Assembly (NCBI RefSeq): GCF_014337925.2
Contig: NZ_CP143423.1
Span: forward strand, 3,254,501-3,318,500
Length of the DNA stretch: 64,000 nt
Reading direction: 5' to 3'
Source of the DNA: Roseobacter fucihabitans
Lineage (GTDB): Bacteria; Pseudomonadota; Alphaproteobacteria; Rhodobacterales; Rhodobacteraceae
Position numbers and translations under genes: made by a program. Each line of letters starts with the position of its first letter. The stretch's first letter is position 1. Positions 1 through 64,000 of the stretch are shown piece after piece. The notes below the pieces were generated by a model, which searched no databases, was not told where the DNA came from, and saw nothing but the letters and a program-made list of their open reading frames with translations.

Positions 1-382
1 ACCGCCTCAGCGGGTTTCAAAATTCAAGAGAGAAGATCAAAGACAGCTTCGCTGAAGCGGACCGGCTAGAAGCCGGTGGCTTAAATCCATTAGGTGGAAA
101 GTAAACTGTGTCGGAACATTTTGAGCGGTGCCAAGGCATCAAAACAAATACCGGGATGCTCAACTCAAAAAACGCATCAAGCCGGTGCCGTCAAATCCGC
201 GATCTATCTTCATTGCCCAGCGTGGGAAACAACCGCCAACCAGTGCCTGGTTGCCGTAAAAGCCGGCACCTCATGTCTTAAAGTTGAATTCAAACACGCC
301 GCGACCGCCCCTGACCTCAACGAGGTTTTACCCCCGATGAGTGCATCCCTCCGAAGCGTCCAACTGCCCCTGCCTCCAGATT
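1..382. other. No convincing gene
   Basis: Short open frames exist on both strands here, but none has a recognisable domain, a good ribosome binding site or a plausible composition. The stretch lies downstream of the minus-strand gene that ends at 383. I see nothing else in it. Confidence 0.4.
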
Positions 383-757
383 TCAAATCGTGCCGTTCAG
401 ACGCAACCAAATGATCACTGCCACACAGACCACTATGAAATTGAACGCAAGCGCGGCCAGCACGGAAATCACACGACCCCGGCGCGCATCCGCACGGTCG
501 ATCTTGCTCAGATGTTGCGTGACATCGTCAAAAGAGCGGTCAATCTCATGAGCGTCAAACTGCCGGGTCAATTTGATATTACCCCGCAACGCATCAACAT
601 CCGCCACCAAAACCGCCTGCCGGTACAAACGTTTTGGCAAGCGGCGCCGCGCCCGCCCGACGCTGTGTGCGAGCGTTTGCCCTTTGATCCCGAGATGTTT
701 TTCAAACGCGGCGTTCAGGGTTTCGGCTTTTGTTTCGATGTCTAGTGAAGCCTGCAT
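383..757 (-). CDS. Small C-terminally anchored membrane protein, unknown function
   Basis: A 124-residue protein when started at the ATG at 757; the open frame continues 17 codons further up, but that extension looks non-native. Residues about 1-95 are charged and helical, with a basic RARRRLPKR patch near residue 33. A single hydrophobic helix at about residues 98-118 (VLAALAFNFIVVCVAVIIWL) ends the protein, so it is probably tail-anchored with most of the chain in the cytoplasm. It is divergent to the esterase gene at 835. I do not recognise the family. Confidence 0.7.
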   Translation of the reverse strand: MQASLDIETKAETLNAAFEKHLGIKGQTLAHSVGRARRRLPKRLYRQAVLVADVDALRGNIKLTRQFDAHEIDRSFDDVTQHLSKIDRADARRGRVISVLAALAFNFIVVCVAVIIWLRLNGTI

Positions 758-834
758 GGGCAGAGCATAATCATCCTGATGGCGCAGACACAATAGCACT
801 GGCACCACGCGTTCAAATCCATTAGCCCGTTGTT

Positions 835-1596
835 ATGCTCAGCTATTCTGAATTTGGCGCGCCGGACGCCCCCAAACTGGTCATCGTGCATGGTCTTTAC
901 GGATCCGGGCGCAATTGGGGCGTGATCGCCAAACGCCTCTGCGATGTCGCGCGCGTTATCACGGTGGATCAGCGCAACCACGGTCAAAGTGCTTGGACCA
1001 AAACCCATACCTACAGCGACATGGCGGATGATCTGGTTGAATTGATCCAGCATCTTGGCGGGCCGGTCGATGTGATCGGCCATTCCATGGGGGGTAAGGC
1101 CGCAATGGTTCTGGCTGTGCAAAACCCCGAACTAATACGTCGTCTGATCGTGGGCGATATCGCCCCGGTGCCCTATACGCATAGCCAGATGCAATTCATC
1201 ACGGCAATGCGCGCGGTGGATTTGTCAAACCTGTCCCGCCGGTCGGATGCGGAAGCGCAGCTTGGTGCTTTGGGCGTCGAACCAGCCTTGCAAAGCTTTT
1301 TCACCCAATCTCTGGATGTCGCGGAAAGGCGTTGGCGTCTTAACCTTGATGTTCTTGCCCTGGAGATGGACCGCATATTGTCCTTTCCGACCTTGAGCGG
1401 CGCGTTCGAAGGCCCAACGCTGTTTTTATCCGGCGCTGCATCCGATTACGTTACGGCTGAACACCGCCCTGCGATCAAGTCGTTGTTTCCAAAGGCGCGT
1501 TTTGCCAAACTGCCCCAAGCCGGGCACTGGTTACATGCCGAAAAACCACGGGAATTCGAAGCCGCGGTACGCGCATTTCTGGCTCTGCAAACGTAA
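835..1596 (+). CDS. Alpha/beta-fold hydrolase, YbfF-like esterase
   Basis: A 253-residue single-domain alpha/beta hydrolase. The oxyanion region HGLYGSGRNW lies near residue 19, the nucleophile elbow GHSMGG places Ser at about residue 84, and the C-terminal GHWLHAEKP supplies the catalytic His near residue 231. Length and motifs fit the YbfF family of short-acyl esterases (known of the family). No signal peptide is visible, so it is probably cytoplasmic. It is transcribed alone, divergently from the membrane protein at 383-757. The true substrate cannot be read from the sequence. Confidence 0.9.
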   Translation: MLSYSEFGAPDAPKLVIVHGLYGSGRNWGVIAKRLCDVARVITVDQRNHGQSAWTKTHTYSDMADDLVELIQHLGGPVDVIGHSMGGKAAMVLAVQNPELIRRLIVGDIAPVPYTHSQMQFITAMRAVDLSNLSRRSDAEAQLGALGVEPALQSFFTQSLDVAERRWRLNLDVLALEMDRILSFPTLSGAFEGPTLFLSGAASDYVTAEHRPAIKSLFPKARFAKLPQAGHWLHAEKPREFEAAVRAFLALQT

Positions 1597-1768
1597 CGCT
1601 GCTATGTGTTGAAAATGGCATAAATCCCAAGAGCCAGCCCAGGCAAAATATTAAATCCAACTCTGGGTTGTTTACCAATTTCCACTTAATTTATTGCTTT
1701 TTCAATCGTTTGGGACGAAATTTGAACTCTGGGCAGGGGTGTCTTGGTATAGTTGTAATGGTGTTGGT

Positions 1769-2428
1769 ATGCGTGGTTTTCTTACGCTCGCAGTGGCAAT
1801 CGTGCTCGCTGCAACGGTCGCTTTCGGAGCCTCCTCAATCAGTATGCGCGGCCTGCCGGGCATCGCTTTTCTGAACGATAGAATTGACGTTCAGGCTGAG
1901 GTTCTGAACGCCTCTTTCGGGATTGCGGATGCGGATCTGGACAGGGTGATCCTACAGTCACCGAAACCGGTAGTGCCGTTTTCCGACGCGGCGGTGCGTT
2001 TTGGTGACCTGTCCCAGCCCAAAGGCAATTTCGGCTACACGCCAGTCGATCCGACAAGCGGGGCGGACCCAATTGATGATTTCCGGGCCGTCGCGCTGCG
2101 CCGATGCATCAAGTTTATGAACGGGACGACGGACCTGATCGTCGGCCCCCCGACTTTTGAACCCAGTTTCCTGGGAGGAAATCCAGTAGATCCCGTGACA
2201 TTTGGTTTCCAACCCGCCGTGTTCCGTTCTGGGGGCGGTGGCGGTGCGAATGTACCAGTGGCGACCACGACACCGCCGCTCTTTATCCCGCCTGCTCCTC
2301 CTACGGATGGACCAGTCATCACAACCGAAACGCAAATTGCGCCGATTCCAGTACCCGCCGCTCTCTTGTTGTTCGGAACGGCATTCGCCGGTCTCGCCCT
2401 GATGCACCGCAGGAAACCGGTTGCGTAG
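1769..2428 (+). CDS. Exported protein with a VPLPA/PEP-CTERM sorting tail
   Basis: About 219 residues from the ATG at 1769, chosen because a signal peptide begins exactly there (MRGFLTLAVAIVLAATVAFG); the longer open frame from 1694 adds unlikely residues. The body is low complexity with a Gly run and Pro/Thr-rich segments. The C-terminus PIPVPAALLLFGTAFAGLAL followed by MHRRK is a short proline motif, a membrane helix and a basic tail: the layout of exosortase substrates of the PEP-CTERM/VPLPA-CTERM type. By that family logic it should be processed at the membrane and exported. Its partner exosortase is not in this window. A second, broken CTERM gene lies downstream on the other strand. Confidence 0.75.
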   Translation: MRGFLTLAVAIVLAATVAFGASSISMRGLPGIAFLNDRIDVQAEVLNASFGIADADLDRVILQSPKPVVPFSDAAVRFGDLSQPKGNFGYTPVDPTSGADPIDDFRAVALRRCIKFMNGTTDLIVGPPTFEPSFLGGNPVDPVTFGFQPAVFRSGGGGGANVPVATTTPPLFIPPAPPTDGPVITTETQIAPIPVPAALLLFGTAFAGLALMHRRKPVA

Positions 2429-2567
2429 CCTGCTACCCAAAAGAATGCAGGGAGGATGGAGGCTTTTGCAGCACCTCTGGTAAGTGCAGGTTTCCTATTC
2501 AAACTCTACCGCGTTGCTGTTTCTTTGCGCATGCCCGCCCGCCGCAAAGCACCGCCGTTCACGAAAG

Positions 2568-2826
2568 TCAGCGGCGACCGCATAGCAACGCCAGACCGCC
2601 AAGACCCGTCAACATCAGCGGCAGGTCGGAGAGCGTGTTGCCTGACAGAATGGCGGGGCGGTCCGAAAACAAGGGATCGGTCGTCGTCGCCACTTCCTGC
2701 AACCCGCCCATCCTTTGATGTACTGGAAACGGTGGTCGTGAATTCCACCGTCATGGTGGCCGTCGATGCGGTGGCACATACGACTGCGGCAAATACGGCC
2801 AGGCATCAGGAGACGGAAAGTTTCAT
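2568..2826 (-). pseudogene. Broken VPLPA-CTERM protein gene
   Basis: Reading back from the ATG at 2826 gives MKLSVS, then TGA, then CLAVFAAVVCATASTA: a signal peptide interrupted at codon 7. The frame continues through MTVEFTTTVSSTSK. Around 2690-2720 it must shift by one base to reach QEVATTTDPLFSDRPA and the tail LPLMLTGLGGLALLCGRR, which is a CTERM helix with a basic end, stopping at 2568. The two halves make one sensible short exported protein only if both lesions are repaired. I therefore call it a pseudogene. It converges on the intact CTERM gene at 1769-2428. Confidence 0.6.
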
Positions 2827-3113
2827 TCCAATGATTCCCAAATAAGTTTGTTGGTTTTATGTTTCGCAAGTTGCACCAGCGTATGATTTGATTTGCTCAG
2901 ACCCGGAACGCTAAGGCGCATATCGTTAGTGGCAAATGCACGCTTTCCACTCGGGCGGTATCAACCCGGCCCTGTGGATGTCTTTTGGCTGTTCACTGCG
3001 CGGGCAGAGCCTCCCCCCGCTGGTGTGTCATTCGACCTTGCACCTGTGCGCGCGTTGCCTATAACGCAGACAATTTGGACACATGCGGGTGTCCGGAAAT
3101 CAGGGGGCCGACC

Positions 3114-6100
3114 ATGCCAAAAAGAACCGATATCAAATCCATCATGATCATTGGTGCGGGCCCCATCGTAATCGGGCAGGCATGCGAATTCGACTACTCC
3201 GGTGCGCAGGCGTGCAAGGCGCTGAAGGAGGAGGGCTACCGGGTCATTCTGGTCAATTCCAACCCCGCCACGATCATGACCGACCCCGGTCTCGCCGATG
3301 CCACCTATATCGAACCCATTACACCGGAAATGGTCGCCAAGATCATCGAAAAGGAACGCCCCGATGCCTTACTGCCCACCATGGGCGGGCAGACCGGCCT
3401 CAATACCTCGCTCGCGCTCGAAGAAATGGGCGTCCTGGACAAATACAACGTCGAGATGATCGGGGCCAAACGCGAAGCCATCGAGATGGCCGAGGACCGC
3501 AAGCTGTTCCGCGAAGCCATGGACCGCTTGGGCATTGAAAACCCCAAAGCGACCATCGTTACCGCCCCCAAGGTGAACGGCAAAAAGGACCTCGCCGCCG
3601 GTGTGGCCATCGCCCTTGAGGCGCTCGAAGAGGTCGGCCTGCCCGCGATCATCCGCCCCGCCTTTACCATGGGTGGCACGGGCGGCGGTGTCGCCTATAA
3701 CCGCGATGATTACGAGGCAATCTGCCGCTCGGGCATGGATGCCTCCCCCGTGGGCCAGATCCTGGTGGATGAAAGCCTGCTCGGGTGGAAAGAATTCGAG
3801 ATGGAGGTCGTGCGCGACACTGCCGATAACGCCATCATTGTCTGTTCCATCGAAAACGTGGACCCGATGGGCGTGCACACCGGGGATTCGATCACCGTGG
3901 CCCCCGCGCTGACGCTGACGGATAAAGAATACCAGATCATGCGCAATCACTCCATCGCGGTGCTGCGCGAAATTGGCGTGGAAACCGGTGGGTCGAACGT
4001 ACAATGGGCGATCAACCCGGTGGATGGCCGCATGGTGGTGATCGAAATGAACCCGCGGGTGTCGCGCTCCTCTGCGCTCGCCTCCAAGGCCACGGGGTTT
4101 CCGATTGCCAAGATCGCCGCAAAACTGGCCGTGGGCTTCACGCTGGACGAGCTGGACAATGACATCACCAAGGTCACGCCCGCCAGCTTTGAGCCAACTA
4201 TCGATTATATCGTCACAAAAATCCCAAAATTCGCCTTTGAAAAATTCCCCGGCTCCGAGCCCAACCTAACCACGGCGATGAAATCGGTGGGCGAGGCCAT
4301 GGCCATTGGGCGCACGATCCATGAGAGTCTGCAAAAGGCGCTGGCCTCCATGGAATCCGGCCTCACCGGTTTTGACGAAATCGACATCCCCGGCGTTGGC
4401 GTTGACCCTTGGGGCATCGAGGGTGCGGATCGCGCCGCCATTATCAAGGCCATCAGCCAGCAAACGCCCGACCGTATGCGCACCATCGCCCAGGCCATGC
4501 GCCACGGCATGAGCGACGCCGATATCCACGGCGTGACGATGTTCGACCCGTGGTTCCTCACGCGGATCAGAGAGATCATCGAGGCGGAACGGACCCTGCG
4601 CGCAGACGGCCTGCCGGGCACGGAAAAGGCACTGCGTCACCTCAAGATGATGGGCTTTACGGATGCGCGGCTCGCCACCCTGACCGGTTGCGATGAGGCA
4701 GATGTGCGCAAGGCGCGTCAGAACCTTGGCGTGACGGCGGTGTTCAAACGCATCGACACCTGTGCCGCCGAATTCGAGGCGCAAACGCCCTATATGTATT
4801 CGACCTATGAGATGCCTGTTTTCGGCGAGGTGGAATGCGAAGCCCGCCCATCGGATCGCAAGAAGGTCGTTATCTTGGGCGGCGGTCCGAACCGGATCGG
4901 GCAAGGGATCGAGTTTGATTACTGCTGCTGTCATGCGTGCTATGCGCTGACCGATGCGGGTTATGAGACGATCATGGTCAACTGCAACCCTGAGACGGTT
5001 TCGACGGATTATGACACATCGGATCGGTTGTATTTCGAGCCGCTGACCTTCGAGCACGTCATGGAAATTCTGCGGGTTGAGCTAGAAAACGGCACGCTGC
5101 ACGGCGTGATCGTGCAATTCGGCGGTCAGACCCCCCTCAAGATCGCCGCCGCCCTGCACGCCGAAGGCATCCCGATCCTCGGCACCACGCCCGACGCCAT
5201 CGACCTTGCCGAGGACCGTGAACGGTTTCAACAATTGGTGCAATCCCTCGGCCTCAAACAGCCGCACAACGGGATTGCCCATTCGGACGCCGAGGCGCTG
5301 GAAATTGCCAAAGACATCGGTTTCCCGCTGGTGATCCGCCCCTCTTATGTGCTCGGCGGGCGCGCCATGGAGATCGTGCGTGATCAGGCCTCGCTGGAAC
5401 GCTACATCACCAACGCTGTTGTGGTGTCCGGTGACAGCCCCGTACTGCTCGACAGCTACCTGTCAGGCGCGGTGGAACTCGACGTGGATGCGCTTTGCGA
5501 TGGCAAGGACGTGCATGTCGCAGGCATCATGCAACATATCGAGGAGGCCGGCGTGCATTCGGGCGACAGCGCCTGCTCCCTGCCGCCCTACTCCCTGCCG
5601 CGCGACATCATCGCTGAGGTCGAAAAACAGACCCGTGCTCTGGCGCTCGCGCTCAACGTGGTGGGCCTGATGAACATCCAGTTCGCGATCAAGGACGGCG
5701 AGGTTTACCTCATCGAGGTCAACCCCCGCGCCTCGCGCACCGTGCCCTTTGTGGCCAAGGCGACGGATTCGGCCATCGCCTCCATCGCCGCGCGCATCAT
5801 GGCGGGCGAACCGCTCTCCAACTTCCCGCAACGCGCGCCCTATGACGCGGATGCGGCCTATGCCGACGTGCTGCCGTTGGGCGATCCGATGACGCTGGCC
5901 GATCCGAATATGCCGTGGTTCTCGGTCAAGGAAGCGGTGCTGCCCTTTGCGCGCTTCCCCGGTGTGGATACGTTGCTTGGCCCCGAAATGCGCTCCACCG
6001 GCGAGGTGATGGGGTGGGACCGCGATTTTCCCCGCGCGTTCCTCAAGGCACAGATGGGGGCTGGGACGATCCTGCCATCTGAGGGCTGTGCGTTTCTGTC

Positions 6101-6470
6101 GATCAAGGATGCCGACAAGACCGATGACATGCTTACGGCGGCACGTATCCTGCTCGATCAGGGTTTCACATTGGTTGCCACCAGCGGCACCGCCTCCTGG
6201 CTCAAGGAACATGATCTGGCCTGTGGCCTGGTGAACAAGGTCTATGAGGGGCGCCCGGACGTCACCGACATGATGAAAGACGAAGCCATCCATCTGGTCA
6301 TGAACACCACCGAGGGCGCGCAAGCGGTGGAGGACAGCAAATCGATCCGTTCCATCGCGCTTTATGACAAGATCCCCTATTTCACGACCGCCGCTGGCAG
6401 CTATGCCGCCGCATTGGCGATCCGAGCACAGGCGGACGGGGACGTCGGCGTGAAGGCCTTGCAGGGGTAA
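3114..6470 (+). CDS. carB: Carbamoyl-phosphate synthase large subunit
   Basis: A 1118-residue protein started at the ATG at 3114 ([20 protein letters not shown]), preceded by a GGGGGCC stretch; the open frame extends further upstream but family members begin here. It has the two tandem ATP-grasp halves of CarB: the first starts [20 protein letters not shown], the second [20 protein letters not shown] near residue 585. An MGS-like allosteric domain lies at the C-terminus ([15 protein letters not shown]). It uses ammonia delivered by CarA, bicarbonate and two ATP to make carbamoyl phosphate for pyrimidine and arginine synthesis. carA is not in the window, so the two subunits are unlinked here. 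A strong hairpin follows at 6523. Confidence 0.98.
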
Positions 6471-6522
6471 AATCGGAAAACGCAGATGCGCAAGATCATC
6501 TGGACAGGCCCTGCATACATAA

Positions 6523-6554
6523 AAAGACGGCGGAATCGAGAATTCGCCGTCTTT
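6523..6554 (+). terminator. Rho-independent terminator after carB
   Basis: A perfect 10-bp inverted repeat, AAAGACGGCG and CGCCGTCTTT, separated by 12 nt, about 50 nt downstream of the carB stop. The A and T ends of the stem would give a U-rich tail, so it may work in both directions. Confidence 0.85.
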
Positions 6555-6773
6555 ATTACTTAGGCAACCTCAGGTTCCGTGGTTGAACAAAATTCAGAAC
6601 CGACGCACATAACGGGCTGAAAACCACCTGCCATCACTGTCTTCGTCAAAAACACTCTCGGACCTGTCCGAATATGGGGCCCTGAGCGCAATCAAAAGGT
6701 CCCGTTACCCCGGCGCGACGCAAACTGCATGAAGCCTCTGGCCATGTACGGATAAACGCTTCACACTCCCTCC

Positions 6774-7022
6774 ATGCTGGATAAACAAAATGTCGCCATT
6801 TCCAATGTCAGGGTGCCCGCCAAAAGGGCGCGCACATTGGACCCCGGCAAGGTTCAAGACCTGGCTGAGGACATCATCGAGAACGGTCAGACCACGCCGA
6901 TACAGGTCCGCAAGGACGGTACCGGGTTCATTCTGGTGGAAGGGCTGCACCGGTTGGAAGCCATTCGCGCGTTGGGGGAAACAGAAATCATGGCCTATCT
7001 TGTGCGCGCCCGCCTGCATTGA
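6774..7022 (+). CDS. Small stand-alone ParB N-terminal-like domain protein
   Basis: An 82-residue protein consisting of little more than a ParB/Srx-type fold: LDPGKVQDLAEDIIENGQ, then PIQVRKDGTGFILVEGLHRL, then EAIRALGETEIMAYLV. The GLHRLEA box is the family's nucleotide-binding signature (usually G-x-R-R-x-x-A). No helix-turn-helix or dimerisation domain follows, so it is not a chromosome-partition ParB. Small proteins of this kind occur as free-standing ParB-like proteins of unknown role. The next gene follows within a few bases. Confidence 0.75.
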   Translation: MLDKQNVAISNVRVPAKRARTLDPGKVQDLAEDIIENGQTTPIQVRKDGTGFILVEGLHRLEAIRALGETEIMAYLVRARLH

Positions 7023-7063
7023 CGCGCAGGATGTCAAAAAACACGCAACAGCGCAGCACCCCC

Positions 7064-7354
7064 ATGCAAACGCTCAGAGCGCTCCCTGTCATTGCTGTTT
7101 TGGCGGGCTGCGATCAAACGAGCGAACCTACGGTCACGACACTTCCCCTTTTTGGTGAAGGCTATAGATTTGACGGCGACATATGCCGTCGCGTGGGAGA
7201 GGATGCGTTCACCAATCCGTTCCTCGATGACGCCGCGGTCCTCGTTGCCTGCCCCACCGGCGCGGCAAACACGGGCGGTCTGATAACGACCGCAGGCGCG
7301 CGGGAGGTTGCAAGGCGCGATGGGTACACGCTCTATTCGATCCCGACCCGGTAG
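7064..7354 (+). CDS. Small lipoprotein, unknown function
   Basis: Started at the ATG at 7064, the protein begins MQTLRALPVIAVLAGCDQ: a short lipoprotein signal with lipobox LAGC, predicting a mature lipid-anchored Cys followed by Asp. A slightly longer start at 7031 (MSKNTQQ) is also possible. The mature part has about 80 residues with two further Cys (DGDICRRV and VLVACPTGA) that could pair. It is probably cotranscribed with the ParB-like gene just upstream. Function unknown. Confidence 0.65.
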   Translation: MQTLRALPVIAVLAGCDQTSEPTVTTLPLFGEGYRFDGDICRRVGEDAFTNPFLDDAAVLVACPTGAANTGGLITTAGAREVARRDGYTLYSIPTR

Positions 7355-7451
7355 CCGCGTTGCAACCCGACGCCACGTCACCTTTGCGGAGCTGCCTTGA
7401 CCGCAGGGTTCATTTACGTCCAGAAATAGCGCCTCTTTGGGAGTTTCCAGC

Positions 7452-8576
7452 ATGTATATACCCGCCATCACCGGAACTGGCGTTTTCACCCCACCAAACG
7501 TGATCAGCAATGCTGAACTGGTGACCGCGTTCAATGCCCATGTGGACCTGTTCAACGCGCAAAACGCAGATGAAATTGCGGCTGGTACGCTGGAAGCGAA
7601 GGCGTATTCATCCCAGGAATTCATCCTCAAGGCGTCCGGTATCCACCAGCGATACGTCATGGACAAAACCGGCATCCTCGATCCGGCGGTCATGCACCCG
7701 CTGCTGCGTCAACGCGATGATGATGAACCGTCCATCATGGCCGAAATGGGGCTCAACGCGGCGCAAAAGGCGCTCGATATGGCGGGCAAAACCGCGCGCG
7801 ACGTGGGTCTTGTGATCTGTGCGGCCTCCAACATGGAACGCGCCTACCCGGCAGTCGCCATCGAAATACAGCAATTGTTGGGTGTCGAGGGCTTTGCATT
7901 TGACATGAACGTCGCCTGCTCTTCGGCGACCTTCGGCATTCAGGCAGCGGCGGACATGGTGCGCGCAGGCAGCGTCAAGAGCGCTTTGATCATCAACCCA
8001 GAGATATGTTCCGCGCATCTGGAATGGCGCGACAGGGATTGCCATTTCATCTTTGGCGATGTTGCGACCGCCACCTTGATCGAGCGCAGCGAAGACGCAA
8101 AACGCGGATATTTCGAGATCAAATCCACGCGCTGTGCCACAGAGTTTTCCAATAACATTCGCAACAATAACGGATATTTGCGCCGTTCCCGCCCGGCTGG
8201 CATGGCCGACCGACGCGACATGCAATTCATGCAAAACGGGCGCAAGGTTTTCAAGGAAGTCTTGCCCATGGTATCAGAGCATATTGCAGCGCATATCAGC
8301 GATGCGGGTGTGCATGCAAATCAGTTGAAGCGCCTATGGCTGCACCAGGCCAACAAGACGATGAATGATTTTATCGGCCGCAAAGTGCTTGGCCGCACGC
8401 CCGAACCACAAGAACAACCCAATATTCTGCAAGACTATGCCAATACCTCCTCCGCAGGGTCGATCATCGCGTTCTCCCAGAACTCAGAGGATTTCAAACA
8501 CGGTGAATTTGGCCTGATCTGTTCCTTTGGCGCGGGCTATTCGGTGGGGTCTGTTTTGTTGGAAAAACACGGCTGA
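7452..8576 (+). CDS. Beta-ketoacyl-ACP synthase III family protein (FabH-like)
   Basis: 374 residues from the ATG at 7452 (MYIPAITGTGVFTPP); a TTG five codons upstream is possible but less likely. The thiolase-fold catalytic triad is visible: Cys near residue 156 in DMNVACSSATFG, His in WLHQANKTMND, and Asn in YANTSSAGSI. It is longer than housekeeping FabH (about 320 residues), with extra sequence near residues 30-60 and 75-95. This suggests a FabH-like enzyme condensing a particular acyl-CoA or acyl starter rather than the main initiation enzyme. It stands alone, so no pathway can be assigned from its neighbours. Confidence 0.88.
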   Translation: MYIPAITGTGVFTPPNVISNAELVTAFNAHVDLFNAQNADEIAAGTLEAKAYSSQEFILKASGIHQRYVMDKTGILDPAVMHPLLRQRDDDEPSIMAEMGLNAAQKALDMAGKTARDVGLVICAASNMERAYPAVAIEIQQLLGVEGFAFDMNVACSSATFGIQAAADMVRAGSVKSALIINPEICSAHLEWRDRDCHFIFGDVATATLIERSEDAKRGYFEIKSTRCATEFSNNIRNNNGYLRRSRPAGMADRRDMQFMQNGRKVFKEVLPMVSEHIAAHISDAGVHANQLKRLWLHQANKTMNDFIGRKVLGRTPEPQEQPNILQDYANTSSAGSIIAFSQNSEDFKHGEFGLICSFGAGYSVGSVLLEKHG

Positions 8577-8597
8577 GCCGGGGGATGGCGGGCCGGA

Positions 8598-9062
8598 TCA
8601 TGCCGTGCCGTGATCGTTTTCTAGATGCAGTTTCATGTCGATGAGAACCTGCTGCAACAGGCCGGTTTCGCGCAACAGGCGCTTTGCTTCGTTCACCGTG
8701 ATCTTACCGTCTTCCATGGATTGCTGATATTCCCCCATCAGCATGGCAAAACGCTGGCTCAGCGCAATGACATCGGCGTTTACCCCACCGGGCCGCTCTT
8801 CGTTCGGGCGCCGTTCATCATATTGCAACGACGAGCCGGACAGTTCGGCAAGTGCGCCTGTGACGTGGGGGTAATTCGCGGCCTGCTCCAGCAGCGCGAC
8901 CGTTTCAATCGGCATATAGCGGTCGGAATGTTCATCGTGATCCGAGTAGTAACGCCCCAGCGTCGCCTTTGACTTGCCGGTAATCTGGCAGGCCTGCTCG
9001 ATGCCGACGTCCTTTACCAGCGATTCCGTATGTTTTTTAAGGTACCTGCCGATCGCTGCCAT
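8598..9062 (-). CDS. Putative DNA-binding regulator, conserved hypothetical
   Basis: A 154-residue protein. The N-terminal part resembles a helix-turn-helix (LVKDVGIEQACQITGKSKAT followed by LGRYY, residues about 15-40). A second half is helical (RFAMLMGEYQQSMEDGKITV, then NEAKRLLRETG). The pattern recalls small phage-like regulators, but I cannot name a family. It converges on the FabH-like gene, with 21 nt between the stops. Confidence 0.6.
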   Translation of the reverse strand: MAAIGRYLKKHTESLVKDVGIEQACQITGKSKATLGRYYSDHDEHSDRYMPIETVALLEQAANYPHVTGALAELSGSSLQYDERRPNEERPGGVNADVIALSQRFAMLMGEYQQSMEDGKITVNEAKRLLRETGLLQQVLIDMKLHLENDHGTA

Positions 9063-9917
9063 ATCATCCTCATCCGACTTAAATTGTAATTACTCTGTGC
9101 AAAGGGGAATTCCATCTGAAGTTTTCCATTAATCGGATGTGAGGGAAATGTCATTTATAAAAGTGTTCCCGGCCTTCGGGGTTTAATCAGTAACCGGTGT
9201 CCCCTGCACCGGATTTCGGTTGGGAGCCGGTTTGCGCTCTGCTGACTTGGGAACGGTGGGTTGGCCAAAATGCCGACAGTCGCGCGCTGGCTCTTACTAA
9301 CGCCTGCAAGGATTTGTGGCGGCCCCAGTCGTATCCGATTGCGTTGGAGAAGCTCCATTTCTCCATTTTGAATGATGACATCTTGCTCGCTCTTGGTGGT
9401 GGGCTTTGAGACCAGTTAAAATGCGTCAAACAGACGCCGCTCTACGGGAGCCAGTCGCTCTTATGCTCCAACTCTCACAGCCGGGCCTCGACCGTACACA
9501 TCGAACGCATTAATCGGTACCCTTGGCGGGGCCACGGATCTTGCACGCGGTCTCCATCTGTTGCATGCCCACGCGCTTTCTATCCGTCCTGGCTGTTTCG
9601 TGCATGGTGCAGCTTCATCACCGGCATCAGCCATGCACCTGACGATCAACCGCTTGTCGGTCACGTAGCGCCGGACCGTCGATCTCTATCGGGACGTTGA
9701 ACCATCGCCATTCACCGCATGTTTTGATGATGCGCAGCCGGAGTCCACATCCCTTAATGGCACACATACTACGGGTTCTACTCTGTTTCTCGGGCCGTCT
9801 ATCCTTGCTTGTTTATGGTCGCGCTACTCATTTTTCGTCATAAAAAAAGAGAGTGCCATGGCGTTCAAAACGATTCGCTTTTAAGCAGAAGATGCCGGCT
9901 AACAAACGGATAAACCT
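9063..9917. other. 855-bp stretch without a supportable gene
   Basis: Several 60-80 codon frames occur on both strands, but they have erratic composition and no recognisable motif. No tRNA, terminator or inverted repeat was obvious. It may be decayed mobile or genic DNA. The promoter for tdk should lie in its last hundred bases. Confidence 0.5.
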
Positions 9918-10517
9918 ATGGCAAAACTGTACTGGATTTGGTCGACGATGGGGGCAGGCAAAAGCCTCAACCTCATCCAAACAGCGTTCAATTACGAAGA
10001 ACGTGGCATGCAGACGCTGCTTCTGACGTCGGCCATCGATGATCGTCACGGCAAAGGAAAAATCACCTCCCGGCTGGGCATTTCGCGCGATGCAGAGATT
10101 TTTTCGCCCGACAAGGATCTCTATAGCGATCATCTTGTTCCGGCGGCTCAAGCAGGCATGGGTTGCGTTCTGGTGGATGAAGGGCAGTTCCTGTCGCGTC
10201 GCAACGTCGAAGACCTCGCCAGAGCCGTTGATACGCTGAATTTACCTGTGATGGTTTGGGGTCTGCGGACTGATTTTCTCGGTAACCTGTTCGAAGGCTC
10301 CAACGCCCTCTTCTCACTGGCTGACGAGTTGCGTGAAATGCGAACGCTGTGCCACTGCGGAAAAAAGGCGACCATGGTGCTCCGCCGCGATGCAAATGGC
10401 AACGCCGTTTCAGAGGGCCCGCAAGTGCAGATCGGCGGCAATGACAGTTACACACCGCTCTGCCGCAAGCATTGGGCTCAGGCCATCGCACAGAGTCGCT
10501 CCTCATCAATCACCTGA
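9918..10517 (+). CDS. tdk: Thymidine kinase
   Basis: 199 residues, the normal length of bacterial type II thymidine kinase. The P-loop STMGAGKSLNL is at about residue 10, the Walker-B-like VLVDEGQFL near residue 93, and the thymidine-site segment WGLRTDFLGNLFEGS near residue 115. The zinc site is formed by CHCGKK and the late PLCRKHW cysteine. It phosphorylates thymidine (salvage) using ATP in the cytoplasm. It is convergent with tuf, and a bidirectional hairpin lies between them. Confidence 0.96.
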   Translation: MAKLYWIWSTMGAGKSLNLIQTAFNYEERGMQTLLLTSAIDDRHGKGKITSRLGISRDAEIFSPDKDLYSDHLVPAAQAGMGCVLVDEGQFLSRRNVEDLARAVDTLNLPVMVWGLRTDFLGNLFEGSNALFSLADELREMRTLCHCGKKATMVLRRDANGNAVSEGPQVQIGGNDSYTPLCRKHWAQAIAQSRSSSIT

Positions 10518-10851
10518 TTTTGTTTCTGCCGGGATCGCCGCGCTAGCCCACAAGAGAGACTTTATCCGTAAAGCGCATCGGCATGATTTCCTTGGGAGTG
10601 GGGTGCCCGCAGCCCATAATTCATGACTTCTACTTCAAAAGATGGGACAAAGACTGCACGCTGATGTCAATGATGGACTTCCAAATATTGCCTGTCGTGT
10701 TCGCAACCCAATACATCATCACAATGCCAAAGGGCCGCAGTTTCTCGCTGCGGCCCTTTGACCTTCATCCGATGTGTTCACTCTGATCCGGTCACCCCAG
10801 AGGGGGTTGCGGACATTGCCTGTGACACGCGTGCCGCGTGCAGGCTCGCGC
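10518..10851. other. Gap between tdk and tuf, holding a terminator
   Basis: No gene seen. The stretch lies between two converging genes and carries the strong hairpin at 10729-10759. The remainder has no feature I can support. Confidence 0.6.
10729..10759 (-). terminator. Bidirectional terminator between tuf and tdk
   Basis: A perfect 12-bp inverted repeat, AAAGGGCCGCAG and CTGCGGCCCTTT, with a 7-nt loop. It is about 90 nt past the tuf stop and about 210 nt past tdk. The A/T ends give a U tail in either direction, so it can serve both converging genes. Confidence 0.85.
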
Positions 10852-12027
<1,176 letters not shown>

Positions 12028-12138
12028 GGTGAGAGGCACCCTTTTCCTTGCAAGGGGTCAGGATCGACCCCGTCATTCACATGGCGGGCGATGTATTGTG
12101 ATCGACAAGGAAAATCAAGCACGACATGCGTCTGAGTT

Positions 12139-12771
12139 TCATTCCAGATCATCGGCATTGCGTACCGGCGCAGCAACGGTCGCGCCATCGCGCGCATCAG
12201 GAGCCAAAGTTGCCTCGCCCAGGCTGTTCTGATCGCTGAACCAACCTTGCTCGGCGCTCTGTTTGATCAGATAATTTTCAATCGATTGCGCCGCATTACG
12301 CGACAGGTTGCGCAGTTGCGTTTCCTTGGTCTGCGTCCAGCCGGATCCAATGATGCTATCACCATCCAGGGTTTCCAGAACCGTTAATTGCTCGGGTTCT
12401 GCATTCATCTTTTTACCCAGCGCATCATCCCAGACGGTGACCCGAATAATCATGGCTGATTTCGGGGCCAACACGACGGGCACACCGGGTTTTGCCAGAA
12501 TGTACCCCTCGACGCTGACGCCAAAATGGTAGGTCCTTGATCCCTTATACCGCTCAAACCGTTCCGCGATGGCAAGTGTCAGAGCGTCGGTTAATTCTTC
12601 CTTGGACACTTCACGGCTGACCGTCGCCGTCGTGGCGACTTTTGGTGCAACCACGATGTTATGGCCCAGACTGAAATCTCCCAGCGGTACGGGAGGTTCA
12701 TTCAGATCGCTTGCCCCTGAACACGCCACAAGTCCGATGAAACCTGTAAGAACCAAGAATAGCCTGATCAT
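12139..12771 (-). CDS. Conserved lipoprotein, unknown function
   Basis: 210 residues starting MIRLFLVLTGFIGLVACSGA: a lipoprotein signal with lipobox LVAC and mature Cys at residue 17. The mature part (NIVVAPKVATTATVSREVSK near residue 40, RTYHFGVSVEGYILAKPGVP near residue 80, then a C-terminal helix RNLSRNAAQSIENYLIKQSA) has no signature I know. It resembles uncharacterised outer-envelope lipoproteins of Rhodobacteraceae. Downstream of tuf on the same strand it would need its own promoter, since its start lies more than 700 nt upstream of tuf. Confidence 0.8.
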   Translation of the reverse strand: MIRLFLVLTGFIGLVACSGASDLNEPPVPLGDFSLGHNIVVAPKVATTATVSREVSKEELTDALTLAIAERFERYKGSRTYHFGVSVEGYILAKPGVPVVLAPKSAMIIRVTVWDDALGKKMNAEPEQLTVLETLDGDSIIGSGWTQTKETQLRNLSRNAAQSIENYLIKQSAEQGWFSDQNSLGEATLAPDARDGATVAAPVRNADDLE

Positions 12772-13043
12772 AACGCACCTGTTTATTTTTGTTGCTCCTG
12801 CCTAGCCCAAGCGTAAGCAGCGCGCAATCGACACCTCTGAGAGCCGCTGGAAAAGGGACTTTCTTGCATTCGCCCCCCCTCCCGCCTCCAATCACAAAGG
12901 ATCGGGTCAAGCTCTCCAGACATTTCGATCCCAGTGGCCTTAGTTCACCCGTCAAGATATTTGCAATCGTTGTGCTCTCTAATTGACACTCTGACCAATT
13001 CATGGGTTTCTCTATGAACTTGTTTCAAGGGCAAAAAGTTCAA

Positions 13044-13203
13044 ATGACCCAATCAAACCAACGGCTTCTTGATATTTTGAGCTTTTGGCACAAGGTCGAG
13101 TTTTTCATCCCTTTCGACCTCGATAATCGTGCACGCGAGCAGACAAACCAGAAAAAACTCTGGCGAGCTTATGGTCAAACGTCAGAATTGAAATGTGATG
13201 ACG
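13044..13203 (+). pseudogene. 5' stub of a larger gene cut by an IS3 element
   Basis: From the ATG at 13044 (earlier ATGs at 13002 and 13014 are possible) the frame reads MTQSNQRLLDILSFWHKVEF, then FIPFDLDNRAREQTNQKK, and is native up to base 13203. There the inverted repeat of an IS3 element begins and the sense is lost. The opening (short linker, WHKVEFFIPFDL) reminds me of the start of large helicase-like AAA proteins, but that is tentative. The rest of the gene is not in the window, so DNA beyond the IS has been replaced or deleted. Confidence 0.55.
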
Positions 13204-13241
13204 TGGTCTTGTCGCGGTTGCGTTCCGGTCTCTCAACTCAT

Positions 13242-14099
13242 TTAGGCAGCCTTTCGTTCGAAGGCCAAGGGGCTTTTGCCACCTAATGACGAGTGCCGCC
13301 GTCGTGGATTGTAGAACCCATTGATATACTGGAAAATCGCCCCTTCGGCTTTACGCCTGGTTTCCCAGCGGTTGCGCCAAATCAGCTCTGCCTTGAGTGA
13401 TTTGAAGAACGTTTCAACCATGGAATTGTCGTAGCAGTTTCCCTTACCGCTCATCGAAACTTGGAAGCCGTGTTTAGACAGCCGTTTCTGATAGTCGCCT
13501 GAACAATATTGCGACCCGCGATCCGTATGATGCATGCAGCCCTTCGGCGGTTGCCGCAGTGCCACAGCCATATCCAATGCTCGGATCGCCAGATCCCGCT
13601 TCATACGATTGCTAACCGCCCAACCGATGACACGACGGGAATACAAATCAAGGATCACTGCCAGATACAACCAGCCCTCACTGGTCCAGATGTAGGAAAT
13701 GTCATCGGCCCACTTTTGGTTTGGACCATCTGCAAAGAAGTCCTGGCCCAGCAAGTTAGGGGCGATGTTAAACGCATGATTGCTGTCGGTCGTAACCTTG
13801 TATTTCTGGGTCCTGATGATTTTGATGCTATTCTCCCGCATTAAGCGGCCCACGCGCCGGTGCCCAACTTGCAGACCCAGTTCTTGCAGTTCTTCGGTCA
13901 TGCGAGGCCCGCCATAGCTTTGCAGGCTTAAGCGGTGCTGTTCGCGGATATGCGCCAGGATCACCATATCGTCGCGCTGTCGCTGGCTCATCGGGCGGCT
14001 TCGCCACGCGCGAAATCCTCGCGACGTAACCTGCATGACGCGGCAAAGAAATTCGACAGGCCATTCTTCTTTCCAGGCGTCGATAAAGGCGAACCTCAC
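13242..14099 (-). CDS. IS3-family transposase OrfB (integrase core), copy 1
   Basis: 285 residues from a GTG at 14099 overlapping the orfA stop. It has an HTH_21-like N-terminal segment and a DDE integrase core: ADDISYIWTSEGWLYLAVIL (first Asp), HTDRGSQYCS (second Asp), and NSMVETFFKSLKAE (Glu). The C-terminus is the usual NGFYNPRRRHSSLGGKSP. All catalytic residues are present, so the copy looks active. It is normally made as an OrfAB fusion by a -1 frameshift. Confidence 0.92.
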   Translation of the reverse strand: MRFAFIDAWKEEWPVEFLCRVMQVTSRGFRAWRSRPMSQRQRDDMVILAHIREQHRLSLQSYGGPRMTEELQELGLQVGHRRVGRLMRENSIKIIRTQKYKVTTDSNHAFNIAPNLLGQDFFADGPNQKWADDISYIWTSEGWLYLAVILDLYSRRVIGWAVSNRMKRDLAIRALDMAVALRQPPKGCMHHTDRGSQYCSGDYQKRLSKHGFQVSMSGKGNCYDNSMVETFFKSLKAELIWRNRWETRRKAEGAIFQYINGFYNPRRRHSSLGGKSPLAFERKAA

Positions 14100-14371
14100 C
14101 GACTTTGGCCTGCAAAGAAGATTGCCGCTTTTTTTAACACTTCCCTCTCCTCGCGAAGCAACCGAACTTCCTTGCGAAGGCGTTCGTTCTCTTTCTCGAC
14201 ATCCTCGTGAGGACCCGACATCAGGTTGTCATGCTGATGCTTTTGAACCCACTTGTTCAACGTCGAAAGCCCAACTCCTAAATCCGCTGCCGCTTGCGGT
14301 CGTGTCAGCCCACTGGTCGTTGCGATGCGTACTGCATCAAGACGAAACTCGTCTGTGTATCTCGGTGCCAT
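14096..14371 (-). CDS. IS3-family transposase OrfA, copy 1
   Basis: 91 residues, MAPRYTDEFRLDAVRIATTS at the N-terminus: a helix-turn-helix (GLTRPQAAADLGVGLSTLNK) and a leucine-zipper-like coil (ENERLRKEVRLLREEREVLK). An A-rich slippery run (TTAAAAAAAGC) lies near the end of the gene. This fits programmed -1 frameshifting into orfB, which overlaps it by 4 nt. Confidence 0.92.
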   Translation of the reverse strand: MAPRYTDEFRLDAVRIATTSGLTRPQAAADLGVGLSTLNKWVQKHQHDNLMSGPHEDVEKENERLRKEVRLLREEREVLKKAAIFFAGQSR

Positions 14372-14434
14372 TCTCTATCTCCTTCATAGCAAACATTGCT
14401 CGAAAGAGACCGGAACTAAAACGTGGCAAGACCA

Positions 14435-15018
14435 AAGCCGCCTACGCATATGTTGAGGCGCGCATTTGGCCACATGGTGCAACTTGCCCCAAGTGCGCAG
14501 AGCGTGAGCGTGTGAGCAAGATGGGCGGCAAGTCCACCCGCGTTGGTGCCTACAAATGTTACAAGTGCCGCAAGCCATTCACTGTGAAGGTCGGCACCAT
14601 CTTCGAGGCCAGCAACGTTTCAATGTGTCTGTGGATGCAAGCCATTTACCTGATGTGCGCCAGCAAAAAAGGCATTAGCAGCGATCAATTGCACCGCACC
14701 CTTGGCGTAACACTCAAAACCGCATGGTTTATGTCTCACCGCATCCGTGAAGCAATGCGCTCCGATGGTGGCCCGATGTTCGGCTCTGGCGGTGGTGTGG
14801 TAGTAGTTGACGAAACTTTCATCGGTCAAAAGCACAAAAAGAAAGAGCGTACACGCGGTTACGCTCATAAGAATGCCATGCTGTCTCTGGTAGACCGCAC
14901 CACAGGCCAGTCTAAGCCTTTCGTGGTCAAGGATGTGACTAAGGCAACGCTGATCCCGATCCTGCAAACCAATATTGCTAAAGAAGCCAAGGTCTACACT
15001 GATGAGGCCAAGAAATAC
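14435..15018 (+). pseudogene. IS1595-family transposase, N-terminal and middle part
   Basis: The frame enters directly from the end of the IS3 copy: AAYAYVEARIWPHGATCPKC, with the zinc ribbon CPKC and CYKC, then VGTIFEASNVSMCLWMQAIY, then the ISXO2-like core with VVVVDETFIGQKHKKK. It stops at KVYTDEAKKY where a second IS3 begins. The start of the gene is missing (lost at 14435) and the C-terminus resumes at 16416. It is dead as it stands. Confidence 0.85.
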
Positions 15019-15071
15019 TGAACCGGCCCTTGTTTGCCGGAGGCTCCAACTCGTGAGTAGGATGGAGCATC

Positions 15072-15437
15072 ATGAACAAGACAACAAACAAGTATACGCC
15101 AGAAGTCCGTGAACGTGCGGTACGGATGGTTTTAAATGGCGAAGGACAGCATGAGAGCCGTTGGGCTGCGATTGTGTCAATTTCTTCGAAGATCGGCTGT
15201 GCGCCGCAAACACTGAACGAATGGGTCAAGAAGGTTGAGATTGATACTGGCCAGCGTGGCGGCATCACAACCGAGATGGCCGGGAAGATGAAGGCCCTTG
15301 AACGCGAGAACCGCGAGCTGAAACAAGCCAGTGAGATCCTTCGCAAGGCCTCCGCGTATTTTGCCCCCCGCTCTCATCGCCGCAAGCGGCGACTGCCGCG
15401 CAGTGGGACGGAGCTCGACCGCCCGTTCAAGAAATGA
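15072..15437 (+). CDS. IS3-family transposase OrfA
   Basis: 121 residues: MNKTTNKYTPEVRERAVRMV, a helix-turn-helix (GCAPQTLNEWVKKVEIDTGQ) and a coil ERENRELKQASEILRKASAY. It overlaps orfB by 4 nt (ATGA at 15434). Intact by itself, but its partner is broken. Confidence 0.85.
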   Translation: MNKTTNKYTPEVRERAVRMVLNGEGQHESRWAAIVSISSKIGCAPQTLNEWVKKVEIDTGQRGGITTEMAGKMKALERENRELKQASEILRKASAYFAPRSHRRKRRLPRSGTELDRPFKK

Positions 15438-16376
15438 TCCGCTTCATAGAAGATCACCGCGATGATCATGGGGTCGAGCCGATTTGCAGGGTTCTGCCGA
15501 TTGCCCCAGCGACGTTTTATGACAACCTCGCCAAGCAGGTTGATGCTTCGCGGCTTTCGGATCGTGCCAAGCGTGATGAGCAACTCAAGCCCGAGATCGA
15601 ACGGGTCTCTGAGCAAAATCTCAAAGTCTACGGCGTGCGGAAGATCTGGCATCAGATGCGCAGAGAAGGCTTTGAGATTGCACGTTGCACAGTCGCCCGC
15701 CTGATGAAGGACATCGGTATCGAAGGCGTCGTTCGTGGCAAGAAGCCCAAAACGACTTTGCAGGATAAGGCGTTACCTTGTCCGTTGGACCGGGTGAACC
15801 GCCAATTCCACGCACCTGCACCCAACGTACTGTGGGTCAGCGACTTTACGTATGTCGCGACATGGCAAGGGTTCGTCTATGTGGCATTCGTCATTGATGT
15901 TTTTCCGCGGCGCATCGTTGGCTGGCGCGCAAGCCGCACAGCCAATGCAGGCTTCGTTCTCCCCTCTCGGGATATTGCTGCGCAATACCCTGCCGGGCAA
16001 TGGATTCTTTGGAACAGGCCATTCATCAACGCAGGCCAGCGCAGGATCAAGTGGTGCATCACTCGGACCGTGGGTCGCATACCCATCAATCAAGTACACC
16101 GAACGACTGGCAAAGGCGAAGGTCGCCCCGTCTGTCGGCAGTGTTGGGGATTCCTATGATAATGCTTTGGCCGAAACGATCAACGGTTTGTTCAAAACTG
16201 AAGTCATCCACAGGCGTGGCCCATGGCGCAGCTCTGAGGCCGTTGAGTACGCCACCCTGGAATGGGTCGATTGGTTCAACAATCGCCGCCTGCTGGAGCC
16301 TATCGGGAATATCCCACCAGCTGAAGCAGAGGCAAACTTCTATGCCGCTATGGAAAGATCAGACATGGCAGCGTAA
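15434..16376 (+). pseudogene. IS3-family transposase OrfB, disrupted by a 41-bp insert and a 1-nt deletion
   Basis: Native sequence MIRFIEDHRDDHGVEPICRV runs to TANAGFVL at 15960. Removing exactly 41 nt (15961-16001) restores GFVL-DSLEQAIHQRRPAQ. A second lesion follows: in the motif HHSDRGSQY-SIKYTERLA the codon expected as CAG reads CA, so the frame slips by one again near 16077. The C-terminal part continues DNALAETINGLFKTEV to 16376. Catalytic residues are all traceable (DFTYVA, HHSDRGS, AETING). It is inactive unless both lesions are bypassed. Confidence 0.85.
15961..16001 (+). repeat. 41-bp palindromic insert, copy A (in IS3 orfB)
   Basis: Begins CCCCTCTCGGGATATTGC and ends CCCTGCCGGGCAAT, followed by GGAT. 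Central hairpin TATTGC-TGC-GCAATA. Same orientation as the host gene. Its length is fixed by the reading frame of the interrupted transposase. Confidence 0.9.
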
Positions 16377-16415
16377 CTAAGATAAATCAGCCTCCGGTAA
16401 ACAGGGGGCGGTTCA

Positions 16416-16603
16416 CAATTACTGGCATCGCAAAGCACGACTTCACCGCCCACAGCAAGGGCGAGTATGGCCGTGGCGTCGTCCATACCAACACGATTGA
16501 GGGTTATTTCAGTATCTTCAAGCGCGGTATGAAGGGCGTCTATCAGCACTGCGATAAGAAACATCTGCACCGCTATGCGGCAGAGTTTGAGTTCCGTTAC
16601 AAT
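16416..16603 (+). pseudogene. IS1595-family transposase, C-terminal part
   Basis: Resumes as TGIAKHDFTAHSKGEYGRG, then HTNTIEGYFSIFKRGMKG and HLHRYAAEFEFRYN, the standard end of the ISXO2-like DDE domain (third catalytic Glu in TIEGY). It is cut at about 16602 by an IS110 fragment. It belongs with 14435-15018. Confidence 0.85.
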
Positions 16604-16859
16604 ATCTTAAAAGTCCTGCGCCGCAACTGCCGGTGCATTCCACCCCAATGCGCTGCAGGTTCCCGAATGACCGCATCCACGCCAGCATCAACTTGTAACC
16701 CTGCCGCGTCGTCGCAAAGTTCTGCGTGCCCAGCACTTGATCATTATCATCGACAACTGCCGCAACATGAAGATCTTTATGCGTATCAACCCCGCCAACG
16801 ACTGGGATGGTTTGCTTAGTTTTGCCCATGGGATCATCCTTTGCGGCGGCTTTCGACAT
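16602..16859 (-). pseudogene. IS110-family transposase, N-terminal fragment
   Basis: From MSKAAAKDDPMGKTKQTIPV the frame reads VVGGVDTHKDLHVAAVVDDN through IGVECTGSCGAGLLRY, then becomes nonsense. This is the RuvC-like (DEDD) first part of an IS110 recombinase with Asp in GVDTHK and Glu in VECTG. About three quarters of the protein is missing. The 260 bp upstream (16860-17119) hold no gene and may be this element's non-coding end. Confidence 0.8.
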
Positions 16860-17214
16860 ACTTCACCAGAAAGAATGCACGGACAGGACAGTCATGAGAC
16901 CAAGTGGTCAGGCCCTTCTTTGGTCACGCGATATCTTCGAGACGAAGCCTCACCGCAAAGCGTTCCCGGATGATCGACAGGTCCAGGGAAAGACACAAGT
17001 CAGGTCGATCGGAGTGAGGGTCAGATCACACCAAGAGGCCAAGCGGTACCAACCCAACGAATGGTCGATCGGTGTTAGAGTCAAACCACCCGAGAACTGG
17101 TGTCCATTCTATGACTGTCGGAATGGATCATGACCTTTTGCTTTGGCTTGCGTCGCCAAACCGCGGCCAAGAGCGCTTGTAGGGCGAGATCGGTTGTCAT
17201 ACGCGATTGCATCC

Positions 17215-17255
17215 ATTGCCCGGCAGGCGATTGCAAAGCAATCTGCCGAGAGGGG
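17215..17255 (-). repeat. 41-bp palindromic insert, copy B (in IS3 orfB)
   Basis: On the plus strand it starts ATTGCCCGGCAGGCG and ends GCCGAGAGGGG. In element orientation the stem is GATTGC-TTT-GCAATC with an outer CGGCA/TGCCG pairing, followed by GGAT. Same orientation as the host gene. Confidence 0.9.
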
Positions 17256-17717
17256 ACCATCCGACTACACGTCGTGAGAACAAGTCAATGACAACGCACA
17301 GGTACGACCAACCCTCATGTGTTCTGATATCGGTGATATCGGTGACCCAAACTCGGTTGGGTGCATCGACTTCAAATTGCCGATCCAACGTGTTGTCAGC
17401 AACGACCGCAGGTTTGCCGCCATAACGACCAGGTCACCGTTTGTAGCCGATTTGCGCCGTGATGCCCGCGAGACTGGCCAACCGCGCAACATGGTTCTCA
17501 GAACAGATCTCACCTTGATCAAGTAGATCATCCTGCAGCTTGCGGTATCCATATACTTTGCCGCTATCCGTCCATGCTTGTTGGATCAGATCGGTTTGCC
17601 GTGCATCTTCAAGCGCACGTTGGCTTAACGGTTCCTTAAGCCATGCATAGAACCCACTGAAATGCACAGCCAGCACGCGACACATCGACCGTACAGAAAA
17701 CTCTGCACGATGGGCCT

Positions 17718-17758
17718 CCCCTCTCGGGATATTGCTGCACAATACCCTGCCGGGCAGT
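17718..17758 (+). repeat. 41-bp palindromic insert, copy C (in IS3 orfB)
   Basis: Reads CCCCTCTCGGGATATTGC to CCCTGCCGGGCAGT and is followed by GAAT. The stem is TATTGC-TGC-ACAATA with one mismatch. It lies opposite to the host gene's direction, unlike the other full copies. Removing 41 nt restores YAFIQAHRAEF. Confidence 0.9.
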
Positions 17759-17773
17759 GAATAAACGCGTATT

Positions 17774-17900
17774 TCACTGAGACTCGCGCGCGAAGTACGC
17801 GGTCGCCTTTTTTAAGATTGTCCGCTCCTCGGTCACCCGGGCCAGCTCGCGCTTTAGACCCTCTCGCGACATTGCCGCGCAACCTCCGATCTGACACGTG
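17774..17900 (-). pseudogene. IS3-family OrfA, C-terminal fragment
   Basis: Reads [20 protein letters not shown] then YFARESQ and a stop overlapping the orfB start. This is the coiled-coil end of an IS3-group OrfA. Upstream it joins a half copy of the 41-bp element and then IS66 sequence, so the N-terminal helix-turn-helix is lost. Confidence 0.75.
17858..17882 (+). repeat. Half copy (H) of the 41-bp palindromic element
   Basis: 25 bp, ACCCTCTCGCGACATTGC then CGCGCAA, matching the first 25 positions of copy A at about 21 of 25. The second half does not match. It sits at the junction of IS66-like and IS3-like sequence, as if a recombination broke the element in its loop. Confidence 0.55.
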
Positions 17901-18132
17901 GCCACTTCGCAAACTGCGCCTTCCAGGTTTAGCAGGACCAGCTTGCCTTCCCGCGCCATGCGACGCCATTCGGATACATGATTGGGCCCCCCTATCTACG
18001 CGCAACCCCGTTCATAGTCGTACCATCAACCAATGTCTCAGCCATTATCCGCACCCTCACCTCATCCGGCCAATGTCTCTGGCCCTCAGGTCTGCGCCGC
18101 GCCTCAACGAGAAATTCCTTCATAGCCTCCAT
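17900..18132 (-). pseudogene. IS66-type OrfA fragment
   Basis: From the ATG at 18132: [46 protein letters not shown], then small indels shift the frame to [20 protein letters not shown] and EGA. This is the helix-turn-helix OrfA layout (xxVNxVARRYG-NHLSEWRR) of IS66 elements. The remaining IS66 genes are absent. Confidence 0.65.
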
Positions 18133-18229
18133 GGACAACGGACTCGCAGAATAAACGCCGCATCGGAAGATGGAGTCTAAACAGCGGTTACCACCCTACG
18201 CGCATCTCGACGGACCTGTGGCATGCCGT

Positions 18230-18252
18230 AAGGTGGGCTTTAGGCCACCTTT
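18230..18252 (-). terminator. Weak hairpin after the FAD oxidase gene
   Basis: AAGGTGG and CCACCTT, a 7-bp stem with an 8-nt loop, about 16 nt past the stop. There is no strong U run in the minus direction, so its role as a terminator is uncertain. Confidence 0.35.
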
Positions 18253-18267
18253 GCACCGCTTGCATCT

Positions 18268-19665
18268 TCAGAGGATTTTGCCGGGGTTCATGATGTTTTT
18301 CGGGTCAAGCGCGGATTTAATCGCCGACATCACACCAGTCGCGCCACCCAACTCTTCTTGCAAGTACTTGCGCTTGCCCTGACCGATGCCATGTTCGCCC
18401 GTGCAGGTGCCATCCATGGCAATGGCAACGCTGTTCAGCCAGCTCACGAAACCAGATGCCTTGTCCAGCTCGTCACCATCTTCCATATCAACCAGCAGTG
18501 AGACATGGAAATTGCCGTCTCCTGCGTGCCCAACGATAGGCGCGACCAAGCCCAAGGCATGCGCCTTTTCCTGAGAGGCCACCACACATTCCGCCAGCCG
18601 CGAAATTGGCACACACACATCCGTGGCAATTGCCTTCGCACCCGGGCGATAGTGCAGCATCGCCCAATAGGCGTCATGGCGCGCCTGCCAGAGCCTGTTA
18701 CGTTCTTCGGTCGTTGTCGTGACGACGTAGCCTTGTCCGCCGTGATCTTCGGCCAATGCACCAAAAATCTCTGCCTGCTCCACAACCCCTGCTTCTGTCC
18801 CGTGAAATTCCAATAACAACAGCGGCGTTTCGGGTAAATCCAGCTTGGAATAGGCATTGACCGCCGAAACCGTCGTGGCGTCCAGCAACTCGATCCGCGC
18901 GACCGGCAGCCCGTATTGGATCACTGCCATCACCGTCTGGCAGGCCGCGTCTACCGTGGGAAAGGAACAGCTTGCCGAACTGATCGCCTCTGGAATGCCT
19001 TGCAGCTTCAGCGTGATCTCGGTGATGATCCCGAGTGTCCCCTCCGAGCCCACAAGCAACCGCGTCAAATCATACCCCGCCGAAGACTTGCGCGCGCGCG
19101 TTCCGGTGCGGATGATGCGACCGTCCGCCATGACCACCTCAACCGCCAGCACGTTGTCTTTCATCGTGCCATAACGCACCGCATTGGTCCCGGAAGCCCG
19201 CGTCGCCGCCATCCCGCCCAATGATGCATCCGCCCCCGGATCAATCGGGAAAAACAGCCCCTGATCGCGCAGATGCGTATTCAGCGCCTTGCGCGTGACA
19301 CCCGGCTGCACCCGGCAATCCAGATCGCCCGCATTGACCTCGACGACCCTATCCATCTGGCTGAGGTCAACGCAAATCCCACCCGCAGGCGCGTTGACAT
19401 GGCCCTCCAGCGAGGTTCCCGTGCCATAGGCAATCACCGGCACCTCATGTGCAGCGCAGACCTGAACCACATCGGAAACCTCCTGCGCGCTGGCCACAAA
19501 AACCACGCCGTCAGGGGGTTGGTTTTCGATCCAGGTGGTGGTGTGGCCGTGCTGCTCGCGGATCGATTGACCAGTCTGGAACCGTTCCCCGAACTGCTGT
19601 TTCAGCACCCCAAGCGCGGTCTCAATACCCGTTTCGTTACGCGGCAAACTCGCGTGTTGCACCAT
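18268..19665 (-). CDS. FAD-linked oxidase, D-lactate/glycolate dehydrogenase family
   Basis: 465 residues from the ATG at 19665 (MVQHASLPRNETG), preceded by GGGGAGAG; the longer open frame is not native. An FAD_binding_4 domain covers about residues 50-190 (VIAYGTGTSLEGHVNAPAGG is the FAD-binding Gly motif) and an FAD-oxidase C-terminal domain follows (HAGDGNFHVSLLVD near 380, GEHGIGQGKRKYL near 420, end DPKNIMNPGKIL). It should oxidise a D-2-hydroxyacid to the 2-oxoacid, passing electrons to a cytochrome or the quinone pool. Length fits D-lactate dehydrogenase (cytochrome) rather than a GlcDEF subunit. ggt follows 28 nt upstream of it, so the two are probably cotranscribed. A weak hairpin AAGGTGG/CCACCTT lies past its stop. 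Confidence 0.92.
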   Translation of the reverse strand: MVQHASLPRNETGIETALGVLKQQFGERFQTGQSIREQHGHTTTWIENQPPDGVVFVASAQEVSDVVQVCAAHEVPVIAYGTGTSLEGHVNAPAGGICVDLSQMDRVVEVNAGDLDCRVQPGVTRKALNTHLRDQGLFFPIDPGADASLGGMAATRASGTNAVRYGTMKDNVLAVEVVMADGRIIRTGTRARKSSAGYDLTRLLVGSEGTLGIITEITLKLQGIPEAISSASCSFPTVDAACQTVMAVIQYGLPVARIELLDATTVSAVNAYSKLDLPETPLLLLEFHGTEAGVVEQAEIFGALAEDHGGQGYVVTTTTEERNRLWQARHDAYWAMLHYRPGAKAIATDVCVPISRLAECVVASQEKAHALGLVAPIVGHAGDGNFHVSLLVDMEDGDELDKASGFVSWLNSVAIAMDGTCTGEHGIGQGKRKYLQEELGGATGVMSAIKSALDPKNIMNPGKIL

Positions 19666-19693
19666 CTGCTCTCTCCCCTGACGCGGTCCCGGC

Positions 19694-21472
19694 CTATTGG
19701 CCAAGCGCGATGCCTTCGCGGCGCGGATCAGCCCCGCCCTTGAGCGTTTCGCCGATGGATATCGCATGCAATCCGGAGGTCAAGGCGCGGCTTTCCACCT
19801 CAAAACCCAGACCCGTCAAAGCCTCGGTAAGGCCTTCGGAGGAGGTCCCTTCTTCCACGTCATATTTGCCAAATCGGTTGACCGCATGCGGCACAGCAAC
19901 GGCCTGCTGCACGTCCATGCCCCAATCCAGATGCGCGATAATGCCTTGGGCGACATAGCCAATGATGCGGCTGCCACCCGGGCTGCCGATAGCCAAAACG
20001 GGGGCACCGTCCTTCATCACGATCGTGGGTGCCATAGAGGAACGTGGACGCTTGCCCGGTTCCACCCGATTGGCGATGGGGACCCCGTCCACATGGCTGC
20101 GGAAGGAGAAATCGGTAAGCTCATTGTTGAGCAAAAAGCCCCGCACCATCAGGCGACTGCCGAAGCCATTTTCGATGGTTGTGGTCATGGAGGCCACGTT
20201 GCCCTGCTCGTCCACGATCACGAAATGCGAGGTGGAGGGCAGTTCAATGGATTGATCATCCGCCCAGTTCAGCGCATGATCGAAAGCCGGTGTGCCAGGG
20301 GCCACCTCTGGCAATGCGCCCTCCCCGGCCAAAAGGGCCGCACGCTCGGCCAGATAGGCGGGGTCCAGCAAGCCTTGGGTTGGGACCGGCACGAAATCGC
20401 TGTCCGCCATGTAGCGTCCGCGATCCGCGAAGGCCAAACGTGAGGCATCCCCGATCAACCGGCGCACCTCGACATCCATCGGACCCGCGCTGAGGTCATA
20501 CCCCTCCAGCATGCCGAGGATTTGCCCCACCGTCAGCGCGCCCGAAGAGGGCGGCCCCATCCCGCAGACATCATGCGCGCGGTAACTCACACAGACCGGC
20601 GCGCGTTCCTTCACCGCATAAATGCTCAGATCGAGCGGAGACAGCACACCGGGATTGCCCTCCACACCCTGCACGGTTGTCACAATATCAGCGGCAATCT
20701 CTCCGGTGTAAAAGGCCCGCGATCCGCCCTCTGCCATGGCGCGCAGCGTCTCACCATAAGCGGTGTTGACCAGCAAATCCCCAGCGACCAGAGGTGTACC
20801 GCCAGGAATGAAGTAATCCGCTGTGCTGGCAAAGCGCCCCAGCCGTTCTGCGTCCCCTTCGATCAGGCCCGCAAGGCGCGGGGACACCTCAAAACCTGCC
20901 TCGGCAAGCTCGATTGCGGGGGCCAGCAGTTCCCACCACTCCAATTTACCCCACCGCTCATGCGCATCCTCCATCAACGCAGGCGTGCCGGGTGTGCCAA
21001 CGGATAGCCCACCAACAACGGCATCAAAAAACCCCAAGGGTTCACCGTCTGCGTCCTGAAACAGGCGCGGTGTTGCGGCCAATGGCGCGGTTTCGCGCCC
21101 ATCCAGCGTGGTCAACGCACCGCTTGCCGCATCATAATAGACCAGAAACGCACCCCCCCCGAGCCCGGAGGATTGCGGCTCCACCAGCCCCAGCATGGCC
21201 TGCACCGCCACCAGCGCATCCGCGGCCGATCCGCCTTTGGCCAATACATCCGCTCCGGCCTTCACCGCCCAGGGATTAGCCGCTGCCACCATCCAGTTTC
21301 GCGCCTCAACCGGGGTGCCTGCGAATTTCGCCTCCAGTGCTGTGGCCACCTGAGGCGAGATCGCCTGAAACGCGCCCTGCGTGGCCGCTTCGGGCTGCAC
21401 CGCATCTGCGGCCTGTTGGGCGGTGGCCGTCGTTGCCGCCAAAAGGGCCAGTCCTGTCAAGAAAAGTCGCAT
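19694..21472 (-). CDS. ggt: Gamma-glutamyltranspeptidase precursor
   Basis: 592 residues from the ATG at 21472, chosen for its signal peptide (MRLFLTGLALLAATTATAQQ). The Ntn-hydrolase layout is complete: the large subunit with SSGLGGGAFLVYYDAASGAL near residue 100, and the autoprocessing site with nucleophile Thr in LPSTSHFVIVDEQGNVAS near residue 400. The substrate-binding segment GKRPRSSMAPTIV and the double glycine of AIGSPGGSRII follow. It is exported to the periplasm, cleaves itself, and transfers or hydrolyses the gamma-glutamyl group of glutathione. It lies between the hydroxyacid dehydrogenase and FAD oxidase genes on the same strand. Confidence 0.95.
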   Translation of the reverse strand: MRLFLTGLALLAATTATAQQAADAVQPEAATQGAFQAISPQVATALEAKFAGTPVEARNWMVAAANPWAVKAGADVLAKGGSAADALVAVQAMLGLVEPQSSGLGGGAFLVYYDAASGALTTLDGRETAPLAATPRLFQDADGEPLGFFDAVVGGLSVGTPGTPALMEDAHERWGKLEWWELLAPAIELAEAGFEVSPRLAGLIEGDAERLGRFASTADYFIPGGTPLVAGDLLVNTAYGETLRAMAEGGSRAFYTGEIAADIVTTVQGVEGNPGVLSPLDLSIYAVKERAPVCVSYRAHDVCGMGPPSSGALTVGQILGMLEGYDLSAGPMDVEVRRLIGDASRLAFADRGRYMADSDFVPVPTQGLLDPAYLAERAALLAGEGALPEVAPGTPAFDHALNWADDQSIELPSTSHFVIVDEQGNVASMTTTIENGFGSRLMVRGFLLNNELTDFSFRSHVDGVPIANRVEPGKRPRSSMAPTIVMKDGAPVLAIGSPGGSRIIGYVAQGIIAHLDWGMDVQQAVAVPHAVNRFGKYDVEEGTSSEGLTEALTGLGFEVESRALTSGLHAISIGETLKGGADPRREGIALGQ

Positions 21473-21500
21473 GATCTCTCCAATCTGAAAGGGGGGGGGG

Positions 21501-22487
21501 TTAAAGCATGGATGGGACAACCTGATCGGGCGGGCGATGCCCGTCATCGAAGGTTTTGATATTAATGATGACTTTCTCGCCCATCTCGATCCGACCTTCG
21601 CGCGTGGCCGAACCCATATGCGGCAGCAGCACAACGTTTTCCAACTCGCGCAGGCGCGGGTTCACGCGGGTGCCACGCTCATAGACGTCCAGACCCGCAC
21701 CGGCGATTTCGCCAGAGCGCAACATCCGCGTGAGCGCGTTTTCGTCGATCACCTCACCGCGCGACGTGTTCACGACCACCGCCTCGGGCTTCATCAGTTT
21801 CAGACGGCGCGCGTTCATCAGATGGAAGGTCGAGGGCGTTGCCGGGCAATTGATCGATACCACATCCATCCGTGCCACCATCTGGTCCAGGCTCTCCCAA
21901 TAGGTCGCTTCAAGCTGTTCTTCGACTTCCGGGCGCAACCGGCGCCGATTGTGATAATGCACCTGCATGCCAAAGGCCGACGCGCGACGTGCCACCGCCT
22001 GGCCGATGCGCCCCATGCCGAGAATCCCGAGCCGCCGCCCGCCGATGCGCCCGCCCAGAAATGCCGTGGGTGCCCAACCTTCCCATGCACCCGACTGCAT
22101 CGCGCTCAAACCCTCCGGAATGCGCCGCAGCACCGCCAGCAAAAGCGCCAGCGTCATATCGGCGGTATCATCGGTCAGAACACCGGGCGTGTTGGAGACC
22201 AGAATACCGCGCTGGCGGGCGGTGGCGATATCGATGTGATCCACACCCGCGCCGTAATTTGCGATCAGTTTCAAACGATCCCCCGCCTGAGCGATCAGGG
22301 TGGAATCAATTTCATCCGTCACCGTGGGCACCAGAACATCCGCCGATTTCATCGCAGTGACCAGATGCGCCCGGCTCATCGGCGTGTCATCATCGCGCAG
22401 TTTTACATCGAACAGTTCAGACAGCCGTGTCTCGACGGCTTCGGGTAACCGTCGCGTTACGACAACACTGAGCTTTGGCTTTGGCAT
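21501..22487 (-). CDS. D-2-hydroxyacid dehydrogenase, glyoxylate/hydroxypyruvate reductase-like
   Basis: 328 residues from the ATG at 22487 (MPKPKLSVVVTRRLPEAVET) with GGGGAGACGG just upstream. The Rossmann motif is LGILGMGRIGQAVARR near residue 150. The catalytic Arg is in VVNTSRGEVIDE, Glu in GLDVYERG, and the His in LLPHMGSATREGR. It reduces glyoxylate or hydroxypyruvate with NAD(P)H in the cytoplasm. It heads a same-strand run with ggt and the FAD oxidase, which also acts on 2-hydroxyacids, so a shared 2-hydroxyacid role is plausible. Confidence 0.92.
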   Translation of the reverse strand: MPKPKLSVVVTRRLPEAVETRLSELFDVKLRDDDTPMSRAHLVTAMKSADVLVPTVTDEIDSTLIAQAGDRLKLIANYGAGVDHIDIATARQRGILVSNTPGVLTDDTADMTLALLLAVLRRIPEGLSAMQSGAWEGWAPTAFLGGRIGGRRLGILGMGRIGQAVARRASAFGMQVHYHNRRRLRPEVEEQLEATYWESLDQMVARMDVVSINCPATPSTFHLMNARRLKLMKPEAVVVNTSRGEVIDENALTRMLRSGEIAGAGLDVYERGTRVNPRLRELENVVLLPHMGSATREGRIEMGEKVIINIKTFDDGHRPPDQVVPSML

Positions 22488-22605
22488 TTTCCGTCTCCCC
22501 GGACTTGGCGCGCGTATTGGTTTCATGACATGGTGACCCACAAGGCGACGCGGCACAAGAACCTCGCGCCCTCAATTGAGCAAAACACGCATAGCAGGCA
22601 GTGAC

Positions 22606-23109
22606 ATGATCAGAAGATTCCTTGCGGCGCTGACCGTGGCCCTCGTGATCACCGGGGTCGCCTCCACGGCTGTTGCGCGCGATAACGGGCCTGTCACGAA
22701 CCTGCCGCTGCCGCGCTATGTCTCGATGAAGGCCTCTGAGGGCAACGTGCGGCGCGGTCCTTCGCTGACGCATCGCATCGATTGGGTGTTCAAACACCGC
22801 GACATGCCGTTGCAGATCACCGCCGAACACGGTCACTGGCGGCGTGTTGAGGACCGCGAGGGCCAAGGGGGCTGGATCCATTACTCCCTGCTTTCGGGCG
22901 TGCGCACGGTCATTGTGGAACAGGATATGTTGCAGATCCGCACCCGTCCCGAGCCAGAGGCCCCGGTCGCCGCCGCCCTTGAACAGGGCGTGATTGCCCG
23001 TCTTGGCACCTGCGGCCCGGAATGGTGCCAGCTCAGATCCGGTGGCTATCGCGGCTGGGCTCCGAAGTCGCGCCTGTGGGGCGTGGCACCGGATGAAATC
23101 CGCGACTAG
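22606..23109 (+). CDS. Exported protein with two bacterial SH3 domains
   Basis: 167 residues from the ATG at 22606, which opens a signal peptide (MIRRFLAALTVALVITGVAS). Two SH3-like repeats follow: YVSMKASEGNVRRGPSLTHR with WRRVEDREGQGGWIHYSLL, and MLQIRTRPEPEAPVAAALEQ with WCQLRSGGYRGWAPKSRLWG. Such proteins bind peptidoglycan or cell-envelope partners in the periplasm. It is divergent from the hydroxyacid dehydrogenase and convergent on the dehalogenase-like gene. Confidence 0.88.
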   Translation: MIRRFLAALTVALVITGVASTAVARDNGPVTNLPLPRYVSMKASEGNVRRGPSLTHRIDWVFKHRDMPLQITAEHGHWRRVEDREGQGGWIHYSLLSGVRTVIVEQDMLQIRTRPEPEAPVAAALEQGVIARLGTCGPEWCQLRSGGYRGWAPKSRLWGVAPDEIRD

Positions 23110-23130
23110 GACGGGTGTCTGTGCAGCCCG

Positions 23131-24042
<912 letters not shown>

Positions 24043-24138
24043 AAGTCCTCGCACCCGATCCTCAAATACCTTGTGGTATTCAAATGGAATACCCCTAGGC
24101 TAGACATGATCGGAACAAAACACAAAGAGAGATCAAAA

Positions 24139-25131
24139 ATGCGCGCAATAAGTTATACCCGCTTTGGCAAAGCGCGTGATGTTTTGGCGATGACCCAATG
24201 CGCATCACCTGATCCCGGCGCGGGGGAGGTTTGTGTCGCACTCGCCTTCTCCGGTGTGAACCCCTCAGATGTAAAGGCGCGCGCGGGCGCACGTCCGGGC
24301 GTCACCAAGCCCCCTTTCGAGCAGATCATACCACATAGCGACGGGTCTGGCACGATCCTATCCGTGGGTGCCGGCGTTGATCCCGCCCGTATCGGCCAGC
24401 GTGTATGGATCTGGAACGGTCAATGGCAACGCGCGTTTGGGACGGCGGCGACGCATATCACCCTGCCCTCGGCCCAGGCCGTGGAGTTGCCGGATCACGT
24501 CAGTTTTGAAACCGGCGCGGTATTAGGGATACCCGGCCTGACCGCCGCGCATACTGTTTTTGGCAACGGCAATGTGACGGGGCAAACCGTTCTGATCCAG
24601 GGCGGCGCGGGCACGGTTGGATTTCTTGCCGTGCAGCTGGCCAAATGGGGGGGTGCGCGGGTGATCGCGACCGCGCGCGGTGCCGGTATACAAAGATGCA
24701 AGGACGCTGGGGCGGACGTGGTGCTCGATTACACCGCGCCCGATCTGGCGGAGCAGATTCTGGCGGCCAATGCCGGTCAGCCGCTCCAACGCATCGTTGA
24801 GGTGGAATTCGGGCGCAACATTGACACCGATACGGCCATTATCGCGCCAAATGGCGTTATTGCAGCCTATGGATCAGCGGCTGAAATGACTCCACGCCTC
24901 GCCTTTGGTCCGCTGCTTTTCAAAGCGGTCACGATCGACATCGTCTTGATTTACCTTTTGGCTGATACGGCGCGCGCAGCTGCAATCGCGCGTTTGCATG
25001 GCGCTCTGCGCGATGGTGCATTGGAATGCCCTGTTCAATCGATTCACGCCTTGTCGCAAACGGCACAGGCACATGAGAGCGTTGAAAATGGCGGACGCGA
25101 CGGGGCCGTTCTAATCGATGTGACAAAATGA
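24139..25131 (+). CDS. NADPH:quinone reductase-like zinc-independent MDR oxidoreductase
   Basis: 330 residues from the ATG at 24139 (MRAISYTRFGKARDVLAMTQ); the open frame upstream overlaps the dehalogenase gene and is not native. GroES-like N-terminal domain, then the nucleotide fold with LIQGGAGTVGFLAVQLAKWG near residue 150. There are no zinc ligands, typical of the zeta-crystallin/QOR branch. It likely reduces quinones or enones with NADPH. It shares a 96-bp divergent promoter region with the dehalogenase gene. Confidence 0.88.
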   Translation: MRAISYTRFGKARDVLAMTQCASPDPGAGEVCVALAFSGVNPSDVKARAGARPGVTKPPFEQIIPHSDGSGTILSVGAGVDPARIGQRVWIWNGQWQRAFGTAATHITLPSAQAVELPDHVSFETGAVLGIPGLTAAHTVFGNGNVTGQTVLIQGGAGTVGFLAVQLAKWGGARVIATARGAGIQRCKDAGADVVLDYTAPDLAEQILAANAGQPLQRIVEVEFGRNIDTDTAIIAPNGVIAAYGSAAEMTPRLAFGPLLFKAVTIDIVLIYLLADTARAAAIARLHGALRDGALECPVQSIHALSQTAQAHESVENGGRDGAVLIDVTK

Positions 25132-25344
25132 TTGGTAACACTGCGGATATTGGGTGGGACACTTGCAAGGTGATCAAATCGAGCGCTCAGCCATGATTGT
25201 TTTGACGTGGACAAGGCCAGGCTGCAGGGGGCAATGGACGTACTGTGCGAAATACATCTGACGATGTTAACGGAAAATGCACATTTTTTATCAAAAACGG
25301 GTCTTGCACGTCAGCGCAGAGCCGCTTAATTACCAGTGCAGTGT

Positions 25345-25419
25345 TGGGATGTGGCCTAGCGGTAGGGCAACTGTTTTTGGTACAGTAGATCGTAGGTTCG
25401 AATCCTACCATCCCAGCCA
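25345..25419 (+). tRNA. tRNA-Gln (anticodon UUG)
   Basis: A 75-nt cloverleaf including CCA: acceptor TGGGATG pairs with CATCCCA, D-arm with AGCGGTAGGGC, anticodon arm ACTGT-TTTTGGT-ACAGT giving TTG, T-arm GTAGG-TTCGAAT-CCTAC, then discriminator G and encoded CCA. A serine recombinase cassette begins about 170 nt downstream. Confidence 0.93.
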
Positions 25420-25592
25420 AACACTCCATGGAATGCAGACGATACGACTGTCGCTCGAGGTAGTGGCGTCATTTGCGTGGGTTACGGGTATGCCCACTCA
25501 ACGCAGACCGTACATACCCGTCAAACAAGCCCCAATATGCCTCAAAGTCTGGGGGCGGGCTTTGTGCGATACGAGTGTCCGGTGGGAGACGA

Positions 25593-27233
25593 TCAGAGAG
25601 TCGCGATTAACGCGCGCTGATCCTGCCAGTTGGTTGGCAATTTATGACGCACGCACCAGTCGGACGTCAGGCCCAGGGCCTGTTTGCCATCAAGGACATC
25701 GCGGATGATGTCCGGGGCGAGGAACGCCAGATCGATCAGCTGGTAAATCCTGCCGTTTGTCGTGCCTTCGGCTTTCGCAATCTCAGACAGCGTTCTGCCT
25801 GCTTTGATCTGTTCGAACCAGAGATGCGCTTTAGCGATGTTCTGAATCAGGGTTTCATCGGCGCCGGCGGAAGCATCACAAAGGACCAGCTTTGTCTCAA
25901 CGCCGCGCTTCCTCAGCAGGAATGGCGTCGTGATGATCTGTAGCTCCTCGTTGATCTCATCAACACCCGCTTTGATCATTGCAGCAAGCTGAACGGCATC
26001 AATCGCGACGGTCAGCTCACCCGGGCTCAGATCGATCCGTGCGATGAGATTGAGCAGGTCCGCGATGTCGTTGTCGGCACACAGCTTTTGCAGGATGCTA
26101 TGATGAGTCTTTATGTCTTCTGCGGAGCGGTTCGGAACCAGCCTGCCAATGAAGGTCATATCGCTCAGCCGTTGGCGTATCAGATCGGTAACTTTGATCT
26201 CCAGTTCCCCGGCGGGCAGTCGCCATCCATCACCTCCAGTCTCACCACTGTTCTTAATCAGGCGGTGGGAGACATAGTACCGAAGCCGAACCCCTGCCCT
26301 GGTCCTGCTGTGGGATGGGGTCAGCCGATCACCCGTCTCATCAAAGAGCTTGCCGCAAAGCAGGGATTGCTGCTTCGCCGTCCTGCGCGCCCTGCCTTTT
26401 GCCGCACCGCCTTGCAGAAGCTGCTGGATCCGATCCCAACGGTCCGGTTCAATGATCGCATCATGCTGCCCGTCAAAGACCTTTTCCTTGTGACGGATGC
26501 GACCCGCGTATACCGGGTTGGTCAGGATATGGTAAATGTGGCCGCGATCAAACGCCCCGCCGCCTTTTTGTGCTCCATCAGCTGTCGATCTAACTCTGCT
26601 GCGTAAGCCCCGCTGATCTGCAGCGGCCTTTACTTCCCGGACGGTGCCATGCTGTTCGTAGAGATCGTAGAGCGCCTTGACTGTCTTCGCTTCACTGTCA
26701 TTGATCTTCAGCGTCCTGCCATCCGCATCGTATCCCAGCGGCACCTGCCCACCCATCCAGAGCCCTCTGCGTTTGGAGGCTGCGATCTTGTCGCGGATCC
26801 GCTCCGCCGTCACTTCCCTCTCAAACTGCGCAAACGACAGCAGCATGTTCAGTGTCAGTCGCCCCATGCTGGTCGCTGTGTTGAACGACTGCGTGACCGA
26901 GACGAACGACGCCTCTGCTGCATCCAGCGTATCGACGATCTTCGAGAAGTCAGCGAGCGAGCGTGTCAGGCGGTCGATCTTGTAGACGATGATCTGGTCC
27001 ACCAACCCGTCAGCGATATCCTGCAGCAGCCTTTGCAGCGCAGGCCGGTCCAGCGAGCCTCCCGACAGGCCACCGTCATCATAGTGCTCGGGCAGCAGCA
27101 CCCAGCCTTCGTGCTTCTGGCTGGTGATGTAGGCAGCACAGGCTTCGCGCTGCGCGTCGAGCGAGTTGAACTCCTGCTCTAGGCCGTCTTCCGACGACTT
27201 CCGCGTGTAGATAGCGCAGCGCAGTTTTTTCAT
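25593..27233 (-). CDS. Large serine recombinase
   Basis: 546 residues from the ATG at 27233 (MKKLRCAIYTRKSSEDGLEQ). A resolvase domain has the nucleophile Ser in YTRKSSEDG near residue 12, ARG-rich catalytic sequence (YKIDRLTRSLADFSKI near 90) and the helix MLLSFAQFEREVTAERIRDK. A Recombinase domain and zinc-ribbon-like region follow (NPVYAGRIRHKEKVFDGQHD, LLCGKLFDETGDRL). A helix-turn-helix (SEIAKAEGTTNGRIYQLIDL) sits near the C-terminus. It is translationally coupled (ATGA, 4 nt) to a DUF2924 gene. Placement next to tRNA-Gln suggests it integrated a mobile island there. Confidence 0.93.
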   Translation of the reverse strand: MKKLRCAIYTRKSSEDGLEQEFNSLDAQREACAAYITSQKHEGWVLLPEHYDDGGLSGGSLDRPALQRLLQDIADGLVDQIIVYKIDRLTRSLADFSKIVDTLDAAEASFVSVTQSFNTATSMGRLTLNMLLSFAQFEREVTAERIRDKIAASKRRGLWMGGQVPLGYDADGRTLKINDSEAKTVKALYDLYEQHGTVREVKAAADQRGLRSRVRSTADGAQKGGGAFDRGHIYHILTNPVYAGRIRHKEKVFDGQHDAIIEPDRWDRIQQLLQGGAAKGRARRTAKQQSLLCGKLFDETGDRLTPSHSRTRAGVRLRYYVSHRLIKNSGETGGDGWRLPAGELEIKVTDLIRQRLSDMTFIGRLVPNRSAEDIKTHHSILQKLCADNDIADLLNLIARIDLSPGELTVAIDAVQLAAMIKAGVDEINEELQIITTPFLLRKRGVETKLVLCDASAGADETLIQNIAKAHLWFEQIKAGRTLSEIAKAEGTTNGRIYQLIDLAFLAPDIIRDVLDGKQALGLTSDWCVRHKLPTNWQDQRALIATL

Positions 27234-27637
27234 GGCCGCGCTGCCCGACTGTTGAGCCCAAAAAAGCGCGGGCCTGACCATGTGGCCCCCGTGATGTGTT
27301 TGGCGATTGCGGACAATGATTTCCACGATTTGCCATCTAATTCAAAGCCACCTTCCACGACCTGAACCTGATAGGTTCTGCCATTCCATTCCCGAACAAG
27401 CTGCGCGCCAGGCCGAAGGCTGCTGCTGTTCGACGCGGCAACCGGTTCCCCTGTTGCAATGCGTTTCAGCGCGCGTTTGGTTCCCGCAGGCACGCCGCCC
27501 GACGCTTTACACTGTGCTTCATAGCGCAAGGCTTTCTGCATGAACGGCACAGACAGATACGGCGGCGGAGACGATCCGAAGACCGCCTCCCATTGCACGA
27601 GTGTCGCCGGACGCTCAGGGTCGGGTTTACGCCCCAC
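27230..27637 (-). CDS. DUF2924 protein, partner of the serine recombinase
   Basis: About 135 residues using a GTG at 27637; an upstream part of the frame overlaps the DUF3489 gene and looks non-native. Conserved core: YEAQCKASGGVPAGTKRALK, then LRPGAQLVREWNGRTYQVQV and GKSWKSLSAIAKHITGATWS with GPRFFGL. The family is nearly always found beside large serine recombinases in Alphaproteobacteria (known of the family). Role unknown; the fold suggests DNA binding. Confidence 0.85.
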   Translation of the reverse strand: MGRKPDPERPATLVQWEAVFGSSPPPYLSVPFMQKALRYEAQCKASGGVPAGTKRALKRIATGEPVAASNSSSLRPGAQLVREWNGRTYQVQVVEGGFELDGKSWKSLSAIAKHITGATWSGPRFFGLNSRAARP

Positions 27638-27896
27638 GAGCCGATACCGTGGCTGTTTTGCCCTGCTGCGATGCTGGCGCGGACAGGATACGATACTTTG
27701 CAAGCCCGCCCGTCGCTGGCTTCTCGCAGGCAACCTCATACCCCGCTTTCCGCAGATCGCTCAGCGCCGCCCGGGTCGTATGCGGCTGCCAGCCGAGCTT
27801 TATGCTCATCGACTTGATATCGCTTCCCAACTTCGTGCCGAGCAGCCTGATCAGCTGGTCTTTCTTGGTGACGCGTTTCTTAGGTGAATGAGTCAT
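27627..27896 (-). CDS. DUF3489 protein
   Basis: 89 residues: MTHSPKKRVTKKDQLIRLLG, then a winged-helix-like segment KSMSIKLGWQPHTTRAALSD and LRKAGYEVAC. This is the DUF3489 pattern, a small winged helix-turn-helix. It opens the cassette DUF3489-DUF2924-recombinase, with overlaps at both joints, so all three are cotranslated. Confidence 0.85.
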   Translation of the reverse strand: MTHSPKKRVTKKDQLIRLLGTKLGSDIKSMSIKLGWQPHTTRAALSDLRKAGYEVACEKPATGGLAKYRILSAPASQQGKTATVSARGA

Positions 27897-28134
27897 GGCT
27901 GTCTCCTCAGATGATCAGCGGAAACATCCCGCTGCTACTGAATAGAGCCCGGTGGTTCCGGGCGAGCCATGCGAATACTTATCGCGCGCACTGACACTAC
28001 CGCTCTGCCCGCCGCTGAAGTCCAGTCGGTTTATAAGAAAATCCTGCACGAGGGGCGAATTCTGTTGAAAAACTCTTCCTTGATCGAGGCCCCATTCGCT
28101 GATTCAATTGCTATATTGATTGGAGGGTTTGGCG

Positions 28135-28555
28135 ATGATGGGACCAAGGCAGGAGGCACAGGCAGCGCTGTTTTACGAGTTCTCGCTTGATGATCATGTC
28201 CCACAAGATCACCTGTTGCGGTCGATTGATCGGTTCGTCGACCTTGATGGCATCCGCCAGTATCTGTCCGAGTTTTATAGCCACACAGGCCGCCCAGCGA
28301 TTGATCCCGAACTGCTGATCCGCATGCTGCTTGTGGGCTATTGTTCTGGCATCCGCTCGGAGCGCCGTCTTTGTGAAGAGGTGCATTTGAATCTGGCGTA
28401 TCGTTGGTTTTGCCGCCTCGATCTATCTGATCCAGTACCGAACCACTCGACGTTCTCCAAGAACCGGCATGGGCGTTTCCGGGAGAGTGCATTGTTGCGA
28501 CACCTGTTTGAGAAGACCGTTGCACGGTGCATCGCGGATGGTTTGGTGAGCGGGC
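28135..28555 (+). pseudogene. IS1182/IS5-like transposase, 5' part only
   Basis: From the ATG at 28135, with GGAGGG seven bases upstream: MMGPRQEAQAALFYEFSLDD, RSIDRFVDLDGIRQYLSEFY, then the IS1182-type RPAIDPELLIRMLLVGYCSG and NHSTFSKNRHGRFRES. It is cut after ADGLVSG by IS3 copy 2 at 28556. The catalytic domain is missing. Confidence 0.85.
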
Positions 28556-28593
28556 TGGTCTTGTCGCGGTTGCGTTCCGGTCTCTCAACTCAT

Positions 28594-29451
28594 TTAGGCA
28601 GCCTTTCGTTCGAAGGCCAAGGGGCTTTTGCCACCTAATGACGAGTGCCGCCGTCGTGGATTGTAGAACCCATTGATATACTGGAAAATCGCCCCTTCGG
28701 CTTTACGCCTGGTTTCCCAGCGGTTGCGCCAAATCAGCTCTGCCTTGAGTGATTTGAAGAACGTTTCAACCATGGAATTGTCGTAGCAGTTTCCCTTACC
28801 GCTCATCGAAACTTGGAAGCCGTGTTTAGACAGCCGTTTCTGATAGTCGCCTGAACAATATTGCGACCCGCGATCCGTATGATGCATGCAGCCCTTCGGC
28901 GGTTGCCGCAGTGCCACAGCCATATCCAATGCTCGGATCGCCAGATCCCGCTTCATACGATTGCTAACCGCCCAACCGATGACACGACGGGAATACAAAT
29001 CAAGGATCACTGCCAGATACAACCAGCCCTCACTGGTCCAGATGTAGGAAATGTCATCGGCCCACTTTTGGTTTGGACCATCTGCAAAGAAGTCCTGGCC
29101 CAGCAAGTTAGGGGCGATGTTAAACGCATGATTGCTGTCGGTCGTAACCTTGTATTTCTGGGTCCTGATGATTTTGATGCTATTCTCCCGCATTAAGCGG
29201 CCCACGCGCCGGTGCCCAACTTGCAGACCCAGTTCTTGCAGTTCTTCGGTCATGCGAGGCCCGCCATAGCTTTGCAGGCTTAAGCGGTGCTGTTCGCGGA
29301 TATGCGCCAGGATCACCATATCGTCGCGCTGTCGCTGGCTCATCGGGCGGCTTCGCCACGCGCGAAATCCTCGCGACGTAACCTGCATGACGCGGCAAAG
29401 AAATTCGACAGGCCATTCTTCTTTCCAGGCGTCGATAAAGGCGAACCTCAC
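28594..29451 (-). CDS. IS3-family transposase OrfB, copy 2
   Basis: 285 residues, the same protein as at 13242-14099, with a complete DDE core (ADDISYIW, HTDRGSQY, NSMVETFF). GTG start at 29451 overlapping orfA by 4 nt. Confidence 0.92.
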   Translation of the reverse strand: MRFAFIDAWKEEWPVEFLCRVMQVTSRGFRAWRSRPMSQRQRDDMVILAHIREQHRLSLQSYGGPRMTEELQELGLQVGHRRVGRLMRENSIKIIRTQKYKVTTDSNHAFNIAPNLLGQDFFADGPNQKWADDISYIWTSEGWLYLAVILDLYSRRVIGWAVSNRMKRDLAIRALDMAVALRQPPKGCMHHTDRGSQYCSGDYQKRLSKHGFQVSMSGKGNCYDNSMVETFFKSLKAELIWRNRWETRRKAEGAIFQYINGFYNPRRRHSSLGGKSPLAFERKAA

Positions 29452-29723
29452 CGACTTTGGCCTGCAAAAAAGATTGCCGCTTTTTTTAACACTTCCCTCT
29501 CCTCGCGAAGCAACCGAACTTCCTTGCGAAGGCGTTCGTTCTCTTTCTCGACATCCTCGTGAGGACCCGACATCAGGTTGTCATGCTGATGCTTTTGAAC
29601 CCACTTGTTCAACGTCGAAAGCCCAACTCCTAAATCCGCTGCCGCTTGCGGTCGTGTCAGCCCACTGGTCGTTGCGATGCGTACTGCATCAAGACGAAAC
29701 TCGTCTGTGTATCTCGGTGCCAT
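29448..29723 (-). CDS. IS3-family transposase OrfA, copy 2
   Basis: 91 residues, identical to the OrfA of copy 1: helix-turn-helix followed by a coil, with the same A-rich slippery run near its end. The single base difference between the copies (29469) falls in this gene and is silent. Confidence 0.92.
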   Translation of the reverse strand: MAPRYTDEFRLDAVRIATTSGLTRPQAAADLGVGLSTLNKWVQKHQHDNLMSGPHEDVEKENERLRKEVRLLREEREVLKKAAIFFAGQSR

Positions 29724-29793
29724 TCTCTATCTCCTTCATAGCAAACATTGCTCGAAAGAGACCGGAACTAAAACGTGGCAAGACCAAAAGGCG

Positions 29794-30645
29794 TCAGGTA
29801 GCTGGATTGATCCGCTTCGTGATCTCCGACAGGCGCGACCACCCTTGTAGGGAGACCGGAAGTGCTATCGCAGAGTCAACGAACTCCCATGAGTAAGTGA
29901 CGACGGAAAAAATCGCGCCAATCGTGATGTGCAGTGTTGTAGTCGCATACCAAAGATTGAAAACCACAACGCCCAAAAGAACTATGAAGATTGCCCCGTA
30001 AAGGCCAGATTCAGTATCGGAAAGGCGGACTTCGATCCTACGCAGATGTGACAGGTGCGATAGCAAGCGACGCGGTTTGCGGGCTTCAAGAATGCTGATT
30101 TGGCGTTCGTTCTGTTGGTTCAGATGCCCGTTCAGCCTGTAGAACCGGCGATGAAACAGGGCATAAATCAATAACATTGCCACTACAGCTACCGCTCCGG
30201 CGAACGCCAGCATCGTATCGAATGCGAGCAACACGATAATCGAGACAACAAGCTGGACCAGTGCTGCCATCACCATCGGCAGATCGTTTTCGAGAAAGTC
30301 GACCAGCTCGCGCCCCATGCCAAGGCGCGCGTTCAGCATCGAGATTGGTTGTTCTCGCCCGCGTGCCGCCTGCGCCTTTCCCACCTCCACCCGCACAGTG
30401 CCGAACACGCGGGTGTCATAGGCGCGGCGCGCGACGCTGACTACAATCAAAGCCGCCATAACGATGACCAGTTGAAACAACGCGTGCGTATCTTGCGCCA
30501 GCAACCCGTCAATTGCGAACCCGATGAAAAGGGGGATCAAAGCGGTAAGGGCAGTCTCGAACAGCGTTAGCAACCACGTTAGCCCGATACGACGCCAGAA
30601 CCGTCGCAGCAGGGCCGGAATTGTGATCGGACCATCCTTCAGCAT
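29794..30645 (-). CDS. ABC-transporter membrane domain protein without an ATPase domain
   Basis: 283 residues with the type-1 exporter six-helix pattern: LTWLLTLFETALTALIPLFI, LFQLVIVMAALIVVSVARRA, MAALVQLVVSIIVLLAFDTM, FAGAVAVVAMLLIYALFHRR, GAIFIVLLGVVVFNLWYATT. The nucleotide-binding half is absent and the stop is 8 bp from the edge of IS3 copy 2, so I checked for truncation. Stand-alone six-helix proteins of this length exist, and the last residues (GWSRLSEITKRIN) look like their normal end. It must pair with a separate ATPase or act otherwise. Same strand as the hydrolase and TetR genes upstream. Confidence 0.8.
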   Translation of the reverse strand: MLKDGPITIPALLRRFWRRIGLTWLLTLFETALTALIPLFIGFAIDGLLAQDTHALFQLVIVMAALIVVSVARRAYDTRVFGTVRVEVGKAQAARGREQPISMLNARLGMGRELVDFLENDLPMVMAALVQLVVSIIVLLAFDTMLAFAGAVAVVAMLLIYALFHRRFYRLNGHLNQQNERQISILEARKPRRLLSHLSHLRRIEVRLSDTESGLYGAIFIVLLGVVVFNLWYATTTLHITIGAIFSVVTYSWEFVDSAIALPVSLQGWSRLSEITKRINPAT

Positions 30646-30712
30646 CGGTCAGACCTGGCCGCCGCTCTGAGTATCACGAAGACGACAAAGGAGACAGGCA
30701 GGACGCGCAGCA

Positions 30713-31780
30713 TCAGGATGCGCCCTTGGAGACATTGGCGATCCAGTCTGTGAGGGTTTCGAGAACGTCACCCTCAAAGGCATTGCGGCCTGACAGAACA
30801 AACCTTGCCTGCGTAGCTAAGGGCCATTGATCGGGAAGTTGGTAGTTGTAGCGATTTGCCGACAGCAACGCATGTGTGGCGACGGGAACGATGTGAAACT
30901 GACTAAGCGGATGCACCCCGTCCAGCAGCGACCTGTAAACGGAAACCGTTTCCTGCGGGTCTGTGTTCAAGTCTTCGGCTCCCGACAAAACCAGCACCGG
31001 CAGGGTCAGTCCAGCAATGTTGCGGCGGGCATCTTCACGAAAGTTCAGTCGGGCAAAGTGAAACCTGTCTTCGGATAGGATCCGATCCTCGGACTGACCA
31101 ATGGCGCGTTCCGCCCCAATGTATTCCTCGTACGTTGTATCGCCCCCGAACCAGACACGGTGCGCCGCCGCTTGCCGCGTCAGCTCCACCACAATTTCAG
31201 TAGGTGTCTTACCTTCCTGCTCCAACCGGATGGCCGCGTAGTAGCGACCTTGGGCCTGCCAGTTGATCGCACCGCCCATGATCACCAGAAATGAGACATC
31301 ATCTGTTTGTGCAGACGCACGCGGCAAAACCCAGCCCGCTTGTGAAAATCCAACCAAGCCAATGCGCCTTTGTTCGAACCCCGACACTTGCCGAAGAGCC
31401 GCAACAGCGGCGAGTGTTTCATCCGCGCGATCCTGCATGGATTGGTGCAGCCAGTTTCCAGTGGACGCGCCCACACCCGGCTTGTCCCAGCTGAACACCG
31501 AGATCCCTGCGTCGAGCAGTGTGTTGACGAGCGGCAGATAGCCACTATCGGACCAACGGTCTTGGGCCCCGTCGCCATGGACAAGAAGCACGACAGGACC
31601 ATCGGTGGACGCCATGATCAACGTTCCTTCCAGCTCGTTGCCGCCTTGGGAAAATGACACGGTCTTCTGATCGTTCTGCGGAAGTTCAAAGTCCGTGATG
31701 TTTGAAAACTTGAGGATAAGCCCGACAATCAGCACGAGCTGGACGACAAGACCCGTGACAGTGAGAAACGTGCGACGCAT
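30713..31780 (-). CDS. Membrane-anchored alpha/beta hydrolase
   Basis: 355 residues. The N-terminus MRRTFLTVTGLVVQLVLIVG is a signal anchor. The hydrolase domain has VVLLVHGDGAQDRW near residue 65, nucleophile elbow VGFSQAG near residue 145, Asp in VLSGAEDLNTDP, and His in PVATHALLSANRY. This is the BAAT/DLH-like peptidase-esterase type. It starts one base from the stop of the TetR gene (31782), so the two are cotranscribed and the regulator probably controls it. Substrate unknown. Confidence 0.85.
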   Translation of the reverse strand: MRRTFLTVTGLVVQLVLIVGLILKFSNITDFELPQNDQKTVSFSQGGNELEGTLIMASTDGPVVLLVHGDGAQDRWSDSGYLPLVNTLLDAGISVFSWDKPGVGASTGNWLHQSMQDRADETLAAVAALRQVSGFEQRRIGLVGFSQAGWVLPRASAQTDDVSFLVIMGGAINWQAQGRYYAAIRLEQEGKTPTEIVVELTRQAAAHRVWFGGDTTYEEYIGAERAIGQSEDRILSEDRFHFARLNFREDARRNIAGLTLPVLVLSGAEDLNTDPQETVSVYRSLLDGVHPLSQFHIVPVATHALLSANRYNYQLPDQWPLATQARFVLSGRNAFEGDVLETLTDWIANVSKGAS

Positions 31781-31781
31781 A

Positions 31782-32387
31782 TCAGTCTCCTTGGGGTGTC
31801 AAAGCAGAGCGCACAAATGAAATCAGAGCCTCAGTTTCGCGCTTTTTCGGCTTTTTCCCCGTTAGCCCGACACGCAGTGCAAAGCCTTCGATGGTATCGA
31901 GAACTAGACCGGCACTTTCGTTTGCTTGGGTTTTTTCCTGTCCACAATCCGCAATTGCCTTCGCCAATGTGTCCACCAGCATTGCCCGATTACCGCTGAA
32001 CAGGCCTTCGATCGCGGGGTTGCGCAGGGCTTCCGACGTGATCTCGACCGTCAGGACCGCCGATACGGGGTCAGCGCAGTAGGCAAAGTAACTTTTGACG
32101 AAGACATCGACCGCTTGTCGCGCATCGCTACAAGTCGCAACCTGCGCCACAACCTCGGCAAGCCCCGCCGTTTCAATTTGCGCGATCTCCGCGATTAAGT
32201 CGTCTCGTCCGGGAAAGTGGTTGTAAAGGTTTCCAACACTTACCCCGGCCTGCGATGCGATGTCGCGCATTCCCGTCCGGGCAATGCCTTGTTCGACGAA
32301 ACAGGTGATTGCCGTCTCGACCAAAAGCGTGCGGCGGGCGCGTGTCGTCTCTTCACGATTGGTCCGTTCCGGTTTGGTATTTTCCAT
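31782..32387 (-). CDS. TetR-family transcriptional regulator
   Basis: 201 residues. N-terminal helix-turn-helix TGMRDIASQAGVSVGNLYNH then FPGRDDLIAEIAQ, the TetR pattern. The C-terminal ligand domain is helical (KPEKRETEAL-type end). It heads the run TetR-hydrolase-ABC membrane protein and is divergent from the sterol-desaturase-like gene at 32533, so it likely represses both sides. Confidence 0.9.
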   Translation of the reverse strand: MENTKPERTNREETTRARRTLLVETAITCFVEQGIARTGMRDIASQAGVSVGNLYNHFPGRDDLIAEIAQIETAGLAEVVAQVATCSDARQAVDVFVKSYFAYCADPVSAVLTVEITSEALRNPAIEGLFSGNRAMLVDTLAKAIADCGQEKTQANESAGLVLDTIEGFALRVGLTGKKPKKRETEALISFVRSALTPQGD

Positions 32388-32532
32388 GTTGACCCTTTTT
32401 GTGTGTCTGCGCAGTATTATTCAGTGAACAATCGTTCATCGAATCAATAGCAGAGAGATACGGAGATGAAAATGCAGAATCACTGGTATTCTGACCTTTT
32501 GTGCGTTTCGCGTTCAGGTCAGGGGCTTCGTC

Positions 32533-33408
32533 ATGACAGTTGAAACGCTCACTGACCTCTTTGAGACATCATTTCTACTGATCATCGTGGGTACGATCTT
32601 CCTGATCAATCTTGCCCTGACCACCGGCGAAGTGATCCTTGATCTTGCCACAGAAAAAGAACGTCGCTGGAAGGACAGCGCCTCGAACTGTGTAATCTTC
32701 ATTGTTGGTCAGGTCTTGGACGGTACGATCTTTGCCTCCATCGGCTTTATTGGCCTGCTACCGTTCTACTGGCTTGTGCCATGGGAAATTCCGATGCTGT
32801 GGTGGACCTGGATACTGGCGTTTTTAGCAGCTGACTTTACCTATTATTGGCTGCACCGGATCGAGCACGAACGCCGCATCCTGTGGGCCAGCCACTCTGT
32901 CCATCACTCGTCAGAGGATTATAACCTGACGGTCGGCTTCCGACTGAGCTGGGTCGAAGGCCTGTTTGAGTGGATATTTCTGATTCCGATGATTTTGCTG
33001 GGCTTCAACCCGTTTCAAGCGATCATCTGCCTCGTTTTCGTGGCCCAGTATCAACACTGGATTCATACTGAGCGGGTCCGCAAACTGGGTTGGCTCGACG
33101 AAGTGTTCAACACACCGTCCGTCCACCGTGTTCACCATGGATCAAACCACAAATACCTAGATAAGAATTTTGGCGGCGTTCTGATCATTTGGGACAAGCT
33201 ATTTGGCACGTTCCAACGCGAAGACGGTGCGGTCACCTACGGCCTGACTGAAAACATCGAAACCAACAATCCGGTTACTATCAATTTCATCGAATACCGC
33301 AATATCCTGCGCGACATGCGCAGATGCCAGACGTGGCGTGACAAGCTATGGATCTGCTTCGGGCGGCTGTCATGGCGTCCAGAGTACTTTAGGTCTGACA
33401 AAGGTTGA
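32533..33408 (+). CDS. Fatty acid hydroxylase / sterol desaturase family membrane enzyme
   Basis: 291 residues with four or more hydrophobic helices and the di-iron histidine boxes of the family: HRIEH near residue 118, HSVHH near 131, and HRVHH near 197. These coordinate two irons for O2-dependent hydroxylation or desaturation of a lipid at the membrane. Divergent from the TetR gene with 145 bp between, so probably under its control. The natural lipid is unknown. Confidence 0.92.
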   Translation: MTVETLTDLFETSFLLIIVGTIFLINLALTTGEVILDLATEKERRWKDSASNCVIFIVGQVLDGTIFASIGFIGLLPFYWLVPWEIPMLWWTWILAFLAADFTYYWLHRIEHERRILWASHSVHHSSEDYNLTVGFRLSWVEGLFEWIFLIPMILLGFNPFQAIICLVFVAQYQHWIHTERVRKLGWLDEVFNTPSVHRVHHGSNHKYLDKNFGGVLIIWDKLFGTFQREDGAVTYGLTENIETNNPVTINFIEYRNILRDMRRCQTWRDKLWICFGRLSWRPEYFRSDKG

Positions 33409-33766
33409 CGGCTGGGCTTTCCTTTGAACCTTTTAAACTCATTTGTGGAACGCCAAGTTGAAAGCAGTCATCGGCGTAGACGCTGCGAACTGGTACTTCT
33501 CTAATCGAGCGTTTGGGTCAAGTTTAAATCATCGTGTTATTTCCTCGGTTACGGGGATTGTTGTCACTCATCCGGGTCACGCTTCTCTTCGCAGTCATTA
33601 TTGGTCCGGTTCGGTTGGACCGCTGCATGCATGTGTCGGATCGGTTATGGAGCACCCAGCTTAGTCTCGCGCTTCAAGTGGCGCAGCACCATTTTTCGGC
33701 GTCTTCCACAGACCTCGTCCGGTAGAGGGACGATCCCATCATTAATCGTTAGAGATTTTTGTCAGT
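33409..33766. other. 358-bp stretch without a gene
   Basis: Only short frames with no recognisable content. It lies between the hydroxylase and an IS110 transposase, and part may be the IS110 element's 3' non-coding end. Confidence 0.5.
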
Positions 33767-34801
33767 TCATGTGGCGACCTCCAATGGTTTTTGATGGAAT
33801 TCTGTATTGTCCGCCCACATACGATGCATGACGACGGCAAGTTTTCTAGCAACGGCGACAACAGCCCTGCGACGGCCTTTTCGCTTCATCAATCGCAGGC
33901 CCCAACTTTTGATCTCTGATCCGGCAATCGATCGCATCATCATGGCGTTGGCGGCGCTGTAGAGGGCAGATCGTACATCCGGATCACCGGCCTTTGAGAT
34001 GCGCCCGGGATTGTCTTTCTCACCTGACTGATATCGTCGTGGTGTGAGACCAAAATGGGCGGCCACTGTTCTTGAGTTGGTGAAGCGGCTGGGATCGTCT
34101 ACGGCAGCTTTGAATGTCAACGCTGCAATCGGTCCCACTCCAGGTATCGCCATAAACCGCATGCAGATCTCATCATTGCTGGCGATCCGCTTCACCCTGC
34201 GATCCAACTCACGATAAGCTTGGTAGAGCTGCACACGCGCATCCAATAATGGAAGCAATGCATAAGATAAGCCCTGATCAGCCTCTATAATCGGGCGCAC
34301 GCGTTCATCAAATGAGCTCTGTTCTACGCGAGATGGCAGCCGAAGGCCGAAGATGCGGAACAAACCGCGTATCTCGTTAGCCAAGTCGATGCACTTTCTC
34401 TGAACAGCTTTGCGGCTACTCAAGAGTGCCCGAACCGCGTGCGCCTCGCGGCTTTTGATATGAACAGAATTGTACCATCCAGATCGTAATACCTGAGCAA
34501 TCCCACGAGCGTCTGATTTGTCAGTTTTATTGCGCATTGCAGACAAGGCCGCATTGACTTGGCGCGCCTCCATGCAGACAACATCAAATCCCTCTGCCTG
34601 CAATCCAAAGAACAAGAATTGGCTCATCGCACCGGCTTCAAATCCAAGGCGTAATTTGGCAGTCTGGAAAGCCAGCAAGCAATCGGCGATATCCTCAATC
34701 TCACAAGGAACGGATCGTTCAAGAATTGCCTTACCATCGCTATCCACAACGCAAACGGCGACTGAACGCAGCGAAACATCTAATCCAACATAGTAATCCA
34801 T
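33767..34801 (-). CDS. IS110-family transposase (intact)
   Basis: 344 residues. RuvC-like DEDD domain: MDYYVGLDVSLRSVAVCVVD (first Asp), GFEAGAMSQ (Glu), KTDKSDARGIA (two Asp). C-terminal Transposase_20 domain: FMAIPGVGPIAALTFKAAVD and FGLTPRRYQSGEKDNPGRIS, with the conserved Ser in ALYSAANAMM. IS110 elements move by a recombinase guided by a bridge RNA from their non-coding end (known of the family). Candidate non-coding DNA lies at 34802-35075. Confidence 0.93.
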   Translation of the reverse strand: MDYYVGLDVSLRSVAVCVVDSDGKAILERSVPCEIEDIADCLLAFQTAKLRLGFEAGAMSQFLFFGLQAEGFDVVCMEARQVNAALSAMRNKTDKSDARGIAQVLRSGWYNSVHIKSREAHAVRALLSSRKAVQRKCIDLANEIRGLFRIFGLRLPSRVEQSSFDERVRPIIEADQGLSYALLPLLDARVQLYQAYRELDRRVKRIASNDEICMRFMAIPGVGPIAALTFKAAVDDPSRFTNSRTVAAHFGLTPRRYQSGEKDNPGRISKAGDPDVRSALYSAANAMMMRSIAGSEIKSWGLRLMKRKGRRRAVVAVARKLAVVMHRMWADNTEFHQKPLEVAT

Positions 34802-35075
34802 CTCGTTCTCCTTAAATTGCAGAAATACACTGCAACTATATCAAGAACCTGACCCATCAGCTTGGTCAGCCCGATTACTCATGCTTTGTCCGCGTCTCGC
34901 TTGTTCATGCGCGATGCAGCGAATGTAGGCTCCTCCTTACACCGGCCACTCGTGACGAACGCGGCGAAAGCTTCAAAAGAGCCCAGAGTCACCGATGCTG
35001 TGCAAGGCGCAAATGACCGCTTAGCATCATGGCGGTGTCGAATAGAACGCTCCGAGTGTTGTCAAAATATTGGTT
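34802..35075 (-). other. Non-coding region upstream of the IS110 transposase
   Basis: No gene. In the IS110 group the bridge RNA is encoded upstream of the recombinase, so this is where it should be. I cannot fix the element's ends, since these elements lack clear inverted repeats. Confidence 0.35.
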
Positions 35076-35972
35076 CTAAAGGTACTGCTCCGACAACCTT
35101 TCCAACACTTGCCAAAGAGCCTTTGACTTGACCTTGTCGCGGGCAACATCATCAGGCCGCAAATTGACTTTTCCAAATATGTTATGCAGATAATCCCCTC
35201 TTGCGATATCTTGTGTCGCAGCAATCAAGGCAGTTTGGGCACCTTGCTGTTCAGATATAAATAGCCGCCTCTTCAGGGTGCCAACAAATCCAGATTTAGC
35301 CCCCGCAAACCCACTGGCGACGACGCCGGGGTGAACCGTGAAAGCGTTCAATTGCGGAAAACGGTCATTGATTTCCCGCATTTGCCATATGTTTCCTAGT
35401 TTGCTTCGCGCGTATGCTTGTGGCCCCATCTTAAATTGAAAATCGGGGGTGCTATCGTTGGCTATTGCGTAGATGTCGCCCGTTGTCATGATCACTTTTG
35501 CCTGAGGAACCAGCTGATCTCTTTTGATTAGGGTCTGATAGACAACGTGGTGCCCCAAGACATTGACAGAAAAGGTTTTCTCGACACCCATGCTGTTTTC
35601 AGAGTAACTGTTGGCCATAATACCTGCGTTACAAATCAAGATGTCGAACATCGCATCACGGACGGTGTCCAATGCGGCAACGATGGACGCGGGTTCCGAC
35701 AGATCCCCGATAAGAGCATGCGCATCCAGACCCTTCGAGGTGCCTTTGGAAACACCGCGTGACAGTGTTGTGACGCGTGCGCCTCTCGCTATCAAGCCAC
35801 GGGAAATGAACTCACCTACACCAGATTGTCCTCCAGTCACCAAGACAGATTTGCCTTTCAGATCTGGTGCCGATGGGCAGTCGAGGGTCTGGCTGCGTCG
35901 CTGCCACATCGAAGCCATTACTCTCAAAACGCGACTTTTGGGCGGACGAATGTTTGGAAGTTCAGAGTGCAC
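35076..35972 (-). CDS. Short-chain dehydrogenase/reductase
   Basis: 298 residues. The Rossmann Gly motif is VLVTGGQSGVGEFISR near residue 45, NAG is in ILICNAGIMANSY, and the catalytic YxxxK is QAYARSKLGN with an upstream Ser/Thr (MTTGDIYA). The length and HPGVVASGFAG segment resemble retinol-dehydrogenase-like SDRs. About 35 extra residues precede the fold. It should oxidise or reduce an alcohol/carbonyl with NAD(P). No pathway partner is visible. Confidence 0.88.
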   Translation of the reverse strand: MHSELPNIRPPKSRVLRVMASMWQRRSQTLDCPSAPDLKGKSVLVTGGQSGVGEFISRGLIARGARVTTLSRGVSKGTSKGLDAHALIGDLSEPASIVAALDTVRDAMFDILICNAGIMANSYSENSMGVEKTFSVNVLGHHVVYQTLIKRDQLVPQAKVIMTTGDIYAIANDSTPDFQFKMGPQAYARSKLGNIWQMREINDRFPQLNAFTVHPGVVASGFAGAKSGFVGTLKRRLFISEQQGAQTALIAATQDIARGDYLHNIFGKVNLRPDDVARDKVKSKALWQVLERLSEQYL

Positions 35973-36405
35973 TTATCATCTCCTTGGGTTTAAAGGGTGT
36001 ACACTCAACTGAACGAAATAGTTCACTTTGAGATTCCACGTCCATAGCATCTTCGAAACCCAAAGCACGCAGTTAGCGCAGCGCCGATGCGAACACTTTG
36101 GAAAAGCGGAGGTTTCTGCGAGCGCGGCGAAAGGTGGCTCCGTCCGCACACTGACGTTTCAGCCCAAAAATGCTGCACAATGCACGAATGGTCGCTTCGA
36201 CGGGCCGCACCGCAGCATGTTGACTGGGTGGCCAAGGTCCGGAATGGGCCGTGAGCTTTTGAAGATTGCATTGAATGCTGGCCTCAGCCACCTTTTAAAA
36301 CATGTGTCGAAGCAAGCGCGTTCTTCGAGCGATGACACATGCGTTGTACTTACAAAGCAAACTCAACACGCCTTTCAAAGACGTCAAGGCTCGCTCAATG
36401 GTCAG
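35973..36405. other. 433-bp stretch without a supportable gene
   Basis: Overlapping short frames on both strands, none convincing. Its composition is like other gene-less debris in this window. The downstream hydrolase ends at its border. Confidence 0.45.
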
Positions 36406-38193
36406 TCATAGCCGAGTTACAACTTTCCAGAGCAGCAAGCCATAAATCCCTATCAAGATTGTGCTGACAATATCAGACTCGCTCAGACGCCAGATGCCGG
36501 ACCCAATCAAAACAAGAAATGCGGCTATGACAATCCAAACAAGTGGCGCAAACCCAGCTGTAATCGCCAGCCAATTGGCTTGGGTGCTTGCGCGAATACT
36601 CTCAGGAATGTCCGGTGGTGTACCATTCACAACAAATTCGGCAATTGCATCCCAATTTTCTTCCACCAACGCGGCACTATGGGATCCTCTTATAAAAGTT
36701 TGTTCTAATCTTTCTCCACTTGATTGGGTCGGTGCATAGCCCAAGTATTGTTCGCTTTTCAATGCCTTAAACCCGTCATGACCGGCGCTGCCAAGGTCCT
36801 GAAGGTTGGTCAATTCGATGGCTTTTGGGAAGATGGCAACGACCCAATCTGATGTCGCTACATAGTTAAACACGTTCTCAATCCGCCCGTCATCGATTAG
36901 CGTCTTCCAAGGGAAACCGGACCGCACCACACTGCCCGCAAAGAGCACATTCTTGAATTTCACGAACTCATAATCCTGCAACGCACGTGCGAGCAGATAT
37001 GTGCCATGACTGTGGCCAACATAGGAAAATTTTGCATTCGGAAACTTGGCTTTGGCTTGTGCAAACTGATCCATAAACCATTCAACTTTTTGACGTCGTT
37101 TCCAGGGCATGAGGAATGGCAACATCGGGAAAAAACCATAGCTTGGCGTCTCTGGTTCCAACAGGATCGCTCCGTGTGCTGTCTTGTGCTTGGACAAAAT
37201 GGCGCGGGCTATTTTTTGGGTCCAATGCCCGACATCGCGAATGCCGTGGATAACAAAAACAACGTCCGTAATCGCCTCATTGGCCTCTGGCACAGGCTCG
37301 TCAGAGGGAATGTATGAGGCGTCTTTCAATTCGCGGAGTTCGGCTGCGAGGGCACGGGTTAATACAGCGCGACGCAAGGCACCAACCTCGACCATCGCGC
37401 CCTCAACCGTGCGGACTTTTTCGCGCGCATCCAATTCAACTACATTGGCATGCCCTGAATACGGCACGTCCAGATAGTAAAAATCGCTTCCAGACACGAG
37501 GTCGATGTTATCGGACGGTGCGACCATATCATCGATGGATCCCAACAACTGCACCACCTTGGGAAACGTCCGTCCCGCCCTCTTTGCGGCGTGACTGGCG
37601 TCGATCCAGTCCACCCGCAGCCGCGTTATGAATGGCGCCCCGCGGCGCACAGACATGATCAGCAGCGGCGATTTGTTGGTCAGCCCATGTAATACAGCAA
37701 GGACGGCCCCGATGCGCCATCGAATAAGGTTCCATAAGCTCAGTTGGTGCCCGGCCTGCCACCCCCGGTTCATCCCTGCGAGCAGGATGATGCGTTCGAC
37801 CTTGTCGACCCAATGGGACGCGCCGTTACCCTGCTCGGACGCGTTCAAGGCGTTCAGGTAAATGCGACGGGCCAACAAGCCGCCGATACTGTGCCCAACA
37901 AAAAAAATGCTGTCATAATCGTGCGCGCCGCAGATCTTGTTGATGCCCTCACAATGATGTTGCGCCAGCACTTCTGGGTCCGTCAGTGCATCCGTTTCCA
38001 ACGCAAGTTCCGGGACATACTGATCCGCATCAGGAAACGCTTGTCTTACAAGATCACTGACGCTACCCAAAGTTTCTGCGCTAGCGCGATAGGAATGCAG
38101 AAGAACAACAAGCTGCTTTGAGGCGCCATAGGGTGTTAAGAATTTAATCCGTGCGCGCAGCGGGGGTGCGTCGATGGTTTTCTGAATGCTCAT
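36406..38193 (-). CDS. Membrane protein with two tandem alpha/beta-hydrolase domains
   Basis: 595 residues. Domain 1, about residues 20-300, has LVVLLHSYRASAETL and nucleophile elbow VGHSIGGLLARR near residue 97, with a likely His in YSGHANVV. Domain 2, about 330-530, opens VVFVIHGIRDVGHWTQKIAR and has elbow VGHSHGTYLLARAL near residue 400. Two hydrophobic helices end the protein (PLVWIVIAAFLVLIGSGIWR, TILIGIYGLLLWKVV), so it is membrane-anchored. It is coupled by a 4-nt ATGA overlap to the small SLATT-like gene before it, so the two work together. I do not recognise the combination. Confidence 0.82.
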   Translation of the reverse strand: MSIQKTIDAPPLRARIKFLTPYGASKQLVVLLHSYRASAETLGSVSDLVRQAFPDADQYVPELALETDALTDPEVLAQHHCEGINKICGAHDYDSIFFVGHSIGGLLARRIYLNALNASEQGNGASHWVDKVERIILLAGMNRGWQAGHQLSLWNLIRWRIGAVLAVLHGLTNKSPLLIMSVRRGAPFITRLRVDWIDASHAAKRAGRTFPKVVQLLGSIDDMVAPSDNIDLVSGSDFYYLDVPYSGHANVVELDAREKVRTVEGAMVEVGALRRAVLTRALAAELRELKDASYIPSDEPVPEANEAITDVVFVIHGIRDVGHWTQKIARAILSKHKTAHGAILLEPETPSYGFFPMLPFLMPWKRRQKVEWFMDQFAQAKAKFPNAKFSYVGHSHGTYLLARALQDYEFVKFKNVLFAGSVVRSGFPWKTLIDDGRIENVFNYVATSDWVVAIFPKAIELTNLQDLGSAGHDGFKALKSEQYLGYAPTQSSGERLEQTFIRGSHSAALVEENWDAIAEFVVNGTPPDIPESIRASTQANWLAITAGFAPLVWIVIAAFLVLIGSGIWRLSESDIVSTILIGIYGLLLWKVVTRL

Positions 38194-38723
38194 TTCGACG
38201 GCTCGGGCGGGGTATCGTCTGGGCCCGGGGCTGGATCGGGCGGCTCGCCTTCCGCTAGAAGGGCCGTCCGGAACGCGGCCAGTTTTGCTTTTTGGTCGTC
38301 GGTCAAATCGCTTTGGTCGTCCTCATGAACGGAGTCGCGCGGTTCGGGTTGAATTTCCCCAACAGCCGTAAACCCGTTTTCGATGGCATCGACCAGCTTG
38401 CCCACATCCGCTTGTCCCTCAACGTGGCGCAAGATCGCGACGCGCATCCGCCAATACGCGTCGTAAAAAGCGCTCGCCATGCGGCCCGGTTGCACAAAGC
38501 TGACGACACCGACAATGATGGTCGAAACGACACCCAAGACCTGGTTGTCTAAAAAGGACACAGACGAACTGAAATCGGCAGCAATCAAAGCCCCTATCAA
38601 GATTCCGAGGATTCCGAGGAAATAGTGGAGGTAAAGAAGCGAGTGATAATATCGGTTCCACCATTTCATCGAGTCGCGGGCCGATTCTAATGCTGACGCT
38701 GTTTTCACAATTGCCACCTTCAA
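38190..38723 (-). CDS. SLATT-like two-helix membrane protein
   Basis: 177 residues. A short amphipathic start (SARDSMKWWNRYYHSLLYLH) leads into a first helix (FLGILGILIGALIAADF) and a second (QVLGVVSTIIVGVVSFVQPG). Then a conserved-looking helix follows (ASAFYDAYWRMRVAILRHVE), and a long acidic, Pro-rich tail (PPDPAPGPDDTPPEPSK). The two-helix plus YxxAxW layout resembles SLATT/DUF4231 proteins, which are predicted pore-type effectors of bacterial defence systems. The match is by eye only. First gene of a two-gene operon with the double hydrolase. Confidence 0.75.
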   Translation of the reverse strand: MKVAIVKTASALESARDSMKWWNRYYHSLLYLHYFLGILGILIGALIAADFSSSVSFLDNQVLGVVSTIIVGVVSFVQPGRMASAFYDAYWRMRVAILRHVEGQADVGKLVDAIENGFTAVGEIQPEPRDSVHEDDQSDLTDDQKAKLAAFRTALLAEGEPPDPAPGPDDTPPEPSK

Positions 38724-38864
38724 TTTCGATCTGGAAATTCAGAAAAGGTGCCGCTGTTCTGTGGAATTGTCAAACTTGATATCTGTCGGCGTGCTGTAAC
38801 TTACGTATTGCACTGTTAAAATCTCATCACGTGTTTGACCATAGACCTTTTCGCCTCGGCACGG

Positions 38865-39085
38865 AGGCCGCATAGACGCACTCATATTTCAGGCTCCGCC
38901 ACAGTCGTTAGACAAAGATGTTGTCCAAGAAGCGGCCTTTGCCGTGCATTGAGATACGGACAGCTGACCGTCGTAGCCGATCCGTCCACGCAAATGATGT
39001 GAACTGGCTACCCTGATCGGTATTCATGATCTGTGGCGCGCCGAACTTGTGGATGGCTTTGTTCTGCGCATCGACCCAGAACTCA
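38865..39085 (-). pseudogene. IS3-family OrfB remnant
   Basis: In one frame: AIHKFGAPQIMNTDQGSQFT, SFAWTDRLRRSAVRISMHGK, GRFLDNIFV, a stop, then RLWRSLKYECVY. This is the second-Asp to Glu part of an IS407-type integrase core with an internal stop (expected FVERLWRSLKYE). Both ends are lost. Confidence 0.75.
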
Positions 39086-39349
39086 ACCTACTGGCCGGAA
39101 CAACCGTTTAAACAGATCGTCGTAGCGTACGTTGGTACGAAAGAAGCAAAGGTCTGAAGTGTCCCGACTGTGTGAATTCACCAGGTATCATATTTCGCGG
39201 TTGCCGCGAATGGCCGGTCTGGCGGGCCGCACTGCAGCATAGTTGAGGCGACGCGGACGGCATCTGTGGGTGGCTCCTGTGTTGATTTGCGTTGAGAACT
39301 GACCCGGTATTTTCACCGAGATTTGACCCACCTGTTTATGTATCAGCGT

Positions 39350-40182
39350 TTATGTGTTGGTCAATGTTGGCTTTTCCTTTCGTTTTTTCTTTGCAGCCTC
39401 TGAGCTGGCTTTGAAGCGGTAGCTGTCGTTTCCAGTTTCCAGGATGTGGCAGCGGTGTGTGAGGCGATCCAGAAGCGCGGTTGTCATCTTTGCATCTCCA
39501 AAGACCTGTGCCCATTCTGAGAAGCTGAGGTTGGTGGTTATGATGACGCTGGTTCGCTCGTAGAGTTTGCTCAGCAGATGGAACAGCAGTGCGCCGCCGG
39601 ATGGACTGAACGGCAAGTAGCCAAGTTCGTCTCTTACCCGGCAGGCGCATGCAAAGCATGCTGCCGGGAGGGCAAAATCACGAGATCAATTTTGGTCATC
39701 ATCTCTGCCATCTTTCCGGTCTTGCCGAGCGCCTTTTCCTGTTCTAGCGCGTTGACCAGTTCGACGGTTGAGTAGAAGCGCACTTTGCGCCGGTAATGTT
39801 CAATGGCCTGAACGCCGATGGCCGTTGCGACATGACTCTTGCCCGTCCCGGGGCCGCCGATGAGCACGACGTTCTCAGCATTCTCCATAAACTCGCACCG
39901 GTGTAACTGCCGGACAGTGGCCTCATTGATGTCGCTGGATTTGAAGTCAAAGCCAGCGAGGTCCTTGTATGACGGGAAGCGGGCCACCTTTGTTTGATAT
40001 GCGATTGAGCGCACTTCCCGTTCAGCGATCTCTGCCTTGAGTAGTTGGGACAACATCGGTGTTGCGGCGTCAAAAGCTGGCCCACCTTGGGCGACCAGAT
40101 CTTCTACCGCGTTTGCCATGCCATAAAGTTTGAGGCTGCGCAGCATGATCACGATTGAGGCTCCTGCTGGGTCATGACGCAT
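39350..40182 (-). pseudogene. istB: IS21 helper ATPase IstB, interrupted by a 41-bp insert
   Basis: From the ATG at 40182 (MRHDPAGASIVIMLRSLKLY) the frame reads NVVLIGGPGTGKSHVATAIG (Walker A), then MTKIDLVIL where insert D interrupts Walker B. Past the insert it resumes [60 protein letters not shown]. Removing exactly 41 nt leaves 792 nt, 264 codons with the stop, a normal IstB. No other lesion is visible. It overlaps the istA stop by 11 nt. Confidence 0.9.
39633..39673 (-). repeat. 41-bp palindromic insert, copy D (in istB)
   Basis: In element orientation it starts GCCCTCCCGGCAGCATGC and ends CCTGCCGGGTAAG, followed by AGAC; a one-base shift of the edges is equally possible. It has the strongest hairpin of the set: CCCGGCA pairs TGCCGGG, and inside GCATGC-TTT-GCATGC. 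The inner stem differs from the others on both sides in matching pairs. Same orientation as istB. Confidence 0.88.
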
Positions 40183-40262
40183 GGCGTTTTCCCCCAGACT
40201 GTCTCAGATCATCATAGCGGTCCACGTTTGCCTTTGGCGCTGTTTCCAATGCCAAGGCATCC

Positions 40263-40303
40263 ATTGCCCGACAGGCGATTGCGAAGCAATCTGCCGAGAG
40301 GGG
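40263..40303 (-). repeat. 41-bp palindromic insert, copy E (in istA)
   Basis: Plus strand ATTGCCCGACAGGCGATT to GCCGAGAGGGG. Inner stem in element orientation GATTGC-TTC-GCAATC. Followed by GGAT in element orientation. Same direction as istA. Its removal joins VDPP to DALALETAP. Confidence 0.9.
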
Positions 40304-40469
40304 GGCGGATCGACTTCTGGGAGATCAGTGTGTGTTCCGTCTATCAACCGGTGCAACAGGTTCAGAATGTGGGTCTTGGTGGGCACGCCAGCCTCCAAGG
40401 CCAATTCTACGGCACACAGAACGGCATTCTCATCATGGTGCAAAACCAATGATAGGATATCGACCATCC

Positions 40470-40510
40470 ACTGCCTGTCAGGGTATTGCGTAGCAATGTC
40501 CCGAGAGGGT
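40470..40510 (-). repeat. 41-bp palindromic insert, copy F (in istA)
   Basis: Plus strand ACTGCCTGTCAGGGTATT to GTCCCGAGAGGGT. Inner stem ATTGC-TAC-GCAAT in element orientation, followed by GGAT. Same direction as istA. Its removal joins REGGDR to GMVDILSLV. Confidence 0.9.
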
Positions 40511-42138
40511 CACGGTCACCGCCTTCTCTGCGCAGCAGATGACCCTGCAGGAGGCGGAAGGCTTCAGGCATCTCGGTGAACGGCGCACCATTGCGCAGAG
40601 CACCGGGTTTGCGTTGGATTACAGCGAGGTAGTGACGCCAATCGTAGATAACACGACCGGGTTTACGGTGTGACCGATCTATGAGCCGTTCATGTGTGCA
40701 AACGGTCTGTCCCTCGGCCACTATGACCAGCCGTTCTGGGTAAACATGCAAGCTGATCCGCCGGTTGGCAAAGCTGGCAGGCACACTGTAGCGATTGCGT
40801 TCGAAGGTGATCAGGCATGTGGGCGACACACGCTTACTGTGTTCTACAAAGCCGTCGAAGGCTGGTGGCAATGCCATCAACATGGGCTTCTCCGCTTCCC
40901 AAGCGTCGGCAATAGTGCCGGGCAGTTCCCGGTGCGGTGTCTCGGCCCAAAGGGCGATACAGCGGTCTTCCAGCCATTGGTTCAGCTCATCCAGATCCTT
41001 GAAGACAGGCATAACCTGCCACATGCGATTGCGTGCATCCTGAACGTTCTTCTCCACCTGGCCTTTCTCCCAGCCCGCCGCTGGGTTGCAAAACTCAGGT
41101 TCAAAAACATAGTGACTGGCCATCGCTTTGAAGCGCGCGTTGATGTCGCGCTGTTTGCCACGGCCAACACGGTCCACAGCAGTCTTCATGTTGTCATAGA
41201 TACCGCGCCCGGGCACGCCGCCGAACACGCGGAATGCATGCCAATGGGCATCGAACAGCATCTCATGCGTTTGCAATGGATATGCGCGCACCAAGAATGC
41301 CCGGCTGTGCGAGAGCTTCGTATGGGCCACCTGAAGCTTGGCCCGTTCACCACCTATAGTGGCCCAATCTTCGCTCCAGTCAAACTGGAACGCTTCGCCG
41401 GGTTGGAATACCAAAGGCACAAACGTGCCGCGTCCAGTTGTTTGCTCCACACGATGCCGGTCTTCACGCCATGCACGGGCAAAAGCGGCCACGCGCGCAT
41501 AGGATCCCACATAGCCCAACTTCACCAAATCGGCGTGCATCTGCTTCACAGTACGCCGCTCTTTGCGCGATTTGCGTGTCTGAGCCAATAACCATGCAGA
41601 CAAACGATCCGCATACGGATCAAGGTTACTCGGTCGTTTGGGTGTCTTGAACTTAGGCTCAACAGCGCCCTCTCGCAGGTACTTCTTGATGGTATTGCGA
41701 GACAGGCCAGTACGCCGGGCTATCTCACGAATTGGCATCCCTTCACGTAATGCCCAACGTCGAATGACACTTAAAAATCCCATGTCGATCACTCCATATC
41801 TCCCCGAACAAAAGCGTCAGGGTAGCGTCGTTACATGGGTCAGTTCTCAGTGAAAATTTATGGGGCTACCGGGTCAGTTCTCAGCGCAAATCAACAGCTC
41901 CTGCATTGCAAGCGTTTTCTGTCGATGTTTGCGGTCATTTTCGTCAGTACTGTCGTCTGTCCGGCCTGTTTATGTTTTGGCATTGCCTCCACTGGCCCTG
42001 ATGAATTCCGCGAGCGAGGTTCCAATCGGCTTATCGACCTCAGAGGGCCGCTGCCATTCCCGGAGTGTCCTTGCTCTTGGTTGACTTAATTCCGCATCAT
42101 CACTTCAACGTCTTGCATCTCTTAGGCAGTCGGCGCGT

Positions 42139-43158
42139 TTAGAACGCGGGCTGCCGGTATTCTTGTTTCTTTGTGAGCATCGCCCAGATGGAACGCGCTG
42201 CTTTATTTGCCATCGCGACTGTTGCCAGCCGGAACGGTTTCTCCGCGATGATCTTCGCCGTCCACAAATCCACTTTTTCAGGTGAGCGCTTCGCCATTAC
42301 TGCGCGAGACGTCATGCCCACGACCAGCAGCTTGCGAATGTAGCGGTCGCCAGCCTTTGTGATCTTGCCCAATCGCTCCTTGCCGCCACTGGATTTGTTG
42401 AGCGGGGTCAGCCCCAGCCAAGCCGCTAGATCGCGCCCGGTGCGGAATTGTTTTGCGTCGCCGATCGTGGCGACAACGGCCGATGCCGTTATTGGCCCAA
42501 TTCCTGGCATGCGCATCAATCGACGTGCATCTGCGTTCAGCATCGCGTGCTGCTCGATCATCTTGGAATAGCCCGAGATGCGTTCGTTCAGGCCGATGAA
42601 TTGGTAACACTGGATGCCGAGCATGCCGTTCGCGATGTCGGGCATGTCCGGGTGATCACCGTCAAGGTGACGTTTTGCGAAAGCTGTAACTGCTTCAATC
42701 CCAATCGGCAAAATATGCCCAAACTCGCGCAACAGGCTGCGGATCATGTTGGCCAACTGGGTGCGTTGCCGGACTGCCAAATCCCGAGTGCGATGGATCG
42801 ACAATAAAGCCTGTTGATCCTCGGTCTTGATCTCAACGAAGCGCATCGTTGGTCGCCTGACTGCCTCGCAAATGGCCTCCGCGTCCGCCGCATCGGTTTT
42901 GCCACGCTTTACGTAGGGCTTCACGTAGTTCGCAGGCATCAGCCTTACGTCATGGCCAAGCTTGCGCAACGTGCGACCCCAGTGATGGGCTGATCCACAG
43001 GCCTCCATTCCGATCATACAAGGTGGCAGCGTCTCAAAGAACGCCAAAAGCTTCGCACGCTTGATTGCCTTGTTGAAGATCACGCGCCCACTTTCTGAAA
43101 TACCGTGAACTTGAAAAACATCCTTGGCCAAATCTAGGCCTACTGTCTTAACTGTCAT
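42139..43158 (-). CDS. IS1111-group transposase (IS110 family)
   Basis: 339 residues: MTVKTVGLDLAKDVFQVHGI (first Asp), IGMEACGSAHHWGRTL (Glu), RGKTDAADAEAICEA (two Asp), and the C-terminal LMRMPGIGPITASAVVATIG with WLGLTPLNKSSGGKERLGKI. The LDLAKDVFQVHG opening is typical of the IS1111 group. It looks intact. The IS21 sits in its 3' non-coding side. Confidence 0.93.
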   Translation of the reverse strand: MTVKTVGLDLAKDVFQVHGISESGRVIFNKAIKRAKLLAFFETLPPCMIGMEACGSAHHWGRTLRKLGHDVRLMPANYVKPYVKRGKTDAADAEAICEAVRRPTMRFVEIKTEDQQALLSIHRTRDLAVRQRTQLANMIRSLLREFGHILPIGIEAVTAFAKRHLDGDHPDMPDIANGMLGIQCYQFIGLNERISGYSKMIEQHAMLNADARRLMRMPGIGPITASAVVATIGDAKQFRTGRDLAAWLGLTPLNKSSGGKERLGKITKAGDRYIRKLLVVGMTSRAVMAKRSPEKVDLWTAKIIAEKPFRLATVAMANKAARSIWAMLTKKQEYRQPAF

Positions 43159-43271
43159 TGGGTGGCTCCTATCCTAGCAGTTGATGATAACTGCACTTTG
43201 GCACATTCGATGCCGGTGGAGCAGGAGCCACCCACCTCATCCGGTTAGGGCCGTTACGGCATAAATTCGGG

Positions 43272-44549
43272 TTACTCATTGAAGGTCTCACCCATCTCAA
43301 CGACCTCTGCAAAAAGCTTATTCAGCGCGCGCATTTCCATGCCTAATATGAATTCACTGTGATCGGGGGAGCCAAACCCGGCTGCATGAGCTTCCCGGAG
43401 AAGATGATCCTCAGCAGCTCTGGCGGCGGCGGCTGTATCAAACTCATACTGCTGATAAAGCGACCAGACGGTCTCGCCCTGGGAGACCCGGCGGTATCGG
43501 TTCAACTCCTTCAGGCGGTCTTCGGCCTTTCCTGAACCTACTTTCACCGTCATACCGTGATCATCGTGGATCACCGCAATATACAGCTGGCATCCGGGGG
43601 CGACGTCGGCACCGGCTCTCTGCCCCGGTTTCTGATGCCACGCCGAACGCACAGACGTACGGAACGGCTCAGAGCCACGCTCACCGTCGGGAGTCTGCTC
43701 CGCGACGCGCAGCGACCGGAAGCGCACAACTTCTTCAGGCGTCATCGGATGTATCGTGGCAGCGCCCTGAATTCCCTTAGCAGCATGGTCAGATATCAGA
43801 CTGTCATTCGATTCCTGATCGATTACGCGCCAGGTTCTGGAAACGGATATACCGAATGGCCAGCGAAACCGCCCGTCTTCACGGTATTCGTGCGGCCTGA
43901 TCCGTTCGGCGGCGCGGATTTCCTCAACCATCACCGGTGCACCGGCAATTTCAACTGCACCGGCCACTCTGCCGCGCACGAGCGGGTCAGCGTCGGTCGT
44001 GTCGCTTGTCAGATACACTACGATGTCACCGGGTTGCGTAAACTTCAGCACACGATCCCGGATGCGCTCACTGTTGAACGCAAGGGCATCTTTCGCAGGT
44101 TCGTCAGGCTGCCCCCAGACTTTCGTCCAGAAAAACCCGGGGCTGATCCTGGCCTCCTTTTCAATGATCAGATACCGTCGCGACATCTGATGGCGCGACG
44201 GTTCGATGCCACGGGCGGTGCAATACGCGAGGTAGGCGGCGTCAACTGACCTGTATGCTGCAGACCCGATTTCCAAAGGCGGGCCTGCAATACTCTCAAT
44301 CCGCTTGCTTGTTATTCCGCCGTCTCTTTCCGACAGCTTCCGCTCGTGCTCTAAATCATTGGCGGCGTAACCGGCAAACTTGCTGGGAGCAAACCTGTAG
44401 TCATCCCCCTGCCTGACGGCGACAAACACTTTGCCGTTCTTTATGCGTCCGTCATGAAAACTCCGTTGCGGTCCATCGCCCAGTCCATACTGATAGAGTG
44501 TATCAACGTTCTGAATAATCTCTTCACGTGTCTCAACAAAATCCGCCAT
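43272..44549 (-). CDS. EVE/PUA-like plus GIY-YIG-like (T5orf172) protein beside the EcoRII system
   Basis: 425 residues. The N-terminal domain, about 25-100, contains GRIKNGKVFVAVRQGDDYRF and APSKFAGYAANDLEHE, a pattern I associate with the front part of HNH-type restriction proteins. The middle, about 130-250, has FFWTKVWGQP and TQPGDIVVYLTSDTTDADPL, EVE/PUA-like. The C-terminal part, about 320-400, has CQLYIAVIHDDHGMTVKVGS and GKAEDRLKELN, like T5orf172/GIY-YIG nucleases. EVE domains read modified bases in other systems, so this may sense methylation. Last gene of the dcm-vsr-EcoRII run, 61 nt after the endonuclease. Assignments are by eye. Confidence 0.6.
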   Translation of the reverse strand: MADFVETREEIIQNVDTLYQYGLGDGPQRSFHDGRIKNGKVFVAVRQGDDYRFAPSKFAGYAANDLEHERKLSERDGGITSKRIESIAGPPLEIGSAAYRSVDAAYLAYCTARGIEPSRHQMSRRYLIIEKEARISPGFFWTKVWGQPDEPAKDALAFNSERIRDRVLKFTQPGDIVVYLTSDTTDADPLVRGRVAGAVEIAGAPVMVEEIRAAERIRPHEYREDGRFRWPFGISVSRTWRVIDQESNDSLISDHAAKGIQGAATIHPMTPEEVVRFRSLRVAEQTPDGERGSEPFRTSVRSAWHQKPGQRAGADVAPGCQLYIAVIHDDHGMTVKVGSGKAEDRLKELNRYRRVSQGETVWSLYQQYEFDTAAAARAAEDHLLREAHAAGFGSPDHSEFILGMEMRALNKLFAEVVEMGETFNE

Positions 44550-44610
44550 CGGTAGTCCTTTGTTAGCCCTGATGTTTTATCAACGGGCGCTTGTCTCAGA
44601 CAGCACAACA

Positions 44611-45843
44611 TCAGCTGCCACTTTCCGCCAGCTGCAGAAATTCGGCGACGTTCATAATCCAGTCCCGCTGTTCGTCGTGATAAGTTTCGTGCAACGGTTG
44701 TGGCAGAACGAGACGGAGGTTTTGTGTCTGCATCTCAGCGGTCTGCGCACGCGATATGGCCGGTTCCACGGTAAGCAGGTGTTTTTCTCCGATACGGTCG
44801 GCCTCGGCCAGAACCTGACGCCAGCGGTCTTTGCAGGTGGTTTTAACAGCCAGCATCACCAGTTTATCGTCCGGCCATGACGGATCGGCGTATTCGTCCT
44901 CACCGGGGAACAGGAAATCCGCCGCGTTTCGTTTTTCGGTGGTGGCCTCGCGGGTGAAGCGAAGCTTGTGAGCCTGAAGGATGACTTCCGTATGATGCCC
45001 GAACGCATATCCCGCTCGCGATTTGCGCCGGTTCTGAACGCCGAGAGAGAACTTCAGAAACCCGTCCACATCCGCGCCACGCTCGTCGAAGAACCCGCTT
45101 CGCAGCCGCTCGGTGACAATCTCACGCTCCAGATGGCGGAAGAGAGCCTCTTCCTGCTCCATCCAGGCGAGCAGCGCATCATCGGGGGACGCGACAGGAT
45201 CGATCCCTGTCAGGTTGTCGCGTGCGAACGCCGAGAATATCGCGGTAGACGGGAAAGCCAGGCCGAACCGGCCGACCAGCTGATCGAAGGCGGCGGGAAC
45301 GGGTTCTTCGGCTTCAATACCGAGTTCGTCAAGAATGAAGCGCGCGGCAAGATCGATATCACGACCGCCCTCCGTCCCTATATCACGCTGACTGAGCGCA
45401 AAGTCCTCCGTCAAGGTAAGGCCGAAGAGCCAGAGCAGTTTCTGTTCGATAGAACTCCCCGACGGGCAGAGAATGGCCAGAACACGCCGGTCCGCCGTCA
45501 TGCACAAAAACAGACTGTCTCCCGCTGCCGCCCGGTACACGACCGGCTCGGCGGCCGCGGGATAGTAGAGCCTGTATTCCGGTGTCCGGTGTGGCTGTCC
45601 TTTGCGGCTGTTGTACCATGTCCCGGTCAGCTCTGACCTCAGTGGCGGATCATCGCTGTCATCCATCCAGATATAGGTGACCGGGATCTTTTCGCGGTTT
45701 TCGGGCGTTCCGACAAACGCCAGGAATATATCGACGCCCTGGAATTCATGGCCGCGGGAGACTTTGGGATCGACTTCTGTGCCGCGCAGGGTTTTGGCAC
45801 CCGCGCCGATAAAATACTTTGAAAGAGATCCACGCCCGGTCAA
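44611..45843 (-). CDS. EcoRII-type type II restriction endonuclease
   Basis: 410 residues, close to EcoRII itself. An N-terminal effector-type domain (SKYFIGAGAKTLRGTEVDPK, GHEFQGVDIFLAFVG) precedes the catalytic domain. There FTREATTEKRNAADFLFPGE and DKLVMLAVKTTCKDRWRQVL carry the PD-(D/E)XK-like residues of the EcoRII C-terminal family. EcoRII needs two copies of its site, usually CCWGG, one acting as effector (known of the family; the site here is inferred). 18 nt downstream of vsr and on the same strand as dcm. Confidence 0.85.
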   Translation of the reverse strand: MTGRGSLSKYFIGAGAKTLRGTEVDPKVSRGHEFQGVDIFLAFVGTPENREKIPVTYIWMDDSDDPPLRSELTGTWYNSRKGQPHRTPEYRLYYPAAAEPVVYRAAAGDSLFLCMTADRRVLAILCPSGSSIEQKLLWLFGLTLTEDFALSQRDIGTEGGRDIDLAARFILDELGIEAEEPVPAAFDQLVGRFGLAFPSTAIFSAFARDNLTGIDPVASPDDALLAWMEQEEALFRHLEREIVTERLRSGFFDERGADVDGFLKFSLGVQNRRKSRAGYAFGHHTEVILQAHKLRFTREATTEKRNAADFLFPGEDEYADPSWPDDKLVMLAVKTTCKDRWRQVLAEADRIGEKHLLTVEPAISRAQTAEMQTQNLRLVLPQPLHETYHDEQRDWIMNVAEFLQLAESGS

Positions 45844-45861
45844 ATTCAGCCCCTCAGAAAA

Positions 45862-46317
45862 TCAGCGGAAACCTCTGATTTCCAGCTCCGTCTCGCCAGA
45901 TGACAACCAGAAAGTGAGCTCGTCAATGATATCACCGGCGTCCCGCCGTAATTTTCCTTTCAGGGCACATTCCCAGATCACCGCAACCCGCCTGTCGCAG
46001 GATTTCAGCGCCGCGCGGTTTTTCCGGTCCCGTTCAATATTCCCACCGATCTTTTCCCGCCAGAACTCTTCGCGCGTCTTTGGCCATCTGAACAACGCGC
46101 AGTCGTGTCCGTGCCAGAAGCATCCGTTGACCAGTATCACCGCGCCGTATTTTGGCAGAACAAGATCGGGCCGGCCCGGCAGTTTCCGGTCATGCAGCCG
46201 GAACCGGAAACCACGCGCGTGAAGCCCGCGGCGGATGATCATCTCCGGTTTGGTATCAGCACCTCTGATCGCCGCCATATTGCGGCTGCGGGTTGCCTGG
46301 TCATGAACGTCAGCCAA
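45862..46317 (-). CDS. vsr: Very short patch repair endonuclease Vsr
   Basis: 151 residues. MADVHDQATRSRNMAAIRGA opens, then GRPDLVLPKYGAVILVNGCF and WHGHDCALFRWPKT carry the catalytic Asp and His residues and zinc-site residues of Vsr. It nicks T:G mismatches that arise from deamination of 5-methylcytosine in Dcm sites. It overlaps the methylase gene by 8 nt, as usual for dcm-vsr pairs. Confidence 0.95.
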   Translation of the reverse strand: MADVHDQATRSRNMAAIRGADTKPEMIIRRGLHARGFRFRLHDRKLPGRPDLVLPKYGAVILVNGCFWHGHDCALFRWPKTREEFWREKIGGNIERDRKNRAALKSCDRRVAVIWECALKGKLRRDAGDIIDELTFWLSSGETELEIRGFR

Positions 46318-47542
46318 CCTTGCTGAGGCTCTTTTGATTTTCGCTTTCGATCACCGACAGGATATGGGGCAGCATGACGCGCGCAACTTCGGCAAAGACC
46401 GGGACGGCAACGGAATTGCCAAACTGTTTGTATGCCTGGGTATCCGATACCGGGATCCGGAAATCCTCTCCGTAGCCCATCAGCCGGGCACATTCGCGCG
46501 GCGTCAGGCGTCGGGGGTTGTTACCTGCGCCGCGGCAGACAAGGATCTCAGAGCCGTCCTTGTAGTACCGCGCCGACAATGTGCGTGAAATGCTGTCGCC
46601 ATCCACAAGTCCAAAGCCAAATCCATTTCCGGCGGCTTTGTGTTTTGCAGCATAGCCCTGAAGATAGGCCCAGAGCTTGTCGGAGAGGGTGTACTTATCG
46701 CTGACGGCAGCGTCGTTGCCGAGTGTGAAATGCCCCTCAGGGCTCTCAATGCCGTTTTCGGGATGCAGGATATCCCGCATCCGGCGCTCCCGATGGGCGG
46801 GGAGCAGAACATCGTCAAAACTGAACGGCACCTCTTCGCGGAAGCCCACAATGACAATTCGCTCCCGATGCTGAGGCACAAAATGCGCGGCATCAATGAC
46901 GCGGGGTTCCGGCACATAGTAACCAAGCTCATCGCGCAGCTTACGCATGATGACCTGGAACGTACGACCTTTGTCATGGCTGCGCAGGTTCTTCACATTC
47001 TCGAGCATGAAGGCGGCGGGACGGTGATGCTTGAGGATCCGCAACACGTCAAAAAACAGTGTGCCCTGAGTTTCATCATCGAAGCCGTGAGCGCGGCCAA
47101 GGGCGTTCTTTTTTGACACGCCTGCAATTGAGAACGGCTGGCAGGGAAAACCTGCGACCAGCACGTCATGTTCGGGGATCTCTTCGGCTTCGATTTCGGT
47201 TATGTCCCCGGCAATCGGCCGGTTGTCCGGGAAGTTGGCGTCATAGGTCTGCTGGGCAAAGCGATCCCACTCCGAGGTAAACACACAACGCCCGCCTGCG
47301 CTCTCCATAGCTTTGCGCAGCCCGCCAATCCCCGCGAACAGATCAACAAAGGAAAATGCCGCACCGGCGCTATCTGGCTGGCGTGCACCGACTTCCATAC
47401 GAAGAAGGGTCATTACGCCTTCGCGCGGGGTTTCCTCACCACGTTTCCAGCGGTAAATGTGTCCCTCAGAATAGCCGATAATCTTTGCGGCTTCGGCGAC
47501 TGAGTGCCCGGTTTTCTGTAATAGAAGTTCGAATTCGGTCAT
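46310..47542 (-). CDS. dcm: DNA (cytosine-5)-methyltransferase, Dcm/EcoRII type
   Basis: 410 residues from the ATG at 47542 (MTEFELLLQKTGHSVAEAAK); the frame runs further up but the fold begins here. An N-terminal helix-turn-helix (AAKIIGYSEGHIYRWKRGEE) precedes the C5-methylase motifs: I FSFVDLFAGIGGLRKAME, IV AGFPCQPFSIAG with the catalytic Cys, VI FMLENVKNL, VIII QHRERIVIVGF, and X KQFGNSVAVPVFAEVA. It protects DNA from the EcoRII-type enzyme. The attached helix-turn-helix could let it regulate the operon. Confidence 0.95.
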   Translation of the reverse strand: MTEFELLLQKTGHSVAEAAKIIGYSEGHIYRWKRGEETPREGVMTLLRMEVGARQPDSAGAAFSFVDLFAGIGGLRKAMESAGGRCVFTSEWDRFAQQTYDANFPDNRPIAGDITEIEAEEIPEHDVLVAGFPCQPFSIAGVSKKNALGRAHGFDDETQGTLFFDVLRILKHHRPAAFMLENVKNLRSHDKGRTFQVIMRKLRDELGYYVPEPRVIDAAHFVPQHRERIVIVGFREEVPFSFDDVLLPAHRERRMRDILHPENGIESPEGHFTLGNDAAVSDKYTLSDKLWAYLQGYAAKHKAAGNGFGFGLVDGDSISRTLSARYYKDGSEILVCRGAGNNPRRLTPRECARLMGYGEDFRIPVSDTQAYKQFGNSVAVPVFAEVARVMLPHILSVIESENQKSLSKVG

Positions 47543-47719
47543 TCTGCGCGCCCTCCGGTACCGCGATTCAGTTTCTTGGGGAATTTTTTTGTCACTATGG
47601 CGATGCGATTCCCGCGAAGCAAGAACATTCAGCAAACATTTGGATGAATTTCGCGTTAATGAGCCCCGGAACCGAGATCCGACTGGACTTCATTTTCAAA
47701 CGAAGCGTCAGTCGGAGCC

Positions 47720-47935
47720 ATGGAAAACGACCCGAAAGATACAGTTCAGCGCCTGTTTGCGGAAGTGACGGCCCAGCTTGAAGACGCAGCGCTGGCGGCG
47801 CTGGAAGGGCAGTCGCCCTGGATAGACGCGGAAAAGGTCCGCGCGGCCGCGGCAGCGGTGCGCGGTCACCTCGCAGAGATTGACCGGAAACTGGATGCGG
47901 CAGAGATGATCGCGGCAAGGTATCTGCGTAAGTAG
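47720..47935 (+). CDS. Small helical protein, unknown
   Basis: 71 residues, MENDPKDTVQRLFAEVTAQL onward, Ala-rich and helical (KVRAAAAAVRGHLAEIDRKL). A CGGAG lies 4 nt before the ATG. It is convergent with the terminase gene, 18 nt between the stops. Probably part of the phage-like module, but nothing more can be said. Confidence 0.5.
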   Translation: MENDPKDTVQRLFAEVTAQLEDAALAALEGQSPWIDAEKVRAAAAAVRGHLAEIDRKLDAAEMIAARYLRK

Positions 47936-47953
47936 CAGGCAAAACCGGCATCA

Positions 47954-49384
47954 TTATTCCAGCCGGATCAGTTCCGGCGGAATCATCCCGATGCGACCTC
48001 GGGAAATCGACCGCCATGCCAGAAGCTGCGTCAGAGCATCCACCTGATCGTCGTGGCGCAGGTTGGGAAAGCCGAGCAGTTCGCGTTCGAAACCGGCAAG
48101 CCACGGCGCGTCTTCGGGCATTAGCAGATCACCCGCTTCAATGCGGTGCGTCTGAGCTGAAAACCGGGTTTCCTTGTCGCCATCTGGTTTTCGCGCAATC
48201 GGTGTCGGCACTCCGCGGGGAGCTTCATGACGCAGAACCTGGATCAACTGCGCGCCGCTCGCGGCATCCTCAATCAGCAGCGTGTCTGTCTGCCATGAAC
48301 GTGCCAGATCAATGGCGCGGCGTCGCAGATCGGGGAACTGCAGTCTGCCGCGAAAGACATCAAGCACAAACACCTCGTTCTTCCGGACGAGCGCTGTGAT
48401 ACAGACCGAGAAATCATTGAACACGCCGTCTTTGCTGGCGGTATCCCAGCTCTGAACGATCAGATCGCCCGGCTGGCGTTCCGGCGTTTCACTGTAGCGC
48501 CTGAACCACTCCCGCTTCACATGCAGACCTTCGGCCGGGACCGGCGATTGCTGATACTGGGCCGAAAATGTCGCTGACCCCATCACGGCTTTCAGCGCAT
48601 TCAGGCGGTCCACATCTTCACGCTCCGGATGCAGTGCTTCACCCGCGCGCCGTTCGTGCACCCGCCCCCCACCGAGCAGCACCTGTTCGCTGGTTTCCGC
48701 AATCGCCTGCAGGCTGAGATGATCCCAGCCACCGGCCTCCAGCAAATGCCCGGCCAGATCCTCCTCATGCAGGCGCTGCATCACCAGCAGGATCGCACCC
48801 TTTGACTTGTCATTCAGGCGCGATGACAGCGTGTTGGCGTACCAATGGATGACCCTGCGCCGTGCAGCTTCGGACATGGCCTCATCGGGTTTGATCGGAT
48901 CATCGATGATGATGATGTCGCCCCCGCGCCCGGTCAGCGTGCCGCCCACTGAAGTAGACAGCCGGCCACCGCCCTTTGTGGTCGCAAAGTCCATTTCGGC
49001 CCCACCGCCGCGTTTCAGGCGGGTGTTGGGGAATACGCGCTGATACCAGTCTGTCTGCATGATCGCGCGGCAATCACCTGCGTGTTTCTGGGCCAGTTCG
49101 GCCGAATAGCTGACGCAGACGAATTTCAGCCCGGGATCGCGGCCCAGCCGCCACGCAACCCAGGCAACCGAAATCGAAATGGATTTCAGGTAACGTGGCG
49201 GCATGGTGACAATCAGACGTGTTGACGAGCCGCGCTCGACCCGGCCCAGCTGATGCCCGATTGCGTCGTGGTGCCAGTTGGGGGCGAAGTGATCACCCCC
49301 CGAGGCTGTCGTGAACGCTTTTGAAAGAAACGAAAGGAAATCTTTCCGAACCACAACGTCGAAGTATGCCTGACGGTCAGTCAT
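47954..49384 (-). CDS. Phage-type terminase large subunit
   Basis: 476 residues. The ATPase half has IVTMPPRYLKSISISVAWVA near residue 60 (a Walker-A variant usual in this family) and GRGGDIIIIDDPIKPDEAMS near residue 150 (Walker B). The nuclease half has LIVQSWDTASKDGVFNDFSV, DTLLIEDAASGAQLIQ and LRHDDQVDALTQLLAW. It would package DNA into a procapsid. No portal, capsid or tail gene is nearby. It overlaps the DUF5681 gene by 8 nt. Confidence 0.93.
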   Translation of the reverse strand: MTDRQAYFDVVVRKDFLSFLSKAFTTASGGDHFAPNWHHDAIGHQLGRVERGSSTRLIVTMPPRYLKSISISVAWVAWRLGRDPGLKFVCVSYSAELAQKHAGDCRAIMQTDWYQRVFPNTRLKRGGGAEMDFATTKGGGRLSTSVGGTLTGRGGDIIIIDDPIKPDEAMSEAARRRVIHWYANTLSSRLNDKSKGAILLVMQRLHEEDLAGHLLEAGGWDHLSLQAIAETSEQVLLGGGRVHERRAGEALHPEREDVDRLNALKAVMGSATFSAQYQQSPVPAEGLHVKREWFRRYSETPERQPGDLIVQSWDTASKDGVFNDFSVCITALVRKNEVFVLDVFRGRLQFPDLRRRAIDLARSWQTDTLLIEDAASGAQLIQVLRHEAPRGVPTPIARKPDGDKETRFSAQTHRIEAGDLLMPEDAPWLAGFERELLGFPNLRHDDQVDALTQLLAWRSISRGRIGMIPPELIRLE

Positions 49385-49772
49385 CCCGCGGCTCCCTGCC
49401 CTGCCGTTCTATGAATTGCTGCAGAATGGCATCATCATCCTCCGAAAGACGCGATGTATCTGCCGCCACCTCATCGTCCGGCCCCAGCAGAGAGATCACC
49501 AGTTCAGTAATTTTGCTGATGGCGCGAATATCGGCTTTCACGGCTTTGGCCGTCAGTTGTTTGACCACCAGCTGCTGTTTGGTCAGCGTGCGGGTCCGGC
49601 CATTCTCGGTGATCGTGACCCTCTCACCGAGCTCTGCTTTCAGATCGGTCTTCAGGCCGCGCGCGCCTTTTGGCCGGCCGCGCGGATTGCCCGACTTCCC
49701 TTTCTGAAACTGCCCGCTTTTCGGCGGCTTTCTGTAGCCAACATCGTAGCTGTCTTTATCCGGTCCGCTCAT
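49377..49772 (-). CDS. DUF5681 protein, likely terminase partner
   Basis: 131 residues. The start YDVGYRKPPKSGQFQKGKSG followed by NPRGRPKGARG is the basic DUF5681 motif, then a helical part (TLTKQQLVVKQLTAKAVKAD). These proteins are usually encoded next to phage terminases and may be small subunits (inferred). 4-nt overlap with the methylase gene before it and 8-nt overlap with terminase after it. Confidence 0.85.
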   Translation of the reverse strand: MSGPDKDSYDVGYRKPPKSGQFQKGKSGNPRGRPKGARGLKTDLKAELGERVTITENGRTRTLTKQQLVVKQLTAKAVKADIRAISKITELVISLLGPDDEVAADTSRLSEDDDAILQQFIERQGREPRDD

Positions 49773-51097
49773 AACTCTTCCCCGCGTTCTGCGCTGACCG
49801 CCGCAAAACTCTCAAAGCTCTCCGCATGGACTGCCGTTTCGTCGGTTGTGTCCTGCAGGCGGCGAACGATCAAGTCGGCGTAATGCGGGTCGATTTCCAT
49901 ACCGACCCCGATCCGGCCGGTACTTGCGGCAGCCAGCAGGGTGGTTCCCGATCCGGCGAAGGCATCGGCAATGATCCCACCGCGCTGCGAGCAATCCATA
50001 ATCGCATCCGCAACCATATCGATGGGTTTGACCGTCGGGTGCGCCTTCAGATCATCCATGCGGCCGGCGCGGAAGGTATTGGCACCGGCATAGGTCCAGA
50101 GGTTGGACCGGTGCCGGCCTTTATCGCCGAGACCGAAATTATTGATATGGGCTGCGGTACCGTGTTTGAACGCAAAAACCAGCTCATGCTGTGACCGGTA
50201 AAAGCTGCCCATACCTGCATTTGTCTTGGCCCAGACGCACAGGTTTTTCAGCTCGCCATAGATGCCATCCGCCGCTTCCAGAACTTCCCGCATGTGCCGC
50301 CAGTCCATACAGACGAAGTGGATCGCCCCATTCGCACTGAACGCGGCCAGGTTTCTGAAGGATCCGCGCAGAAACCCGGTGAACGCATCCTGCGACATTT
50401 CGCCGGACGCCATGGCGAACTCGCGGTGCTTAACCGCGCCCAGCCCGGACACATGACCTGCGATCGGAACATTGTAGGGCGGGTCGATAAAGATCATCTG
50501 CGCTTTGTCCTGATCCATGAGCATCCGCCAGTCGTCAGGGTTCAGCGCATCGCCACAGAGCAATCGGTGCTTCCCGATGAGCCAGAGATCACCGGGGCGG
50601 CTGACCGGCGGTTGATCGGTTTCCGGCAGGGGCACGGGTTCAGGCTCTGCTGCCGTTTCCGGCGCCAGCAGCACATCGATCTCGCCGGTTTCAAACCCGG
50701 TGAGCTCAATATCGAAATCAATACTGAGGTCCAGCAGCCCTTGCAGTTCGATCGCCAGCAGATCAGTATCCCAGCCGGCATTCTCCGCGAGCTTATTGTC
50801 AGCAATGACGTAGGCCCGCTTCTGAGCCTCGCTCATATGATCAAGCTGCAGGACCGGGACCTCTGACATACCGAGCAGCTTTGCCGCTGCGATGCGGCCA
50901 TGGCCCGCGATGACACCACCATCTGCGTCGACCAGAACCGGATTGGTCCAGCCGAACTCCCGGATACTGTCGGCGATCTGCCGGATCTGCTTTTTCGAGT
51001 GCGTCCGTGGATTGTTGGCGTAGGGCCTCAGATCGTCCACAGGCCTCATCGTGATATTGTCCCGATCGGGCAGCGTGAATGTCTCTTGTCTGGTCAT
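49769..51097 (-). CDS. ParB-like domain fused to a DNA N4/N6 methyltransferase
   Basis: 442 residues. N-terminal ParB/Srx domain (RPYANNPRTHSKKQIRQIAD, VDADGGVIAGHGRIAAAKLL, residues about 20-100). The methylase half follows: MIFIDPPYNVPIAG near residue 220 (DPPY, motif IV) precedes ADAFAGSGTTLLAAASTGRI near 395 (motif I), so it is a beta-class amino-methylase. It opens the three-gene run with DUF5681 and terminase. Such fusions are common in alphaproteobacterial prophages. Its site is unknown. Confidence 0.92.
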   Translation of the reverse strand: MTRQETFTLPDRDNITMRPVDDLRPYANNPRTHSKKQIRQIADSIREFGWTNPVLVDADGGVIAGHGRIAAAKLLGMSEVPVLQLDHMSEAQKRAYVIADNKLAENAGWDTDLLAIELQGLLDLSIDFDIELTGFETGEIDVLLAPETAAEPEPVPLPETDQPPVSRPGDLWLIGKHRLLCGDALNPDDWRMLMDQDKAQMIFIDPPYNVPIAGHVSGLGAVKHREFAMASGEMSQDAFTGFLRGSFRNLAAFSANGAIHFVCMDWRHMREVLEAADGIYGELKNLCVWAKTNAGMGSFYRSQHELVFAFKHGTAAHINNFGLGDKGRHRSNLWTYAGANTFRAGRMDDLKAHPTVKPIDMVADAIMDCSQRGGIIADAFAGSGTTLLAAASTGRIGVGMEIDPHYADLIVRRLQDTTDETAVHAESFESFAAVSAERGEEL

Positions 51098-51267
51098 GAC
51101 GTTTCCTTTGCTGATGTGCGCTTGCGCGCCGTTCAGAACTGCCCGGGCGGCTCCCGAGGCAGCTCATAGCATTGGAATCTCATACAGCCGACCCAAAGTA
51201 ACCTGGCATTACGCCGGGCGGGCCGATGAATTAACTATCTGGTAATAAATGACTTCTGTTCAGGAAG

Positions 51268-51483
51268 TCAGCTCTCAGAGTCGTCGAGCAGCCTTGCGGC
51301 GGGCACATTCAGAGCTTCCGCAATTCGCTCCAGCACCACCACCGTTGGGTTGCGCACACCGCGCTCGACGCCGCTGACATATGTCCGGTGCAAACCACAT
51401 TCGAGCGCAAGCCCTTCCTGCGAGAAGCCTGCTTCCTTGCGGTATTTCTTCAGATTGCGGCCAACCCGCTGACGAACATCCAT
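51268..51483 (-). CDS. Small XRE-family repressor
   Basis: 71 residues consisting of one helix-turn-helix: VGRNLKKYRKEAGFSQEGLA, ECGLHRTYVSGVERGVRNPT, VLERIAEALNVPAARLLDD. It resembles C proteins that control restriction-modification genes and small phage repressors. Divergent from the nuclease-like gene at 51596 and upstream of the methylase run, so it may regulate either. Confidence 0.88.
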   Translation of the reverse strand: MDVRQRVGRNLKKYRKEAGFSQEGLALECGLHRTYVSGVERGVRNPTVVVLERIAEALNVPAARLLDDSES

Positions 51484-51595
51484 TCAAAGTATGGGTCATG
51501 GATGTTGCCTTGTAATCTACAGACTATGAGTCTCATTTTGCTTGACTGGCAGGGCGCGAGAAGCGGTACTGCACGCGGGAGGTAAGGAGAACAGC

Positions 51596-52093
51596 ATGCT
51601 TGATGACATCCACAACGCGGCCTCCAGCCTGCGGGAGCAATATCTGGAATACGCACTTCTCGGCGCTTTGTGTCAGGAAATGTGGAAGCGCGGCGTGGAA
51701 ATGGACATTCTGCGCAGCCACACAGATCGCAGCGGGTATGACATTCTGCTGGAGGCAGACGGCATTCAGCGCCATGTCCAGCTGAAATCAAGCTTTGTCG
51801 GAGCCAGGACCAGCAGGCAGAAAATCAACGTTAAACTGGCCGAAAAACCGTCCGGTTGTGTGATCTGGGTCTGGTTCGATCCCGCATCTCTCGAGCTGCT
51901 CAATTATCTATGGTTTGGAGCGAAGCCCGGCCAGCCTGTGCCCGATCTGGGCAGCCGGATCGGCAGGCACTCGAAAGGCAATGCCAAAGGCTACAAGGCC
52001 GAGAGGTCGGATATCCGCATTCTGAATAAGGGACAGTTTGACGCGATCGGCTCGGCCAGCCGCCTGGCCGATCAGCTGTTCGGAGCGATCTGA
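51596..52093 (+). CDS. PD-(D/E)XK nuclease-like protein
   Basis: 165 residues from the ATG at 51596, with AGGAG 8 nt upstream. The core HTDRSGYDILLEADGIQRHV then QLKSSFVG has the spacing Asp-(n)-Q-x-K of PD-(D/E)XK nucleases. WVWFDPASLELLNYLWFG follows. A homologue truncated at its 5' end begins near 63673 at the window edge. It pairs divergently with the XRE gene. Its role, perhaps restriction, is inferred from fold and company only. Confidence 0.65.
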   Translation: MLDDIHNAASSLREQYLEYALLGALCQEMWKRGVEMDILRSHTDRSGYDILLEADGIQRHVQLKSSFVGARTSRQKINVKLAEKPSGCVIWVWFDPASLELLNYLWFGAKPGQPVPDLGSRIGRHSKGNAKGYKAERSDIRILNKGQFDAIGSASRLADQLFGAI

Positions 52094-52320
52094 CCATAAC
52101 ACACGCTGATCTAGACCATCGCCGGCATCGACGACGGTATGTCCGGCTTTGTCGCCGCTGCAGCTCACGCTGACAGCAGCCACAAACCTTAGACATGGAC
52201 GAAACCGCGGTATTGGTGTTTGTTGCGGTTGCTGCGTGTTAATTTGAGCCGTGAATTTGGTAGATAGGCGCGCCTGTCTGAAGACTGAGACCTTCTCAAT
52301 CTGACCAATAGGAGGTTTCA

Positions 52321-52570
52321 ATGTCAGACCAATATGTACCTGCGCTGCGCCAGCGGTTTCTCCCCTTTCGGGACATTGCTGCGCAATACCTTGCCGGGCA
52401 GTGGAAGACATGCAAATCAAAGGGCTGCAGCCCAAGACGCAGACGATGTATCTGCGCGGGATGCGAGATTTTACACGGTTTCTGGGGCGTTCTCCAGATA
52501 CTGCGACGCCGGAGGATTTACGGGCGTTTCAGCTGGATATGAAGGAACGGGGCGTTGGGGGGTACGCCAA
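52321..52570 (+). pseudogene. Tyrosine recombinase, N-terminal fragment with a 41-bp insert
   Basis: From the ATG at 52321 (AGGAGG 7 nt upstream): MSDQYVPALRQRFL, then insert G, then EDMQIKGLQPKTQTMYLRGM, RDFTRFLGRSPDTATPEDLR and AFQLDMKERGVG. This is the SAM-like N-terminal domain of a transposon-type integrase. It breaks off at about 52560 where a LysR gene ends. No catalytic domain. Confidence 0.8.
52362..52402 (+). repeat. 41-bp palindromic insert, copy G (in a recombinase gene)
   Basis: Starts CCCCTTTCGGGACATTGC and ends CCTTGCCGGGCAGT, followed by GGAA. Inner stem ATTGC-TGC-GCAAT. Same direction as the host gene. Its removal joins RQRFL to EDMQIKGL. Confidence 0.9.
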
Positions 52571-53458
52571 ACCAGTCAGTAGGCCGCGGTTGTCTTTGAG
52601 AAACGCAACCAAGGCGTCCAAGACGATCCGCACCCGCTGAGAACCCCGGGCAGACTCGTGATAGATGACCCAGGAGTCAACTTGATCGAATGGGTCCGGA
52701 AAGACGCGTTCTATGTTTGAGTTCGTATCGGCGAAAGCGCAAAATAGAGAGCCGATGCCAGCGCCTTGCTCAATCATCATTTGAGCAGAGTCGGTGTTTT
52801 CCACCCGTATGCTCGGGCGCTCAGGATTGTCTAAACGTTCTATGAAAGCCGACGCTTTTGAAGGAGAACTCCCGGTTCCGATCCGTACAAGTGTGTGGTC
52901 GCGCAAGTCGTCGGGTGTTTTTGGGCGGCCGTGCTTCTCAAAGTAGGTCTTTGATCCATAAAGGGCGCGTCCCCAGGTAAATGAATAGGCGACGACGAGC
53001 GCCGGATCCTTGGGCTCGCGCGTGCGCACGGCAATATCTGCCTCGCCTTTCGCGAGGTCGAAGGCCGAGATTGAACTGATAAGATCAACATACAGTCCAT
53101 CAAACGCGTCGGCAATTTGGTGAACCAAGGGGCGAAGGACGTGGGCCGCGGTTGGGACGCAAGCGATCTTTACAGTGCCTGTCGGCTGCTGGCGCATCGC
53201 GCTCACGTTGATCCGGGTGTCATTGACCACCACATCCATTTGCTTTGCAGCGTCGGCGATCACCAAACCTTCGGGAGTGAAGGTAAATTCACCACCGCCT
53301 CGTATGATAATAGGTGTCCCAAAGGCCTGCTCGGCGCTGGCCAACCGGCGGCTCACAGTTGATCCATCCACGCCCAGAATGCGCGCCGCTCCGGATATCG
53401 ACCCCTCGTTCTTCAGGGCGAGTACGACACGGAAATGGCTCCAGTTAGGGTTTGCCAT
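52529..53458 (-). CDS. LysR-family transcriptional regulator
   Basis: 309 residues. Winged helix at the N-terminus (GSISGAARILGVDGSTVSRR then LASAEQAFGTPIIIRGGGEF), then the periplasmic-binding-like effector domain. It is closely related to the broken gene at 58063-58956, which ends DALVPYLRERTALLSGT; here the matching end is DALVAFLKDNRGLLTG, followed by about 15 residues from the recombinase fragment (PPTPRSFISS). The insertion has therefore replaced the native stop but spared the domain. Probably still functional. Confidence 0.88.
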   Translation of the reverse strand: MANPNWSHFRVVLALKNEGSISGAARILGVDGSTVSRRLASAEQAFGTPIIIRGGGEFTFTPEGLVIADAAKQMDVVVNDTRINVSAMRQQPTGTVKIACVPTAAHVLRPLVHQIADAFDGLYVDLISSISAFDLAKGEADIAVRTREPKDPALVVAYSFTWGRALYGSKTYFEKHGRPKTPDDLRDHTLVRIGTGSSPSKASAFIERLDNPERPSIRVENTDSAQMMIEQGAGIGSLFCAFADTNSNIERVFPDPFDQVDSWVIYHESARGSQRVRIVLDALVAFLKDNRGLLTGLAYPPTPRSFISS

Positions 53459-53461
53459 GTT

Positions 53462-54415
53462 TCACCTGTCTACTGCTTTGGAAGCGTCGGTGCCCAGAGC
53501 GATTAAAGCCTTTTCATTGATGCGGTCATAGGCCTCGATCACGATTGATCGAAGCCATTTGCCTCCGGGATCCTGCGACAGGCGCGCGCTCCAGAAAAAG
53601 CGGAACGTGATGTCTGGAAGATCGACAGGTGGGCGTTTCGCAATCAATCCATAGGTCTTCATATCGTCAGCCATAAACAGTGGAACTGTCGTTCCAAGCA
53701 TATTCGTACGGGCAAGCAGCGGGGCGACGCCGGAGAATTCGGGCAAATGCGCGCCGATCCGACGGTCCATACCGTCGCGCGCCACGCGATCCTCCACGGT
53801 TTGGCGCGCCGCATTTGACATGCCGACCATGACATGGGGCCAATCGAGCCAGGCTTGTTTGTTCCAGGTCTCCGCCGCCGGATGCCCTGCACGCATATAA
53901 GTAAAGCGCTGCAAGGTCGGCATTTTCTGTTCCATGAGCCCTTCTGGCAGGGGCTTGTCTGCACCAAGCAGCGCAAGGTCGATCTCCTCATTGGCAACGG
54001 CATCGTAAAGATGTGGGCCGAGATTCACCCATTCCAACGCCACGCCGGGGGCTGCCTTATTGATCCGCGCAAAGACCTCTGCAATTAGCGCGGTGATTGC
54101 GGGCACGGCGATCCGGAATGTGCGGGTGCTGGTGACCGGATCAAATGGTTCGGGAGGCGTCACGACGCGTTGGATTGAGCGCAGGATGGGCCGAACGTCC
54201 TCGATCAAGGTCTCGGCAAACGGCGATGGCTGCATCTTGCCCCCGACCTTCACCATGAGGGGATCGCCCACCTGTTCGCGCAGTCGGGCCAAAGCGTGAC
54301 TGACTGCCGAGGGCGTCTTGTTCAGCCGGTCTGCAGCTTTGGCAACGGAGCCTTCGTCCATCAGCGCCTCAAAGGTCACAAGCAGGTTGAGATCAAGCCG
54401 GTGAAGGGGCGTCAT
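53462..54415 (-). CDS. LysR-family transcriptional regulator
   Basis: 317 residues. HTH: LMDEGSVAKAADRLNKTPSA then VSHALARLREQVGDPLMVKV, followed by the effector domain. Similar to its neighbour at 54412-55371, so the two are probably a tandem duplication. ATGA overlap of 4 nt with that gene. Confidence 0.92.
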   Translation of the reverse strand: MTPLHRLDLNLLVTFEALMDEGSVAKAADRLNKTPSAVSHALARLREQVGDPLMVKVGGKMQPSPFAETLIEDVRPILRSIQRVVTPPEPFDPVTSTRTFRIAVPAITALIAEVFARINKAAPGVALEWVNLGPHLYDAVANEEIDLALLGADKPLPEGLMEQKMPTLQRFTYMRAGHPAAETWNKQAWLDWPHVMVGMSNAARQTVEDRVARDGMDRRIGAHLPEFSGVAPLLARTNMLGTTVPLFMADDMKTYGLIAKRPPVDLPDITFRFFWSARLSQDPGGKWLRSIVIEAYDRINEKALIALGTDASKAVDR

Positions 54416-55371
54416 GTCGCCGTCTCCTGCCCCGAGCGCGCGGCGACCAGCGCTGCCGCCTCAGAGTGGGCATCGCGATAGGCCGCCATGACAAGCTCGC
54501 GAAGCCACACACAGGCCGGATCGTTCGCCGTGCGTGCTGACCAATGGAACCGCGCGCGCAGTTTTGGCGTTTGGCCAATGGGTGGCAACGGTTGAAGTCC
54601 ATACTGCTCCATATCCCATGCCATGATCTCTTGCGGTAACGTGGCAATATAGTCGCTGCTGGATAGGAGCGGCGCGACGCCCGCAAATTCAGCAATGAGT
54701 GCACCGACATGGCGCTGCGTACCATCAGTTTTGTCCACCTCTTCGACCGGGCTTCGCACCTCATCGCCGATTGCGACCTTCACATGCGGATAGCGTGTCC
54801 AGGCATCAGGGCCCCAGTTCTCGATACAGGGATGCGTGTCCCGAACGAAACTGACGAATTCCATTGGGGGCAATTCGGCTTCCTCGAACCCATCTGGCAA
54901 ATGCCGCTCTCCCCCCATATGGGCGATGTCAATCATGCCCTCGGAGACCGCCGCATGAACCTCCCTTGGCGCCGACAGCCATTCGATCCGCGTGTCCGGT
55001 GCGATATTGTGAACAGCATCCAAGACGTGTGTCTGGAACTTTGCTGTGATGGGACAAGCCACCCGGAACACGCGGGTGCTTGAGGCGGGATCAAACGGCT
55101 CAGGGAGTTTGAGCACCCGTTTGATGCTCATCAGAACGGGGCGCACGTCTTCGATCAATTGCAAGGCAAACGGGCTGGCCTGCATGCGCCCACCGACTTT
55201 GACCATCAGAGGATCTCCGACTTGCTCGCGCAAACGGGCCAGCGCATGGCTGACCGCCGATGGCGTTTTGTTCAACTTGGAGGCCGCGCCCGCAACACTG
55301 CCTTCGAGCATAAGCGCCTCGAACACGACCAATAAATTCAGGTCGATCCTGTACAGCTGAATTTCCTTCAT
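54412..55371 (-). CDS. LysR-family transcriptional regulator
   Basis: 319 residues from the ATG at 55371 (MKEIQLYRIDLNLLVVFEAL); the longer frame adds a non-native start. HTH: LEGSVAGAASKLNKTPSAVS then HALARLREQVGDPLMVKVGG. First of three LysR genes in a row on this strand. It is divergent from the secreted NTF2-like gene at 55460, with 88 bp between, so it probably controls that gene and what follows. Confidence 0.93.
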   Translation of the reverse strand: MKEIQLYRIDLNLLVVFEALMLEGSVAGAASKLNKTPSAVSHALARLREQVGDPLMVKVGGRMQASPFALQLIEDVRPVLMSIKRVLKLPEPFDPASSTRVFRVACPITAKFQTHVLDAVHNIAPDTRIEWLSAPREVHAAVSEGMIDIAHMGGERHLPDGFEEAELPPMEFVSFVRDTHPCIENWGPDAWTRYPHVKVAIGDEVRSPVEEVDKTDGTQRHVGALIAEFAGVAPLLSSSDYIATLPQEIMAWDMEQYGLQPLPPIGQTPKLRARFHWSARTANDPACVWLRELVMAAYRDAHSEAAALVAARSGQETAT

Positions 55372-55459
55372 GATCACTGAAATCGTTTCGTTAGGTTTCG
55401 GCTGGGTCTCAGTAGATACTTTTGTCATCGAAACTGCAAACACAGAGGACGCGAAAACG

Positions 55460-55966
55460 ATGTTTTACAAGAGTTTTAGAACACTGGGCCGTGGCGTGAC
55501 CGCTGCTGTCCTAGCCGTGGGGATAGCTACGCCCGCCCTTGCCGATGACGGTGTCGAAGCTGTCTCGGACGCTTTCTACGATCTGCTGAATGAAATGATG
55601 GCCGGCACACCTGTCGCCGACCGGCTCGCGCCGCTCTGGCTCGACGCTGAGGGTGTCACAGCCATGCACCCCATTGGTGGGCGGGATACCGGTTTGGAGG
55701 GTCTGCTTCCGCCCTATGACGGTGTTGCGAGCCTGGCTACTGGCGGGGACATCCGTCTAGACGATCAGACCATCGCTGTTTTCGGCGATACCGCCATCGA
55801 GACAGGGTGGGAGCGAGGCCGCGTCATTCTGGCAGGCGAGGAGATCGTCCTCGAATACCGCGTTACCAATGTCTACGTCCGCACCCAGGATGGCTGGCGC
55901 ATGGTGCACCACCACACTGACCTGTCCGAGCCCATCATCGACCTGCTCGCCCGCCTCGAGGGCTGA
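55460..55966 (+). CDS. Exported SnoaL/DUF4440-like (NTF2-fold) protein
   Basis: 168 residues from the ATG at 55460, chosen for the signal peptide MFYKSFRTLGRGVTAAVLAV with cleavage after ATPALA. The mature part has the NTF2-like pattern: VSDAFYDLLNEMMAGTPVAD, then VLEYRVTNVYVRTQDGWRMV and HHHTDLSEP. Members of this fold are small ligand-binding or enzymatic proteins. Periplasmic. Possibly the first gene of the plus-strand run with the sulfotransferases. Confidence 0.8.
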   Translation: MFYKSFRTLGRGVTAAVLAVGIATPALADDGVEAVSDAFYDLLNEMMAGTPVADRLAPLWLDAEGVTAMHPIGGRDTGLEGLLPPYDGVASLATGGDIRLDDQTIAVFGDTAIETGWERGRVILAGEEIVLEYRVTNVYVRTQDGWRMVHHHTDLSEPIIDLLARLEG

Positions 55967-56082
55967 GCCCCGCCAGCGGTGACGCCGGACCCTCCCAACA
56001 AACCCAAACCGCAGACCGTGGGGCACTGTCCCGCGACCGGGAAAGGCATGTCCCATGGTCTGCATCTAGAAAGGATAACGCC

Positions 56083-56718
56083 ATGTCTCTCGAAATCATC
56101 GGATCGGGCTTCGGCCGCACCGGAACCATGTCTACCAAACTCGCCCTAGAGCAGCTCGGCTTTGGCCCGTGCCACCACATGACTGAAGTCATGGGCAATC
56201 CGAGCCAGCCCTCCTATTGGAAAGCATATGCCGAGGGGGATGAGGTCGACTGGGCAGATGTCTTTGGGGGCTACGGCGCGCAGGTCGACTTCCCTGGTGC
56301 TACCGTCTGGCACGAGCTGTCAATTGCATTCCCCGATGCCAAGGTTGTCCATACCGAGCGATCTGAGGATGCATGGTGGGCCAGCTATTCCGGCACGATC
56401 AACAAGTTCTGGATCCATCGGACGCAGCTGGATCTGCCACCGCCCATCGCCGCGGTTTTCGAGACGATGGACAGGATTGTCGTCCAGGACCTGATCGGCG
56501 GCACCGACCAGGACAGCGCGATCAAGGCCTATCGGCACAACAACGAAAAGGTCCGCGACATAATACCGGCGGACAGGTTACTCGTCTTCACACCGACGGA
56601 TGGATGGGAGCCGCTGTGCCGTTTCCTTGAGGTGGATGTACCCGAAGGAGATTTCCCACGGAGCCATGCCCGCGACGAGTTCTGGGCCCATTTTGGCGGC
56701 GAACCGACCGCGGCCTAA
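56083..56718 (+). CDS. Sulfotransferase-family protein
   Basis: 211 residues. The 5'-phosphosulfate loop is IIGSGFGRTGTMSTKLALEQ at the N-terminus; FPDAKVVHTERSEDAWWASY near residue 85 holds the 3'-phosphate Arg/Ser-type site; DRLLVFTPTDGWEPLCRFLE near the end matches Sulfotransfer_4. It would transfer sulfate from PAPS to an unknown acceptor. A paralogue follows at 56933. Confidence 0.88.
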   Translation: MSLEIIGSGFGRTGTMSTKLALEQLGFGPCHHMTEVMGNPSQPSYWKAYAEGDEVDWADVFGGYGAQVDFPGATVWHELSIAFPDAKVVHTERSEDAWWASYSGTINKFWIHRTQLDLPPPIAAVFETMDRIVVQDLIGGTDQDSAIKAYRHNNEKVRDIIPADRLLVFTPTDGWEPLCRFLEVDVPEGDFPRSHARDEFWAHFGGEPTAA

Positions 56719-56932
56719 ACGAAGTCAGCATGGTCGCTTGGGCAGCAGGCATTTTTGCAAACGGTCTTTGCAATCTTCTCTGGCGCTTCGACGCACGGAC
56801 TCCCGTAAGTTCAACTCATCGCTGAAATGGAAAGCCAACAGCAACAGGCGGTGACGGTCGTTGAGCTCGTCACCGACCGATCGCCTGCGGCCTCCCAACG
56901 GCATTCAAACAGCACAGAAAAAGGAAATCTAA

Positions 56933-57574
56933 ATGCCCCTAAAGATCATCGGAACCGGAATGAGCCGCACCGGCACCTTGTCCAGCAAGACTGCCCTTGA
57001 GGCCCTCGGCTTTGGTCCGTGTCATCACATGATGGAATTGTTCGCAAACCCCGCCCAGGTGGAAAAATGGGTCGAGGTGGCACGTTGCGAACCCATCGCG
57101 TGGGACACAGTCTTCGAAGGCTACGGGTCACAGGTCGATTTTCCAGGCGGCCGCGTCTGGCAACAGACCATCACCGCCTTTCCGGATGCCAAGGTTCTGC
57201 ACACCGAACGCCCTGAAGAAGACTGGTGGGCCAGCTTCAGCAAGACGGTGCTGAAGGTGTGGGCCAATCATGCGCGGCTCACCCAGAACATGCCCCAGCA
57301 CATCCAGGACATCTTCCTAAAGCTCACACCATTCTACATCGACGACACGTTCGGTGGCATGCCCGACAAGGAAATGGCGCTGACGGCTTACCGGCGGAAC
57401 AATCGTCTGGTTCGCGAACTGGTGCCTGCCGACCGCCTGCTGGTGTTCACGCCATCCGATGGCTGGGGCCCCTTATGCGATTTTCTGAAGGTCCCGGTCC
57501 CGGCAAAGCCGTTCCCGCGCAGCAACGCCCGCGATGAATTCTGGGACAACTTTGAGGAAGAGCCCGCCGACTGA
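56933..57574 (+). CDS. Sulfotransferase-family protein (paralogue)
   Basis: 213 residues, colinear with the previous protein: IIGTGMSRTGTLSSKTALEA, FPDAKVLHTERPEEDWWASF, DRLLVFTPSDGWGPLCDFLK. The pair arose by tandem duplication. The 214 bp between them hold no gene. The acceptor is unknown; lipid or glycan sulfation would fit the nearby glycosyltransferase, but that is a guess. Confidence 0.88.
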   Translation: MPLKIIGTGMSRTGTLSSKTALEALGFGPCHHMMELFANPAQVEKWVEVARCEPIAWDTVFEGYGSQVDFPGGRVWQQTITAFPDAKVLHTERPEEDWWASFSKTVLKVWANHARLTQNMPQHIQDIFLKLTPFYIDDTFGGMPDKEMALTAYRRNNRLVRELVPADRLLVFTPSDGWGPLCDFLKVPVPAKPFPRSNARDEFWDNFEEEPAD

Positions 57575-57638
57575 TGGCGGCCCTCACTGATCCCCGACAC
57601 CACCGAACTTTCCCTAACCCTTTGACACGGAGCTGGAC

Positions 57639-58046
57639 ATGAAACGATTTCACCTTGCGGCGATCCTAATGCTCGCCCCCCTCCAATTTGCTGCTGCGGA
57701 ACCGACCACCGAACCTGTCTGGATGATGGTTCGGCATGACGTGGCAGACATGGCCGCATGGCGTGAGGTATTCGATGGCGGCCTCGCAATTCGACAAGAC
57801 GCGGGCGAGCTGCAATTTGAGGTCCTGACAATGTCGACCTTCCCAAATTCCGTCATCGGAATTTTCGAGTGGACGAGTGAGGAGGCTACTTTGGCTTTCG
57901 TCAACGACCCGCTCGTCCGTGGCGCAATGAACTCGGCAGGGGTCATCTCGGAACCAATCATCACCCTGCACGAAAACGATCCGCGCTACTGGATCACCTC
58001 GGACGAACCCGAAGCGGTCTCTGGAGATATAGCGTCAAGTAATTGA
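57639..58046 (+). CDS. Exported small alpha-beta barrel protein, ABM-like
   Basis: 135 residues. Signal peptide MKRFHLAAILMLAPLQFAAA. The mature part, WMMVRHDVADMAAWREVFDG then FEVLTMSTFPNSVIGIFEWT, is a dimeric ferredoxin-like alpha-beta barrel pattern, as in antibiotic biosynthesis monooxygenase-like proteins. It follows the sulfotransferases by 64 nt. Confidence 0.7.
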   Translation: MKRFHLAAILMLAPLQFAAAEPTTEPVWMMVRHDVADMAAWREVFDGGLAIRQDAGELQFEVLTMSTFPNSVIGIFEWTSEEATLAFVNDPLVRGAMNSAGVISEPIITLHENDPRYWITSDEPEAVSGDIASSN

Positions 58047-58062
58047 GTTGAAGCCTATTAAG

Positions 58063-58956
58063 TCAGGTTCCGGAAAGAAGTGCAGTCCGTTCGCGCAAAT
58101 ATGGGACCAGCGCGTCAAGAACGGTCCGCACCTTGGCTGAGCCACGGGCGGACTCGTGGTAAAGCACCCAGCTTTCCATCTGGTCGAAAGGTTCGGGAAA
58201 GACGCGCTCGATAGGTTTGCAGGCGTCGCCGACAAAACAGAACAACGCTCCAATCCCGTCGCCTTGCTCGATTATGATCCGCGCAGAGTCAGAGTTCTCT
58301 ACACGTGTCGCGGGCTGATCAAGATCGGCGAATTACTCTATCCATCCAAAGGCGCGCAGTGGCAAGAGCGGCTTTCCATACTGCACGAGTTGATGCGTGC
58401 TGAGGTCTTCCAAGGTCGCTGGTCGTCCAGAACTCAACAGGTAATCTGTCGATGCATAGAGGCAGCTGCCCCAGGTAAACGAATAGGCAACGACGAGGCC
58501 CGGGTCTGTCGGCGCAATAGTTCTTACGGAGATATCCGCATCGCCTTTGGCAAGATCAACACTGGCGAAGGAGCTCATCAATTCAATATGCAGGCCCGGG
58601 AAAGCATCCATCACTTGCCGTGCGAGCGGACGCAACAGATGCACGGCCGTCTGGACACAAGCGATCCGCACCGTACCTGCCGGGTTTTCGCGCATGCAGC
58701 GCACGGAACTCGTTGTGGCGCTGATCTTGGCATCCATGTCTTCCGCCGCATCAAGGACAGCGCGCCCCTCGGCAGTGAATTGGAATTTGCCGCCACCCCG
58801 GATAATCAGTGGTGCGCCAAAGACCTCTTCTGCGGTAGCAAGACGGCGACTGACGGTTGACGCATCAACCCCAAGGAGTTTCGCGGCGCCCGTCACCGAC
58901 CCGCCTTTGGCGAGCGCAAGAATGATCCTAAAATCGCTCCAGTTCGGTTCAGCCAT
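58063..58956 (-). pseudogene. LysR-family regulator with one in-frame stop
   Basis: The frame starts MAEPNWSDFRIILALAKGGS with HTH VTGAAKLLGVDASTVSRRLA and runs to PLRAFGWIE, then TAA at 58333-58335. It continues in the same frame as FADLDQPATRVENSDSARII to PYLRERTALLSGT. Aligned with the paralogue at 52529, nothing else is missing: one nonsense codon, no frameshift. Without readthrough it yields a protein truncated by about a third. Confidence 0.82.
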
Positions 58957-59002
58957 CTAACGCGCACGTCCCGCAGGGGATCTACCCGTGGCAGCCGCTT
59001 GC

Positions 59003-59296
59003 TCACATCTCATGCTGGATCGCTGCGAGCTTGGCGGTCACGTGTTTCGCGTGATCTTCGACATACGCCTTGTGGATGTCGCTCGATACATTCCTGCGAA
59101 ACGCGTCTATGTTCTCAAAGTCAGCGACAAGGGCTGCGTCGTGGTGGTTCGGACCGCTGCCCACATTGGTGCCGAGTGTGAAGGACAGGACCTCTTCGCT
59201 TGTCTCGCACAAGTTCTTCACAGCGGCCCGCCATGCCGCGAGCTGCGTCTCAGACGCTTCGGGTTTGAATGAGACGAGTACAATGTGGCGCAGCAT
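59003..59296 (-). CDS. Dabb (stress-responsive alpha-beta barrel) protein
   Basis: 97 residues: MLRHIVLVSFKPEASETQLA, ending AYVEDHAKHVTAKLAAIQHE, the full Dabb signature of a dimeric ferredoxin-like barrel. Cytoplasmic. Substrate unknown. It lies between the broken LysR and the divergent TetR gene. Confidence 0.88.
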   Translation of the reverse strand: MLRHIVLVSFKPEASETQLAAWRAAVKNLCETSEEVLSFTLGTNVGSGPNHHDAALVADFENIDAFRRNVSSDIHKAYVEDHAKHVTAKLAAIQHEM

Positions 59297-59454
59297 GAAA
59301 GATCCTTCCTAATTTCTTAAAGCTTGGGCGTCTGGATGGCCTTTTGCAAGTCGGTAGAGCCGTCTGAACGATCAGCAAAGACGCCATCAGTCCATCCACA
59401 AATTTCATGAGAATCAGATTGACACGAAATATAATTCGTGTGAATGATACTTAC

Positions 59455-60057
59455 ATGAATACAAAGACCCGCAAATACGACAGCTCCAAGCGCAAGGCGC
59501 AAGCTGAGGCTAGCCGCGAAAAGATCCTGAAATGCGCGGCAAAACTCCTCGCAGAGAACCATAAGGATGAGTTTCGGTTGGAGGATGTCGCGCGGCTGGC
59601 GGAGGTTAGTGTGCAAACCATCCTGCGCGCCTTCGGCAGTAAAGATGGGCTTTTGGTCAAAACGCTAGAGCACGAGGCTCCGGCCGCGTTAGATTTTTCC
59701 ATTTACAGCAACATCAAGATAGAAGACTTGGACCAGCTGGTCACCACCCTGTTCAAGATTTACGACAAGATCGGCGACCTGGTGATCCACGCTTTGGCCC
59801 ATGAACACCGGTCCCCAGAGTTTCAAAAGTCGCTTGATGTAGGTCGTGACTTTCACAAAGCCTTAGTCTCAGACGCCTTTGGAATTCACATCCATCGCCG
59901 ACCACCCAGCGAACGATCTTTCCTGTTCCACGCGCTGCTTACCGCGACCGACATCTACATCTGGAAGATTCTGCGCCGGGACGAAGTGCTCAGCTTTGAT
60001 GAGGCGGTAGCAACTGTCGTCTTAAACCTCAAATCCCTTATTCAGGAAAAAGAATAA
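59455..60057 (+). CDS. TetR-family transcriptional regulator
   Basis: 200 residues from the ATG at 59455. HTH: FRLEDVARLAEVSVQTILRA then FGSKDGLLVKTLEH. Its stop overlaps the glycosyltransferase start by one base (TAATG), so the two are cotranslated and it likely regulates its own operon and the divergent Dabb gene. Confidence 0.9.
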   Translation: MNTKTRKYDSSKRKAQAEASREKILKCAAKLLAENHKDEFRLEDVARLAEVSVQTILRAFGSKDGLLVKTLEHEAPAALDFSIYSNIKIEDLDQLVTTLFKIYDKIGDLVIHALAHEHRSPEFQKSLDVGRDFHKALVSDAFGIHIHRRPPSERSFLFHALLTATDIYIWKILRRDEVLSFDEAVATVVLNLKSLIQEKE

Positions 60058-61208
60058 TGACGAAATATCTTTGGCTCAGCCATTCGAGCGGCGGTAACCT
60101 TCCCCCCAGCCTTGGCGTCGCGCATGCCTTGCGCAAACGCGGACACGAGGTTGTATTCGCCACCAAACCCGACACGGCTGCGCGCATTGAAGGCGAGGGG
60201 TTTCGCGGCATTGGCTTCAAGAACGCCTACACCCAGGTCGACAAATACCCCGATATGGGGCCGATAACCCGCATCGCCTGTTCGTTGACGTCGCCGGATG
60301 TTGCTGCAGAGATCAAAGAGGTCGTAGCCGCAGAACAGCCGGACGCCATCCTGGTCGACGCCATGTTCCCGGCAGCCCTGGACATTGCGCCGTCATTTGG
60401 CGTGCCGACATCCGTATTTTGTCACACATTCCTTTGGCGTCAGATGGATGCGTGGCAAGGGATCATGACGAAACTGGGTCAGTTGCGCGCTGCAGCTGGT
60501 TTTGAACCGCTGCCCGACATGGAAACGCTTTGGACGGCGCAGACCCGAATGATCGTCACATCCGTCGAAACGCTCGATGACGCGCCATTACCGGGTTGGG
60601 ATCATGTCACCCATGTCGGGCCGGTCCTGGACAACGAAACCCCCGCACAGCCCATCGACCTGCCCTGGGCCGCAGATGATGCAACGCCGCTTGTGCTGGT
60701 CAGCTACACCACGACAGAGCTGGGAGCCCCAGACAAAGTGCAGACCGCGCTCGATGGGCTCGCCGATCTTGAGGCCCATGTGGTCGTGACCAGCAGCATG
60801 GCAATTGACCCCGCCGCGCTGACGATCCCGGCCAACGCCCATGTTGTGCGCTATGCTGACCACAACGCACTTCTTGAGCGCGCCGCCTTATGCGTGACCC
60901 ATGGCGGGCACGGCACGATGATGCGTGCACTCAAATACGGCGTGCCAATGGTGGTGATCCCCGGTTTCCCGCATGATCAGGTTCCCAATGCGGGGCTGGT
61001 GGAAAAATTAGGGGCAGGTCTGGCCCTTCCGGGTGATGCCGATGCCGCCGCGCTTGCGGAGGCGGCTGGCCGGATCATGGCCGGTCCGTCGTTCAAGAAT
61101 AGCGCAAGAGAGAATGCAAAGGCAGTCCGAGACCTTGATGGAGCATCGTCCGCCGCGGACGTGCTGGAGGCCCTGGTGGCTAACAAGGTGACGGAGACTG
61201 TGGCTTAA
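60057..61208 (+). CDS. MGT/UGT-type glycosyltransferase (GT1 family)
   Basis: 383 residues. GT-B fold: N-terminal half opens LWLSHSSGGNLPPSLGVAHA then LRKRGHEVVFATKPD; the C-terminal half has the nucleotide-sugar signature CVTHGGHGTMMRALKYGVPM followed by PHDQVPNAGLVEKLGAGLAL. It moves a sugar from a nucleotide donor onto a small acceptor (macrolide- or sterol-type in relatives). Second gene of the TetR operon. Confidence 0.92.
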   Translation: MTKYLWLSHSSGGNLPPSLGVAHALRKRGHEVVFATKPDTAARIEGEGFRGIGFKNAYTQVDKYPDMGPITRIACSLTSPDVAAEIKEVVAAEQPDAILVDAMFPAALDIAPSFGVPTSVFCHTFLWRQMDAWQGIMTKLGQLRAAAGFEPLPDMETLWTAQTRMIVTSVETLDDAPLPGWDHVTHVGPVLDNETPAQPIDLPWAADDATPLVLVSYTTTELGAPDKVQTALDGLADLEAHVVVTSSMAIDPAALTIPANAHVVRYADHNALLERAALCVTHGGHGTMMRALKYGVPMVVIPGFPHDQVPNAGLVEKLGAGLALPGDADAAALAEAAGRIMAGPSFKNSARENAKAVRDLDGASSAADVLEALVANKVTETVA

Positions 61209-61248
61209 ACCGTTTGACGCCAAGCATATTAAAGAAAAGGAGAATCCA

Positions 61249-61725
61249 ATGACACAGATTTTGCAGATTGCTGCGATTGCTGCAGCCACGCTCGGCACGG
61301 GTGCAGCCACCCTCAACGTTATGAATGAAGATGTCCCCGACTTTGCCGTACCCGAAGGCGCTTGGGCCGCGACAGGCGCGCTCGATGGCAAAACTTTTCG
61401 GATATATGGCGAGGACCCTGGCAGCGGGGCCGTGCTGGAAGACGATATCGTTTTCCGGGATGGCACGTTCCAATCCACTGATTGCGAGAACTACTGCAAC
61501 TTTGGTTGGTCCGGCTACCAAACCAAAACCATCGACGGGGTCATTCACTTCACCAGCACTGCAATCTGTCCAGACGCGCCGCATACTGTCGTTTGGTATG
61601 GAAGGATCACGGGCGACGATGTGGTCATCGACGGGACGTGGACCACCCGTCGCTGGTACTGGACCAATCAGATCGAGGTGCAAGCGACCGGCGCGCTTTC
61701 CCGCGTCACCGAGGCAACAGGTTAG
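61249..61725 (+). CDS. Exported hypothetical protein
   Basis: 158 residues. The start MTQILQIAAIAAATLGTGAA is a weak signal peptide. Then TGALDGKTFRIYGEDPGSGA, and a motif with paired Cys (DCENYCNFGWSGYQTKTIDG) plus one later Cys. The beta-rich end (DGTWTTRRWYWTNQIEVQAT) looks like a small barrel. No family recognised. 40 nt after the glycosyltransferase, likely same operon. Confidence 0.7.
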   Translation: MTQILQIAAIAAATLGTGAATLNVMNEDVPDFAVPEGAWAATGALDGKTFRIYGEDPGSGAVLEDDIVFRDGTFQSTDCENYCNFGWSGYQTKTIDGVIHFTSTAICPDAPHTVVWYGRITGDDVVIDGTWTTRRWYWTNQIEVQATGALSRVTEATG

Positions 61726-61726
61726 G

Positions 61727-62392
61727 ATGGCGCTTACGTCGTCGAAGACCCTTACGCTACCGGGCTTGTGCGTCCGGGTCGTCGCATTAATCGCTGTAAT
61801 CGTCCTTGCCGCGTGGGGCGTTCACCTGATCCGCGACGCGTTGGACCTTCAGATCCGACCGGACAACGAACAGCAGGTTCACAAAGCGATTATGATCGGC
61901 GCAGTGGCCTATATCGGGCTGCTTGCGATGCCCTTCGTACCGGGCGCCGAAATCGGCATCGCGCTGCTTGCGGCGTTCGGCGCGGCAATCGCCCCCTTGA
62001 TCTACGTGTGTACTGTGGCCGCGATGATGTTGGCCTTCACGATTGGACGGTTCATGCCAATCAGCGCGCTAGAACGGCTTTTCCGGGTTTTACGCTTGGT
62101 GCAAGCGGCTGACTTGGTGGCGAGAGCTGCTCCATTGTCCAAAGATGACCGGCTCGCAATGCTGCTGGAAGGGCAATCCAAACGCGCTGTATCAATTGCC
62201 GTGCGGTATCGCTACGTCGCAATGGCTCTTGCCGTTAACATGCCAGGCAATTCTATCATCGGCGGTGGTGGTGGGATCATGATTATCGCCGGATTGAGCG
62301 GGATATTCACACCGCTTGCCACCTTCCTCACCATCATGATTGCCGTTTCGCCCGTGCCGCTTGCGGTCCTGTTCTTGGGCCTATCCGTGTAG
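61727..62392 (+). CDS. Membrane protein, possibly VTT/DedA-like
   Basis: 221 residues from the ATG at 61727, one base past the previous stop. Helices: VRVVALIAVIVLAAWGVHLI, AIMIGAVAYIGLLAMPFVPG, IGIALLAAFGAAIAPLIYVC, and a C-terminal pair. FVPGAEIGIALL and NMPGNSIIGGGGG resemble the two Pro-Gly re-entrant loops of VTT-domain proteins, but I am unsure. It ends in a fusion point with a broken antitoxin gene. Confidence 0.6.
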   Translation: MALTSSKTLTLPGLCVRVVALIAVIVLAAWGVHLIRDALDLQIRPDNEQQVHKAIMIGAVAYIGLLAMPFVPGAEIGIALLAAFGAAIAPLIYVCTVAAMMLAFTIGRFMPISALERLFRVLRLVQAADLVARAAPLSKDDRLAMLLEGQSKRAVSIAVRYRYVAMALAVNMPGNSIIGGGGGIMIIAGLSGIFTPLATFLTIMIAVSPVPLAVLFLGLSV

Positions 62393-62490
62393 TCGATGTC
62401 GTCATCAGAGATCGCATCAAATTTCACACGATCATCAGCGCTCATTTTGGGTGGCTTCTCTGGGTCGAGAGTGTGTTTAACAGTGGGCAT
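62385..62490 (-). pseudogene. BrnA-like antitoxin, N-terminal remnant
   Basis: From an ATG at 62490: MPTVKHTLDPEKPPKMSADD then RVKFDAISDDDIDYTD, the BrnA opening (LDPxxPPxLTxxxxAxxxxxxDxxIDYSD). The rest is lost where the membrane-protein gene ends. No BrnT partner is present. Confidence 0.65.
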
Positions 62491-62497
62491 CTTAGTT

Positions 62498-62776
62498 TTA
62501 GCCCATTGGATCGAGTGAGATATTGAGCGTCGTGCCTGTGGCCTCGGCATACCGCTTGAGTGCGTCGACAGAGACGTTGATACCGCCTTCCATCTTGGCA
62601 ATCCGAGACTGTGTAACCTTCATTTTCTCGGCAACATCTGCCTGTGTCATGCCCGCCAGTGTCCGTGCCTTGATCAACGCGCCTGCAACCGCAAATTCTG
62701 GTGCAAGAGCCTCATACTCAGCGACAAAATCGGGGTCTTTCATCCATTGTTTTTTTAGATCAGCAAAATCCGTCAT
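62498..62776 (-). CDS. higA: HigA-type XRE antitoxin
   Basis: 92 residues. The HTH lies toward the C-terminus (AGMTQADVAEKMKVTQSRIA then KMEGGINVSVDALKRYAEAT), preceded by about 35 residues (MTDFADLKKQWMKDPDFVAE) that bind the toxin in this family. It overlaps the toxin gene by 4 nt (ATGA) and follows it, the reversed order usual for HigBA. Confidence 0.9.
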   Translation of the reverse strand: MTDFADLKKQWMKDPDFVAEYEALAPEFAVAGALIKARTLAGMTQADVAEKMKVTQSRIAKMEGGINVSVDALKRYAEATGTTLNISLDPMG

Positions 62777-63093
62777 GTGATGTCCTCCGCTCGTTTGAGA
62801 GCCAGTTTGATTTCTCGGCGTGGAGTCTTTTGTGTCTTCTTTTTGAAGACCCTGACAACGACAACACGCTTAGGCTTGGCAACCACGTAAAACGCCCGTG
62901 AGATGCCGTCTCTGCCCTTCATGCGGATTTCCCACAAACCTTGTTCAAGATGCTTCACATAGGGTTCATGGACGTTCTGAAGACCGTGTTCTGTGATGAG
63001 ATCAGCAATCCATGTAAATTTGGCTTGTTGGTCTTTTGGTAGAGCATTGAGTTCTTCAAGAACCTCGTCGTTTAGCAGTTCAATTTTCCACAT
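62773..63093 (-). CDS. higB: HigB/RelE-type mRNA interferase toxin (Gp49-like)
   Basis: 106 residues from the ATG at 63093 (MWKIELLNDEVLEELNALPK); an upstream start is possible but the promoter lies there. Core: HLEQGLWEIRMKGRDGISRA then FYVVAKPKRVVVVRVFKKKT, the RelE-fold Gp49 pattern with the basic strand and C-terminal lysines. It cleaves mRNA on the ribosome when free of HigA. Confidence 0.9.
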   Translation of the reverse strand: MWKIELLNDEVLEELNALPKDQQAKFTWIADLITEHGLQNVHEPYVKHLEQGLWEIRMKGRDGISRAFYVVAKPKRVVVVRVFKKKTQKTPRREIKLALKRAEDIT

Positions 63094-63097
63094 ACTT

Positions 63098-63132
63098 ATT
63101 CCATATATGTTATATTCCGACCGAATTGTCAA
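63098..63132 (-). promoter_or_regulatory. Candidate higBA promoter and operator
   Basis: On the minus strand a perfect TTGACA lies at 63132-63127, then an AT-rich stretch TATAACATATATGG that includes the palindrome CATATATG, about 10 nt before the toxin ATG. The spacing to the best -10 is not ideal (17 nt gives CATATA). The palindrome would suit HigA autorepression. Confidence 0.45.
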
Positions 63133-63404
63133 GAAAGCTAAGGTCTAACCCCTGTGCCTACCCGAGATCATTGGGTAGTTAGTCCACCCTGCCTCAGACA
63201 GCGCGGAATCTAAAGAATGGTGACTGAAAAACATCGTCATCCTGCAAGCGTTTTAGAAACAAAGGGAAAGATTTTAGAGAACGCCCAGCACCCACCAAAG
63301 ACGGTGATCATGACAGCCAAGAGCTTCAATTTACGGTCGATCTCCATCAACCACTGAACAAACTCTGAGCTACTCCCCAATCGTTGGACAAGTTCTGGCG
63401 TAAA

Positions 63405-63571
63405 TTAAGCTACTCTTTGCACCTGCTGATCGGGGTTGGTTGTTTCATTTCTCTGCCCGTAGACCACCGCAGGCGGCTTGCCGCCAAGTGAGGAATGCGG
63501 GCGCTTGTGATTGTAGAGCTCGATCCATTTCCTGACGCCAGCTTTGGCCTCTGATCCGGTTTCCCAGGCGT
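63405..63571 (-). pseudogene. IS3-family OrfB, C-terminal remnant
   Basis: Reads WETGSEAKAGVRKWIELYNH then KRPHSSLGGKPPAVVYGQRN and a stop: the tail of an IS407-type integrase. The sequence TGTCCAACGATTGGGG past the stop may be the element's terminal repeat. The catalytic part is absent; the break lies next to the nuclease-like fragment. Confidence 0.8.
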
Positions 63572-63672
63572 GCAGATAGCCGCAAGTAGCCCCAATGTCG
63601 GCTTCTGGCTCGAGCAGGTTTTTGGCAGAAAAATTTGGGCTTACGTACTGCCAGCAGTATTTCTCTGCTGGT

Positions 63673-64000
63673 CAACATTCTTTCACTGGTACCGACCGCA
63701 GCGGCTACGATATCCTGCTGGAGGCGAATGGCATCGAACGGCACGTTCAAATGAAATCCAGCTTCGTTGGAGCCAAAACGTCCAGGCAAAAAGTCAATAT
63801 CAGATTGGCGGACAAGCCATCAGGCTGCGTGATCTGGGTGCGCTTTGATCCGGAAACCTTGAAACTGGCTGAATTCCTGTGGTTCGGTGCATCACCCGGA
63901 AAGCAATTGCCGGAGCTCGGCGACCGGATTGGGAAGCACGAAAAAGGCGATCAACACGGATACAAAGCCCAGCGTTCAGCCATTCGGGTTATCAACAAGG
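63673..64000 (+). pseudogene. 5'-truncated homologue of the nuclease-like gene, running off the window
   Basis: From about 63676 the frame reads HSFTGTDRSGYDILLEANGI, ERHVQMKSSFVGAKTSRQKV, WVRFDPETLKLAEFLWFGAS. It is colinear with residues from about 43 of the protein at 51596, with many conservative changes. The first part is replaced by unrelated sequence at the IS3 remnant. The 3' end continues past the window, so whether it is otherwise intact cannot be seen. Confidence 0.75.

Follow-up and report, generated by a model that had tools for sequence, protein, structure and literature searches.

Small hairpin inserts biased toward transposase and recombinase genes in Rhodobacteraceae

Transposase and recombinase genes in a 64-kb window of the Roseobacter fucihabitans chromosome (the window being the whole stretch of 64,000 nucleotides that was analyzed) are interrupted by short palindromic inserts. 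On balance, these inserts are probably copies of a small, non-autonomous mobile hairpin element of Rhodobacteraceae, which was recently active and has a strong bias toward mobile-element genes. That they are a short mobile element, as proposed in the preliminary description, is borne out by clean empty alleles, occurrence at many sites and in many genera, covariation in the hairpin, and identical inserts in diverged hosts. We know of no other small palindromic element residing mostly in mobile-element genes of mechanistically unrelated families. An active bias would mean that something distinguishes mobile from other DNA independently of sequence homology; a passive one would make the element a sensitive record of the DNA that bacteria treat as expendable. 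Either way, a precise insertion system is implied, and the element explains some of the disrupted transposase genes found in marine genomes of the Roseobacter group. Listings from topic searches of the literature contained no description of the element family, and six stretches of the element were absent from the searchable texts, which include few subscription papers.

Structure and insertion sites of the element

All seven full copies reported for the window were recovered at the positions claimed, with boundaries shifted by one base on the basis of empty alleles, and a degenerate copy and half of another were found in addition (Table 1). The orfA ORF (15072-15437) is still open despite the 39-nt copy it contains. 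The istB insert has 14 mismatches to the consensus; its fold was computed, and the DELGY motif just after it is presumably the Walker B motif. The site class of the istA insert at 40262 comprises four copies on the chromosome. Empty alleles are present in locus L130 for the insert at 17719 and in locus L184 for the recombinase insert, where the join reads ...TTTCTC + GAAGAC...; for the latter, the related site in locus L180 has a Pfam match.

Table 1. Copies of the hairpin element in the 64-kb window
Copy	Sequence type	Position	Strand	Location
39-nt degenerate in-frame copy		15367..15405	+	close to 3' end of orfA, same IS3 as the 15962 copy
41-nt hairpin insert	GGGATATTGC	15962..16002	+	inside IS3 orfB, strand as that of the gene
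41-nt insert	GGCAGATTGC	17214..17254	-	inside IS3 orfB; host by homology
41-nt insert	GGGATATTGC	17719..17759	+	inside IS3 orfB, strand opposite to that of the gene
left half of degenerate copy		17858..17882	+	right half unrecognizable
41-nt diverged insert	GGCAGCATGC	39632..39672	-	inside istB, directly before DELGY motif; host by eye
41-nt insert	GGCAGATTGC	40262..40302	-	inside istA
41-nt insert	GGGACATTGC	40469..40509	-	inside istA; flank with Pfam match
41-nt insert		52363..52403	+	close to start of tyrosine recombinase gene

With the boundaries set by empty alleles, one base further on, the element reads CCCTCTC...CARTG, preceded by a C that is part of the target. The fixed ends, CCCTCTC and TGCCGGGCARTG (family pattern CCCTCTC...TGCCGGGCARYG), enclose a hairpin that is variable in sequence while its pairing is kept. 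The length is 41 nt at 228 of 331 distinct sites, a set in which 25 sites have three mismatches and include some false ones, and the others measure 34-47 nt with the same ends; the description as exactly 41 bp thus fails. Covariation values of 0.441 and 0.542 compare with shuffled means of 0.099 and 0.127, were reached by none of 500 shuffles, and exceed slid controls (at most 0.103). The middle of the element is therefore a hairpin maintained by compensatory changes. The long subtype has an invariant unpaired A in the hairpin, and one exact hairpin sequence is common to 29 distinct sites. No relevant match to a known RNA family was found in Rfam. All six frames are open in 110 of 224 distinct elements, compared with 20% of shuffles; selection for open frames was considered and set aside, the signal being weak and confounded by relatedness.

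At 59 sites with an empty allele among the collected loci, insertion was clean at C^GAYG and without target duplication. The joins were exact in 44 cases and off by one base in 15, the script having accepted joins within -2 to +3 bases. Because empty alleles exist, the host IS families normally lack the element sequence. Filled and empty alleles of more than 96% identity were not seen, so no insertion was caught happening. The tetranucleotide beside the element, which lies in the target, is mostly GAYG, or CRTC when read from the opposite strand: GATG was counted 79 times, GACG 35, GACA 22 and AATG 18 among up to 331 sites, such that GATG or GACG flanks just 114 of them.

For 82 of 306 sites, the net insertion could be measured by comparison with intact homologous proteins; it equaled the element length at 49, was one base less at 9, and scattered at 24. 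For the 64 measured sites with a 41-nt element, the net length was 41 in 40 cases, 40 in 7, and scattered in 17. Orientation was compared at 134 sites whose two flanks share a strand close to the junction, after 42 mixed and 58 far sites had been dropped: the element lies on the gene's strand in 91 and on the opposite strand in 43, where 53% on the gene's strand is expected from the motif. Both orientations and all phases are represented.

Distribution, host genes and recent activity

In the R. fucihabitans genome, the consensus with at most three mismatches yielded 47 matches and a general pattern yielded 89, whereas the respective reversed patterns yielded none; a chance origin of the matches is excluded. 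The chromosome carries 143 copies in 63 site classes, as counted in fetched stretches; 36 classes are single-copy, some of these being chimeric or diverged forms of others, and 27 are multi-copy. The family extends well beyond the window, with matches in 115 of 394 Rhodobacteraceae genomes and none for the reversed pattern. Outside Rhodobacteraceae, 1 of 380 genomes had a match, while the control itself matched in 2, and 50,697 phage records contained two partial matches, both weak, so that carriage by phages was set aside.

Of the 306 sites of the first set, 292 lie in transposase or recombinase genes with model or blastx support (285 by blastx to labeled transposases or recombinases within 500 bp, 7 more by their own Pfam/NCBIfam match), and the hosts span some 15 families of mobile-element genes. 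All 71 sites analyzed in the R. fucihabitans genome fall into this class, 68 with blastx support and 3 transposase-like by eye. In a less selected sample of 65 sites, 50 had blastx support, 8 more were transposases by eye, 5 were in spacers and 1 was in an RHS-like gene. The claim that the inserts occur only in transposase and recombinase genes hence describes a strong tendency, not a rule, and their absence from ordinary genes and gaps is true of the window, whereas spacer, RHS-like, ParB-like and RelE-like hosts were found in other genomes. Of the seven sites of the 45-nt subtype in the less selected sample, four are in spacers, and genome G377 contains five similar 45-nt spacer copies, four of which were fetched in addition. 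These spacer copies show that the bias is not absolute and varies with the subtype; near-exclusive residence in mobile genes was weakened by the less selected samples. Catalytic Asp codons are a recurrent insertion site in IS5, IS66, IS256, IS1182 and istB; exclusive insertion at such codons was rejected, as many sites lie elsewhere. Some interrupted hosts carry other lesions.

At the IS5 codon LLI|DSTG, three hosts (loci L155, L192 and L223) are 64-70% identical in a codon alignment, whereas their inserts have 0 differences over 41 nt. Because identical inserts share a codon in hosts so diverged, the insertion is younger than the hosts, and the element was active after certain host genes had diverged by 30-36%. 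Multiplication is also seen for interrupted insertion sequences. An IS3 relative with five inserts occurs at seven places, five of which have some 1.28 kb in common, with 2-10 differences; judging by the alignment, this relative seems to lack the usual 3' part of orfB. Nineteen open relatives have no inserts in the matched stretch, and one interrupted insertion sequence probably moved in trans. Because that end of orfB is apparently missing from the five-insert relative, the best case, multiplication was rejected as proof of function. A relative of this host, which shares an insert, has an extra indel. A recombinant tract with chimeric flanks transfers an insert between copies; since certain inserts spread by recombination, not all sites are independent. 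Host differences after a shared insertion show a third-position excess (34/48); purifying selection was rejected as the cause, as the insert-bearing tract looks like a younger recombinant.

Explanations of the bias and comparison with known systems

In the explanation that we favor, a mobile hairpin element, an enzyme recognizing the folded hairpin would carry out the insertion by single-strand or hairpin recombination. HUH transposases or hairpin-recognizing recombinases are candidate models, and the enzyme would be supplied by a separate source. The bias would most likely reflect a preference for DNA under mobilization (circles, nicked or single-stranded intermediates) together with counterselection of insertions that hit useful genes. 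Random insertion anywhere at C^GAYG followed by selection, with survivors mainly in useless DNA of which transposase genes are the permissive part, is a real possibility, albeit a somewhat unlikely one. The short target motif, the additional lesions in certain hosts, the spacer copies, and the expectation that a 41-nt frameshift would inactivate ordinary genes are all in line with it. However, spacers should then be roughly as permissive as dead transposase genes, yet they hold few of the 65 sampled sites and none of the 71 in the R. fucihabitans genome, and the copies found in the window all lie in its 10.3 kb of IS-like DNA, despite 6.6 kb of non-IS non-coding DNA. It appears quite unlikely that a cellular or mobile system deposits hairpins of 36-45 nt preferentially in any mobile-element genes, often at conserved catalytic codons, and thereby disarms them as a sequence-independent, DNA-level transposition brake in Rhodobacteraceae. 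The earlier suggestion of a system aimed at mobile genes found no backing, as our searches revealed no inserting enzyme, guide or targeting mechanism. The less selected samples lowered the standing of both this and the favored reading and raised that of random insertion.

Mitochondrial byps are short mobile hairpins that interrupt coding sequences out of frame, features shared by the present element, and translation might likewise bypass the inserts, or splicing might remove them from the RNA, leaving interrupted transposases functional. The multiplied insertion sequences, the excess on the gene's strand and the open frames would suit such a mechanism, which is nevertheless highly improbable: net lengths of 37, 38, 40, 41 and 43 all occur, insertions have both orientations and all phases, the five-insert host and its relative have the defects described above, and spacer copies do not need it. 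Unlike byps, the element is found in both orientations, some of its hosts are otherwise decayed, and it resides mostly in one host class. It is very unlikely that the inserts are relics of an old, inactive element persisting mainly in insertion sequences that copy and transfer it. Multi-copy site classes and the recombinant tract fit this idea, but the identical inserts in diverged hosts, the hairpin sequence shared by 29 sites and the 36 single-copy classes argue against it. Mobilization of a REP-like element by a Y1/HUH tyrosine transposase of the RAYT type, with a bottom-strand 5' flank CRTC and single-strand insertion without duplication, is unlikely. As in REP/RAYT systems (GTAG superfamily), short hairpin repeats occur in many copies with no cargo form seen, a preferred tetranucleotide adjoins one end, target duplication is absent, and the hairpin is maintained by compensatory change; the unpaired A of the long subtype and the partly intergenic 45-nt subtype also fit. 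In contrast, REPs are mainly intergenic whereas most element copies are not, the GTAG tag is absent, and REPs are linked to a Y1 transposase whereas none is linked to the element. PF01797 (Y1 transposase) had no match in 15 of 20 element-rich genomes, for which reason Y1/RAYT was rejected as the enzyme; of ten Y1 matches in the R. fucihabitans genome, none is flanked by elements, and three carry the element as hosts.

The element also resembles IS200/IS605 (HUH) elements in its preferred, if not fixed, tetranucleotide, lack of duplication, and imperfect hairpin with an unpaired base, but no transposase gene is linked to it. Like MITEs, it is small non-autonomous mobile DNA; unlike MITEs, it generates no target duplication at the 59 empty-allele sites, and no cargo-bearing or larger form with the same CCCTCTC/TGCCGGGCARTG ends was seen in 1.15 Mb of collected loci or in a larger locus set. 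According to PMC3733652, CGTC-tagged REPs dominate in Alphaproteobacteria and have no known transposase, both in keeping with a REP-like element here; they are mostly intergenic, with 8-9 bp stems starting with A/T pairs, loops of 4-5 nt, and mostly a CCA tail. The element shares the Alphaproteobacterial emphasis and the lack of a known transposase. Its flank reads CRTC on the other strand, which may be comparable to the CGTC, TGTC or CCTC tags beside the hairpin of these REPs, and lies in the target; instead of such a stem, loop and tail, the element has fixed ends and a variable hairpin. Rickettsia palindromic elements are likewise palindromes within protein-coding genes, described in PMC3733652, and are read in frame in ordinary genes. 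The present element, in contrast, usually shifts the frame (47 of the 64 measured 41-nt sites have a net length of 41 or 40 nt) and lies mostly in transposase genes, with one in-frame copy of 39 nt, that at 15367.

Copies, spread and structure of the element

All seven copies of the hairpin element that had been noticed in the window were present at the positions given for them. A search with their consensus in the 4.85-Mb genome that includes the window (G000) yielded 47 matches with up to three mismatches, whereas the reversed consensus yielded none. The family turned out to be broader than the 41-nt consensus, with fixed ends, CCCTCTC and TGCCGGGCARYG, and 16-27 nt in between. The broad pattern retrieved 89 exact-ended copies in G000 and matched 115 of 394 genomes of the Rhodobacteraceae, versus none in either case for the reversed pattern; a few of the family matches lacked a hairpin and are probably due to chance. 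The narrower consensus was present in 66 of the 394 genomes. Of 385 genomes drawn from across the class, five matched: four of the five that belong to the family, and one (G586) of the 380 from outside it. Because the reversed control matched two genomes in this draw, single matches carry little weight; G586 contained three, with good hairpins.

A scan of named genomes revealed at least 120 stretches with the element. Among the 80 records listed, most were Rhodobacterales by name, a few were named as Alphaproteobacteria only, and one was Enemella, which is possibly a contamination. Plasmid records also contained good matches, with a few Shinella and Ensifer records among those listed, and 53 of 60 and 58 of 60 listed plasmid rows had no listed gene at the element in a gene table that omits pseudogenes. 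The phage records searched gave no good match.

Structure alignments were drawn from 40 diverse subtypes, of which 16 were of a long type, 14 were of a short type, and ten were left out. Both types combine a variable hairpin with an internal loop and an outer CCC/GGG block; an unpaired A is invariant in the long type. For structures named after the sequences had been inspected, 95.6% of the cells were paired in the long type and 92.1% in the short type, and changes on both sides numbered 24 (shuffled mean 6.7) and 25 (shuffled mean 8.3), respectively. The covariation score of either type was reached by none of 500 shuffles, and slid-structure controls scored at most 0.103. Variants with an altered right end (Table) lay partly at one same istB site; they possibly share a common descent, with altered hairpins.

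Precision of insertion and recurrent targets

Empty alleles bore out the view that the hairpins are inserts. Among the loci compared, 59 sites had an empty allele (80-96% identity, 56 flank bases); in a search that accepted joins only within -2 to +3 bases, the flanks joined exactly in 44 cases and were one base off in eight cases in one direction and seven in the other. Compared with intact proteins, the net insertion at 82 sites equalled the element length in 49 and was one base shorter in 9, while 24 scattered. Insertion by the element is precise. Over 331 sites, the right flank favored G (75%), A (70%), T or C (85%), and G (63%), and the left flank C (71%).

Eleven sites mapped to one place in IS5 transposases, the codon LLI|DSTG. 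The hosts L155, L192, and L223 are 64-70% identical (via one reference), yet their inserts are identical; therefore, this codon was hit repeatedly and recently. All eleven inserts had a GGG...CCC hairpin, and six of the ten sites mapping to a second IS5 place, TA|DGAYD, had a GGC...GCC hairpin. The element subtype may influence target choice (L121, L155, L192, L223, and others), a link that was spotted afterwards and is uncorrected for choice. Insertion just 5' of an Asp codon in a conserved motif recurred in IS66, IS256, IS1182, and istB; we take these residues to be catalytic or Walker B. The element is real, recently active, and apparently undescribed.

Hosts of the element

The first set, mostly derived from the narrow 41-nt consensus, comprised 306 sites with up to two end mismatches, after 25 of 331 with three mismatches had been dropped. 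Hosts were tested by blastx against fragments labelled by Pfam or NCBIfam, with the transposase or recombinase at most 500 bp away. Support was obtained at 285 sites, at 200 on both flanks and at 132 with the same label on both; a few rest on their own labelled fragment. As is usual with fragments, most NCBIfam matches fell short of the cut-off for whole proteins, and some of the labels were weak. The hosts named were IS3, IS5, IS21, IS30, IS66, IS91, IS110, IS200 (Y1), IS256, IS481, IS630, IS1182, IS1380, IS6, and tyrosine recombinases. Seven of the other 21 sites had a model match of their own (L142, L146, two in L180, L210, L074, and, weakly, L163), and for ten (L036, L041, L043, L067, L109, L131, L145, L147, L166, L224) inspection by eye indicated a transposase. 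The remaining four were a contig end (L107), a false match (L125), spacer-like DNA (L113), and a relE-like gene (L108). In Sulfitobacter (L113, L143, and L168), some 400 bp flanked by ordinary genes contain two or three inserts, and similar DNA was found again in plasmids.

A less selected sample of 60 places in 48 genomes, taken from the broad-pattern family matches and mostly of other subtypes, gave 65 sites, supported by blastx on both flanks in 27 cases, on one in 23, and on none in 15. By eye, eight of the 15 seemed to be transposases (L302, L306, L319, three in L323, L330, L338), five spacers between ordinary genes (L297, L299, L335, L339, L344), and one an RHS-like gene (L291); the last was at a contig end (L324). 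Four of the seven 45-nt sites lay in spacers. In genome G377, one 45-nt type was present in another four copies (L346-L349), without a transposase match and with flanks as in L297; all five copies apparently lie in spacers and have similar, mutually complementary flanks (GGGGGGCGGCC / GTGTGCTGCCC). An insert-bearing spacer hairpin may itself have multiplied, or the copies may represent a source population. In 25 class-wide loci, 20 sites had blastx support, by eye L259 and L264 (both G586) seemed to be transposases, L270 a ParB-like gene, and L278 an RHS-like gene, and L263 was a chance match.

The preliminary description had placed the element only in transposase and recombinase genes. In these samples the tendency held, with blastx support at 285 of 306 and 50 of 65 sites and with spacers making up only 5 of 64 assignable less selected sites; the exclusiveness did not, given the spacer, RHS-like, ParB-like, and relE-like hosts. 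The bias is strong, but not exclusive. By a rough gene call and an IS mask built with segments from these same sites, the window contains 10.3 kb of IS-like and 6.6 kb of non-IS non-coding DNA; that all eight window copies lie in the former would have a probability of about 0.02 if both were equally permissive. Of the 63 site classes on the chromosome, 36 had a single copy; these include chimeric or diverged variants of other classes.

Search for an enzyme and fate of interrupted hosts

No enzyme for the element was found among the Y1 matches of G000 or with PF01797 in 20 element-rich genomes, picked by eye among the family genomes matching the broad pattern; PF01797 was absent from 15 of these. 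None of the ten Y1 matches in G000 was flanked by elements, and three were interrupted by one. As the IS200-type Y1 gene is interrupted in three copies (Table), even a HUH transposase serves as host.

Table. Coordinates of selected features (C1, contig of G000)
Feature	Position	Locus
IS200-type Y1 transposase gene copies with the element	G000 C1 436639, 3626497, 3701079	L228, L229, L230
Tyrosine recombinase copy	window 52363	L184 (empty allele)
Right end TAATA or similar in place of CARTG	window 39632; G000 3840755, 9335	L060
relE-like host, beside a helix-turn-helix gene and apparent phage genes	1346	L108
Chimeric sites	G000 C1 3777926, 2104113, and related copies	
39-nt in-frame insert in IS3	window 15367-15405	
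Rfam ALIL pseudoknot in IS3	window 15397-15508	

An IS3 relative with five inserts occurs at seven places, five of which have about 1.28 kb in common with 2-10 differences; the usual orfB end appears to be missing from this relative. Because no inserts were present in the matched stretch of 19 open relatives (81% protein identity in that stretch), it is probably moved in trans. At the chimeric sites, the flanks of two site classes surround one insert, an arrangement that suggests recombination or deletion between inserts. The ALIL pseudoknot, a programmed frameshift signal, overlaps the in-frame 39-nt insert at its right end.
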